Shown here piece after piece: positions 1 through 45,710 of a stretch of 45,710 nucleotides of DNA. This stretch comes from Streptosporangiales bacterium (GTDB lineage Bacteria > Actinomycetota > Actinomycetes > Streptosporangiales > WHST01): NCBI GenBank assembly GCA_009379825.1, contig WHTA01000047.1, forward strand, positions 1-45,710, given 5' to 3'. The notes under the pieces were generated by a model. The model was not told where the DNA came from, did not search any database, and was given only the letters and a program-made list of their open reading frames with translations. The translations under genes and the position numbers were made by a program. How positions within the stretch are numbered: position 1 is the first letter of the stretch; every line of letters begins with the position of its first letter.

Positions 1-117
1 CCCACCGGAGTCTTCACCCGCATCGCCCAGCGACTCCTCGCCCTCACCTCCGGCATCTGGACCAACTGGACCACCGGCGTCACCAGCAAACGATCACTAA
101 CCGCCTACGACCACTGA
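1..117 (+). CDS. Transposase C-terminal fragment, IS982-like (partial)
   Basis: The first 38 codons are open from the window edge and stop at TGA 115-117. The peptide contains RIAQRLLALTSGIW and ends KRSLTAYDH. This tail is, from memory, typical of actinobacterial IS982-family DDE transposases, so this is probably the 3' end of an insertion sequence whose body lies upstream. The catalytic residues are outside the window. The family assignment rests only on this short tail; another DDE family is possible. Confidence 0.55.
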   Translation, partial: PTGVFTRIAQRLLALTSGIWTNWTTGVTSKRSLTAYDH

Positions 118-133
118 CCAAGGAATCAACCAT

Positions 134-147
134 CTAGGGCGCCCTAG
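134..147. repeat. Perfect 14-bp palindrome at the transposase/ubiX junction
   Basis: CTAGGGC followed directly by GCCCTAG. It lies 16 bp after the transposase stop and overlaps the ubiX stop codon (144-146, minus strand). It could be part of the IS end or a target-site feature. It has no spacer, so it is not a good terminator hairpin. Confidence 0.5.
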
Positions 148-767
148 TCGGTCTGGCCGTTGCGGTGGATGCGGGCGCGTTTGGCGGCGTCCTGGCCGCC
201 GAGCCAGCGCTTCACCACGCTCGAGTCGAGGTCGAAGAGGTCGAGTACGCGACCCACCGTCTGGTTGACGATGTCGTCGACGGTCTGCGGGTGGTTGTAG
301 AACGCGGGCACCGGTGGTACGACGATGCCGCCGGCCTCGGTCACCTGGGTCATCAGCCGCAGGTGGTTGAGGTGGAACGGGGTCTCGCGTACCACCAGCA
401 CCAGGCGCCGGCGTTCCTTCAGCACGACGTCGGCGGCGCGCGTCACGAGGTTCTCGTCGTAGCTGTTCGCGATGGCCGACAGCGACTTGATGCTGCAGGG
501 TGCCACCACCATGCCGTCGGTACGGAACGAGCCGCTGGAGATCGACGCCGCCAGGTCGTTGTCGCGGTGCACGACGTCGGCCATCTCGGTCAACTCGTCG
601 GGGTCGAGCACGGTCTCGTACGCGAGCGTCTTCCGCGCGCCGGCGGTGATGATGAGGTGGGTCTCCACGTCGGGCATGTCGCGCAACAGCTCTACGGTGC
701 GGGCACCGTAGATCGTGCCCGACGCACCGGTGATCGCGACGATGATCCGCTTGCGCGGGTCGGTCAT
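144..767 (-). CDS. ubiX: UbiX/Pad1-family flavin prenyltransferase
   Basis: This 207-aa protein has the family's usual length and motifs: the N-terminal FMN-binding loop ITGASGTIYG (residues 13-22), the central APCSIKSLSAIANSYDENL block, and the KERRRLVLVVRETPF segment that holds the conserved Arg/Lys/Glu of the prenyl-transfer site. UbiX enzymes attach a dimethylallyl group to FMN to make prenyl-FMN, the cofactor of UbiD decarboxylases. It is the last gene of the minus-strand block. Its ATG lies inside the end of the flavin reductase gene (4-nt overlap) behind a GAGGTGACACC ribosome site. No UbiD gene is present in the window, so its partner lies elsewhere or it has another role in this pathway. 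Confidence 0.9.
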   Translation of the reverse strand: MTDPRKRIIVAITGASGTIYGARTVELLRDMPDVETHLIITAGARKTLAYETVLDPDELTEMADVVHRDNDLAASISSGSFRTDGMVVAPCSIKSLSAIANSYDENLVTRAADVVLKERRRLVLVVRETPFHLNHLRLMTQVTEAGGIVVPPVPAFYNHPQTVDDIVNQTVGRVLDLFDLDSSVVKRWLGGQDAAKRARIHRNGQTD

Positions 768-1261
768 GGTGTCACCTCGTTCAGCGACCAGAGGTGGCCG
801 TCGTAGTGCACCAGGGCCCGGTCGTCGGTGGTCAGCAGTGTCGACACTACGTTGCCCACCACGATGTCATGCCCACCGAACGGATGGATATCGCGCACCT
901 CACACTCGAAGTTCGCGACACAGCCGGTGAGCAGGGGCACACCGAGCCGCTCCCCGCGCGTGTGGTCGACGCCCTCGAACCGGTCACCAGGCACCCGAGA
1001 CTTCGACGCGAACTTCTTGACGTAGCCGACCTGGCCGTCGGCGAGCACGCTCACCCCGAACACCCCGGTCGCCGCCACCAGCTCGCGGGTGCGGCCGGCG
1101 ACCTTCAACGTGGTCAGCAACAACGGTGGGTCCGCGTGTTCCGCCCACGCCATCCCCGTCGAGCCGTGCGGGTGCTCGCCGTCGAGCGTTGTGACGATGG
1201 CGACGGCGACGGCCAGCCGGCCGAAGCCCACGGTCGCCCGCTCGGCCTCGGACTCAGGCAT
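764..1261 (-). CDS. Flavin reductase-like FMN-binding protein (HpaC type)
   Basis: 165 aa, starting at ATG 1261 (MPESEAE). It shows the split-barrel flavin reductase pattern: AVAIVTTLDGEHPHGSTGMAW near the N-terminus, a GVFGVSVLADGQ block, GDRFEGVDH in the middle, and the C-terminal GHDIVVGNV plus YDGHLWSL. Such proteins reduce free FMN or FAD with NAD(P)H for a partner monooxygenase, here most plausibly the HpaB-type enzyme at 9758. It overlaps the upstream GntR gene by 8 nt and the downstream ubiX by 4 nt, so the three are probably co-translated. A second, different reductase sits at 11233. Confidence 0.85.
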   Translation of the reverse strand: MPESEAERATVGFGRLAVAVAIVTTLDGEHPHGSTGMAWAEHADPPLLLTTLKVAGRTRELVAATGVFGVSVLADGQVGYVKKFASKSRVPGDRFEGVDHTRGERLGVPLLTGCVANFECEVRDIHPFGGHDIVVGNVVSTLLTTDDRALVHYDGHLWSLNEVTP

Positions 1262-1949
1262 CGGTGGTCTTCTCCGCCGCTTCCTGCTCGAGCACCTCGA
1301 GCGCAGCACTCGCCGCCTTGTCCACGTGCGCGCGGGAGAGCCGCCGCGCGGCCGCCGCGTCGCGGCGCATGATCGCGTCGACCACCTGTCGTACCTCGTC
1401 GGCGACCTCGTCCGGCCGCCTCGGCCGCCGCAGCGACGTGGACCGCGGGTACGCGATCCGCCCCCACAGCGACTCGAGCACCCGCCGCACCACGACGTTG
1501 CCAGAACCCTCGAGCAGGACGTCGTAGAAGTCGTCCTTGCGCACCACGATCTCGGCGACGTCGCCGCCCCGGACGACCCGTTCGAACTCGTCGACGGCCT
1601 CGGCCAGCCGGGCCAGCTGCTCGTCGGTCGCGTGTTCCGCGAACCTGCCGACGACCAGCGACTCGAGCACGCCGCGCACCTCGTAGATGTCACGTGCCTC
1701 GGCCACGGACATACTCGCCACGACCGGCCCCTGGTTGGGCACCAGGTCGACCAGGCCTTCGCTCTCCAGCTGCCGTAGTGCCTCCCGGACCGTGGTGCGG
1801 CTCACCTTGGTCAGCTCGCACAGCTCGCGCTCCACCAGCCGCTGGCCGGGCTTGAAGGTGCGGTTCAGGATCGCCTCCCGCAGGTTGCGCACCACCTGGG
1901 TACGCAACGGCGCCGCCACCGCGGCGACGCGCAGATCCCCGGTAGCCAC
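1254..1949 (-). CDS. GntR-family regulator, FadR/FCD subfamily
   Basis: 231 aa. The chosen start is GTG 1949, because AGGAGG lies 8 nt upstream of it; the frame remains open further upstream without such a site. Residues about 12-80 form a winged helix (REAILNRTFKPGQRLVERELCELTKVSRTTVREALRQLES, written here only as landmarks R24 to S63), followed by an all-helical FCD ligand domain (EARDIYEVRGVLE onward). In the FCD domain the usual FH motif reads FY (KDDFYDVLLEGSGN), so one metal-binding His may be absent. It probably represses the island and responds to a pathway acid; the motif at 6588-6604 and 12728-12744 fits the FCD-type half-site rule. Confidence 0.85.
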   Translation of the reverse strand: MATGDLRVAAVAAPLRTQVVRNLREAILNRTFKPGQRLVERELCELTKVSRTTVREALRQLESEGLVDLVPNQGPVVASMSVAEARDIYEVRGVLESLVVGRFAEHATDEQLARLAEAVDEFERVVRGGDVAEIVVRKDDFYDVLLEGSGNVVVRRVLESLWGRIAYPRSTSLRRPRRPDEVADEVRQVVDAIMRRDAAAARRLSRAHVDKAASAALEVLEQEAAEKTTDA

Positions 1950-2052
1950 GTCCCTCACCTCCTCGTGCGGTACAACACCAGATCCGCCGGCATCACGCGG
2001 CGACACGTCAATGATCCCAGCCCGCTCCCCCGCGGCCACCGGTCAGGTGGTG

Positions 2053-2757
2053 TCATTGGTTCGCCTGGCGCCAGGAAACCAGCTCGCGCACCCCGTACGC
2101 GGCCCGGTCCACTGGCGGCACCTGGCCGACCTCGTGGAGGAACGTCTTCGCCCGGCTCAGCCCGCTCGCCGGCGCAGCGCGCAGCCCGGCCACCACGTCG
2201 GCGGCGACCGCGTCCAGCTCGGCGTCCGGCACGACCCGGCTGACCATGCCCATCGCGAGCGCCTCCGCGGCGCCGACGTGCCTGCCGGTCAGCACCAGGT
2301 CGAGCGCGGCCTTGCGCGGCAGGTAGTCGGCGAGGAACGTCTCCACCACCAGCGGCGGGAAGCCGTGCGTGATCTCGTCGAACCCGAACGTCGCGTCGTC
2401 GCTGGCCAGCGTGATGTCGGTGTGCATGGCGAGCCCGCTGCCGAACCCCAGCGCCCGCCCGCGTACCAGGCCGACGGACACGCCGCCGTAGCCGTCGAGC
2501 AACCCGTTGACCTCGGTGATGAGCGTCAGGTTGTCGGCCAGCGACACCCCTTCGGGTTTCTCCCTCTGGTCGCGGCCGAGGCAGAAGTCCGCACCTTCCG
2601 CACCTAGCACGAGCACGTCGGCTGAGCCCGCCTCGGTGAGCGCGGCGATGAGCTGCCGCATCATCGCGTACGTCACCTTGTTCTGCTCGCTCGCGCGATC
2701 GAGGGTCACGTACGCCACCGGACCGTCGCGCTCGACCCTTACCAGCTGCTCCGTCAT
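2053..2757 (-). CDS. Enoyl-CoA hydratase/isomerase (crotonase) family protein
   Basis: 234 aa, starting at ATG 2757, which overlaps the stop of the molybdenum-hydroxylase large subunit by 4 nt. Crotonase-fold landmarks are present: VAYVTLDR at the N-terminus, GADFCLGRD (oxyanion-hole strand), VGLVRGRALGFGSGLAM and the DITLASDDATFGFDEITHGFPP block (first oxyanion and catalytic-loop regions). It would act on a CoA thioester formed later in the degradation pathway, or catalyse a ring-opening or hydration step. It is somewhat shorter than classic hydratases (about 260 aa). The 103-bp gap to the GntR gene holds only the GntR ribosome site. Confidence 0.85.
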   Translation of the reverse strand: MTEQLVRVERDGPVAYVTLDRASEQNKVTYAMMRQLIAALTEAGSADVLVLGAEGADFCLGRDQREKPEGVSLADNLTLITEVNGLLDGYGGVSVGLVRGRALGFGSGLAMHTDITLASDDATFGFDEITHGFPPLVVETFLADYLPRKAALDLVLTGRHVGAAEALAMGMVSRVVPDAELDAVAADVVAGLRAAPASGLSRAKTFLHEVGQVPPVDRAAYGVRELVSWRQANQ

Positions 2758-5189
2758 CGAGGCACCTCTCTCCCGATCTGCTCCCTGGGGAGCTGGGACC
2801 ACACGATCTCCGGCTGCAGCGGCAGCCGGTCGATGCGGCCACCGAGGTGCCTGACGGCGTCCTCGACGGCATTCGCCAGGCACGGCACGGGCGTCACCGT
2901 CCCGGTCTCGCCTGCACCCTTGTAACCGCCCGGCGTGAACGGGTTCGGCGTGATGATGTGTTCGAGCGTCAGCGGCGGCATGTCCGCCGCCGTGGGGATC
3001 AGGTACTCGCGGAAGTTCCGGTTCAGCGGCTGCCCGTCCGGCGCGTAGCTGAACTGCTCGAACAGCGCACCGCCGAGGCCGTGCGCGAGCGCACCGAGGT
3101 GCTGGCCCTCCACGATCTTCGGGTTCAGGTGGTTGCCGCAGTCGTGCACGCTGACGTACGTGAGGATCTGCAGCCTCCCGGTCTCCTGGTCGATCTCCAC
3201 CACGGCACCGTCGGCCGAGTACGGGAAGCTGGAGAACATCGCCACCCGGCCGCGCTCGTCGGCGGGGAAGTCGACGTTCGGGTCGCGGTAGTGGTACAGC
3301 ATCTCCAGGCCGGGATCCTCGTCCTGCGGCAGGTCGTGGATGCGGTGGTACGCCACCCGCGCGAGGTCGCGCACGGTGATCGCCGTACCCGCACCGCCTG
3401 CGGTGCCCCTGACCCGCGCCTGCCCGGCCGTCAGGTCGAGGTCGGCGGCGTCTGCTTCGAGCAGGTGCGCGGCGATCCGCTTCAGCTTCGTGGCCATCTT
3501 CCGGCTCGCCATGGTGACCGCCGACGTCCCCACGACGGAGAACCTGCTGGAGTACGATCCGGAGCCGTACGGCGTGTGGTCGGTGTCGCCTTCCACCACG
3601 CGTACGGCGTCCGGGTGGATGCCGAGCTCGTCCGCGACCAGCTGCGCGATGGTCGTCGAGTGGCCCTGCCCCTCGTCGCTGCCGCCGGTCGCTACGAGCA
3701 CCTGCCCGGCCGGGTCCATCGCCACGCGCACGCTGTAGTAGCCGTTGTTGTACGAACCCATCCGGGTGGACGACGACGGCTCGATGGCAAGGATGGTGCC
3801 GATACCGAGCAGCCGACCTTCCGCGCGCGCCGCCTGCTGCCGTTCACGCCAGCCGTCGTAGTCGAGCAGCTCGGCCAGCCGCTGCATGGCCTCCGGGTAG
3901 TTGCCGCTGTCGTAGCGCGAGCCGGTGGCGCACTCGTAGGGGAACTCCTCGGGCGGGATGAAGTTGCGCATCCGCACCTCGACCGGGTCGAGACCGAGCG
4001 CGGTGGCCGCCTCGTCCATCATCCGCTCGATGCAGTACGCCGCCTCGGACTTGCCGAAGCCGCGGTGCGCGCCGAACGGGGTCTTGTTCGTCGCGATGCC
4101 GAAGAGGTCCGCCTGGTAGTTCTTGATCTTGTACGCACCTGGCACGAACATCGGGGTGGTGACGATCGACGCGAGCCCGCCCACCGGGTACGCGTCGCCG
4201 AGGTCGGCGTAGATGCGGTCGCGCAGACCGACGATGGTGCCGTCGTTCTTCAGCGCCATGCCGACGTGGTGGATCTGCTCGCGCGCGTGGTTGGTGGCCA
4301 GCATGTGCTCGCGGCGGGTCTCGATCCACCGCACGGGCCGCCCGGCAGCCATCGCCGCGACCGGCACCACCAGCTCCTCCGGGTAGAAGCCCCACTTCTG
4401 CCCGAAGCCGCCACCGACGCGCGGCGTGATCACCCGCACCGACACCGCGGGGTCGGCCTTGATGCTGTTCTCCAGCAGCACGCCGACGGCGTGCGCGATC
4501 TGGCTCGACGTCCAGACGGTCAGCGTGTTCGCCGCCTCGTCGTAGTCAGCGACCACGCCGCGCGGTTCGATGGGTGTGCCGCTGAACCTGTGGTGCCGCA
4601 ACGTTCGCTCGACCACCACGTCGGCGTCGTCGAACGCCGCGTCCACGTCACCTGACGACACCTCGAACCGCAGCGTGACGTTGTCGTCCCACTCCTCGTA
4701 GAGCCTGGGCGCGTCGTCGGCTGCGCCCTCCTCGGCGTCGAGCACCGGCGGGAGCACCTCGTACTCGGCGTCGACGAGCTCGAGCGCATCCTCCGCGACG
4801 TACCTGTCGGTCGCGACGAGCAGTGCCACGGCCTCGCCGACGTAACGCACCTTGTCCTTCGCCAGCCCGACCCGGTCGGCGAACTTGATCGCCGGGTTCC
4901 CGCCACGGAACGGGTTGCGGCTCTGGAACGGGAACGGCTGCATCGCGTGCACGCGGCTGGTCAGGTCGTCCGCAGTGATGCCGAGCACGACGCCGGGCAG
5001 TGCCAGCGCGCGTTCCAGCGACAGCCGCGTGATCCGCGCGTGCGCGTGCGGGCTGCGGTAGAAGACGCCGTAGAGCATGCCGGGCAGCCGCACGTCCCCG
5101 ACGTACGTGCCCTCGCCGCGCAGCAGCTCGCGGTCGCGGACGCGTGGCAGGCTCTGCCCTACGGCGGGCGCCGTCTCAGGTGCCGTCAT
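2754..5189 (-). CDS. Molybdenum hydroxylase large (molybdopterin-binding) subunit, xanthine dehydrogenase/CoxL superfamily
   Basis: 811 aa. The N-terminal a/b hammerhead domain (about 20-130) begins with the QSLPRVRDRELLRGEGTYVGD pattern (residues 12-32), followed by the molybdopterin-binding domains: GGGFGQK near 265, GAHRGFGKSE near 375, DEGQGHSTT near 505 and the catalytic-Glu motif GYKGAGETGT (Glu761). It hydroxylates an aromatic or N-heterocyclic carbon using water. The CO dehydrogenase active-site loop (AYxCSFR) is absent, so it is not a form I CODH. It overlaps the 2Fe-2S gene by 14 nt and the hydratase gene by 4 nt. No molybdenum-insertion accessory genes (XdhC or CoxDEF type) occur nearby. 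Confidence 0.92.
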   Translation of the reverse strand: MTAPETAPAVGQSLPRVRDRELLRGEGTYVGDVRLPGMLYGVFYRSPHAHARITRLSLERALALPGVVLGITADDLTSRVHAMQPFPFQSRNPFRGGNPAIKFADRVGLAKDKVRYVGEAVALLVATDRYVAEDALELVDAEYEVLPPVLDAEEGAADDAPRLYEEWDDNVTLRFEVSSGDVDAAFDDADVVVERTLRHHRFSGTPIEPRGVVADYDEAANTLTVWTSSQIAHAVGVLLENSIKADPAVSVRVITPRVGGGFGQKWGFYPEELVVPVAAMAAGRPVRWIETRREHMLATNHAREQIHHVGMALKNDGTIVGLRDRIYADLGDAYPVGGLASIVTTPMFVPGAYKIKNYQADLFGIATNKTPFGAHRGFGKSEAAYCIERMMDEAATALGLDPVEVRMRNFIPPEEFPYECATGSRYDSGNYPEAMQRLAELLDYDGWRERQQAARAEGRLLGIGTILAIEPSSSTRMGSYNNGYYSVRVAMDPAGQVLVATGGSDEGQGHSTTIAQLVADELGIHPDAVRVVEGDTDHTPYGSGSYSSRFSVVGTSAVTMASRKMATKLKRIAAHLLEADAADLDLTAGQARVRGTAGGAGTAITVRDLARVAYHRIHDLPQDEDPGLEMLYHYRDPNVDFPADERGRVAMFSSFPYSADGAVVEIDQETGRLQILTYVSVHDCGNHLNPKIVEGQHLGALAHGLGGALFEQFSYAPDGQPLNRNFREYLIPTAADMPPLTLEHIITPNPFTPGGYKGAGETGTVTPVPCLANAVEDAVRHLGGRIDRLPLQPEIVWSQLPREQIGREVPR

Positions 5190-5688
5190 CGTCGGCTCCC
5201 TCCCGCCGGGACGTCGCCGCCTGCACGGCGTCCACGATCGACTCGTACCCGGTGCAGCGGCAGAGGTTGCCGACCAGCCCGTTCCTGATCTGGTCGCGGG
5301 TCGGGGTGCCGCCGCGTTCGTAGATGGCCAGCGACGACATCAACATGCCTGCGGTGCAGTACCCGCACTGGAAGGCGAACTCGTCCTCGAAGGCCTGCTG
5401 CAACGGGTGGAGCGCACCACCGGGCGCGGCCACGCTCTCCACCGTGCGGATGGCCGCGCCCTCGGCCTGGACGGCGAACAGCGTGCACGACTTCACCGGC
5501 CGGTCGTCGAGCAGCACGGTGCAGGCGCCGCAGCTGGTGCTGTCGCAGCCGATGTGCGTGCCGGTCAGGCCCACCCGCTCACGGATGGCGTCCACCAGCA
5601 GGGTGCGCGGCTCCACGTCGACGCGGTGGTCGGTGCCGTTGACGCGCAGCACCACCTGTCTGGCTGCGGCGCTGGGTTCGCTGCTCAT
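5176..5688 (-). CDS. Molybdenum hydroxylase 2Fe-2S subunit
   Basis: 170 aa, starting at ATG 5688 (ATGA overlap with the FAD-subunit stop). Plant-type ferredoxin cysteines are at 48, 53, 56 and 68 (GCDSTSCGACTV), and the second helical [2Fe-2S] cluster has C108, C111, C143 and C145 (QCGYCTAGM and NLCRCTGY). This is the standard small subunit of XDH, nicotinate dehydrogenase and CO dehydrogenase type enzymes, passing electrons from the Mo site to FAD. The subunit order FAD, Fe-S, Mo is that of the cox/qor/nicotinate dehydrogenase clusters. Confidence 0.95.
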   Translation of the reverse strand: MSSEPSAAARQVVLRVNGTDHRVDVEPRTLLVDAIRERVGLTGTHIGCDSTSCGACTVLLDDRPVKSCTLFAVQAEGAAIRTVESVAAPGGALHPLQQAFEDEFAFQCGYCTAGMLMSSLAIYERGGTPTRDQIRNGLVGNLCRCTGYESIVDAVQAATSRREGADDDGT

Positions 5689-6548
5689 CCGGCCTCCTCG
5701 CCGTCGTCGGTCGCGCGGGCCCTGGCGGCGGCATCGCGCAGCGCGTCGCGCACCAGCCGGCCGAGCACCGACCGCCGGTAGTCGGGATCGCGGCCGCGTA
5801 CGATCGCCGCGACCTCGTCCAGCAACGCCTCGTCGAACCACTGCCCGTGTACGGCCTGCTCCACCGCGTCCAGGCGCACCGGGTGCCCTGCCAGGCCCAC
5901 CGCGGCGACCCCGGCGGCGAGGACCTGGTCGGTGTCCGGGTCGAGCTCCAGGCACACGGCGCAGCTCATCAACGCCGCACCGGCTCGCTGCTCGAACTTC
6001 GCCTGGGCGGTACCGAACCGCCCGCCAGGCACGGGGACGCCGACCTCGGTGAGCAGCTCGTCGGGGCGCAGCGAGCTGGTGTGCGTCGCGACGAACAGGT
6101 CGTCCGCGGCGATCGTCCGCTGCCCTGCGCCGGCCCGCGCGACCACCTCACCGCGGACGGCGAGCAGCGCAGCGCCCCAGTCCCCCGTCGGTTCGACGGC
6201 CGCCAGCGAGCCGCCGACCGTACCCATGTTGCGCACCTGCGGGTCGCCGATCCGGCCGGCCAGCTCCGCGACCATCGCGAGCCCGGCGTGCCCGCACCAC
6301 TGGGCTGCCTCCGCGTGCCTGGTCAAGGCACCGATGCGGAGCACGCCGGCGTCCAGGGTCAGACCCGCGAGGTCGCGCAGGCCGCCGATGTCCACGACGA
6401 CCGCGGGGCCGCGCTGCCGGTACTTCAGCTGCGGCACGAGGCTCATCCCGCCGGCGAGCACGCCGGCGTCCGAGCCGTGCTCGGCCAGCAGGTCGAGCGC
6501 TTCGTCGACGGTGTGCGGACGTGCGTAGGCGAATGCGCGTGGATACAT
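5685..6548 (-). CDS. Molybdenum hydroxylase FAD-binding subunit (CoxM type)
   Basis: 287 aa. The two FAD motifs of the family are present: AGGMSLVP at 32-39 (usual AGGQSLxP) and TVGGSLAAVEPTGDW at 110-124 (usual TIGG...ADPAxD). The C-terminal CO dehydrogenase flavoprotein domain follows from about residue 175. It is the first gene after the 95-bp promoter region at 6549-6643 and is translationally coupled to the Fe-S gene by ATGA. Its own promoter would let the hydroxylase and downstream genes be expressed separately from the upstream MarR part of the block. Confidence 0.93.
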   Translation of the reverse strand: MYPRAFAYARPHTVDEALDLLAEHGSDAGVLAGGMSLVPQLKYRQRGPAVVVDIGGLRDLAGLTLDAGVLRIGALTRHAEAAQWCGHAGLAMVAELAGRIGDPQVRNMGTVGGSLAAVEPTGDWGAALLAVRGEVVARAGAGQRTIAADDLFVATHTSSLRPDELLTEVGVPVPGGRFGTAQAKFEQRAGAALMSCAVCLELDPDTDQVLAAGVAAVGLAGHPVRLDAVEQAVHGQWFDEALLDEVAAIVRGRDPDYRRSVLGRLVRDALRDAAARARATDDGEEAG

Positions 6549-6587
6549 GTCGTGCCTCCGTCACCCGTGACGCAGACTGGCACGACG

Positions 6588-6617
6588 ATAATACCGTAAG
6601 ACAAACAGACAATGTAA
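6588..6617 (-). promoter_or_regulatory. Promoter with overlapping operator for the hydroxylase genes
   Basis: Read on the minus strand: a -35-like TTACAT (6612-6617), an 18-bp spacer and -10 TATTAT (6588-6593). TTGTCTTACGG directly abuts the -10. The same arrangement occurs on the plus strand at 12728-12744 (TTGTATGACCGTATTAT). The shared core fits the published FadR/FCD GntR half-site pattern yGTM-N-KACy, except for the last base in this copy. Confidence 0.5.
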
Positions 6618-6643
6618 GCGTGAGATCTGCGACGGGACTGCGC

Positions 6644-7168
6644 TCAGCGACCGAGGTAGAACGAGAAGATACGCAGCGCACCGTCGCGTTCGTCGTCGGT
6701 CAGCTCGCGCTGGAACAGATCCACGTGCTGCCGTACGTCGGCGTCGACACGGGCAAGCAGCTCGCGGCCGGCCGCGGTGATGGTGACCTTCGTGACCCGC
6801 CGGTCGTGCTCGCCGGGCACCCGGTCGACCAGCCCGCGCTCCACCAGGCTCTTGATCAGGCGCGACGCCAGCGCCGAGGAGATGTCCAGCCGGTCCGCCG
6901 CGGCGTAGACGGACAGCGGCGCGTCCGGAGCGCCGAGCACCTGGATGAGCAGCTTGTGCTCCAGCGGCTCGAGGCCGGCCTTCTTCGCCTGCTCGTCGAC
7001 CAGCCGGAAGACCTTGCGGATCACCCGGTGCGCCTCGGCGATGCCGCCGAAGTAGCCACGGAACTCGGGGCTGTCGACGGACCGTCCCTGCGCGTCCTTG
7101 CCGGCGGGCCTCGACCGGCTCGCGCGGCGTCCGGTCGCCTTCGTCGCAGAACTCCGCTTCTCGCTCAC
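6644..7168 (-). CDS. MarR-family transcriptional regulator
   Basis: 174 aa. The start is GTG 7168, which overlaps the upstream gene's stop as GTGA. A basic, Ser/Arg/Lys-rich leader of about 35 residues precedes the winged-helix domain: LEPLEHKLLIQVLGAP, then DRLDISSALASRLIKSLVERG (recognition helix region), then the wing VPGEHDRRVTKVTIT. MarR proteins respond to aromatic acids and usually bind short palindromes; the 31-bp palindrome at 9702-9732 is a candidate target. The long basic N-terminal tail is not part of the core fold. Confidence 0.88.
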   Translation of the reverse strand: MSEKRSSATKATGRRASRSRPAGKDAQGRSVDSPEFRGYFGGIAEAHRVIRKVFRLVDEQAKKAGLEPLEHKLLIQVLGAPDAPLSVYAAADRLDISSALASRLIKSLVERGLVDRVPGEHDRRVTKVTITAAGRELLARVDADVRQHVDLFQRELTDDERDGALRIFSFYLGR

Positions 7169-7812
7169 GAGTACCGATTCAACACCTGATAGAGCCAACG
7201 CCCCGACATTTCGAACCAGGGCCTGCCGGCGAGCGCGTCCCGCTTCGGCCCGGTGCGGGCCGCGGCGCGCTCCGGCGAGTCGAGCACGTCGCGGTCGGCC
7301 AGCTCGTGCAGCGCGATGTGCGTCCACGGGCCACCGGCGCCGGCGAGCACCCGCCACCGGCGCACGCGCAGCCACCCGGCCGCCTTCATCAGCGCCGGTA
7401 CGTGCTCGTTCTCGTACCAGTCGTCGAGGGCCGCCTCGTCCGCCTCCGGCACGGCGAACGCCACGACGGACAGGTAGTCGCCCGCCGCCGCGGGGCCGGT
7501 GTCAGAGGTCAGCTCGCAGGTGAACCTGGTGAACCCGCGCACCTGCGCGAGCATCCGGTCGGTACGCGGCGACGGCTGGTCCTTCAGCTGCCGGTAGCCG
7601 TCGCTGTCGAGTGTCGCGAGGTCGCTCAGCTCGTAGATGGCGAGATACTCCGGGCTGCCCTCGAGTGCGCGGTAACGCGTCGCGCGCTCGAAACCGGGCA
7701 GCGCCAGCCGTACGGGGATGTGCTCGGTGTCGTACCAGTCGTGGAAGTCGTCGAGCAGTTCCGCCGGCGGCTCCATCTGGGAGAAGAGCATCCCCTGCGC
7801 CGCGGCGGTCAT
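7165..7812 (-). CDS. Tandem dimeric alpha/beta-barrel (EthD-like) protein of unknown function
   Basis: 215 aa made of two similar halves. Half one has DDFHDWYDTEHIPVRLALPGF then PEYLAIYELSD; half two has ALDDWYENEHVPALMKAAGW then PWTHIALHELAD. The WYxxEHxP pattern followed by a [Y/H]xAxxEL strand is typical of EthD/NIPSNAP-like ferredoxin-fold proteins that form dimeric barrels. The gene is therefore a fused 'dimer in one chain'. Relatives in catabolic clusters act as cofactor-free monooxygenases, decarboxylases or isomerases; none can be assigned here. It overlaps both neighbours by 4 nt. Confidence 0.7.
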   Translation of the reverse strand: MTAAAQGMLFSQMEPPAELLDDFHDWYDTEHIPVRLALPGFERATRYRALEGSPEYLAIYELSDLATLDSDGYRQLKDQPSPRTDRMLAQVRGFTRFTCELTSDTGPAAAGDYLSVVAFAVPEADEAALDDWYENEHVPALMKAAGWLRVRRWRVLAGAGGPWTHIALHELADRDVLDSPERAAARTGPKRDALAGRPWFEMSGRWLYQVLNRYS

Positions 7813-8981
7813 GCGCCCGCCCCGGTCACGGTCACCGGCTTGCTCGCCGGCGGGGTGTTCCTGCTCCTCGTGAAACGCACCTCGCCGGCGGTGATCGACA
7901 CCGCGACGGCAGGCAGGTCGCCGTTGTCCAGGGCCGTGAACGCGTCGGACGTACTCCCGCCGACGGGTGCGTCCACGACGAGCAGGTCGGCCGGCCGACC
8001 GACCTCCAGCCGGCCCGCGTCGAGCCCGTAGACGTCGGCGACGTTGCCGGTCGCGGCCGTCACCACCTGCCGCGCCGACAGCTCGGACAGCGAGGCCAGC
8101 TCGGCCATCTGCCGCAGCATGCCGAGGGAGATGACGCCCGTGCCGGTAGGGGTGTCGGTCGCGATCAGCAGCCGCTCGAACGCACCGGCGCCAAGCGCCC
8201 GGTTGGCGATGTCGATGGCCGACCGCAGGTTGCCGGCCTGCACGAGCTGCAGCGCGATGCCGTCGCCCTCGTCCACGAGCCGCGCGTTCTCCTCCAGGTC
8301 GAGCGCGGTCGGGCCGCCGTTGACGTGCCCCGAGATGTTCGGACGCATGGCCAGCACGGCGTCGGCGGAGATCTTCGACAGGCTGCCGGGGATGGAGCCG
8401 CCGCCGGTATGTGCCATCACCACGAGTCCGGCCTCGCGCGCAGCGCGCACGACCGGTACGTAGTCCATCGGCGTGCCGAACGCGCCGAAGCCGGCCTTCG
8501 CCAACCAGACGCCGGCGGCCTTCAGCTCGGCGAAGTCGTCCGCCGTCAGGCCGGGTTCCAGCACGACGGAGCCGGCGTGCACAGTGATGCCCGACGGCCG
8601 GTAGTCGGCGAAGCAGCGCTGGGCTGCAACGGCCAGAGCCTTGATCCCCACGACGTCCTTCGGCCGGCCAGGCACGTGCACCTCGCTCGCGGAGATCACG
8701 CGCGTCGTGCCACCGTGCAGGTAGCTGTCGAGAAAGCCGATCATGCCCTGGCGCGGCGTGTAGTCACCGAACGTGGTGTGGACGTGCGAGTCGATCAGGC
8801 CGGGGACGACCGCCGCGCCCGCGACGTCGACCACGCACTCGTGGTCGCCCGCCGTGACGGCGCCTGAGTCACCGATCCACGCGACCTGGCCGCCGTCGAG
8901 GACGAGCGCGTCGCCGGGCAGCGGTGCACCGTCGGTGGCACCGGAATGGGAGTCCCCGATGTTCACCAGCGCTGTGGTCAT
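7809..8981 (-). CDS. Enamidase-like metal-dependent amidohydrolase
   Basis: 390 aa. Amidohydrolase-superfamily metal motifs are visible: DSHVHT (H66, H68), AHTGGGSIPG (H191), GHVNGGPTA (H219) and ATDTPTGTG (D276). The long stretch from HTGG to the C-terminal SRNTPPA closely resembles, as I recall it, the enamidase of Eubacterium barkeri nicotinate fermentation, which hydrolyses 6-oxo-1,4,5,6-tetrahydronicotinate to 2-formylglutarate. I infer hydrolysis of a cyclic enamide or lactam formed after the molybdenum hydroxylase step. It starts at ATG 8981, overlapping the 39-aa gene upstream, and its stop overlaps the dimeric-barrel gene. Confidence 0.75.
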   Translation of the reverse strand: MTTALVNIGDSHSGATDGAPLPGDALVLDGGQVAWIGDSGAVTAGDHECVVDVAGAAVVPGLIDSHVHTTFGDYTPRQGMIGFLDSYLHGGTTRVISASEVHVPGRPKDVVGIKALAVAAQRCFADYRPSGITVHAGSVVLEPGLTADDFAELKAAGVWLAKAGFGAFGTPMDYVPVVRAAREAGLVVMAHTGGGSIPGSLSKISADAVLAMRPNISGHVNGGPTALDLEENARLVDEGDGIALQLVQAGNLRSAIDIANRALGAGAFERLLIATDTPTGTGVISLGMLRQMAELASLSELSARQVVTAATGNVADVYGLDAGRLEVGRPADLLVVDAPVGGSTSDAFTALDNGDLPAVAVSITAGEVRFTRSRNTPPASKPVTVTGAGA

Positions 8982-9097
8982 CGCATCCCTTCACCGGCGA
9001 CACCGGCCGGTGCGTAGTCGTCGACCTCGATCGCATCGTCCCACACGATGTCGGCGTCGAGCTCGATCTCTGTTGGTTCGGCGAGCAGAGCACTCAT
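8978..9097 (-). CDS. 39-aa acidic small protein, coupled on both sides
   Basis: ATG 9097 overlaps the stop of the PF06684 gene (ATGA at 9097-9094), and its own TGA (8980-8978) overlaps the amidohydrolase ATG at 8981. The peptide begins MSALLAEPTEIELDADIVWD and ends GVAGEGMR. It carries 11 Asp/Glu against one Arg and no Lys. It has no signal peptide or membrane segment. No family is recognised. The exact nesting between two coupled genes is good evidence that it is translated; it may be a subunit, an adaptor or only a coupling device. Confidence 0.65.
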   Translation of the reverse strand: MSALLAEPTEIELDADIVWDDAIEVDDYAPAGVAGEGMR

Positions 9098-9666
9098 CGC
9101 ACACCATCCCCTACCGCGTCTTCGAGACTGAGGCCACCAACCCGGTGATGCACCCTGCCGCCACTGGACAGCACGATGGCCACGACGATCTCGGCCGGAC
9201 GCGGCGCGTCCGCGATGCAGAGCGTCATGGCGTCGTAGTGCGAGCGCACGAACAGCGCGTCCTTGTAGGCGAGCGGGATGTCCAGCGCGGTGCCGGCGGC
9301 TCCGACCTTCGTGGCCGAGCTCACCCAGGCCGCACCACCGCCCACGCCGGCGCGCAGGGCGTCACCGAACGGCGTGGTCAGGCACGCCACCCCGTGTTCC
9401 TGCTCGCCCGAGGTGCCGACGATGGCGCCCTTGCCGTAGCCCTCGGCGCGGCCGCCGAGCAGCTCGATGCCCTGCCGGGTGAGCTCCGCGCCCAGCTCCG
9501 CGCTCGGCCCGATGAGCTCGGCGAGATCCGCCGCGTAGCCGTCGGCGTACAGGTTCGCGATCACCGCCGCGACGACTGCCTTGCGCAGCGGTACCGCGGC
9601 GACCGGCCCGCCGTCGTGGCTGATCTCCTCCACCGCATGGAACCGCTTGCGGATCTGGTAGGCCAC
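9094..9666 (-). CDS. PF06684 (DUF1185, 'amino acid synthesis') family protein
   Basis: 190 aa with a GTG start at 9666 behind GGGAGGTGCA. Family landmarks: GYGKGAIVGTSGEQEHG (about 76-92), a GVGGGAAWVSSATKVG loop, VRSHYDAMTLCIADAPRP and the C-terminal GGRVHHRVGGLSLED. Structures of this family show a chorismate-mutase-like variant fold; the reaction is not established as far as I know. It heads the minus-strand block, directly next to the divergent promoter shared with the HpaB gene, so it likely acts on a pathway intermediate. Confidence 0.85.
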   Translation of the reverse strand: MAYQIRKRFHAVEEISHDGGPVAAVPLRKAVVAAVIANLYADGYAADLAELIGPSAELGAELTRQGIELLGGRAEGYGKGAIVGTSGEQEHGVACLTTPFGDALRAGVGGGAAWVSSATKVGAAGTALDIPLAYKDALFVRSHYDAMTLCIADAPRPAEIVVAIVLSSGGRVHHRVGGLSLEDAVGDGVR

Positions 9667-9689
9667 TGCACCTCCCGAGCAACTGTTGC

Positions 9690-9738
9690 TTGACCACGAG
9701 TAGATGACAAAAGTAATTTACAAAAGTCATCTAATCAA
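9690..9738. promoter_or_regulatory. Divergent promoter with a 31-bp palindromic operator
   Basis: The palindrome at 9702-9732 has outer arms AGATGAC/GTCATCT and a central GTAATTTAC, both centred on 9717; the AAAA stretches between them do not pair. It also holds a direct repeat of ACAAAAGT. Plus-strand promoter: TTGACC (9690-9695), 18-bp spacer, TAATTT (9714-9719). Minus-strand promoter: TTGATT (9738-9733), 17-bp spacer, TACTTT (9715-9710). Both -10 elements lie inside the palindrome, so one bound protein could control both directions. Confidence 0.65.
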
Positions 9739-9757
9739 GATCTCGAGGCAGGTGGTC

Positions 9758-11233
9758 ATGCGCAGCGGTGTCGAGTACGTCGAGGGCCTACGCGACGGCA
9801 GGAGCGTCTACATCGACGGCGAGCGCGTCTCCGACGTCACCACACACCCCGCGTTCCGCGGCGCGGTGCGTTCGGTCGCACACCTGTACGACTTCGCGTC
9901 GGACCCCGCGAACCGTGAGGTGATGACGTACACCTCGCCGGAGACCGGCAACGCGCACAACGTCGCCTTCCTCCTCCCCCACAGCACCGAGGACCTCGCC
10001 AGGCGCCGCCGTGGCCTGCGGCTGTGGGCGGAGCAGACGTACGGCCTGATGGGCCGCTCCCCCGACCACGTCGCGGGCTTCCTCACCGGTTTCGCCGCGG
10101 CACCGCACGTCTTCGACGGCGACTTCGCCGCCAATGTGGTGAACTTCCACAGGTACGCGGCGGAGAACGACATCTACGCCGCCTACACGATCGTGCCGCC
10201 GCAGATCGACCGCGGCAAGCCGGCACACCAGCAGGCCGACCCGCACCTGTACGCCGGCGTCAAGGAGGAACGCGACGGCGGCATCGTGATCAAGGGCGCG
10301 CAGATGCTCGGCACCGGCGCGGTGCTCGCGGACTGGATCCAGCTCAGCAGCATCGTGCCGCTGCGCCCCGGCGACGAGAACTACGCGATCTCCGTCGTCG
10401 TGCCGGTCTCCGCGCCCGGCGTGAAGATCTTCCCGCGCCGGTCGTACGCGCACGCCGCGACCAGCAGCTACGACTACCCGCTAGCAAGCCGGTTCGACGA
10501 GACCGACTCGCTGGTCGTGTACGACGACGTGTTCGTCCCCTGGGAACACGTCTTCGTCTACCGCGACCTCGACCGGGTGCAGGCGCAGTGGTGGCAGACG
10601 CCGGCCTGGCTGCTCGGCAACCTGCAGGCGCAGGTCCGGTTGGCCACCAAGCTCGACCTGCTCACCGGCGTCGCTGCCAAGGTGGCCGCGATGAACGGCG
10701 TGGACAAGCTGCCCCCGGTGCAGGGCACCCTCGGCGAGCTCGCCGCGCACGCGACGATGACCAACGGTCTCGTCCTCGCCGCCGAGTACGACTGCGAACT
10801 GGACGACAACGGCGTCGCCTGGCCGGGTAGCGCGCTCACGTTCGCGAACACCACGCTGCAGCCGGAGATCTACGGCAAGCTGCTGCACCTGGTACGTGAC
10901 CTGTGTGGCGGTGGGCTGATCCAGCTGCCGGCGACGGTGAACGACCTGCGCGACCCGGAGATCGCCGAGCAGCTCGGCCGCTACGTCCAGTCGCCGGGCA
11001 CGCCGATGCCGGAGCGGGTCAAGCTGCTCAAGCTCGCCTGGGACCTGGTGGGTTCGGAGTTCGCCAGCCGGCACCACCAGTACGAGATGTTCTACGCGGG
11101 TGCGCCGTTCGTGGTGAAGATGCGGATGGCGAACAACTACGACTTCGACATGGCAACCGGGCTGGTGGACTCCGCACTGGCCGGCTACGGGGTGTACAGC
11201 GACAACGAACCCGAGGCGACGGCGGTGGTCTGA
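9758..11233 (+). CDS. HpaB-family flavin-dependent monooxygenase (4-hydroxyphenylacetate 3-hydroxylase-like)
   Basis: 491 aa from ATG 9758 (MRSGVEYVEGLRDGR). An upstream in-frame ATG at 9704 lies inside the operator and is rejected. The N-terminal RDGRSVYIDGERVSDVTTHPAF (residues about 10-31), the middle VNFHRYAAENDIYAAYTIVPPQ region and the C-terminal GSEFASRHHQYEMFYAG are typical of HpaB-type FADH2-dependent oxygenases. Members hydroxylate phenols, and relatives attack pyrrole or other heteroaromatic rings. It is followed by a flavin reductase overlapping by 1 nt (TGATG), so this is a two-component system. The substrate is inferred to be a hydroxylated ring from the adjacent pathway. Confidence 0.9.
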   Translation: MRSGVEYVEGLRDGRSVYIDGERVSDVTTHPAFRGAVRSVAHLYDFASDPANREVMTYTSPETGNAHNVAFLLPHSTEDLARRRRGLRLWAEQTYGLMGRSPDHVAGFLTGFAAAPHVFDGDFAANVVNFHRYAAENDIYAAYTIVPPQIDRGKPAHQQADPHLYAGVKEERDGGIVIKGAQMLGTGAVLADWIQLSSIVPLRPGDENYAISVVVPVSAPGVKIFPRRSYAHAATSSYDYPLASRFDETDSLVVYDDVFVPWEHVFVYRDLDRVQAQWWQTPAWLLGNLQAQVRLATKLDLLTGVAAKVAAMNGVDKLPPVQGTLGELAAHATMTNGLVLAAEYDCELDDNGVAWPGSALTFANTTLQPEIYGKLLHLVRDLCGGGLIQLPATVNDLRDPEIAEQLGRYVQSPGTPMPERVKLLKLAWDLVGSEFASRHHQYEMFYAGAPFVVKMRMANNYDFDMATGLVDSALAGYGVYSDNEPEATAVV

Positions 11234-11766
11234 TGACGGCAGGCGGTCAGGTGCCCGAGCAGGGCCAGTTCCGGGAGTCGATGTCGCTGCTCGCGGTCGG
11301 CGTGACCATCGTGACGACGACCACGCCGACCGGTCCCGCCGGCATGACCGCCTCCGCCGTCTGCTCGCTGTCGCTCGAACCGCCCCAGCTGCTCGCCTGC
11401 ATCCAGCGCTCGCTGCCGACCCACCGGGCGCTCGGGGACAGCGGGAGCTTCGCGGTGAACGTACTCGGCGAGGAGCACGTCGAGCTGGCCAGGAGGTTCG
11501 CCACGTACGGCGCCGACCGGTTCGCCGGCGTGCCACTCGTCACCCGGCAGCCGCCCGTGCTCTCCGCCGCTATCGCGTACTTCAGCTGCACGGTCGTGGA
11601 GAGCCATCCGGGCGGCGACCACTCCATCTTCGTCGGCACGGTCACCGAATGCGGGCACCAACCCGGCCGACGCCCGTTGCTCTACTTCGACCGGCGGTTC
11701 GGCGCGCTCGAGGCACCCGAGGACCAGCTGCTCAAGTCGTGGTCCGCCACCGGGCCGTTGGTGTGA
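11233..11766 (+). CDS. Flavin reductase, partner of the HpaB-type oxygenase
   Basis: 177 aa starting at ATG 11233 within the TGATG overlap. It has the flavin-reductase pattern: FRESMSLLAVGVTIVTTTTP, the FMN-contact segment GMTASAVCSLSLEPP, GSFAVNVLGEEH, DRFAGVPLV and the C-terminal GDHSIFVGTV followed by LLYFDRRFG. It should supply FADH2 or FMNH2 to the oxygenase encoded just upstream. It is clearly distinct from the reductase at 764-1261, whose sequence differs at almost every variable position, so the two may serve different oxygenases. Confidence 0.9.
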   Translation: MTAGGQVPEQGQFRESMSLLAVGVTIVTTTTPTGPAGMTASAVCSLSLEPPQLLACIQRSLPTHRALGDSGSFAVNVLGEEHVELARRFATYGADRFAGVPLVTRQPPVLSAAIAYFSCTVVESHPGGDHSIFVGTVTECGHQPGRRPLLYFDRRFGALEAPEDQLLKSWSATGPLV

Positions 11767-11770
11767 GATG

Positions 11771-12682
11771 TCAACCCACCGCTACCGCATCGGGCGTCAG
11801 GCCGGCGTCGGCGAGGAACCGGCCGATCGCCGCGTCGTCCGCCTCGGCGACCGGCTCGAACGGCGGCAGGCCGACGCCGATGTCGATGCCGAGGTGTCGC
11901 ATGGCGCACCGCATGACGGGCGTCAGCCCGTACGCCGACCAGCGGCTGGGGAACTCCGCGAACACCGCCTGCGCAGTGCGGGCGGCGGCGATGTCGCCGG
12001 CGTCGAAGGCCCGCAGTACGCGACTGCCGAGCAGCGTCGCGGGTGCCGGCATCATGGCGCCCGAGCCACCCTGCAGCAGCGTGGCGAGCAGCGGCTGCAT
12101 GGTCGTCAGGTACCGCGCGTTGCCGGCCAGGTCGATCTCCGCGATGAGCCTGCCGATGCGCGACATGTCGCGCGAGCTCTCCTTGAACCCCACGACGCCG
12201 TCCAGCTCGCTGATCCTGATCAGCGCCTGCACAGAAGGGTCGGAGCCGCGCGACGGGTTGTGGTAAACCACCACCGGCAGCGGGCTCACCTCCGTGACCC
12301 GCTCGAAGTACGTCACCACCTCGCGGACGCTGGCTTCCGGCCCCCACGGCCGCTTCGGCAGCAGCACCTGGACGTACGTGGCGCCGGCGTCGGCGGCGAG
12401 CTCGGCCAGCTCGGCCACCTCGGCGATCCGCGCACTCGAGGCACCGGCGAGCACCGGCACCCGACCAGCCACGGCCGCGATGCCGTGCCGCAGCCAATGC
12501 CTGCGGTCGACATCGGAGAGCAACCGGTACTCGGAGACCTCGGCGCCGAGCACCGAGATCGCATCGCAGTGGCCGGCCATGAAGTCGAGCTCGCGTGCGA
12601 GCGCCGTCTCGTCCACCCGACCGTCGGGCGCGAACGGCGTCAAACAGGCACCAACCACACCGCGCAAAGTGTCGACACCCAC
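11771..12682 (-). CDS. DHDPS/N-acetylneuraminate lyase family aldolase or lyase
   Basis: 303 aa from GTG 12682, chosen because AGGAGG lies 5 nt upstream; the frame is open to 12772 but those 30 codons cross the promoter. Schiff-base residues are present: VVVYHNPSRG (Tyr140) and GVVGFKESS (Lys167). The usual GGTTGE/GGSTGE loop reads VLGAEVSEY, so it is not an ordinary DapA. Such class I lyases cleave or form C-C bonds of 2-oxo acids. It converges on the flavin reductase gene (4 bp apart) and is divergent from the GlcG-like gene, so it probably handles a pyruvate- or semialdehyde-yielding step. Confidence 0.85.
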   Translation of the reverse strand: MGVDTLRGVVGACLTPFAPDGRVDETALARELDFMAGHCDAISVLGAEVSEYRLLSDVDRRHWLRHGIAAVAGRVPVLAGASSARIAEVAELAELAADAGATYVQVLLPKRPWGPEASVREVVTYFERVTEVSPLPVVVYHNPSRGSDPSVQALIRISELDGVVGFKESSRDMSRIGRLIAEIDLAGNARYLTTMQPLLATLLQGGSGAMMPAPATLLGSRVLRAFDAGDIAAARTAQAVFAEFPSRWSAYGLTPVMRCAMRHLGIDIGVGLPPFEPVAEADDAAIGRFLADAGLTPDAVAVG

Positions 12683-12715
12683 CAGGGCCTCCTGAACAGC
12701 GGTCGAATTCACCCC

Positions 12716-12744
12716 ATGACAAAGAGATTGTATGACCGTATTAT
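12716..12744 (+). promoter_or_regulatory. Promoter with operator-like motif for the GlcG-like gene and transporter
   Basis: ATGACA (12716-12721), 17-bp spacer and -10 TATTAT (12739-12744). TTGTATGACCG immediately precedes the -10 and fits the FCD-GntR half-site rule yGTM-N-KACy in full. About 15 of 19 positions agree with the minus-strand promoter at 6588-6604, which suggests one regulator for both units. Confidence 0.5.
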
Positions 12745-12771
12745 AGGCCGCACGCAGAGGAGGATCGGCCA

Positions 12772-13215
12772 ATGTTGACCACCCGCCGCTTGGATATCGC
12801 GGACGCCAGATGCATTCTGCGCGGCGCGGCAGAGCACGCCGACCGTATCGGGGTGCCGATGTGCAGCGCAGTGGTCGACGACGCGGGCGTCCTCATCGCG
12901 TTCGAACGTCTCGACGGCGGCAAGGTCTCCAGTGTCGCGATCGCGATCGACAAGGCCTTCACCGCGGCCGCAGCGCGGAACACCACCGCTTTCTACGGCG
13001 ACGACGCCAACCCGAACAGTCCCGGATGGCGGATCAGCGGTACGAACGGCGGGCACTTCTCCACCATCGGCGGCGGCATCCCCGTCGTCGTCGACGGCGC
13101 GGTGGTCGGGGGCATCGGAGTGAGCAGTGGCACCGCCACGCAAGACGTCGAGGTAGCCGAAGCGGCACTCGACTACTTCCTACGCGAGTCACCCCTCGGC
13201 TCGCCGGCTCACTGA
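12772..13215 (+). CDS. GlcG/HbpS-like (DUF336) protein
   Basis: 147 aa from ATG 12772 behind AGAGGAGG. It contains the family's MCSAVVDDAGVLIAFERLDGG (about 30-50), SVAIAIDKAFTAAAARNTT and the GGGIPVVVDGAVVGGIGVSSGT motif (about 99-120) followed by DVEVAEAAL. GlcG/HbpS-type proteins bind haem or small ligands, and many members sit in aromatic or glycolate catabolic clusters without a proven role. There is no signal peptide, so it is cytoplasmic. It is followed after 60 bp by the MFS transporter and probably shares its transcript. Confidence 0.88.
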   Translation: MLTTRRLDIADARCILRGAAEHADRIGVPMCSAVVDDAGVLIAFERLDGGKVSSVAIAIDKAFTAAAARNTTAFYGDDANPNSPGWRISGTNGGHFSTIGGGIPVVVDGAVVGGIGVSSGTATQDVEVAEAALDYFLRESPLGSPAH

Positions 13216-13275
13216 GCCGTTCCCTCACCCAACCGTCCGACGACCTCACACGAACAAGGCGGGTGCAGTCGGGAA

Positions 13276-14613
13276 ATGAACGTCGAAAACCCTACGAACA
13301 GACCCAGTGCAGGACAGCAAACGAGCACCGGCGTCTCACGCAGCGACAGGCGCAATGGCTTCATCGCCGCATGGTTCGGCTGGTGTCTCGATGGTTTCGA
13401 GACCTACGTCGCCGTCCTCGTCGGCCAGCAGGTCGTCGCCGGTTTGGTCGGGCCCGACGCCTCGGCGTTGTACTTCGCCGGCATCCTCGCGGTGACGCTG
13501 GTCGCCTGGGCAGTCGGCGGCATGGTCTCCGGTGTCCTCGCCGACTACTTCGGGCGCAGGCGCGTCCTGATGTTCTCCATCATCTGGTACGCGGCGTTCA
13601 CCGGACTCACGGCGTTGGCGCCGAACTACTGGTTCTTCATCGCGTTCCGCTTCCTCACCGGGCTCGGCATGGGCGCGGAGTGGGCGCCGGGGGCGGCGCT
13701 GGTCTCCGAGATGTGGAAGGACAAGAGCCGCGGCCGGGGCATCGCGTTCCTGCAGGGCGGCTTCGGCGTCGGCTTCCTGCTGGCGACCGCGGTGTGGATC
13801 TTCGTCCAGGGCGGCCCGGGCTCGTGGCGCTACATGTTCCTGATCGGCGTGCTGCCGGCAGTGCTGGTGCTGTTCATCCGCAGGTACGTCAGGGACCCGA
13901 AGCTGTGGACCGACGCCGACGACGCGCGCCGCGCAGCCCGCAAGCGGCGCCGTGAGGGCACCGAGCTCAGCGACGCCGACAAGGCACTCACCAGGTTCAC
14001 CGTCGCGCACCTGTTCCACGAGCCGATCCTGCGCCGACGCATCTTGATCCTGCTCGTGCTCGCCACGACGACTCTCGGCGGCTGGTGGGCGGTCTCTACC
14101 TGGGTGCCCCAGTTCGGCGCGGCCATGGCCGCCGAGAACGGACTCGACCCGGTGGCCACTGCGACGTCCACGGCGTTCTGGTACAACGTCGGCGGCATCA
14201 TCGGCTACTTCTCGATGGGCTTCCTGAACGACTTCTTCGGCCGAAGACCGACGATGTTCGCGTACTTCATCGGTGCGCTGGTGATGAACGTGGTGCTGTT
14301 CATGTTCGCCACACCGGCGACCCTCTTCATCGCGGCCGCGGCGAACGGGGTCTTCACGCTCGGCCTGTTCACCTGGATGGCGACCTGGCCGGTCGAGCTG
14401 TTCCCCACCCACGTGCGCGGCACGGCGATCACCATCGTGTTCAACTCGACCAGGATCATCGTGGCGGCGGCCACGATGGTCTCCGGCCTCCTCGTGAACG
14501 CGTTCGGCGCAGTGAGCACCGCAGCGCTGGTGATCGGGATGATCTACATCCTCGGCCTGGTGTTCACCTTCCTCGCCGGGCCGGAGACGAAGGGCAAACC
14601 GCTGCCCAGCTGA
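13276..14613 (+). CDS. MFS transporter, aromatic acid/sialate-type H+ symporter
   Basis: 445 aa with about 12 predicted hydrophobic segments. MFS signatures: DYFGRRRVLMFS in the loop between TM2 and TM3, RFLTGLGMGAEWAPGAALVSE in TM4, and the second-half copy DFFGRRPTMF. The segment GWCLDGFETYVAVLV in TM1 (Asp in the FDGFD-like site) resembles the acidic motif of aromatic-acid and sialate symporters. It is likely the importer for the island's growth substrate. The start has only a weak ribosome site (GGGAA); a later start is possible. It is followed by a strong hairpin. Confidence 0.88.
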   Translation: MNVENPTNRPSAGQQTSTGVSRSDRRNGFIAAWFGWCLDGFETYVAVLVGQQVVAGLVGPDASALYFAGILAVTLVAWAVGGMVSGVLADYFGRRRVLMFSIIWYAAFTGLTALAPNYWFFIAFRFLTGLGMGAEWAPGAALVSEMWKDKSRGRGIAFLQGGFGVGFLLATAVWIFVQGGPGSWRYMFLIGVLPAVLVLFIRRYVRDPKLWTDADDARRAARKRRREGTELSDADKALTRFTVAHLFHEPILRRRILILLVLATTTLGGWWAVSTWVPQFGAAMAAENGLDPVATATSTAFWYNVGGIIGYFSMGFLNDFFGRRPTMFAYFIGALVMNVVLFMFATPATLFIAAAANGVFTLGLFTWMATWPVELFPTHVRGTAITIVFNSTRIIVAAATMVSGLLVNAFGAVSTAALVIGMIYILGLVFTFLAGPETKGKPLPS

Positions 14614-14634
14614 CGACGACCGACGAACAGCATG

Positions 14635-14670
14635 CTCGGTGCCGGCACGACAAACTGTGCCGGCACCGAG
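14635..14670. terminator. Hairpin terminator, 14-bp perfect stem
   Basis: CTCGGTGCCGGCAC, 8-nt loop, GTGCCGGCACCGAG. It lies 21 bp after the MFS stop and 12 bp before the end of the convergent frameshifted gene, so it can serve both strands. There is no U-tract, as is common in actinobacteria. Confidence 0.8.
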
Positions 14671-14682
14671 TCACCAGCCGGC

Positions 14683-15132
14683 CTATTCGGCCCCGGCGGG
14701 TCCTTCCGTGATCGCGAACATGCTGAAGGTCGCTGAAACGTCTCCCGCACCCTGTACGTAGTGGACTTCACAGTCCAGGGTGCCTGCGCCGGTAAACAGG
14801 AACGTGTGCACGCTGCTGCGCGGCTCGCCCTGCGGATGCTCTGCCCGAAGGCGGAGCGCCTCCGGATAGACAAGGTCGCAGGGCTCCTCTACACCGGACG
14901 CGGAGTACTTGCCAGCGTCTGGAAAGAGATGCATTTCCCGCAGCTCCACACACCAGAGCCAGGACCACGAAACCCGCGATCCCGGCGATCAGCCACGGCC
15001 GGCCGCGGCGCTTCCGCCGGCCGGGCCCAGCCTGGTTGCTCGGCTCAACGCGCTCGCCAGGCCCACCCGGCTCGGGCATCGAGGGATGCGACCGCTCAGG
15101 GCCCCGTCATCGACATTCGGTAGTCCGCTCAC
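14683..15132 (-). pseudogene. Frameshifted membrane-anchored hypothetical protein
   Basis: A good ribosome site (AGGGAGG) precedes GTG 15132 (VSGLPNVDDGALSG). The coding signal then moves to another frame from about 15079 (MPEPGGPGER, basic RRKRRGR, then the membrane segment WLIAGIAGFVVLALV). It moves again at the GTGTGTG tract near 14950 into ELREMHLFPDAGKYS, ending at 14683. The first and last frames are the same, so two compensating indels would restore one protein of about 150 aa: short cytoplasmic N-terminus, one membrane helix, extracytoplasmic C-terminal domain. It may be decayed, or these may be sequencing errors. No family is recognised. Confidence 0.6.
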
Positions 15133-15494
15133 TGCGCCTCCCTCATGGCACTGCGTCAGACGACAACTAGCATCCTGTCACCGCCGACAGCTCGCCGATT
15201 CGGCCTCAGCCGAATCGGCCCCAGGGGCGGATGTGCGCTTGGGACAGACCAATGCGGATGCGGCGCCCGGCTGCGCGGTCGATATCGTGCCGTCTCGATC
15301 GCATCCACCGGTGCGAACTCGGGCACCTGGGAGGTGCTCGGGAGTCACCACATTCCATGGCCAGCCATCCTCGTTCACGAACCGAGAACGATCACCGCGC
15401 GCGCCGCAGCGCACGGCCAGCCACCACCACGTCCGCCGAGGTTGCCGCAAGGGCCCGGCGTGGCTATCGCGAGCTTGCCCCCGGCGGCGCGTGG
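15133..15494. other. Intergenic stretch without a convincing gene
   Basis: 362 bp between the frameshifted gene and the BKACE stop. Several open frames cross it on both strands, but none has a ribosome site, a plausible protein composition or a recognisable family. I see no strong hairpin or promoter beyond the upstream ribosome site of the neighbouring gene. Confidence 0.5.
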
Positions 15495-16385
15495 TCACCT
15501 CGCCTTGGCCGGTAGGTCGAGGATCTGCCTCGCGTCGTCGGGGGACGCCACTTCCGCACCGAGCAGGTTCACCAGGTCGACGGCGCGCTCGGTCAGCTGC
15601 GCGTTGGTGGCCTTGACGCCCTTGGCCAGGTAGAGGTTGTCCTCCAGACCGACGCGTACGTGCCCGCCGAGCAGCACCGACTGCGCGGCCCACGCCATCT
15701 GCATCCGGCCGAGCGCGAACGACGCGAACTGCGCGCCCTCGGGCAGCTGGTTGACCATCGCCTGCAGGTGCAGTACGTCGGCCGGCGCTCCGTACGGGAT
15801 GCCCATGCACAGCTGGAACAGCGACGGGCGGTCGATGAGACCTTCCTCGACCATCTTGCTGGCGAACCAGAGCTGGCCGGTGTCGAAGATCTCCAGCTCC
15901 GGCCGCACACCGAGCTCCTGGATGCGGCGCGCTCCGGCCCGCAGCATGTCCGGCGTGGAGATGTAGAGCTGGCTGCCCTCGCCGAAGTTCAACGACCCGC
16001 AGTCGAGGGTGCAGATGTCCGGCCGCAGCTCCTCCACGTGCGGCAGCCGCGCCAGACCGCTCACCAGGTCGGTGCCCTCCACCGCCTGCAGCGGGTTCTC
16101 CGGGTCGATGAACAGGTCACCGCCCATGCCCGCGGTCAGGTTGAGCACCACGTCGACGTCGCTGGCGCGGATCCGTTCGGCCACCTCGCGGTACAACGCC
16201 ACGTCGCGCGAGCCCTGGCCGGTCTTCGGGTCGCGTACGTGCACGTGCACCACCGCGGCGCCGGCCCGTGCCGCCTCGATACCCGAGTTGGCGATCTCCT
16301 CCGGAGTCACCGGCACGTACTCGCTGCGCCCGACGGTGTCGCCTGCACCGGTGAGAGCACAGGTGATGATGACCTTGCGGTTCAC
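15495..16385 (-). CDS. BKACE / DUF849 beta-keto acid cleavage enzyme
   Basis: 296 aa with a GTG start at 16385 behind GGGAGGGAG. Family landmarks: ITCALTGAG near the N-terminus, the zinc motif VVHVHVRDP (H47, H49), [18 protein letters not shown] and the conserved VRVGLEDN with the catalytic-type Glu. BKACE enzymes exchange a beta-keto acid with acetyl-CoA, giving acetoacetate and a new acyl-CoA. The gene follows the gamma subunit by 3 nt, so a beta-keto acid made by the carboxylase-like complex could be its substrate. That link is inferred from gene order. Confidence 0.88.
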
Positions 16386-16388
16386 GGC

Positions 16389-16886
16389 TCACTCCCTCCC
16401 TGGCAACGGTTTGCCTAGCCAGTCACCATAGAAGGTGTCCAGGTCGGGCAGGAAATCGAAGACGACGGGGAACCCAGGTGGCGCCGCCTCCACCTCGAGC
16501 AACGTCGTGCAGCCGGGGCAGATGAACTCCCTGATCTCCATCCACTCCGGGTCGCAGGCGTACCGGCCGGGATAGATCTCCTCGATGCTCTCCCGGTCAG
16601 AGCGCACCCGCACGAGGGCGCTCAGCTTCCAGTTCTCCCTGTAGTCGCCGAACTCGTGCCCGCAGTCGCACTTCACGACCCGCCCGGCCGCGCCCTCGAC
16701 GATGTAGAGGTGCTCGCCGACCGGCAGCAGGATCCGCTCCGGCCACGAGACGCGCTCCTGCAGGATCGCCAGGTAGGTCTCGAACCTGTCGTCGTCCTTG
16801 TACGAGCTCATCATCGACTTGGCCGCCGGCCAGGGCAGGGAGCCGTCGATGAGGTCCTCAATCACGGTCTTGTCGTAGCTGGTCAA
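16389..16886 (-). CDS. acxC: Acetone carboxylase-type gamma subunit
   Basis: 165 aa, close to the usual 168. It has the family's order of motifs: DGSLPW and MMSSYKDDDRFETYLAILQERV at the N-terminus, EHLYIVEG, VKCDCGHEFGDYRENWKL (C73, C75) and FICPGCTTLLEVEAAPPGFP (C123, C126), so a zinc ribbon is likely, then FDFLPDLDTFY near the end. The start is an unusual TTG (16886) with only a weak GGGGA ribosome site, 9 bp after the alpha-subunit stop. A gamma subunit separates this complex from simple hydantoinases and oxoprolinases, which have only the A and B chains. Confidence 0.88.
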   Translation of the reverse strand: MTSYDKTVIEDLIDGSLPWPAAKSMMSSYKDDDRFETYLAILQERVSWPERILLPVGEHLYIVEGAAGRVVKCDCGHEFGDYRENWKLSALVRVRSDRESIEEIYPGRYACDPEWMEIREFICPGCTTLLEVEAAPPGFPVVFDFLPDLDTFYGDWLGKPLPGRE

Positions 16887-16895
16887 GTGCGTCCC

Positions 16896-19106
16896 CTATT
16901 CCGCCGCGTCGCTCGGCTCGTAGCTGAAGTCCTCGGGCAGGTCCCAGAACGCCCGGAACTCCGTGGCGAACCTCGGGGACAACGCCATGCTGTCGCGGTA
17001 CATCTCGCGCACCTCGGGCGCGAACTGTCCGCCACGCACGCGCTGCTGCTCACCCGCGATCCAGTCGCGCACCGGTACGGCACCGCCGACCCGGTCGTCG
17101 CGGATGCGTTGCCTTCTCGCCTGTGTCGCCGCCGCGTCGACCTCGCAGGAGTTCGTCGCGGAACGCACCACCACGCCGTAGGCCGACTCCGCCGCCTCGG
17201 CCGTCACGTAGTTGTTGGCGACGTCGCGGGCGACCGAGGCCGGGTCGCGTTCGAGCGGGTCGCCGTAACCGCCACCGCCGTTGTACGAGTGCGCGAACAT
17301 GTCGCCGTTACGCAGCGGCTCGGCCAGGTACGGCCCCTCGACCACCCGTACGTCGCCGAGGCCGGCCTTCTCGATGTCCGTGCGGTGTGGGTCGGTGCCG
17401 AGCGCGTGCGGCAGCGGCCTGCGCTCGCTCGTCGCGGACGCGAGGTCGGTGTCGTGGGCCGCGTAGTGCAGCTGCACCGTCGGCGCCGGGTAACCACCGC
17501 ACATGCCGGCGTTGTCGAACACCCGGCTGGAGTGCTCGGACGTCGCGATGATCAGCTGCGGCGTACGGTTGACCACCCACAGCGACTCGAACCCCGTGCC
17601 GCCGCGGTAACGCCCGTAGCCGCCGGAGTTCGGGCTGATGCTGCGCCCGAGGTACACCATGGGCATGTCCTGTTCCCAGATCTCCATGTTGCCCATGTCG
17701 GACTCCGGGTTCCAGCCGACGTACGCGGTGTCGAGCCCGTCCTTTATGCCGAGCGCCCCGCTGCCCGCCGCAGCGCACTCGAACAGCGCGATGCCGAACA
17801 TGCTGCCGTACTGGCTCTGTCCGCCCATCTCGATCATCGGGCTGTTCACCTGGCCGACGAACACTTCCTCCTTGTAGCCACGGCCGAGGAAGCCACGGCT
17901 GAGCATCCGTTGGAAGCACCCGAACGCGGGTAACAGCAACGCCCACGAGGTCGCGGTCGCCGCCGTCTCGACCTGCGGGTTGGTCCAGGTGCCTGGCGGC
18001 AGGTTCATGTCGGTGGCGAGCCACGCACCGTCGTTCACCTTGCCGTCGAAGTTCATGTGCTGGGTCAGCGTGACGAACAGCCCACCGTCCATGCCCGCGG
18101 GGGTGCAGTTCATCGAGTGGTAGCCCCACGAGTTCGTGCCGTCGAAGTCGAGGTGCAGCTTGCCGTCCGCGGAGATCTGCATCTCCATGGGAATGGCGTA
18201 CAGCCAGTTCTTCTGGCCGAGCGGCAGCACTCCCTGCTTGCCCTCGGTCACGTGCCCGAAGAACGTGTGCCCGCGGTACGTGCCTGGCACGGTCAGCTGG
18301 CGCACCCTGGCCAGCTGCGCACGCCGGCCCTCCTCGATGAACTCCTTGGTCGCCCTCTTGTAGTAGTCGATGCCGATCTGGTCGATGAGCTCCTTGACCT
18401 GCTCACGCACTTCGAGGCAGGCGGCCACCTTTGCCTTCTCGTCGAGCACCCAGTAGATCGGCATCCGCAGGTTTCGTTCGAGCCTGATCAGGTAGTCGCG
18501 CCTGAGCTCGTCGTTCTCCCCCACCTTCTCCGCACATACGAACAGGCCCTCGGTGAACCGTTCCTGGGCAAGCGCGACGTCGCCGCCCGGCGTGATGCCA
18601 CCGACTTCCAGCTCGTGCACGACTGCCGCGACCCAACCGATCAGCTCGTCGTCGTGGAAGATCGGCACGACGTCGATGACGTCGGGAGCCTGCACGGTTC
18701 CGATGAACGCGTCGTTGTTGGCGAAGATGTCGCCCGGCCGGATCTTCGGGGACTCCTCGTAGTCGTTCTGGATCATCCACTTGATGAACCGGCTCGCGGT
18801 GTGGACGTGCACCATGATCCCGGTCGAGAGTGCGATCGCGTCGCCTTCAGGCGTGTACAAGGCGACGACGCTCTCCCCGACCTCGCGCACGCCGGGTGAC
18901 GCGGAGATGCGCCTGGCCATCTCGCGCGCGGAGACGACCATGGAGCGCAGCTTGATGTGCGTGCTCTCGTACTTCAGCGGGTCTTCCTGGCGGAGCTCCA
19001 GCTTCTCCAGCCCGGCGTAGTGGCCGGTCTCCGCGAGCAGCCGGTCGCTCTCGAGCAGGTTGTCCTTCAAGTTCGTGGACGCGTTCGGCGTCTGCGCTGT
19101 GGGCAT
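16896..19106 (-). CDS. acxB: Acetone carboxylase-type alpha subunit (HyuB-like)
   Basis: 736 aa, slightly shorter than characterised AcxB (about 776). It is a hydantoinase-B/oxoprolinase fold with IRPGDIFANNDAFIGTV (about 122-138), ELIGWVAAVVHELEVGGITPG (about 154-174), an FDGTNSWGYHSMNCTPAG region (about 325) and the C-terminal HSYNGGGGYGDPLERDP. In Xanthobacter acetone carboxylase I recall Mn bound by His150, Asp153 and His175. With the same 3- and 22-residue spacing the matching residues here are Gln139, Asp142 and His164, so the first ligand seems replaced. The ATG at 19106 follows GAGGAGAAGG. Confidence 0.88.
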   Translation of the reverse strand: MPTAQTPNASTNLKDNLLESDRLLAETGHYAGLEKLELRQEDPLKYESTHIKLRSMVVSAREMARRISASPGVREVGESVVALYTPEGDAIALSTGIMVHVHTASRFIKWMIQNDYEESPKIRPGDIFANNDAFIGTVQAPDVIDVVPIFHDDELIGWVAAVVHELEVGGITPGGDVALAQERFTEGLFVCAEKVGENDELRRDYLIRLERNLRMPIYWVLDEKAKVAACLEVREQVKELIDQIGIDYYKRATKEFIEEGRRAQLARVRQLTVPGTYRGHTFFGHVTEGKQGVLPLGQKNWLYAIPMEMQISADGKLHLDFDGTNSWGYHSMNCTPAGMDGGLFVTLTQHMNFDGKVNDGAWLATDMNLPPGTWTNPQVETAATATSWALLLPAFGCFQRMLSRGFLGRGYKEEVFVGQVNSPMIEMGGQSQYGSMFGIALFECAAAGSGALGIKDGLDTAYVGWNPESDMGNMEIWEQDMPMVYLGRSISPNSGGYGRYRGGTGFESLWVVNRTPQLIIATSEHSSRVFDNAGMCGGYPAPTVQLHYAAHDTDLASATSERRPLPHALGTDPHRTDIEKAGLGDVRVVEGPYLAEPLRNGDMFAHSYNGGGGYGDPLERDPASVARDVANNYVTAEAAESAYGVVVRSATNSCEVDAAATQARRQRIRDDRVGGAVPVRDWIAGEQQRVRGGQFAPEVREMYRDSMALSPRFATEFRAFWDLPEDFSYEPSDAAE

Positions 19107-19134
19107 CAGGTCACCCTTCTCCTCGGTGCCGCGG

Positions 19135-21273
19135 TCAGGCGTGCTCGTAGTGCAGGATGGTCCACTCGTCCACCCAGACCCGGTCTCCTGCCGGGATGAC
19201 GAGCGTGGTTGCGGGATGCTCGACGACGGCCGGGCCGACGATCTCGTTGCCCGGCCGCAACAGGTCCATCTCCCACAGCGCCGCCTCGTGCCACCGGCGG
19301 TTGTAGTACATCGGCCGGCTCCCCTTGGACGCCTCGGCGGGCGGTTGCTTGCCCTCCAGCGGGCTACGGGTGAGCTTCGGCTTGATCTTGTCGACCTTGG
19401 CGATCAGCCCGAGCTCGGTGATGCTGTGACCGGCCTCCCGGTACTGCGCGACGGCGCGGTTGATCGCCGTGTAGAGCTTCTCGAACTCCGCGACCATCAC
19501 GTCGAGGTCGGTGTCTGCGCTCAGCTCCTGCAGGTCGAGCGGCACCTCCACGTCCTCCAGCTGCCCGGTGTAGCGCATCATGGCGAACAGCTGCAGCTGC
19601 ACCTTGGCGGGGTCGTGCCCCTCCTCGGCCATCTCCGCACGCGCCGCGTCCCGTAGCGCCGACCACACGGCGTTCGCTTCCTCGACCACCGACGTACGGT
19701 GCTCCGCGTCGGCGTCCGGCGGGATGGCCAGCTGCACCGACCGGCTGTACCTACGCAGGTAGTCGGCCGTCGTGCAGCCGAACGCGGAGAACGCGGCCGC
19801 GAACGGGAACGTGAGCACGCTCTTGAAGCCCAGCCCCCTGGTGTACTCGGCCATGTGCAGCGGGCCGGAACCGCCGTATGCCATCAGCGAGTAGTCGGCC
19901 GGGTCCACCGCACGCGCCGAGATCATCTGCCTGATGGCTTCCTTGGCGTCCATCTCCAGCAGGTTCGCCATGCCCTCTGCGGCCTCGTACAGGTCGATAC
20001 CGAGCGGGTCGGCGACCTTCTCCTTGATCACCTGCTTCGCCAGCTCGACGTTCAGCTTCACCTTGCCGCCGAGGAAGTAGTCGGGGTTGAGGCGGCCCAT
20101 GATGACGTCGCAGTCGCAGACGGTCGGCTCGGTACCCCCCATGTCGAAAGCGACGGGGCCGGGCACCGACCCTGCGCTCTCCGGGCCGAGACTGACCTTC
20201 TTCGTCAGCGGGTCGACCTTGATGATCGTGCCTGCACCCGCGCCGATGGTGTCCATGGCGATGGTCGGCAGGTTCAGCTTGAACCGCGCGAGCGTGGGCT
20301 CGTTCTCGATCGGCACGGTGCCACGGGTGATGGCGCTGATGTCGAAGCTCGTACCGCCCATGTCGGAGACGACGACCGAGTCCGCGCCGATGATGTCGCC
20401 GATGTACTTGGCGCCGAGGATGCCGCCGACCGGCCCGGAGATCATCGTCTCGTGCAGCCGCGGATACCGTACGCCGGCAAGCCCGCCGTACGACAGCACG
20501 GTCTGCACGCCGTAGCGGAAACCGCGGGACTGGCACGCTTCCTCGACGCCGAGCAGCTGGTGCCTGTTCCTGTCCGCCGCGTACGCCTCGATGATGACGC
20601 TGTTCAGCCTCGACTGCTCACGGATGACAGGGCGCACGGTCGACGACAGGTAGACGGACATGTCTACGCCGTGCTTCGCCAGCTCCCGCTGCACGATCTC
20701 GGCGATCTGCCGTTCGTGCCTGTCGTCCACGTAGGAGAACATGCAACACACGCAGATGGCTTCGACCTGTTGCTCGACCAGGTCCGCAACCGCGGCAACG
20801 ACCTCGTGCTCGTAGACCGGCGCGATCTCCTTGCCGAACTGGTCGATGCGCTCGGTGACTCCCCTGACCAGGTTCCTCGGCACCAGCGGGTCAGGCGGTG
20901 CGTGGGTGACCGCGTGCAGCCGGTCCGGGTACGAGTACTCCGCCCACGACTGCAGCCCACGCCCCATCAGCACGGCGTCCTCCATGCCGCGCGTGACGAG
21001 CAGGCCGACCCGTTGGCCGGTACGGGAGAGCAGCGTGTTGAGCATGCCGGTGCCGGAGTACAGCACGACGGAGAGCCGTTCGAACGTCTCGCGCGCCGTG
21101 AGGTCCCAGTAACCGGCCGCGTCGTGCGCGGACTCGACGAAGCCCTCCGCCTCGTTGTGCGGCGTCGTGGAGGCCTTACCCACTGCGAAGCGGCCACGTT
21201 CGTCGACGAGCAGGGTGTCGGTCATCGTGCCGCCCGCATCGATGCCGAGCACGAGAGGTCGAGAGTCGTTCAC
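19135..21273 (-). CDS. acxA: Acetone carboxylase-type beta subunit (HyuA-like ATPase)
   Basis: 712 aa, close to AcxA of about 717. It is a hydantoinase-A/ASKHA fold: phosphate-1 motif GIDAGGTMTDT (10-20), DMGGTSFDIS phosphate-2 motif near residue 310, and GGSGPLHMAEYTR (about 470) of the adenosine region. In the characterised enzyme this chain uses ATP to phosphorylate acetone and bicarbonate. The GTG start (21273) follows GGGAAGGAAGC. It is the first gene of the operon acxA-acxB-acxC-BKACE, with spacings of 28, 9 and 3 bp. Its promoter region carries TGCGTAG/CTACGCA boxes. Confidence 0.9.
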   Translation of the reverse strand: MNDSRPLVLGIDAGGTMTDTLLVDERGRFAVGKASTTPHNEAEGFVESAHDAAGYWDLTARETFERLSVVLYSGTGMLNTLLSRTGQRVGLLVTRGMEDAVLMGRGLQSWAEYSYPDRLHAVTHAPPDPLVPRNLVRGVTERIDQFGKEIAPVYEHEVVAAVADLVEQQVEAICVCCMFSYVDDRHERQIAEIVQRELAKHGVDMSVYLSSTVRPVIREQSRLNSVIIEAYAADRNRHQLLGVEEACQSRGFRYGVQTVLSYGGLAGVRYPRLHETMISGPVGGILGAKYIGDIIGADSVVVSDMGGTSFDISAITRGTVPIENEPTLARFKLNLPTIAMDTIGAGAGTIIKVDPLTKKVSLGPESAGSVPGPVAFDMGGTEPTVCDCDVIMGRLNPDYFLGGKVKLNVELAKQVIKEKVADPLGIDLYEAAEGMANLLEMDAKEAIRQMISARAVDPADYSLMAYGGSGPLHMAEYTRGLGFKSVLTFPFAAAFSAFGCTTADYLRRYSRSVQLAIPPDADAEHRTSVVEEANAVWSALRDAARAEMAEEGHDPAKVQLQLFAMMRYTGQLEDVEVPLDLQELSADTDLDVMVAEFEKLYTAINRAVAQYREAGHSITELGLIAKVDKIKPKLTRSPLEGKQPPAEASKGSRPMYYNRRWHEAALWEMDLLRPGNEIVGPAVVEHPATTLVIPAGDRVWVDEWTILHYEHA

Positions 21274-21321
21274 AGGCTTCCTTCCCTTGTCGCCGCGATG
21301 CGCATTCGATCGAAGGTCTGT

Positions 21322-21359
21322 CTACGCATTGCGTAGGAAATTAGTCTCAAAACTACGCA
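21322..21359. promoter_or_regulatory. Operator-like boxes before the carboxylase operon
   Basis: CTACGCA-T-TGCGTAG is a perfect inverted pair at 21322-21336. Its TGCGTAG (21330-21336) also pairs with CTACGCA at 21353-21359 across 16 bp. A -10-like TAATTT on the minus strand lies within that 16-bp interval. The same TGCGTAG-N16-CTACGCA unit recurs at 21509-21538 beside the permease. Confidence 0.7.
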
Positions 21360-21508
21360 TAGATTCGCATCCTGGCACTGCCCCGACGCACTGTCAAACA
21401 CGAGGGGCCGGCTCGGACGGGCCCGGCAGCGAGCAGCTTCCGGCATCGTCACGTATCGAAGGCCCGTCGTTGACATGCGATCGGGCCGCTGCCAGTATGC
21501 CGGACCAG

Positions 21509-21538
21509 TGCGTAGATAAATGGCACAGTTGCTACGCA
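21509..21538. promoter_or_regulatory. Second copy of the TGCGTAG-N16-CTACGCA operator
   Basis: TGCGTAG at 21509-21515 and CTACGCA at 21532-21538 with exactly 16 bp between, as in the copy at 21330-21359. A degenerate half-site (TTACGCA) follows at 21563-21569. It sits about 85 bp upstream of the small-protein start at 21622. Otherwise the 348-bp intergenic region 21274-21621 shows no gene. Confidence 0.7.
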
Positions 21539-21621
21539 ACCCGTATCGGTTAGCAGGAACAGTTACGCACTCCAGCACCTTTCGCCGCTTCTGGAGAAGC
21601 CGTTCCTAGAGAAGGTTCGTC

Positions 21622-21773
21622 ATGACCAGGGACCTGGACGACCACGTTCAGCTGGATCCGTCCGCAATTGACTCGATGGAGACGGGGAGGAGTTCGCGGC
21701 CAAGGACCTCGTCCTGCTCGCGCTCCTCGGCATCGCAGTGCCTGTCGTACTGCTGGTTTGGGGATGGCTGTGA
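21622..21773 (+). CDS. Possible 50-aa single-pass membrane protein with a -1 frameshift
   Basis: ATG 21622 follows a good ribosome site (GAGAAGG). The first 22 codons (MTRDLDDHVQLDPSAIDSME then TG) are in one frame. After a GGGG run the -1 frame continues as EEFAAKDLVLLALLGIAVPV and VLLVWGWL, ending at TGA 21771-21773, which overlaps the permease start by 10 nt. The joined product would be an acidic cytoplasmic N-terminus with one membrane helix. One missing G, as mutation or sequencing error, explains it. Slippage of a glycyl-tRNA on GGGG is also possible. It may be a small partner of the permease. Confidence 0.45.
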
Positions 21774-23215
21774 AACCGACGACTACCGTCCCCAAGTCCA
21801 GCCTGCCCGTTCCCGTAGCCGAGCGGAACTGGAGCAGCTTCGTCCTCGGCACGGTGTGCACGAGCACCGGTATCGCCACGTGGTCGTTCGTCATCGGCGG
21901 CACCGCGGCGCTCTTCCTGAACGCCAAGATGGGCATGCTCGCGATGGCCGCAGGTGCGCTCATCGGGCAGTACCTGGTGACCCTCGCCACCGCGCCGGTG
22001 AGCACGAAGCACGGGGTCGAGACCACCCTCTCGACCAAGCCACAACTGGGTAGCCGCGGCGCGTACGTCGGCCTGCTGGTGATGATCCTCAACGCGATCG
22101 GCTGGAACACCGTGTTGATGATCTTCTTCGGCCGGGCGGCGGCTTCCGTGCTGATCATCTTCGGCGTGATCGACGACTCGTCACGTACGGCGGCGGCCAT
22201 CGTCTGTTCGGTCGCCGGCCTGCTCGTGCTCGGCTTCATGGTCAGCCGTGGCGCGCGCTCACTCAGCCGCAGCGGCCCCATCATCGCCGGGTGCATCGCC
22301 TTGCTCGCCATCTACCTGGTCTACCTCCTGATGCGCGAGTACGGTGCCGCGGCCATCGGCAACGCTTCCGCGATCGAGCCGACCGAGAACCGGCTGCAGA
22401 ACTACACCACGGTCGTGGAGATGCTGATCGGCGGCACGTTCGGCTGGTGGGGATACATGGGCGGCATCGTGCGCATGGTCTCGGACGCGCGCAAGACCGT
22501 GCTGCCGACCATGCTCGGTCTCGGGCTCGCCTGGGCACTGGTCGCAGCCGTCAGCCTGTTCGGTGCGCTGATGACCGGCGAGGCCGACCCCACGGTGTGG
22601 GTGCCCAAGATCACCGGTGACGTGGGTGCCTTGGTGGTGCTGACGTTCATCGCATTCGCCAACCTCGGTTCCACCCTGGTCGGTGTCTACGTCAGCACGC
22701 TCGCCGTCAAGCAGACCGCCGGCTTCGGCCGCCGGATCTCGTGGCGGAAGACCGTCGCACTCGTGCTCGCGCCGATGCTGCTCGTGCTCGTCTTCTTCGC
22801 CAGCACCATCTTCGACAACATCGGCATCTTCATGGCCTTCCTGGGCATGGTGACCGGCCCGATGATCGGTGTGCAGATCGCGGACTGGTTCATCCTCGGC
22901 CGCAAGAACGCCATGGTGGTGTCTTCGCTGTACGTCACGGGCACCGAGTCGAAGTACTGGTATCTCGGCGGGTTCAACCCGGCAGGCCTGGTCTCGCTGC
23001 TCGTTGGCAGCCTCACCTACCTGTCGATCCTGAACCCCTACACGCTGATACCGAACTCGTCGCTGTTCCCCTACCTGACCGCATCACTGCCTGCGGTGCT
23101 CGTCGGCGCCACCACGTACGTCGTGCTGTCCAAGTTGCAGCAACGGTGGCGGCCCACGCTGTTCGCCGTGGAGAAGCCCGCCAGTACGACGGCACGCGAG
23201 TCGGCGCCAACGTAG
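21764..23215 (+). CDS. NCS1-family (purine/cytosine/hydantoin-type) permease
   Basis: 483 aa from ATG 21764, which overlaps the preceding small frame. About 12 hydrophobic segments. NCS1 landmarks: RNWSSFVLGTVCTSTGIATWSF at TM1 (residues about 22-43), STKPQLGSRGAYVG between TM2 and TM3, LNAIGWNTVLMIFFGRAA in TM3, GGTFGWWGYMGGIVRM near residue 230 and MGTVTGPMIGVQIADWF-like residues near 365. The family imports nucleobases, hydantoins, allantoin and related N-heterocycles. A transporter of this type facing an acetone-carboxylase-like operon points to a nitrogen-containing substrate rather than acetone. Confidence 0.88.
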   Translation: MAVKPTTTVPKSSLPVPVAERNWSSFVLGTVCTSTGIATWSFVIGGTAALFLNAKMGMLAMAAGALIGQYLVTLATAPVSTKHGVETTLSTKPQLGSRGAYVGLLVMILNAIGWNTVLMIFFGRAAASVLIIFGVIDDSSRTAAAIVCSVAGLLVLGFMVSRGARSLSRSGPIIAGCIALLAIYLVYLLMREYGAAAIGNASAIEPTENRLQNYTTVVEMLIGGTFGWWGYMGGIVRMVSDARKTVLPTMLGLGLAWALVAAVSLFGALMTGEADPTVWVPKITGDVGALVVLTFIAFANLGSTLVGVYVSTLAVKQTAGFGRRISWRKTVALVLAPMLLVLVFFASTIFDNIGIFMAFLGMVTGPMIGVQIADWFILGRKNAMVVSSLYVTGTESKYWYLGGFNPAGLVSLLVGSLTYLSILNPYTLIPNSSLFPYLTASLPAVLVGATTYVVLSKLQQRWRPTLFAVEKPASTTARESAPT

Positions 23216-23223
23216 TCGAACGG

Positions 23224-23742
23224 TCAGCGCGGCTGCTCACCGAAGCTCGGGTAGACGTAAGAGACCTTGTGCATCCTGATCTCGTGGAAGGTCTCCACGT
23301 TCGTGACACCCGGCACGGTGGGCAGCCGCTCGTAGAGGATCTCCCAGAGGTGGTTTGCATCCCTGCAGACCATCTGCACGTAGAGGTCGGCGCGGCCGGT
23401 GCAGGACGAGATGTACGTGATCTCGTGCCAGCCCTCCAGCTCGTCGATGACCGACTGCCTGCTGCTGAGCTCCACCTTGAGCAAGCAGAACATCTGGATG
23501 CTGTAACCGAGCTTGAACGGGTCGGCGATCGCGGCGATGGTCAGCACGCCGTCGGCCTGCAACCGCTTCACCCTGCTGCGCACGGTGCCCTCGGACACGT
23601 TGACCTGGCGTGCGATCTCGCGGTACGGCATGCGGCCGTCGAGTTGTAGCAGGCTGAGGATCTGACTGTCGGTCGCGTTCAGCGGCGCGTCCGGGACGTT
23701 CGGCTCGGAATCGTCCTCGGTGTTGCCGTTGGCCCATCTCAC
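23224..23742 (-). CDS. Lrp/AsnC-family transcriptional regulator
   Basis: 172 aa with an N-terminal HTH: LNATDSQILSLLQLDGRMPY, REIARQVNVSEGTVRSRVKRL (about 42-62), then a RAM ligand domain (ISSCTGRADLYVQMVCRD, about 112-129). A 20-residue acidic extension precedes the HTH. The GTG start (23742) has no clear ribosome site, but TACAAT lies 6 nt upstream, the layout of a leaderless transcript. It converges on the permease gene (8 bp) and may be the regulator that binds the 21.3/21.5 kb boxes, although Lrp sites are usually less sharply defined. It is only 20 bp from the divergent MFS gene. Confidence 0.88.
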   Translation of the reverse strand: MRWANGNTEDDSEPNVPDAPLNATDSQILSLLQLDGRMPYREIARQVNVSEGTVRSRVKRLQADGVLTIAAIADPFKLGYSIQMFCLLKVELSSRQSVIDELEGWHEITYISSCTGRADLYVQMVCRDANHLWEILYERLPTVPGVTNVETFHEIRMHKVSYVYPSFGEQPR

Positions 23743-23762
23743 CCGGCGATTGTAACCACGGC

Positions 23763-24914
23763 ATGATGACTGACATGCCTGTGTCGAGCACTCGATCCAT
23801 CGCGGGAGCCATCCTGCTCGACCTCGCGGTCAGCTCGCTGTTCGCCTGGGACGTCTTCGTACCGGTACTCGGTCGCGAGCTGGACGTCTCCCGCGCTTCG
23901 CTCGCGGTGACGTTCTCCGTCGGCCTGGTCGGCTTCACCGCCGGTGTGCTCGGTGGCGGCCGGTTGGCGGACCGGGTCGCACCGCGCCGGCTCGCGGTGG
24001 GCACGGCGCTCGGCGCGGCCGCGGGTCTCGCGTGCGCGGCGGTCGCCTCGTCGTTGCTCGCGGTGGTGCTCAGCTTCGGCGCACTGCTCGGGCTGGCAAC
24101 GGGTACCGGCTACGCCACCGCAGTCCGCGTGGCCGGCGCGGTGACGACACGGCGCGGGCTCGCCCTCGGGCTCGTGGTGAGTGCGTACGCCGGTGGCACG
24201 GTCGTGGTCGCCCCGGTGGCTGCCGTGCTGCTCGACGTCGTCGGGCGAGCCGGCACGCTGGGCGTACTGGCGATCGGCACCGCGGCGACGGTGCTCGTGG
24301 CCGCGATGCTCCTGCCCGCGCAGGCACCGCCACGGCCAGACCCGTCGAGCCGGCGCGGCCCGGTCTACTCCGGTACGACGCTCCGGCTGTGGCTCGCCTT
24401 CGGGCTGGGCAGTGCTCCCGGCCTGGCCGCGTTCGCGCACGCGGGTGCGCTCGCCGGCGGGCCGCACACGGCCGCACTCGCGGTCGCGCTGCTGAGCGCA
24501 GGCAACTTCGGCGGCCGGCTGGTCGTGGGGCCGCTCTCCGACCGGCTGAGCCGGCCGGTGGCCATGCACCTGACGGCAGCGACCCTGGTCGTCGCCTGTG
24601 TCGCGCTGGCACTGACCGACAGCCGCGCCGTGAGCCTGGCCGCTCTGCTCGTCCTCGGCACGCAGTACGGCGCCCTGTCCGCGCTCACCCCGGCGGCCGC
24701 GGCGGACCGCTTCCCCACCGACCGGCTCGGGGCGACGTACGGCGTGGTCTTCACCAGCTGGGGGCTGGCCGGGCTCTCCGCTCCGCTGTTCGCCGGGCAT
24801 GCCGCGAACCAGCTCGGCTGGCACCAGGTGTACGCCGTGTTCCTCGTCCCGGCAGCGGTCAGCTGGCTCGCCGTCGCCGTACCTAGCCTCGGTCTTTCAT
24901 CACCGGCGCGGTGA
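23763..24914 (+). CDS. MFS transporter (oxalate/formate antiporter-like or monocarboxylate type)
   Basis: 383 aa, about 12 hydrophobic segments rich in Ala, Val and Leu. The first half has GGGRLADRVAPRRLAVG (TM2-TM3 loop motif) and ATGTGYATAVRVAGAVTTRRG; the second half has GNFGGRLVVGPLSDRLSRPVAMH. The GTxxxG-rich first half and YGALSALTPAAAADRFPTDRLG pattern (near 300-320) resemble monocarboxylate and oxalate/formate transporters. There is no clear ribosome site before ATG 23763; later in-frame ATGs exist at 23766 and 23775. It shares a 20-bp divergent region with the Lrp gene, so it may be its target. Confidence 0.8.
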   Translation: MMTDMPVSSTRSIAGAILLDLAVSSLFAWDVFVPVLGRELDVSRASLAVTFSVGLVGFTAGVLGGGRLADRVAPRRLAVGTALGAAAGLACAAVASSLLAVVLSFGALLGLATGTGYATAVRVAGAVTTRRGLALGLVVSAYAGGTVVVAPVAAVLLDVVGRAGTLGVLAIGTAATVLVAAMLLPAQAPPRPDPSSRRGPVYSGTTLRLWLAFGLGSAPGLAAFAHAGALAGGPHTAALAVALLSAGNFGGRLVVGPLSDRLSRPVAMHLTAATLVVACVALALTDSRAVSLAALLVLGTQYGALSALTPAAAADRFPTDRLGATYGVVFTSWGLAGLSAPLFAGHAANQLGWHQVYAVFLVPAAVSWLAVAVPSLGLSSPAR

Positions 24915-25006
24915 CCGGTCTGACGAGCAAGTCACCAGGCGGCCGCAAGCAGCTCGGTGATCAGCGCGAACAGCGCACTGGCGTGACCACACGTGAAAGA
25001 TGGAGG

Positions 25007-25945
25007 CTAGCCGGCGAACAGGTCGGCGGAGAAGTTGCTGCCGGTGAGGATCGTCGCGGTCGCGCCGGACGGCACCGAGTGCTGCAACAGCGCGGCGATG
25101 CCGACGACCGCGGCCGGCTCGAGCAGCAGGCCGAGGGTGTCGCGCACCATGCGCAGCGCGGTCATGATGTGCTCCTCGTCCACCAGGAGCATGTCGTCGA
25201 CGTCGGCCCGCATCCAGTCGACGGCCTCGGGGATGGGCACCCGTACGGCGATACCGTCGGCCATCGTCTGCGCCGTCGCCGCGGACAACCGTTCCGTCTC
25301 GCCCCGCCAGCTCAACACCATCGCCGGCGCACCGGCCGCGCAGACCCCGACCACGCGGGTGCGCGGTGAGTGCTCCTTCAGCCAGCGTGCGATTCCCGTG
25401 ATGAGCGCACCGTTGCCGACCGGCACGAGCACCACGTCGAGGTCGAGCGGTGCCAGCTCGACGGCGATGCTGCCGGCCCCTTCCGAGATGCGTGGTTCCT
25501 TGCCGTCCTCGACGAACAGCCGGCCGTCGCCTTCCGCGACGTACGCGCGCGCAGCGTCCTTTGCCGCGTCGAAGTCGTCGCCGACCTGCACGACGTCCGC
25601 GCCGAGCAGTCGCATCCGTTCGACCTTCATCGGGTTGGCGTTCGTCGCCGCGTACACCCGCACCGGGACATCGCGCTGCCGGCCGGCGTACGCGATCGCC
25701 TGGCCGAAGTTCCCTGCCGACGCGCAGACGACGTGGTGGCCGGCCGGCACCTGCTGGATGAAGTAGCCCGCGCCGCGTCCCTTGAACGACCTGATCGGGT
25801 TGAGTGTCTCGACCTTCACGACGATGTCCCTGCCCAGCTCGCGCGACAACACCTCGTCGCTGAACTGTGCCGTGTCGCGGAAGACGGGATCGATCGTTCG
25901 GCTAGCTTCTTCGATGTGCTGCACGGACAGTGGCTTCGTCGTCAT
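25007..25945 (-). CDS. PLP-dependent threonine/serine dehydratase-like enzyme
   Basis: 312 aa from ATG 25945 (MTTKPLSVQHIEEASRTI). The fold-type II PLP lysine is in RSFKGRGA (Lys55), followed by the asparagine loop CASAGNFGQAIAYAG (about 75-89), the glycine-rich phosphate loop PVGNGALITG (about 177) and a C-terminal TILTGSNF motif. Such enzymes deaminate Thr, Ser or related hydroxyamino acids to 2-oxo acids. It lacks the regulatory ACT domain of biosynthetic IlvA, so a catabolic enzyme is likely. It converges on the MFS gene across 92 bp that hold no obvious terminator. Confidence 0.85.
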   Translation of the reverse strand: MTTKPLSVQHIEEASRTIDPVFRDTAQFSDEVLSRELGRDIVVKVETLNPIRSFKGRGAGYFIQQVPAGHHVVCASAGNFGQAIAYAGRQRDVPVRVYAATNANPMKVERMRLLGADVVQVGDDFDAAKDAARAYVAEGDGRLFVEDGKEPRISEGAGSIAVELAPLDLDVVLVPVGNGALITGIARWLKEHSPRTRVVGVCAAGAPAMVLSWRGETERLSAATAQTMADGIAVRVPIPEAVDWMRADVDDMLLVDEEHIMTALRMVRDTLGLLLEPAAVVGIAALLQHSVPSGATATILTGSNFSADLFAG

Positions 25946-26072
25946 GACACCGAACCTACCGGTTGGCCAGTCAGGCATAGCCGACAGTCGACGAGTCACT
26001 GGTCGCTCGACCGATTCGGCCGCCGGCCTGCGCGCATACGCTCCAACCGTCGTGACGAGGAAGGGGTTTCGC

Positions 26073-27069
26073 ATGGGCCGTCTGGTTCCCGCGCTCGGGT
26101 TGTTCGTCCTGTCTCCGCTGGTCGGTGAGTACCTGCTCGGGAACATATCGATCAGCATGCTCGGCGTACTCCCGTTCATGGCCGCGTTGTACGGCGGCGG
26201 CGCACTGCTGATCCGTGAGGTGGCGCGCCGTACCGGCGGCGGCTGGCCGACCATCATCGTGCTCGCGCTGGCCTACGGGGTGTTCGAGGAAGCGTTCACC
26301 ACGCAGTCGTTGTTCAACCCGCACTACGCCGGCCTGCGGCTGCTCCAGCCCGCACACATCCCCGCGCTCGGCATGGGCGGCTGGTGGACGCTCTTCGTCC
26401 TCACCCTGCACACGGTGTGGAGCATCAGCGTGCCCATCGCGCTGGTGGAGATCCTCGCCCGCACGCGCAGCACGACACCGTGGCTCGGCCGTATCGGCAT
26501 CACAGTCACGGCCGTCGTGTTCACGCTCGGCGCGGCACTCACCGCGCTGTCGTCACTGCAGAACGACGACTTCGTCGCCGCCATGCCGCAGTTCGTCGGG
26601 TCCGGCATCACGGTCGTCGGGTTGGTCGTCGTCGGGTTGGTCGTCGTCGCGATGCTGCTCCAGAAACCGGACCGGCAGCCCTCGCCCTGCGGCCCGCCCG
26701 CACCGAGTCCCTCGCTCGTCGGCGGTACGGCGCTGCTCGCCGGCTCGGTCTTCATGGCGCTGGCGACCTGGTTCAACCAGCTGCCCTGGCTGACCGTCGC
26801 CGTCTACGGCACCCTGCTGGCCACCGTCGCAGCACTCGTACGGTCGTGGTCACGGCGTATGGACGGACGCCCACGAGCTCGCGTTGGCCGCAGGCGCCAC
26901 CCTGACCTACGCCTGGCACGGCTTCCCCCAGCACGCCGCAGCCGGCAGCGACCCCACCGTCGACCTGATCGGCAACGCGGTGTTCGCCACCGCCGCGATC
27001 GTCCTGCTCACCGCCGCCGCCCGCCGGCTCCACCGCTCGACGAGCGTTGTTGGGGCCCAGGCGCTCTGA
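26073..27069 (+). pseudogene. Polytopic membrane protein with a +1 frameshift near its C-terminus
   Basis: ATG 26073 follows GAGGAAGGGG. Eight or so hydrophobic segments are visible, including an EE-containing helix (YGVFEEAFTTQSLFNP, about 68-83). Near 26850 the protein-like sequence leaves the frame (after VRSWSR) and continues one base later as WTDAHELALAAGATLTYAWH to the stop at 27067-27069. The total length, 997 bp, is one base more than a multiple of 3, so one inserted base explains it. The intact protein would have about 331 aa. The Val/Gly-rich 15-bp tandem repeat at 26616-26645 lies in one helix. The function is unknown. Confidence 0.65.
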
Positions 27070-27081
27070 TACAGATAGACG

Positions 27082-27765
27082 ATGACCGAACGCCTGGGCT
27101 TCCAAGTACGCACGGACTACCAGCGGGTGCCACGCGAGCTCGTCGAAGAGTTTGCCGCAGCGCAGCTGCCTACCCCGAACATCGCAGACGTCCTCGGGCG
27201 TTTCCGCACCGTCGCCGACGGCATCACACCTGTAGGCGACCCCACCGTGCCACTCGTCGGCCCTGCGCTGACCGTCCGGACTCGGCCGTCGGACAACCTG
27301 ATGGTGCACAAGGCCATCGACATCGCCGAACCCGGCGACGTGATCGCGATCGCCGGCGACGGTGAGGTCGCGCACGCTCTCCTCGGTGAGCTGATGTGCA
27401 TGCATGCACGTCGCCGCGGCGTAGCAGGGTTCGTCGTGGACGGCCCCGTACGCGACGGCGCTGCCATCAGCGAGCTCGGCTTCCCGGTCTACGCCAAGGG
27501 ACTCACCCCGCGTGGCCCGTTCAAGGACGGACCAGGCGAGATCGGCGTGCCGATCTCATGCGGAGGTGCGGTGATCAACCCCGGTGACCTGCTCGTCGGC
27601 GACGGCGACGGTGTAGTGGTGGTGCCCGCGGACGCGGCCGCGGGCGTCCTCACCGACGCCAAGGCCGTGCTCGCCAAGGAAGAAGAGGCCATGCGGCAGA
27701 TCGAAGCCGGTAACTGGGACCGCACCTGGGTCGACGAGACACTACAGAACCGGGGATGTGACTAG
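27082..27765 (+). CDS. RraA-family protein (HMG/CHA aldolase-like)
   Basis: 227 aa. Family motifs: TPNIADVLGR (about 31-40), GPALTVRTRPSDNLMVHKAI (60-79), GDVIAIAGDGE, and the metal/pyruvate-site stretch GVAGFVVDGPVRDGAAISELGFPVYAKG (about 113-140), which holds the RD of the RxxxxD-type site. RraA-like proteins include 4-hydroxy-4-methyl-2-oxoglutarate/4-carboxy-4-hydroxy-2-oxoadipate aldolases that release pyruvate, and the RNase E inhibitor RraA. A catabolic aldolase is more likely here. It starts 12 bp after the frameshifted membrane gene. Confidence 0.85.
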   Translation: MTERLGFQVRTDYQRVPRELVEEFAAAQLPTPNIADVLGRFRTVADGITPVGDPTVPLVGPALTVRTRPSDNLMVHKAIDIAEPGDVIAIAGDGEVAHALLGELMCMHARRRGVAGFVVDGPVRDGAAISELGFPVYAKGLTPRGPFKDGPGEIGVPISCGGAVINPGDLLVGDGDGVVVVPADAAAGVLTDAKAVLAKEEEAMRQIEAGNWDRTWVDETLQNRGCD

Positions 27766-27799
27766 GCTCACCCGTCCGCCGAAGGTGCAGGCACGCCGG

Positions 27800-29401
27800 T
27801 CAGGGCATGCGCTCGTAGGCGGGCAGGGTGAGGAAGTCGGCGTACTCGTCGGAGAGGGCCATCTCGGTGAAGGTGGCGCGCGCGTCGTCCCACCGGCCGC
27901 CGGCGTACTCGTGCATGCCGATCCTCGCCTGGATCGCCGCCATCTCCTCCTCGATCAGCCGGGCCACCAGGTCGCGGGTGACGGTGCTGCCGCCGGCCAG
28001 CTCGACGCCGTTGTGCAGCCACTGCCACACCTGGCTGCGGGAGATCTCCGCCGTCGCGGCGTCCTCCATCATGTTGTTGATGCCGACGGCACCTGACCCG
28101 CGCAGCCACGACTCGAGGTACTGGATGCCCACGCTGATGTTGTTGCGCAGCCCCTCCTCGGTGACGGAGCCAGGAGTCGCGGCGACGTCGAGCAGCTGAT
28201 CGGCAGTCACCTGGACGTCGGTGCGCAGGTTGTCGAGCTGGTTCGGCCGGTCGCCGAGGACCGCGGTGAACGCCTCCTTGCAGATGTCCACCATGCCCGG
28301 GTGTGCCACCCACGAGCCGTCGAAGCCGTCGCCTGCCTCCCTGGTCTTGTCGTCCTTGACCTTGGCGAACGCCGCCTCGTTGATCTCCGGGTCCCTGCTG
28401 GGAATGAACGCCGCCATGCCGCCGATCGCGTGCGCACCGCGCTTGTGGCAGGTGCGGACGAGCAGCTCCGTGTAAGCCCGCATGAACGGCACGGTCATCG
28501 TCACCGAGTTGCGGTCCGGCAGCAGGAACTCCTTGCCGCGGGTACGGAAACACTTGATCACGCTGAACATGTAGTCCCAGCGGCCGGCGTTCAGCCCGGA
28601 CGAGTGCTCGCACAGCTCGTAGAGGATCTCCTCCATCTCGAACGCCGCCGGGTACGTCTCGATCAGCACGGTGGCGCGGATCGTGCCGCGCGGGATGCCG
28701 AGGAAGTCCTGCGCTGCGTTGAAGACGTCGTTCCACAGCCGCGCTTCCAGGTGCGACTCCATCTTCGGCAGGTAGTAGTACGGCCCGTACCCGCGGTCGA
28801 CCTGCTTGCGGCCACACGCGGTTAGGTAGAGCGCGAAGTCGACGAGGCTGCCCGAGATCTGCTGGCCGTCGACGAGGACGTGCTTCTCCGGCAGGTGCCA
28901 GCCGCGCGGCCGCACCACGATGGTCGCCAGCTCGCCGTCGCCGAGCTCGTACCTCTTCCCCTCGGGGCTGGTGAAGTCGATCGAGCCGGTCACCGCGTGC
29001 AGCAGGTTCAGCTGACCGCCGACGACATTCTCCCACAGCGGGGTGTTCGCGTCTTCCTGGTCGGCGAGCCAGACCTTCGCGCCCGACTTCAGCGCGTTGA
29101 TCGTCATCTTCCTGTCGGTCGGACCGGTGATCTCCACCCGCCGGTCCACCAGTCCCGGCGCCGGATCGGCCACCCGCCACGAGTCGTCCGCACGGATCGC
29201 GCTGGTCTCGTCGAGGAACCCGAGGGTTCCGCCGGCGGCGAGCGCCGCGGCCCGCTGCCTGCGGGCGTCGAGCAGCTGCTGCCGCCGCGGCTCGAACTCC
29301 CGGTGCAACAGCGCCACCAGCTCGAGCGCCGTGGTGGTGAGGATCTCGTCGTAGCCGGCCTTGACCGCACCGGTCACCTGCACGCCGTCGGGCATCGTCA
29401 T
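27800..29401 (-). CDS. aceB: Malate synthase A
   Basis: 533 aa, the same length as the E. coli enzyme. Start at ATG 29401 behind GGGAGGAG. Signature stretches: [20 protein letters not shown] (about 110-129), [51 protein letters not shown] (acid residues of the Mg/glyoxylate site, about 238-257) and [15 protein letters not shown], with [12 protein letters not shown] near 390. It condenses glyoxylate with acetyl-CoA to malate. No isocitrate lyase or glyoxylate-forming gene is adjacent, so glyoxylate may come from C2 or purine/allantoin-type catabolism. Confidence 0.96.
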
Positions 29402-29531
29402 GAGTGCTCCTCCCGGGCCGCTCCGTCCCCACAAGATAGGCGACGGGCCGGTACGAGGTAAAACGCCGCCGAACCGACCGCACCCCCGCGGCATCGCACC
29501 GTACGAACACAACCGGAATGGAGCAACGGTC

Positions 29532-30080
29532 TTGGACAGGACAAGGCGGTTCGCCGCCGGCTGGCTGGTCGCGGCCGTACTCGGCGTCAGCGCGCTGAAT
29601 GGCTGCACCCTCTTCGGCGGCGGTGACGACATCGCGGACGACAAGCCACCGCAGATCGAGGTCGGCGGGAACGGCAGGGTGAAGGACTCGATCGCCACAT
29701 ACACGGCGGAGAGCGGCAGCTACAAGGTCACCATGGACGTCATCGCGCTCAAGCGCTACGACGACGTCGTGCGGCTGGTCTTCGCCGTCACCCCGCAGAG
29801 CAAGGGCGGCTCCGACCCGCTGCCCAGCGACGCGTTCAGCAGCGAGACGCTCGGCAACGACGTCACGGGCGTGTATCTCCTCGACACCGACAACATGCGC
29901 AAGTACCCGGTCCTCAGCGGCGGCAAGGAATGCGTGTGCTCCAACGAGCTCGACGACTTCCCGCTCGACCAGCCCACGGCGCTGTACGCCGACTACCCCG
30001 CTCCCCCTGACTCGGTGGAGTCGATGACCGTCGTCTTCAAGAACGTCGGTCCGCTGCCCGGTGTCGAGGTGTCGGCATGA
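29532..30080 (+). CDS. Secreted lipoprotein paired with an OmpA-domain protein
   Basis: 182 aa if started at TTG 29532 ([12 protein letters not shown]), 8 nt after GGAG. The N-terminal signal with lipobox ALNGC puts the lipidated Cys near residue 25. The mature part has a b-rich domain ([20 protein letters not shown]) with a CVC pair (KECVCSN) and ends [17 protein letters not shown]. Similar folds are used by extracytoplasmic immunoglobulin-like DUF4352-type domains. It overlaps the OmpA-domain gene by 4 nt (ATGA). The TTG start is inferred; the frame is open upstream to 29361 but that part overlaps the divergent malate synthase promoter. Confidence 0.65.
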
Positions 30081-31153
30081 GGCGGTCGCGTCTCCCGCTG
30101 ATCGGCCTGACGGTCGCCGCGCTCACCCTGGTCGCGGTGCCGGGCACGGCCGGCGCCGAGTCGCCCTCGCCCGCCTGGAAGAAGCCGGGCGAGGGCGCCA
30201 AGGGCAAGCCCACGACCGTGCAGGTCACCGGCCAGTCCGAGTCGTTGCAGGACCGCAGGGAACCACTGGTGCTGATCGGCGAACGGCGCGAGGGCAGGAA
30301 GCGCGAGCTCACCCTGAACACCGACATGCTCTTCGCCAAGGACTCCGCGGACCTCAACTCCAGCTCCAAGGACACGCTCGACGAGGTGGCCGACCGGATC
30401 GAGGAGTCCGAGGCGACCGGGCCGGTGGACATCGTCGGGCACACCGATACGGACGGGTCGACGTCGTACAACCAGGATCTGTCGACCAGGCGGGCGAAGG
30501 CGGTGGCCGACGCGCTCGAACCGAGGCTCACCGGCACCGACACCGAGCTGAAACCGGTCGGCAAGGGCGAGAAGAGCCTGGCGGTCGACCCGGAGCGGTC
30601 CGCGGCCGACAAGGCGAAGAACCGGCGGGTCACCATCACCTACACGACCACGAAGACCGAGCCGACCGACGACACCAGCTCGACGGACATCTCGCGCCCC
30701 AACACCGAGGCCGCGGAACCGGCCGAGGGGCAGCAGGTCGAAGGCTCGCTCGGCGCGTACCAGCGGACGCTGAAGAACTTCGACGGTGAGGAAGGCACCA
30801 TCCAGGTGGACGTGATGCAGGTCAAGAAGCAGGGACCGTTCGTCTACGTGCGGATGCGGACGACCGCCGTCTCCGCCGGCGAGTACGGCGTGCCGGTGAT
30901 GCCGCTGTTCAGCGGCGACACGTTGGTGACCGACGACGCGTCCAACACGGTGCTCCAGGACAACGAGGGCGGCACCAAGCTCCGCTCCTACATCACCGGC
31001 AAGGGCGAGGCGATCAGGTCGGGCATCCCGACCGAGCTGGAGGAGGGACAGACGAGCGACGTGTGGTTCTACTTCACCGCACCGACGGAGGACAGGGAGA
31101 CCCTCGACATGTACGTGCCGGGCGTCGGCGTGATCGAGGGGCTCGAGGTGTAA
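30077..31153 (+). CDS. OmpA-family domain protein, secreted
   Basis: 358 aa. A Sec signal ([20 protein letters not shown] then cleavage near GTAGA-ES) is followed by a low-complexity linker, an OmpA-like peptidoglycan-binding domain (residues about 78-195; DMLFAKDSADLN, VDIVGHTDTDGSTSYNQDLS, RRAKAVADAL, NRRVTITY), a Thr/Ser/Asp-rich linker and a C-terminal b-domain (about 235-358). The C-terminal end (MYVPGVGVIEGLEV) resembles the end of the neighbouring lipoprotein ([10 protein letters not shown]), so the two may share a domain. It probably anchors to the cell wall and interacts with the lipoprotein. Confidence 0.85.
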   Translation: MRRSRLPLIGLTVAALTLVAVPGTAGAESPSPAWKKPGEGAKGKPTTVQVTGQSESLQDRREPLVLIGERREGRKRELTLNTDMLFAKDSADLNSSSKDTLDEVADRIEESEATGPVDIVGHTDTDGSTSYNQDLSTRRAKAVADALEPRLTGTDTELKPVGKGEKSLAVDPERSAADKAKNRRVTITYTTTKTEPTDDTSSTDISRPNTEAAEPAEGQQVEGSLGAYQRTLKNFDGEEGTIQVDVMQVKKQGPFVYVRMRTTAVSAGEYGVPVMPLFSGDTLVTDDASNTVLQDNEGGTKLRSYITGKGEAIRSGIPTELEEGQTSDVWFYFTAPTEDRETLDMYVPGVGVIEGLEV

Positions 31154-31174
31154 GGCGTACCGTCGGCACGATCG

Positions 31175-31215
31175 GCAGTCCCCGGTACGGCAGCACCCTC
31201 CGTACCGGGGACTGC
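31175..31215 (+). terminator. Strong hairpin terminator, 16-bp perfect stem
   Basis: GCAGTCCCCGGTACGG, 9-nt loop, CCGTACCGGGGACTGC, starting 21 bp after the OmpA-domain stop. It also lies at the end of the convergent broken gene (ends 31217) and may act on both strands. Confidence 0.85.
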
Positions 31216-31216
31216 G

Positions 31217-31773
31217 TCAGCCGCGCCCGTCGGCCGGTCGCTGCCGGGTGTGGTCGCGCTGCCGCTGGCTCTCCAGCCTGCGCCCGCCGGACAGCGCCCG
31301 GTCCGCTCCGTCGACCCGTCGGCTGGACTCACCACGCGCCCAGCCGCCTGCCAGGTCGACCGCGCCCGGCCAGTCCAGCCGGCCCGCGACGAGCCCGCCA
31401 TGCAGCTCGCCCAGGCGGCCGGAGTTCAGCGCCTGGTGCGGGAACAGCTCCCGGCTCTGCTGCAGCCCGTACTCGTGATCCCTGAACAACACCTGCTGGT
31501 CGGCGAGGAAACCCGTGGTGCGGTCCAGCTCGGTCAGCGGCAACGCCCGCAGGCTGCCGCTCTCGGACGGTGCGGTGTGGCGGCAGGTCACCGCTGGCCA
31601 CCAGCCGCCCGGCGAGGGCAACCCCCACGCTCCCCGACGTCGGTGGCATGGGTGAGGTTGTGGTTGTGCCAGCCGCCGGCGGCCCCGTGCGTGTAGCCGA
31701 ACCTGGCCATCAGCCGCAGCCGCTGTGCCCGCACGAGCTCGTCCACGGCCTTCTCGAGACGCTCAACCGACAT
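31217..31773 (-). pseudogene. Hypothetical gene broken by two frameshifts
   Basis: It begins MSVERLEKAVDELVRAQRLR in one frame (ATG 31773) and runs to HATDVGERGG. At a GGGGG run near 31622 the signal passes to a second frame (VALAGRLVASGDLPPHRTVRE), and near 31560 to a third (SGSLRALPLTELDRTTGFLA onward, LFRDHEYGLQQSRELFPHQ). It ends in an Arg/Gly-rich tail. Each step is a -1 shift. No known domain is recognised; a helical, charged cytoplasmic protein of about 185 aa is likely. It is either decayed or affected by homopolymer sequencing errors. Confidence 0.55.
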
Positions 31774-31785
31774 CGCCGCACCACC

Positions 31786-32479
31786 TCACCGCGCTAGCGT
31801 AGGCCCGGCGGACGCCACCCTGGCGAGGATGGCGGCGGTGCCCTCCGGTCTCGACACGTGCGGGCAGTGACCGGCGTCGATCTCGACCACGGCGGCCCCG
31901 AGCCGGTCGACCGCCGCGGCTCGGCACCACTCCGGCCGCAGGGTGCGGTCGGCCGTGGCCACCACGTACGTGGACGGGATGTGCGGCGACAGCCCGACGG
32001 GCTCGTGGTACAGGCGCTCGGGAGCGACCAGCCGCAGCGTGGTGAGCGCCCACTGCAGCGTCTCCAGGTCGCAGTCGTGGAACAGGAAGTACGTGGCCAG
32101 CACCGGGTCGGCGGTCGGGTCCACGCCCAACCACTCGAGGTCGAACACCTCGGTCGGTGCCTGCGGAGACCTCCTCGACGAGGCTGCGGCGGCCGTCCGG
32201 GACGTACGCGGCGAGCCACACCTGGTGCCGTGCGCCGAGCCGGTCGGCCACCGCGGGGAGTACCAGGCCCATCCCGGAGTGCGCGACCACGACCGGGCCG
32301 ACCAGGTCGGCCGGCACCTGGGCGGCGACCGCGTCGGCGTGCTCGGCCGCCGGCCGGCCGTCGCCGCCGGCAAGGTCGACCGCCGTGCTGCGATGACCGC
32401 GACCGTCCAGCTCGCGAGCGAGCCGCTGCCAGCCGGCCGGGGACTGCGTCGTCCCATGGATCAGCACGAAGTCGGCCAC
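31786..32479 (-). pseudogene. Alpha/beta hydrolase interrupted by one frameshift
   Basis: It starts at GTG 32479 behind GAGGAGCG with VADFVLIHGTTQSPAGWQRL, an alpha/beta-hydrolase beginning (HG oxyanion loop), and has VVVAHSGMGLVLP (nucleophile elbow AHSGMG, Ser) in the first frame. Near 32160 the frame changes, and the C-terminal half (TEVFDLEWLGVDPTADPVLA and later VVEIDAGHCPHVSRPE with the catalytic His) is in another frame ending at 31786. All catalytic parts remain recognisable, so the break is recent or a sequencing error. The intact enzyme would have about 230 aa and resembles salicylate-esterase/hydroxynitrile-lyase type hydrolases. Confidence 0.7.
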
Positions 32480-32544
32480 CGGGCGCTCCTCGGAACTCGC
32501 GGTCTCGCTGCCGGTGCAGTCTGCCACGGGGGGCTGACGAATGA

Positions 32545-35280
<2,736 letters not shown>

Positions 35281-35346
35281 CCACCGGTGTCCGGGTCGGC
35301 CGCCGGCCGACCCGGACACCCCAGGGCGTGGCGTGAGGAGAGGCAG

Positions 35347-36414
35347 ATGAGCTCGGACCGGACGGCGGAGCGGGTGCAGTCGTTCTGCCGCACCTACGGG
35401 CTTGGGCTGCCGATCATCCAGGCGCCGATGGCCGGCGCGTGCCCTCCCGAGCTCGCCGCTGCGGTGGCCGGCGCCGGCGGCATGGGTGCCAGCGGCGTGG
35501 TCCTCGACACCCCGGCGCGGATCGCGGAGTGGACCGAGCAGTTCCGCGCCGGCGCACCTGACGGCGTGTTCCAGCTCAACAACTGGATCCCGGACCCGCC
35601 GGTCGACGACGATGCGCGCGCCGAGGCCGCGCGGGCGTTCCTCGGCAGGTTCGGCACCGCCGGGCCTCCCGGCGCGGCCGCCCCGGCGTTCGAGGAACAG
35701 TGCGCGGCGATGCTCGCGGCACGACCGCGGGTGATCTCCTCCATCATGGGCATCTACGAGCCCGCCTTCGTGCAACGTCTGCACGACGAAGGCATCGCGT
35801 GGTTCGCGTGCGCAACCACACTGCACGACGCACTGGCCGCACAGGACGCCGGCGCGGACGCGATCGTCGCGCAGGGCATGGAAGCCGGCGGTCACCGCGG
35901 CACGTTCCAGCCCGACGGCGCGGAACACGTCGACGTAGGGCTGTTCGCCCAGCTCCCCAGGTTCGCCGACCACCTGCGGGTACCGGTGATCGCCGCCGGC
36001 GGCATCGCCGACGGACGTGGCGTGGCGGCCGCGCTGACGCTCGGCGCCAGCGCCGTACAGGTCGGCACCGCGTTGCTGCGTTGCCCGGAGACGGGTATCG
36101 CCGCCGAATGGTCGGCGGCGTTGGACGGACTCGCCCCGGAGGCGACGGTGACCACGCGGGCGTACTCCGGCCGGCTGGGACGAGCCGCGCCTACCCCGTA
36201 CCTCACGGCCTGGACGGCGCCGGATGCTTCCCCACCGGCCCCCTACCCGATACAGCGCCAGCTCGTCGCCCAGTGGCGGCGCGGCGCCCCAGCCGGTTTG
36301 GACCGCGCCAACCACTGGGCCGGGCAGAGCGCGGCCCTCGCCACCAAGGAACCCGCCGCCCAGGTGGTGACCACCATGTGGCAGGACGCCGCCGAGCTCC
36401 TCGGCCTGCACTGA
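35347..36414 (+). CDS. Nitronate monooxygenase / 2-nitropropane dioxygenase family
   Basis: 355 aa from ATG 35347 behind GAGGAGAGGCAG. TIM-barrel FMN enzyme: LPIIQAPMAGACPPELAAAV at the N-terminus, GAGGMGASGVVLD, the catalytic-type His in QGMEAGGHRGTF, and the phosphate loop PVIAAGGIADGRGVAAALTLGASAVQVGTALL-like segment (about 215-245), followed by CPETGIAAEW. Such enzymes oxidise propionate-3-nitronate and alkyl nitronates. It is 66 bp downstream of katG; the two may share read-through but no operon is proven. Confidence 0.88.
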   Translation: MSSDRTAERVQSFCRTYGLGLPIIQAPMAGACPPELAAAVAGAGGMGASGVVLDTPARIAEWTEQFRAGAPDGVFQLNNWIPDPPVDDDARAEAARAFLGRFGTAGPPGAAAPAFEEQCAAMLAARPRVISSIMGIYEPAFVQRLHDEGIAWFACATTLHDALAAQDAGADAIVAQGMEAGGHRGTFQPDGAEHVDVGLFAQLPRFADHLRVPVIAAGGIADGRGVAAALTLGASAVQVGTALLRCPETGIAAEWSAALDGLAPEATVTTRAYSGRLGRAAPTPYLTAWTAPDASPPAPYPIQRQLVAQWRRGAPAGLDRANHWAGQSAALATKEPAAQVVTTMWQDAAELLGLH

Positions 36415-36448
36415 CGCGACCTGCGGTGCGGCGTGACGGACTGCTGTC

Positions 36449-37123
36449 TCAACCAGCCGCAGCGGGCCGCCGGCCGATGTTCGGCGCCGGCGTAGTGGCT
36501 CGCCAGAGGCTGTGGGCAAGCGGCCACAGCGCCACCAGCCCGGCCGCGGACTGGACGTAGAACTGCACCACCCCCAACGGGACGAACCGCGAGATCGCGA
36601 GCACGATCAGCGCGATCGCGACGACACGCGACAACGACCTGCTCAGGACTGCGCTGTCGATGACGGCCTTCGCGAACCCCGCGGCGCCGATGGCGAAGGT
36701 GATCGCGCTCGCCGCGAGCACCGGCAGGAAAATCGGCGTCAACGTGTCCTGCGCGGCAGCCACATCTGCGCCTGTACGCGCCGCCGCGAGCGGCGCGAAC
36801 TCCAGTCCTGGGAGGAACCCGTACAACGCGCTGCCGAACAGAACCCACGGCAACGCCCTCGCGCTGAACCGGTTCTCGCCCGCATCCCGCAGGTGTGCCC
36901 GGATCGCGACGAACGCCAGCGCGGTCAACGCGACACCGAGCAGCGTGAGGAGGTGCACGGCGACCCAGCCGGTCTGGTTCGCCTCGACGGCGGCGGCTAT
37001 CGCCTCCGCGTCGGGCATGCGCGCGATGAACGGATGTGCGACGAACGCGACAGCGAGCACGACGGGTGCCGTCGCCACGGCGATCGCGCCGTAGCGAGCC
37101 CCGGACATCTCGTTGGCAGTCAT
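36449..37123 (-). CDS. Integral membrane protein of unknown function
   Basis: 224 aa with about six hydrophobic segments (AIAVATAPVVLAVAFVAHP, VAVHLLTLLGVALTALAFV, then LPWVLFGSALYGFLPGLEF, IFLPVLAASAITFAIGAAG, SRVVAIALIVLAISRFVPLG, and VQSAAGLVALWPLAHSLW). No catalytic motif or transporter signature is visible. It is convergent with the nitronate monooxygenase gene and 38 bp downstream of the methyltransferase gene on the same strand, which suggests co-transcription. Confidence 0.75.
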   Translation of the reverse strand: MTANEMSGARYGAIAVATAPVVLAVAFVAHPFIARMPDAEAIAAAVEANQTGWVAVHLLTLLGVALTALAFVAIRAHLRDAGENRFSARALPWVLFGSALYGFLPGLEFAPLAAARTGADVAAAQDTLTPIFLPVLAASAITFAIGAAGFAKAVIDSAVLSRSLSRVVAIALIVLAISRFVPLGVVQFYVQSAAGLVALWPLAHSLWRATTPAPNIGRRPAAAG

Positions 37124-37161
37124 GGCTCTCCTTGTTCGTAGTCGTGTGGTCCACGGCCTGT

Positions 37162-37998
37162 TCAGCGCTTGGTGCCGACACCGATGTTCGTCGGACTGCG
37201 CAGCACAGCGCCTGGCGAGCCGTCCGACCGCTCACGCAGCATGCCGTCGATCACCTGCCGCACATCCGCCTGTTGCTGGGTAGTGAGCTGGGTGACGATC
37301 CGCGTGGCGATCGGGTTGCTCGCGGTGACCACGTCCCAGTAGTGCGCCGCGGACTGCACCTGGACATCCCAGCTCGCCACCTCGACCGAGACATCGGCCA
37401 GCCCGGCCTCGACGAGCTTGGTCCGCAACTTCTGCGGATCCGCCAGCTGGAACGGCAGCGGCGGTGGATCCACCGGAGGTAGCGGTGCATCGGGCACCGC
37501 CGTCCTTACCGCCGCGAAGAAGAACGCGACCCACTCCGCGTACTCGATGCCGTATGCGAAGCACACGAGAACGACCCTGCCGCCCGGCTTCGTCACCCGC
37601 ACCATCTCGGCGATGCCGCCGTCGACACCAGGGAACAACGTCACGCCGTTGACCGAGGCGGCTACATCGAACGAGTCGTCCGCGAGGTCGAGGTGTTCGC
37701 CGTCCATCACGCGGCCTCGCAGGTTCGGCATTCCCCGCGCACGTGCGTTGAGCCGCTCGATCATGGTCGGGGCCAGGTCGATGGCGAGCACGTCCGCGCC
37801 TCGCCGCGCCGCGGGAATGGCGAGGGCGCCGCTGCCCGCGCCGACGTCGAGGAACACGGTCCCCGGCCCGACACCGAGTTCGTCGAGAACGACCTGCCCG
37901 AGCGTCATCGTCAGCGGCGAGACGAACTCATCGAACCCGGGCGCCACCATCTCCCACGACTGCCGGATCTGCTCAGTGGACGGTACTTGTGTGGACAT
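37162..37998 (-). CDS. Class I SAM-dependent methyltransferase
   Basis: 278 aa from ATG 37998 (MSTQVPSTEQIRQSWEMVAP); AAGGAG lies 9 nt upstream, while an earlier ATG at 38007 overlaps that site. Rossmann motifs: motif I VFLDVGAGSGALAIPAARRG (about 48-67), motif II LAIDLAPTMIERL, GRVMDGEHLDLADDSFDV (motif III region) and GGRVVLVCF. It resembles UbiE/Coq5- or ArsM-like methyltransferases; the substrate is unknown. It lies between the LuxR-type regulator (130 bp upstream, same strand) and the membrane protein. Confidence 0.88.
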   Translation of the reverse strand: MSTQVPSTEQIRQSWEMVAPGFDEFVSPLTMTLGQVVLDELGVGPGTVFLDVGAGSGALAIPAARRGADVLAIDLAPTMIERLNARARGMPNLRGRVMDGEHLDLADDSFDVAASVNGVTLFPGVDGGIAEMVRVTKPGGRVVLVCFAYGIEYAEWVAFFFAAVRTAVPDAPLPPVDPPPLPFQLADPQKLRTKLVEAGLADVSVEVASWDVQVQSAAHYWDVVTASNPIATRIVTQLTTQQQADVRQVIDGMLRERSDGSPGAVLRSPTNIGVGTKR

Positions 37999-38128
37999 CA
38001 GTGTCATCTCCTTGCCAGGACATTCGGGCTGGCCGTGGTCCGAGGATCGGGGATGCGACGCCTTCGCCGCTTCGAACGAAACACCCAATTCCGGGTGGGC
38101 GGCGCGTGGGAAGAATTGCGTAGCCGGG

Positions 38129-39805
38129 TCAGCGTCCGGGAAGGAGAGCGTGCTCGTAAGCGTAGGCCGTGACGCCGGCCCTGGACGTGACCCCGAGCTT
38201 GCCGAAGATGTTGCTCATGTGTCTCGCGACCGTCTTCTCGCTGATCGCCAAGGCATGCGCGACCTCTCGGTTGGTCGCCCCCGTAGCCACGAGCCGCAGC
38301 ACGTCCAGCTCGCGGCGTGTCAGCCCTGTCCCATCGGCGCGGGCGGCGTCCCGAGACAGTTCCGCCGCCGCAGCCATCGCCGGAGCGGCGGCGAGGTTCT
38401 CGAACGTCCTGCGGGCGGCACGCAGCTCCATCTCCGCGGTGTCGTGATCGCCCAGCTCACGGCATGCCTTCGCCATCGACAGCCGCACCTCGGCCGCCTC
38501 ATAGGGCGCATCGAGGTCCTGCCACGCCTGCCAGGCGCGCCGGAACGAGCCACACGCGGCATGGGCATCGCCTTCCGCGAGCGTGACCGCACCGCGAGCG
38601 GCCGCGCCGACAGCGTGCAGGTAGACGGTGTCGAAATCCGAGGCCAGCCGCTCCAGCTCTTCCGTCGCGGCACGCGCTGCACCGACGTCGGCCGCCGCGA
38701 GCATGATCTTGATGTACGCGGCGAGCACCCTGGCTCGCTCGACGCGGTCGCCCTCGGCTTCGGCGGCCACTCTGCGGATCGCCGCGACGGCGTCTTCGGT
38801 GCGGCCCTGGGCCATGCGGAGCAGGGCGAGGCCGGGCTGGACGGCATGTCCGCACTCACCCGCGCGTCGATAGGCATCCTCGGCCGAGGTGAACTCACCG
38901 CGGAGCCGCAACAGCTCCCCCATCTGATACTCGGCCATGCCAAGCACCGGATCGCCCGGCGGGTCGGCCAGGTGCGCGCACGCCCGCCGGACCTCGTCGA
39001 TGGCCTCGGACCAGTTGCCGCGCAGCTGCATGATCTCGGAGCGGTGCACCAGGCACTGACCCCGGTACGGCTTCAACCCTTGCTGGGTGGCGCACCAGCG
39101 ACTGAACGCCGTGGTCCATTCCTGCGCCCGCCGTAGGTCGAACACCTCCCGGCAGGTGACGAGCACCACGCAGTAGACGTGCCCGGTCACGATCGGCGAG
39201 GTGTCGCCTGCGGTCACCGCGACCATCGCCTCGTCCAGCAAGGTGAGGCCGCGTTCGACCTCCCCCAGCCGTACCAACGCCCGCCCGCGCCCTATCTTGC
39301 TCCACGCATCCAGGTCCGGGTCATGGAAACGGTCGGCTATCGCGAACACCGCACAGAATCCTTCGTAGCAGGCGCTCGGGTCGCCACCTTGCAGATCCCG
39401 CAGCGCAGGCGGGATCAGCAGGTAGCCCTGCTCGACGCGATCGTGCCCCTCCTCGTCGAGCAGCCGTTGGCCGCGCGCCCACCAGCCGGTCGCCTCTGCA
39501 TGCCGGCCGGATCCCATCAACACCAGTCCGAGCCAGTACGCACACCGCACTGCCTGGCCCACGTCACCGGCTTCCCTGAAGGCCTGATGGGCACGCTGGA
39601 AGGCGTCGACGGCCACGGTGTCGCGGCCGATCAGGTAGGCGACGTTCGCCAGCGTGTTCAGATCGGCAGCGTCGAGAGCCGAGCGGTCATCCGCCGCGGA
39701 CAGGTCGGCGAAGGCGTCGACCCAGCGGTGACGAAGACAGGCGGCCCGACCCCGCTCGAGCACAGTCGTGGCCCCCGCGACCGATCCGGTCTCTCGGTGA
39801 CCCAT
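38129..39805 (-). CDS. TPR-containing LuxR-family regulator
   Basis: 558 aa. Residues 1-480 are alpha-helical repeats of the TPR/MalT-like type (pairs such as LNTLANVAYLIGR, GQAVRCAYWLGLVLMG, WSEAIDEVRRACAHL and GTEFTSAEDAYRRAG-like units). The last 65 residues are a LuxR HTH: LTRRELDVLRLVATGATNRE then VAHALAISEKTVARHMSNIF and GVTSRAGVTAYAYEH. No N-terminal P-loop ATPase is present, so it lacks the STAND module of LAL regulators. It may control the methyltransferase and membrane-protein genes just downstream. Confidence 0.88.
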   Translation of the reverse strand: MGHRETGSVAGATTVLERGRAACLRHRWVDAFADLSAADDRSALDAADLNTLANVAYLIGRDTVAVDAFQRAHQAFREAGDVGQAVRCAYWLGLVLMGSGRHAEATGWWARGQRLLDEEGHDRVEQGYLLIPPALRDLQGGDPSACYEGFCAVFAIADRFHDPDLDAWSKIGRGRALVRLGEVERGLTLLDEAMVAVTAGDTSPIVTGHVYCVVLVTCREVFDLRRAQEWTTAFSRWCATQQGLKPYRGQCLVHRSEIMQLRGNWSEAIDEVRRACAHLADPPGDPVLGMAEYQMGELLRLRGEFTSAEDAYRRAGECGHAVQPGLALLRMAQGRTEDAVAAIRRVAAEAEGDRVERARVLAAYIKIMLAAADVGAARAATEELERLASDFDTVYLHAVGAAARGAVTLAEGDAHAACGSFRRAWQAWQDLDAPYEAAEVRLSMAKACRELGDHDTAEMELRAARRTFENLAAAPAMAAAAELSRDAARADGTGLTRRELDVLRLVATGATNREVAHALAISEKTVARHMSNIFGKLGVTSRAGVTAYAYEHALLPGR

Positions 39806-40028
39806 CTACCCAAAGTAGACCAACACGACGCGTCACATCGGTTGCCGACGCTGCCAGCGATGGATCTCGCACGACAGGGGCGGCCCGGGATAGCCCTGGT
39901 GACAATGCGCGGCCACCAGCCGTCCTGGCTCACCCATACCGCAAGGTCTGGCACAGAAAGCCATCGCAAGCTCACATTCCGCCGGGCTGCGTCGTCGTAC
40001 GGCTGACAACGCTGCAAGGAGAACCCTC

Positions 40029-40406
40029 GTGAACATCGCTCTGTGGATCATAGCCGGCCTGCTCGCCGTCGTCTTCACTTTCGCCGGCGGCGCCAAAATC
40101 GTCGTGCCCAAGGAGAAGATCGCCAAGAAGCAGGCCTGGGTCGAGGACTGGAGTGCCGGCGCCATCAAGACGATCGGTGCCCTCGAGATACTGGCCGCGA
40201 TCGGTCTGATCCTGCCGGCCGCGCTCGACATCGCACCGGTGCTGGTGCCGCTTGCTGCGCTCGGTCTGGTGCTGGTGATGGTGGGTGCATTCATCGTGCA
40301 CCTTCGTCGCTCCGAGACAAAGAGCATGGCGGCGACCCTGGTCTACCTCGCCCTGGCCGGCTTCGTGGCCTGGGGCCGCTTCGATCCTCAGTCCTTCATC
40401 AGCTGA
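40029..40406 (+). CDS. DoxX-like small membrane protein
   Basis: 125 aa, GTG start behind AAGGAG. Four hydrophobic helices: IALWIIAGLLAVVFTFAGGA, AIKTIGALEILAAIGLILPA, LVPLAALGLVLVMVGAFIVH and AATLVYLALAGFVAWGRF. The FxxAGxxK pattern of the first helix (FTFAGGAKIVVPKEK) and the GALEILxAIGLILP of the second are typical of DoxX/DUF4870-like proteins. The role is unknown; DoxX proteins have been linked to thiol and redox stress. The 223-bp upstream region contains no other gene. Confidence 0.85.
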   Translation: MNIALWIIAGLLAVVFTFAGGAKIVVPKEKIAKKQAWVEDWSAGAIKTIGALEILAAIGLILPAALDIAPVLVPLAALGLVLVMVGAFIVHLRRSETKSMAATLVYLALAGFVAWGRFDPQSFIS

Positions 40407-40424
40407 CCCAATGCGGCGGCTGGC

Positions 40425-40886
40425 TCAGGCCTCTGGGATCTCGATACCGAAGTTCTCGCGGGTGATCTGGTCCGGCTCCGGGCCGCCGCGGACGCCGGTG
40501 TCGAGCGCGTCGATCGCGGCGAGCTGCTCGTCGGTCAGTGCGAAGTCGAAGACGTCGAAGTTCTCCGCGATCCGCGACGGCGTGACCGACTTCGGGATCA
40601 CCTGCCGCCCCTGCTGCAGGTGCCAGCGGAGCATCACCTGGGCCGGCGACCTGCCGTGCGCCGCGACGATGACCGGGTCCTCGAGCGTGGAGCCCTTGCT
40701 GCCGTCCCGGTAGAAGGTGATCCCGCCGATCGGCGACCAGGCCTGGTTGCGGATACCGTGCTCGTCGTCGTAGGCCAGCAGTTCGGACTGGCGGAAGTAG
40801 GGGTGGACCTCGATCTGGTTGACGGCGGGCACGACCGAGGTGGCCGCGAGCAGCCGGTCGAGGTGCGACGGCATGCAGTTCGATAC
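40425..40886 (-). pseudogene. Aldo/keto reductase, 5'-truncated
   Basis: Only the C-terminal half remains: VSNCMPSHLDRLLAATSVVP, NQIEVHPYFRQSELLAYDDE, AWSPIGG, IPKSVTPSRIAENFDVFDFA (NADPH-site S/T-x-x-x-RI-x-EN) and DQLAAIDALD-like residues to the end. In intact reductases the VSN motif is preceded by about 130 residues including the catalytic Asp, Tyr and Lys; all of that is missing. Homology stops at 40886, and by 40893 the sequence becomes the divergently transcribed phosphotransferase. Confidence 0.8.
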
Positions 40887-40892
40887 ACGCTC

Positions 40893-41663
40893 AACGCCAT
40901 GTACCGGCTGGTCGACGACATGGTCGTACGCCTGCCGGTGGTGCAGGGCGGGGTCGAGGAGGTGTCGATGGAGCAGGAGTGGCTGCCTCGTCTCGCGCCC
41001 TGTCTGCCCACGCGCGTACCTGAGGTGCTCGGAGCCGGGGAGCCCGCCCAGGGGTATCCGTGGCCGTGGTCGGTGTACCGGTGGCTGGCAGGCGAGCATC
41101 CCGTAGCAGGGGCACTGAGCGAGCCCGTCCTGGTTGCCGAGGACCTGGCCGCGTTCGTGGCTGCGATCCGGAGCATCACCCTGCCGGCTGCGCCGCAGGC
41201 ACACCGAGGCGGGCCGGTCGCCTCGCTCGACGCGGATACCCGAGCGGCGATCGAGAGCCTGCGCGGAGTTCCGGATGAGGGCGTCGACTGCGACGCCGTG
41301 GCCGCCGTATGGGACGACGCGCTGCGGGCGCCAGGATGGGCGGAGCCGCCGGTGTGGCTGCACGCCGATCTGATGCCGGGCAATCTCCTGGGCGACGGCG
41401 GCAGGCTGACTGCTGTGCTCGACTTCGGCTGCATGGGGTTCGGCGACCCGGCCTGCGACCTGTTCCCGGCGTGGAACTTGCTGCCGGCCGGTGCGAGAGA
41501 GGTCTTTCGTGCGGCGCTCGACGTGGACGACGCGTCCTGGCGTCGTGGCCGCGGGCGGACGCTGTCGCAGGCGCTGATCGCACTGCCGTACTACCGGACG
41601 ACGAACCCCGCGATGGCGCACAACGCCCGGCACGTGATCAGGGCGGTGCTGGACGAAGGCTGA
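40893..41663 (+). pseudogene. Aminoglycoside phosphotransferase-family kinase, 5'-truncated
   Basis: It begins at NAMYRLVDDMVVRLPVVQG, which in the family is preceded by about 40-50 residues (ending SAGTDNAMYRLG). The rest is complete: brackets RWLAGEHP, the catalytic loop WLHADLMPGNLL (HxDxxxxN) and VLDFGCMGFGDPACDLFPAW (DFG). An ATG at 40899 could still start a 254-aa protein, but there is no ribosome site and the ATP-loop strand is missing, so activity is doubtful. Members phosphorylate antibiotics or other small alcohols. Confidence 0.75.
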
Positions 41664-41776
41664 GGCGTCCCGCCGCGAGCTGGGCCACCTGCTGAAGACT
41701 GCGCTCCGTCACACGGGGGTTCCCCAACGTGATTTAGTCCGGCACAGTTGGGTGCCCAAGCATGAGGAGGCTTGCC

Positions 41777-43063
41777 ATGGCCGACACCGGCGCCACCGAA
41801 GGGCAGCATTCCGCGACGCAGGTTCCGACGAAGTTCAGGGGAAGACTCAGGATCGTCGGGCCGGGGCTCATCATCGCGGCCACGGGGGTGGGAGCCGGGG
41901 ACATGGTGACGGCCCTGGTTGCCGGCACGCAGTTCGGCACCGTCTTCATCTGGGCCATCATCCTGGGAGCGCTGATCAAGTTCTCGCTCGTCGAGGGGAT
42001 GGGCCGCTGGTACATGGCGACGGGGAAGACGATCGTCCAGGGCTGGCACTCCCTCAGCCGGGTCGCCAGCGGATACTTCGTGGTCTACCTCTGCCTCGTG
42101 ACGTTCTTCTTCGGCGCGGCGATCACATCGGCGAGCGCGCTCGCCGTCAATGCCATGTTCCCCGGGCTCATGCCGGTCTGGGGATGGGCCATCATCCACG
42201 GCATCCTCGGCTTCGGCATATTGCTCGTCGGGCGCTACGGCCTCTTCGAGCGGATCATGCAGTTCTTCGTCGGCTTGATGTTCGTGACCGTGGTAGCGCT
42301 CGCGATCTTCCTGCTCCCGGGGCTGCAGCAGAACATCCTCACCGGGCTGGTGCCCACCCTGCCCGAGGGTTCCGTGCTCTACGCACTCGGTGTCATCGGC
42401 GGGGTGAGCGGCACCTACTCGCTGGCTGCCTACACGTACTGGGTACGCGAGCGAGGCTGGCGGAGCTCGTCCTGGATTCCCACGATGCGGGTCGACTCGA
42501 GCGTCGGCTACATCATCACTGCCGTCTTCATGATCTCGATGCTCATCATCGGCGCGAGTGTCCTGTACGGCACCGGCACCACCATCGACGGGGAAGAGGG
42601 CCTGGTCACCCTTGCCGGCCCGCTCAGCGAACGGTTCGGCACGTTCATCAAGTGGCTGTTCCTGGTCGGCTTCTGGTCCGCGGCAGCGGGTTCCATCCTC
42701 GGCGGCTGGAACGCCGGCGCCTATCTCTTCGCCGACTACGCCAGGACCGTCTCCAAGGCGCCAGACGAGAAGGCCGACACGTACCTGACCGAGAAGAGCT
42801 GGTACTTCCGTGGCTTCCTGGTCTGGTGCGCATTCCCACCGATGCTGCTGCACGCCTTCGACGAACCCGTGCTGCTCGTGATCATCTACGCCGCGCTCGG
42901 CGCTCTGTTCGTGCCCTTCATGGCGGGCACCCTGCTGTGGCTGCTCAACTCGCGGAACATCGAGAAGGACTTCCGCAACAAGATCCCGACGAACGTGGTC
43001 ATGGCAGTCGCACTGCTGCTGTTCGTCGCGATGGCCGTGAACGAGATCATCGGGCTCTTCTAG
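41777..43063 (+). CDS. Divergent Nramp-like transporter
   Basis: 428 aa from ATG 41777 behind GAGGAGG. About 11 hydrophobic helices. The N-terminal RLRIVGPGLIIAATGVGAGD aligns with Nramp TM1, but the metal-binding DPGN reads GAGD. The TM6 MPH motif of true Nramp proteins is replaced by GVSGTYSLAAY. KFSLVEGMGRWYMATGKTI follows TM2 and GFWSAAAGSILGGWNAGAYL is conserved in TM8. It belongs to the wider Nramp/APC group, yet it probably does not carry Mn/Fe by the classic site. It is followed by a hairpin at 43081-43103. Confidence 0.8.
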   Translation: MADTGATEGQHSATQVPTKFRGRLRIVGPGLIIAATGVGAGDMVTALVAGTQFGTVFIWAIILGALIKFSLVEGMGRWYMATGKTIVQGWHSLSRVASGYFVVYLCLVTFFFGAAITSASALAVNAMFPGLMPVWGWAIIHGILGFGILLVGRYGLFERIMQFFVGLMFVTVVALAIFLLPGLQQNILTGLVPTLPEGSVLYALGVIGGVSGTYSLAAYTYWVRERGWRSSSWIPTMRVDSSVGYIITAVFMISMLIIGASVLYGTGTTIDGEEGLVTLAGPLSERFGTFIKWLFLVGFWSAAAGSILGGWNAGAYLFADYARTVSKAPDEKADTYLTEKSWYFRGFLVWCAFPPMLLHAFDEPVLLVIIYAALGALFVPFMAGTLLWLLNSRNIEKDFRNKIPTNVVMAVALLLFVAMAVNEIIGLF

Positions 43064-43080
43064 CACAGGGCATGAAGCCG

Positions 43081-43103
43081 GCCCCAGGCGCTGACCCTGG
43101 GGC
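43081..43103 (+). terminator. Hairpin terminator after the Nramp-like gene
   Basis: GCCCCAGG, 7-nt loop, CCTGGGGC, 17 bp after the stop; flanking GCCG and GCTGGC may extend the stem imperfectly. Confidence 0.65.
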
Positions 43104-43327
43104 GCTGGCCCATGATCGTTTCCCTGCTCACCCCTTCGTCCGGTCAATTCTGACCAGCAAGAACGCCGTCGACGTGACTCATCACGTCGTGTCGGTACGG
43201 ATCCGGACACAGGCGAGCGGTACCAACTGCGTGCCGTCCGGCGTAATATCCCCGGGTAGGCGCGCACCAGCCAGACGGCCCGGGGGGTCTGCCTCTGCGC
43301 ATATCGATACACCAATGGAGGTGCGAT

Positions 43328-43502
43328 ATGCGACGACTCGTCTCGGTTGTCTTCACTGCCCGGTCTTGATGCTCTTTATCAGCGGCCATGACTCGCCCCC
43401 TGAGGGTCGCTAGCGAAGACACTGTTCAGCGGCCACTTCATCCTGCTCGGCCTCGCCTTCCATCCGGACTACGCGACCAGCGGCCGGTTCGTGTACTACA
43501 GA
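43328..43502 (+). pseudogene. Remnant of a secreted PQQ-type sugar dehydrogenase gene
   Basis: Two pieces survive. At 43328-43369 a 13-codon reading frame (MRRLVSVVFTARS, stop) looks like a signal-peptide start and is preceded by CACCAATGGAGGTG, identical in sequence and spacing to the start region of the next gene. At 43434-43502, in another frame, HFILLGLAFHPDYATSGRFV matches the typical LLGLAFHPDYATNGRFYVYY block of glucose/sorbosone dehydrogenases. The rest is lost. The remaining part of 43064-43676 holds no gene beyond this and the terminator. Confidence 0.6.
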
Positions 43503-43676
43503 AGGGCCTGTGGCTGATGCAGGAACTCCGGGCGGCCTACCCGGGCATCCGGCCGGGTAGGCCGCCATCGTCGGCGCGCCAGTTGTCAAGGAGGCGCCTA
43601 TGGAGTGCCGTTGAAGCCGCACCTTGGCGGCGAACGTCCGTCCCCATGTCTTCTAGCCCACCAATGGAGGTGTGGC

Positions 43677-45269
43677 ATGCGGAGAGTACTTCTGGCGCTT
43701 GGCCTCGCGATGGTGGTCGCGTTCGGCACGATGCCCGGCGCAGCGGGCGCATCGCACAACGCGGACCAGCACCGCAACATGAAGCTTCTGTCGACGTCCC
43801 CGAACTCGGCGATCAACTCCGATCTCGCGTTCTTGGGCAACCACGCGTTCGTCGGCTACTACCGCAATGACCGCGCGGTCGGAGGCTTCCGCATCTTCGA
43901 CATCTCGAACCCGGCCGGTCCGCGGCTGGTGAGGGACTTCTCGTGTGACGGGCTCCAGAACGACCCCATCGTCTGGGACCGCAACGGAAACGGTGTAGCC
44001 GACCTGATGATGTTGGCCGTGGACCGCACCATGGCGTCCTCCGAGTGCGGAGCCGCACGGTCGGCGGACCACGGTGATCCGACCGGTTGGGAAGGCGTCC
44101 GGATCTTCGAGATGAGCGACGATCCCGCCGACCCCTTCGCCGAGATCACCCAGGTCGAAGCGGTGTACACCGACTGCGGCGCACACACCATTACGCTGTG
44201 GCCGGGCGAGGTGGACGAGACCAACAAACTCCTCGTCTACGTCTCGTCCTACCCGCTGCGTGCGGGGCCTACCTGTGGTGACACCGAGCACCTGAACACC
44301 ACGAACCCGTACGACGAGGATCCGGGCAGCCCGGCCAACCCGGAGCATGGCGTCATCCAGGTAGTCGAGGTGCCGCTCGACGACCCGTCGGCGGCCAGCG
44401 AGCTGGCGACCCAGCCGGCGATCAGCTACCCAGGTGACCCGGACGGGGTCAACGACTGGTGCGAGCGCTCGGTTACCGGTCCTGGCGAGCCGTGCCCTGG
44501 TCCGTTCGAACCCGCCGCGGTGGCCTGCCACGACATCGTCGTCCACGTCCAGGCGCGCCTGGCCGGGGGCGCCTGCGCCGAGCAGGGCCAGGTGTGGCGG
44601 ATCGACGAGAACGGAATTCCCGACACGGCCAACCCGATCCAGGTCGCCGACGACGCGGTCAGCTCGGGCGGCAGCGGGAACATCCCCGGAGCGATCGACT
44701 TCTTCCACTCCGCCATGTTCAACAACGATGCGACCGTCGTGAACTGGGTCGACGAGTCCTTCGGCAGCGGCTGCCCGCCGATGACGACATGGCAGGCGCG
44801 GCCTTGGCACCCGGCAGGAGAACACAAGACCGGGCGGATGTTCTTCTCGCGTGTCGCCACGGGAGCCTTCCTGAGCGAGTTCCAGGTGGGCGACCTGCGG
44901 CCCGACCCGGCCCCGACCGCGTACTGCTCGGCTCACATGGGCATGGCGGTCATGGGTATCAAGCGGGACCTGCTGGTCAACGCCTGGTACACAGGCGGAG
45001 TCGACGTGATCGACTTCAGCAAGCCGACAAGACTGAAGGAGATCGCGTACTACGACATCGCCGGCCCTGGCCCACAGGGCTCGGACAACTGGTCGGCATA
45101 CCCCTACACAGGCCCATTGTTCAAGCGCGGGCCAGGGATTCCCGTCTACGCATCGGACGGTGTGCATACGCCTGACTCCGCGAGGGGCATGGTGGTGTTC
45201 CGCACGTTGATCGAGAAGCCCAGTAGGGGCGGCATCGTGGATCATCTGAACCCGCAGACGATGGACTAG
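43677..45269 (+). CDS. Secreted LVIVD-repeat (beta-propeller) protein
   Basis: 530 aa from ATG 43677 behind GGAGGTGTGGC. A Sec signal peptide (MRRVLLALGLAMVVAFGTMP, cleavage near GAAGA-SHN) is followed by b-propeller repeats: SAINSDLAFLGNHAFVGYYR, GFRIFDISNPAGPRLVRDF, GVRIFEMSDDPADP, VIQVVEVPLDD and GVDVIDFSKPTRLKEIAYYD. Several Cys residues (CGA, CGD, CERSVTGPGEPC) may form disulfides. LVIVD proteins are extracellular and of unknown role. It is complete and ends before a terminator at 45362. Confidence 0.85.
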   Translation: MRRVLLALGLAMVVAFGTMPGAAGASHNADQHRNMKLLSTSPNSAINSDLAFLGNHAFVGYYRNDRAVGGFRIFDISNPAGPRLVRDFSCDGLQNDPIVWDRNGNGVADLMMLAVDRTMASSECGAARSADHGDPTGWEGVRIFEMSDDPADPFAEITQVEAVYTDCGAHTITLWPGEVDETNKLLVYVSSYPLRAGPTCGDTEHLNTTNPYDEDPGSPANPEHGVIQVVEVPLDDPSAASELATQPAISYPGDPDGVNDWCERSVTGPGEPCPGPFEPAAVACHDIVVHVQARLAGGACAEQGQVWRIDENGIPDTANPIQVADDAVSSGGSGNIPGAIDFFHSAMFNNDATVVNWVDESFGSGCPPMTTWQARPWHPAGEHKTGRMFFSRVATGAFLSEFQVGDLRPDPAPTAYCSAHMGMAVMGIKRDLLVNAWYTGGVDVIDFSKPTRLKEIAYYDIAGPGPQGSDNWSAYPYTGPLFKRGPGIPVYASDGVHTPDSARGMVVFRTLIEKPSRGGIVDHLNPQTMD

Positions 45270-45361
45270 TAACGCCTGGCCCTGCGGCGGCACCGTTATC
45301 CAGACAAGCGAGGCCTCGACCAACCCTCATCGTCAGCAGATCCGCTAGCACAAGGCATGAA

Positions 45362-45396
45362 AACGGCCCCTCAGGCACTAGGCCCGAGGGGCCGTT
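45362..45396 (+). terminator. Hairpin terminator after the LVIVD gene
   Basis: AACGGCCCCTC, 13-nt loop, GAGGGGCCGTT, preceded by an A-run (AAAA) and followed by CTCC. The stem is perfect. It lies about 93 bp after the stop of the LVIVD gene. Confidence 0.8.
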
Positions 45397-45576
45397 CTCC
45401 CTGCGATCCCGCCTCGATGCGTCTTTGGTCATTGGCGGGCGCCATAGCATCAGCCGAGCAACCTTGCGCAGAGAGATCACCCGGTCCTGAACCCAGTCCA
45501 GTCACGGCGAAATCCTTACATACACGCCGATGACGATCGTCGACATCAAGGCGAGAGCCGCCGAGACGAGGAGCAA

Positions 45577-45692
45577 TGATCAGAACCTGTGGATGTGCTT
45601 CGGGAGGGGCGTACCTTCTCGAAGGATGATCTGAAGCCCATGCAGTTCTGATCAGGGCCAGCGTTGGCGCGCTGGTTCGGGAAGGTACGCCC
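45577..45692. repeat. Two nested inverted repeats at the right edge
   Basis: TGATCAGAAC (45577-45586) pairs with GTTCTGATCA (45645-45654); GGGCGTACCTTC (45607-45618) pairs with GAAGGTACGCCC (45681-45692). The arms interleave (A1-B1-A2-B2). The second B arm ends exactly before an ATG at 45693. This could be a mobile-element end or a pair of overlapping operators. Confidence 0.5.
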
Positions 45693-45710
45693 ATGCTCAA
45701 GGTAGTCCAC
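45693..45710 (+). CDS. Start of an unidentified gene, cut by the window edge
   Basis: ATG with a GGGAAGG ribosome-site-like sequence upstream; six codons read MLKVVH. The start resembles some IS481-type transposases, but six residues cannot decide this. Confidence 0.25.

Follow-up and report, generated by a model that had tools for sequence, protein, structure and literature searches.

A conserved gene island pairing an enamidase relative with a PF06684 protein, probably for N-heterocycle catabolism, in a Streptosporangiales bacterium

Overview

A conserved block of about 16 genes in a Streptosporangiales bacterium probably serves the catabolism of an N-heteroaromatic carboxylic acid by hydroxylation and subsequent hydrolysis, with no ring-cleaving dioxygenase. 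The block, hereafter the island, lies at positions 144-14613 of the window, i.e. the whole 45,710-nucleotide stretch of contig WHTA01000047.1. Its core is an enamidase-related amidohydrolase (ENA) beside a PF06684 protein. More tentatively, bacteria and at least one archaeon may share, in ENA and PF06684, a widespread and unnamed module for opening N-heterocyclic rings. The second enzyme of this module would be PF06684, dedicated to deaminating or tautomerising the opened enamine. Different hydroxylases, namely HpaB, FAD monooxygenase, Rieske or molybdenum (Mo) enzymes, would combine with the module, so that hydroxylation and then hydrolysis would form a general alternative to ring cleavage by dioxygenases.

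Structures of PF06684 proteins have been solved since 2007-2008 without an assigned function. Strict adjacency to ENA, together with minimal operons on plasmids and the sharing of an operator-like site, now makes the family part of a testable two-enzyme hypothesis. If the hypothesis is true, dioxygenase-free opening of N-heteroaromatic rings would be common in soil and marine bacteria. Furthermore, many clusters whose annotation goes no further than 'amidohydrolase' and 'amino acid synthesis family protein' could then be recognised as pathways that degrade N-heterocycles of natural or pollutant origin.

Extent and gene content of the island

The whole island is syntenic in a genome of the same genus (G149), with protein identities of 63-85%, and in a second such genome (G150) it is present in synteny as far as the contig end. 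By this synteny, positions 144-14613 are one unit, and the conserved gene order in both genomes means that the arrangement is more than chance. In G149, the island holds a 4.5-kb insertion with UbiD and an ABC importer, and the full order is still kept. An acetone-carboxylase-like operon at 15495-21273 was ruled out as a part of the island, as it is missing from that place in both genomes. Pfam scans of the translated genes recovered every family that the initial annotation had listed; a GntR/FCD regulator (1254..2039, minus strand; PF00392, PF07729; 76% identity to G149), a MarR-family regulator and an operator-like palindrome had escaped it. The complete set was seen in the source genus only, and the unit that is widely conserved is smaller. 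A characterised cluster of the same make-up was not found in the open-access literature.

The genes from UbiX to the FAD subunit of a Mo hydroxylase (MoM) are tightly packed on the minus strand. The UbiX-family flavin prenyltransferase (144..767; PF02441, 2.8e-44; 81% identity to G149) scores above the cut-off of NCBIfam NF004685; the UbiX product, prFMN, is supplied to UbiD. It is followed by a second flavin reductase, FR2 (764..1246; PF01613, 7.6e-30; 69% identity to G149), and, beyond the GntR gene, by a crotonase/enoyl-CoA hydratase family protein (2053..2760; PF00378, 4e-26; 63% identity to G149). Next come the large subunit (2754..5189; PF20256, PF02738; 85% identity to G149), the [2Fe-2S] subunit (5176..5691; PF01799, PF00111; 77% identity to G149) and the FAD subunit (5685..6548; PF00941, PF03450; 59-64% identity to G150/G149) of this Mo hydroxylase, which belongs to the xanthine-oxidase family by its three subunits with MoCo, FAD and [2Fe-2S] domains. 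The solved structures nearest to the large subunit are CoxL (8uem), quinoline 2-oxidoreductase (1t3q) and 6-hydroxypseudooxynicotine dehydrogenase (7dqx). With 607 bits against 950 and 544 against 991, it falls below the NCBIfam cut-offs for aerobic CO dehydrogenase, and its translation lacks CSFR, the motif of form I CO dehydrogenases. The MarR-family regulator (6644..7165, minus strand; PF12802; 69-80% identity to G150/G149), whose start codon is uncertain, follows.

On the plus strand, an HpaB-type oxygenase component (9758..11233; PF11794, 1.3e-95; PF03241) adjoins its flavin reductase partner FR1 (11233..11766; PF01613, 2.5e-41; 66-70% identity to G150/G149), whose ATG overlaps the HpaB stop codon; together they have the make-up of a group D two-component flavin monooxygenase. 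The HpaB reading frame is open from 9704 and traverses the operator-like site, and a start there was dropped in favour of the ATG at 9758, which is conserved in three species. HpaB shares the fold family and two-component arrangement of the HpaB/HpaC 4-hydroxyphenylacetate 3-hydroxylase, but it lies below the NCBIfam equivalog cut-offs (335 vs 480.2 bits for TIGR02309, 329.6 vs 885.2 bits for TIGR02310). Moreover, of the phenol-binding residues Arg100, Tyr104 and His142 (T. thermophilus numbering), only Arg100 is kept; Y104 is replaced by His and H142 by Tyr. Every ENA-linked HpaB in the alignment shows this swap, as does an unlinked paralogue.

The remaining genes on this side encode a DHDPS-family lyase/aldolase of uncertain start codon (11771..12706, minus strand; PF00701, 4.3e-27; 69-70% identity to G150/G149), which stays under every NCBIfam cut-off, and two plus-strand products. 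One is an HbpS/GlcG-like protein (12772..13215; PF03928, 5.8e-32; 84-85% identity to G150/G149), with counterparts of 58-61% identity beside ENA in two Rhodobacteraceae loci (L060, L076). The other is an MFS importer resembling aromatic-acid:H+ symporters (13276..14613; PF07690; 69-74% identity to G150/G149), for which TIGR00895 is the best match, below its cut-off. No dioxygenase family occurs among the Pfam hits of the island, which sets it apart from hydroxypyridine pathways of the NicX or maleamate type.

The ENA-PF06684 pair

ENA (7809..8981, minus strand) is a full-length homologue of the E. barkeri enamidase 2vun, with E=1.3e-98 over residues 3-382 and 43% identity. The HxH motif of the E. 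barkeri metal site is kept and Glu164 is replaced by Lys, as in 81 of 83 aligned ENA sequences, the window's included. Judged by the superfamily pattern, position 164 would be the bridging ligand. Additionally, Gln replaces the first metal His in 26 of the 83 relatives, and hence the metal site of ENA is not fixed.

The adjoining PF06684 (DUF1185, AA_synth) protein (9094..9666, minus strand; 1.3e-61) scores 207.5 bits against a Pfam gathering score of 27. Its AF2 model (pLDDT 94.6) matches 3byq with Z 28.5 (rmsd 1.4, 188 aligned) and 2qtp with Z 21.3. Kinship with Rid deaminases or barbiturase was discarded, the matches reaching a Z of only about 5 (9bk9 5.7, 5hy1 5.3), below a meaningful level; a deaminase role is therefore suggested by gene context. 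On the other side of ENA lies a tandem dimeric alpha/beta-barrel protein of DUF4286/EthD-like type (7165..7812, minus strand; PF14114; AF2 pLDDT 95.2), whose model matches 2pgc (Z 20.1), the anthrone oxidase-like 5f9p (Z 17.4) and PenE (9kdp, Z 16.1).

In an unbiased draw of 149 genomes of the same phylum, PF06684 adjoins ENA in all nine that have a close enamidase relative (hypergeometric p ~1e-11). The pair is also found in Bacilli, Proteobacteria, Chloroflexi and one archaeon, and PF06684 lies within 300 bp of ENA in 47 of 80 named loci. Of the 60 ENA loci flanked on each side by 3 kb or more, 15 have no recognised PF06684, so its presence nearby is not always required. This recurring neighbourhood suggests a role for the PF06684 family. 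Neither rare co-occurrence nor a match to a characterised cluster with another substrate, which the initial annotation had named as grounds against its reading, was seen.

The hydroxylase beside the pair varies between HpaB, FAD monooxygenase (FAD_binding_3), Rieske and Mo enzymes. HpaB occurs in 18 of 80 ENA loci (about 0.13 expected from actinobacterial frequency), and the HpaB label forces at least eight changes on the ENA tree. A 2,6-dihydroxypyridine hydroxylase was considered and rejected as the identity of the ENA-linked FAD monooxygenase: among solved structures, PnpA and 6-hydroxy-3-succinoylpyridine 3-monooxygenase came closest to it. UbiD, isochorismatase, amidases and semialdehyde or other aldehyde dehydrogenases recur near the pair, one aldehyde dehydrogenase scoring above the cut-off for succinate semialdehyde dehydrogenase (SSADH). 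In five loci of other lineages (L053, L066, L068, L075, L080), Mo hydroxylase and UbiD flank the pair. Plasmid-borne minimal operons consist of a regulator, PF06684, ENA, a DUF4286 protein, an FAD monooxygenase and a transporter, with SSADH in one; they lack Mo hydroxylase and UbiD, and thus decarboxylation and Mo hydroxylation would not be universal steps.

The operator-like palindrome TAGATGACAAAAGTAATTTACAAAAGTCATCTA (9701..9733, 33 bp) lies in the divergent promoter region between PF06684 and HpaB. Its core is identical in G149 and has one mismatch in G150. With up to three mismatches, the genome itself holds three sites and the reversed control none. The two further sites stand before a UbiD gene and before an importer-UbiD-isochorismatase operon on another contig (C48). 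The MarR-family regulator is a candidate reader of the site in the island. Proteins of C48 and of G149 have counterparts of 44-61% identity in one Mesobacillus cluster that contains HpaB, ENA, the barrel protein and PF06684.

Proposed route and alternative readings

The reactions and their order, DHDPS-type cleavage included, are proposed here from gene content. The acid would be imported by the MFS carrier and the co-regulated NMT1/THI5-type ABC system, and its carboxyl group would be removed by the prFMN enzyme UbiD, served by UbiX. The Mo hydroxylase may then oxygenate the carbon next to the ring nitrogen to give a lactam, which HpaB with FR1 would hydroxylate further to a hydrolysable cyclic enamide or imide. 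The enamidase relative, aided by PF06684, would open the ring at a C-N bond, and the resulting enamine would be fully tautomerised or deaminated by PF06684 and perhaps by the barrel protein. Finally, an isochorismatase-type amidase, an aldehyde dehydrogenase and the DHDPS-type lyase may bring the fragment to central metabolism. As a guess, the substrate of the Mo-containing version is a pyridine carboxylate degraded via di- or trihydroxypyridine, with pyrrole-2-carboxylate as the main alternative. The N-heterocycle island of the initial annotation, with its hydroxylation, oxygenation and enamide hydrolysis, is supported by synteny, recurring ENA-PF06684 neighbourhoods and the relatives of the Mo hydroxylase. 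The reading as a whole holds in part, ENA being more than a plain copy of the E. barkeri enamidase.

Under the unlikely alternative that the substrate is pyrrole-2-carboxylate or has another five-membered ring, decarboxylation and hydroxylation would yield a pyrrolinone; ENA hydrolysis and deamination would turn this five-membered cyclic enamide into succinate semialdehyde, to be oxidised to succinate. The minimal operons, in which ENA, PF06684 and SSADH stand with a single monooxygenase, suit this route in carbon count and gene set; the semialdehyde dehydrogenases that recur are no worse a fit to a pyrrole-type substrate than to a trihydroxypyridine; and pyrrole-2-carboxylate decarboxylases are UbiD proteins, with UbiD and UbiX both present. 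However, the Mo hydroxylase of the island is closest, CO dehydrogenases aside, to enzymes of six-membered azaarenes, an electron-rich pyrrole is chemically an unlikely target for Mo hydroxylation, and the amidase and isochorismatase partners would be superfluous. It is rather improbable that independent operons merely stand side by side, with Mo hydroxylase, crotonase and UbiX serving a phenolic or CoA-linked aromatic and HpaB and ENA forming a unit of their own. Crotonase and UbiX are indeed rare in other ENA loci (5 and 3 of 80), and the surroundings of the C48 block include CoA ligases and a PaaA-like protein; against this stand the order kept in G149 despite the insertion, the close packing of UbiX to MoM, and the five loci in which Mo and UbiD flank the pair.

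The ring-opening chemistry itself deserves caution. KpiC belongs to the amidohydrolase superfamily and is 28% identical to enamidase; it is reported to cleave 3,4-dihydroxypyridine with O2 (PMC7356986), so hydrolysis by ENA is not a given. A KpiC-like ENA, acting as a dioxygenase on a dihydroxypyridine made by HpaB, would also accord with the variable metal site, but it is doubtful, since the window's ENA is far closer to hydrolytic enamidase than KpiC is and retains HxH with Lys at the usual bridging position. That the nicotinate pathway of E. barkeri is present here in aerobic form, with ENA hydrolysing 6-oxo-tetrahydronicotinate, is very improbable. The homology to 2vun and a Mo hydroxylase speak for it, yet the Pfam content of the island has no 6-hydroxynicotinate reductase-like protein, hydroxymethylglutarate dehydrogenase, B12 mutase or dehydratase, the metal-site Glu is a Lys, and HpaB depends on O2.

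Comparison with known systems

Hydroxylation followed by hydrolysis, the preferred reading, has partial likenesses elsewhere. The E. barkeri enamidase of nicotinate fermentation shares full-length homology and HxH with ENA, and a Mo hydroxylase occurs in both pathways; the island differs by Lys at Glu164, a PF06684 partner, an oxygen-dependent hydroxylase and the lack of the fermentation genes. In trigonelline degradation, the ring is opened by an oxygenase acting on an N-methylated pyridinium. The PF06684-type protein TgnF of that pathway in Acinetobacter baylyi is said, as quoted in PMC7913881, to stimulate succinate-semialdehyde oxidation by TgnE, and SSADH recurs near ENA-PF06684 as well; unlike here, the quoted account does not mention a relative of enamidase. 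The kpi cluster of Arthrobacter sp. IN13 for 4-hydroxypyridine, as far as the accessible text of PMC7356986 describes it, likewise employs a flavin monooxygenase and then ring opening by the amidohydrolase superfamily, but KpiA is a PF01494 rather than an HpaB-type protein, KpiC is oxygenolytic, and that text describes no Mo hydroxylase, UbiX or PF06684. BB2672 (3byq) and SPO0826 (2qtp), the PF06684/DUF1185 structures, share family and fold with the island protein; PMC2954203 assigns them no function and proposes amino-acid synthesis, whereas many PF06684 members are tied here to an enamidase relative.

Organization and conservation of the island

The probable catabolic island at 144-14613 lies where the window begins at an edge of contig C47, in a genome of 6.15 Mb assembled into 169 contigs. 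Pfam scans recovered all the gene families listed in the initial annotation, which had proposed an N-heterocycle degradation island here, along with two additional regulators, GntR and MarR. A minus-strand run with mostly overlapping gene ends extends from the PF06684 gene (9666) to UbiX (144), and HpaB and its reductase are read in the opposite direction from a divergent promoter. The end of the block (to 14613) is formed by a DHDPS-family gene, an HbpS/GlcG-like gene, and an MFS carrier.

The island is one unit. In G149, a relative of the same genus, gene order is identical at 63-85% identity, the sole difference being that G149 has genes for a UbiD decarboxylase and an ABC importer inserted between those for MarR and the FAD subunit. 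In the relative G150, the order is kept up to its contig end. Right of 14613, the genes differ among all three genomes, and the boundaries originally drawn are therefore correct. Further right, BKACE, acetone-carboxylase gamma, HyuB, and HyuA genes followed by a divergent cytosine/purine-type permease (15495-23215) may form another cluster, likewise uncharacterised, for lactam or carboxylation chemistry. Repeated CTACGCA/TGCGTAG half-sites occupy the intergenic stretch 21274-21625, and an AsnC regulator (23224-23829) adjoins the group.

The enamidase-PF06684 core pair

The enamidase-related amidohydrolase (ENA; 7809-8981, minus strand) and the PF06684 protein (9094-9666, minus strand) form the core pair. 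Of 149 genomes drawn evenly from the phylum, nine had a close enamidase relative (at least 46% identity) and 13 had PF06684; in all nine the two genes were neighbours (hypergeometric p 9e-12). A wider scan of 84,980 species genomes yielded 509 enamidase relatives. Among the best 80 of these 509, PF06684 was detected at 55 loci, at 47 of them within 300 bp, and the pairing spans Actinomycetota, Bacilli, Alpha-, Beta- and Gammaproteobacteria, Chloroflexi, and the archaeon Hydrothermarchaeum. Within the same best 80, PF06684 was not found in 15 of the 60 loci with enough flank; thus, the link is strong, not absolute. The window's genome holds another PF06684 gene at C36:31241-31759 (L002, L025), with no enamidase relative nearby.

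Variable partners of the pair

Neighbour genes of the ENA loci were clustered, and cluster representatives were scanned for families. Interchangeable ring hydroxylases surround the pair, namely HpaB (18 loci), FAD_binding_3 monooxygenases, Rieske oxygenases, and Mo hydroxylases, together with UbiD, isochorismatase, amidase, and aldehyde dehydrogenase (ALDH). The 18 HpaB loci compare with about 0.13 expected from the actinobacterial frequency, other phyla possibly having more HpaB. Well-supported branches of the ENA tree force at least eight changes in HpaB linkage, which was therefore gained or lost repeatedly.

Compact plasmid versions in Agrobacterium vitis and Mariluticola comprise a regulator, PF06684, ENA, a DUF4286 barrel protein, an FAD monooxygenase, and a transporter, and a Shinella plasmid carries the core pair with an amino-acid-type ABC importer. 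A marine core version (SAR116/Rhodospirillaceae-type; L068, L071, L075, L080, L088) contains Mo hydroxylase, UbiD, GST, crotonase, and TRAP/BCAA transporters; neither HpaB nor FAD monooxygenase was detected in the examined stretch of these loci, and Gln replaces the first metal His in their enamidase relatives.

A shared operator-like site

An operator-like site, TAGATGACAAAAGTAATTTACAAAAGTCATCTA, lies at 9701-9733 within the divergent promoter. Its 25-base core, at up to three mismatches, occurs only three times genome-wide (reversed control, 0). The remaining two sites are on contig C48, one before a UbiD gene and the other before an operon of an NMT1/THI5-type importer, UbiD, and isochorismatase. 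G149 has copies upstream of the island HpaB and of the gene orthologous to the first UbiD gene on C48. Moreover, its C48-like genes lie on the island's contig, after the UbiX end, so that C47 and C48 very probably adjoin in the window's genome, with C48 placed by this synteny at the left end of C47. A further catabolic block, C48:1-21992 (L111, L112), encodes a Mo hydroxylase, a PaaA-like protein, a crotonase, and two AMP-ligases, along with three UbiD proteins; the operator-like site precedes two of its operons.

In the Firmicute Mesobacillus, HpaB-ENA-barrel-PF06684 and isochorismatase, importer, and UbiD proteins, the latter three 44-61% identical to C48 or G149 counterparts, form a single cluster. 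This arrangement lends independent support to UbiD, amidase, and importer as probable pathway members.

Proposed pathway and substrate

From an N-heteroaromatic acid, hydroxylation by the Mo enzyme and by HpaB would yield a hydroxylated lactam, whose C-N bond the enamidase relative would hydrolyse. Deamination or tautomerisation may be completed by PF06684, and amidase, ALDH, and lyase would finish the carbon skeleton, with prFMN from UbiX presumably supplying UbiD. The barrel protein model folds like cofactor-free monooxygenases and isomerases, a likeness compatible with more than one role.

For the Mo-containing version, a pyridine carboxylate degraded via 2,6-dihydroxy- and 2,3,6-trihydroxypyridine is the favoured candidate substrate, because the Mo subunit resembles not only CO dehydrogenases but also two azaarene enzymes, quinoline 2-oxidoreductase and 6-hydroxypseudooxynicotine dehydrogenase, and because amidase genes are recurrent partners. 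The minimal operons with SSADH are consistent with pyrrole-2-carboxylate: one ALDH neighbouring ENA exceeds the SSADH cut-off, and SSADH also occurs in the compact Mariluticola version. The closest relatives of the ENA-neighbour FAD monooxygenase are PnpA and 6-hydroxy-3-succinoylpyridine 3-monooxygenase.

Comparison with known systems

ENA is related over its full length to the E. barkeri enamidase (PDB 2vun), but 81 of 83 aligned ENA sequences have Lys at the position of its Glu164, the residue expected from the superfamily pattern to bridge the metals; the first metal His is Gln in 26 of the 83. The enamidase of an archaeal ENA-ALDH-PF06684 set (Candidatus Hydrothermarchaeum profundi, L100) retains the E. 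barkeri-type Glu. The island HpaB scores under the 4-hydroxyphenylacetate hydroxylase cut-offs, and every aligned ENA-linked copy has His and Tyr swapped at two positions of the substrate site. Since a 51% identical paralogue with its own flavin reductase (C15:62712-64163, L113) shows the same swap and no enamidase linkage, the swap marks the HpaB subfamily, not the pathway.

A search of the accessible open literature turned up no characterised cluster with this gene content. PF06684 was previously known from structures (PMC2954203) and from two incidental mentions, HcdD and TgnF (PMC7913881); in the accessible parts of the open literature, these were the only prior knowledge found. The island would be a variant of known N-heterocycle catabolism, with the enamidase-PF06684 pair as its testable point.
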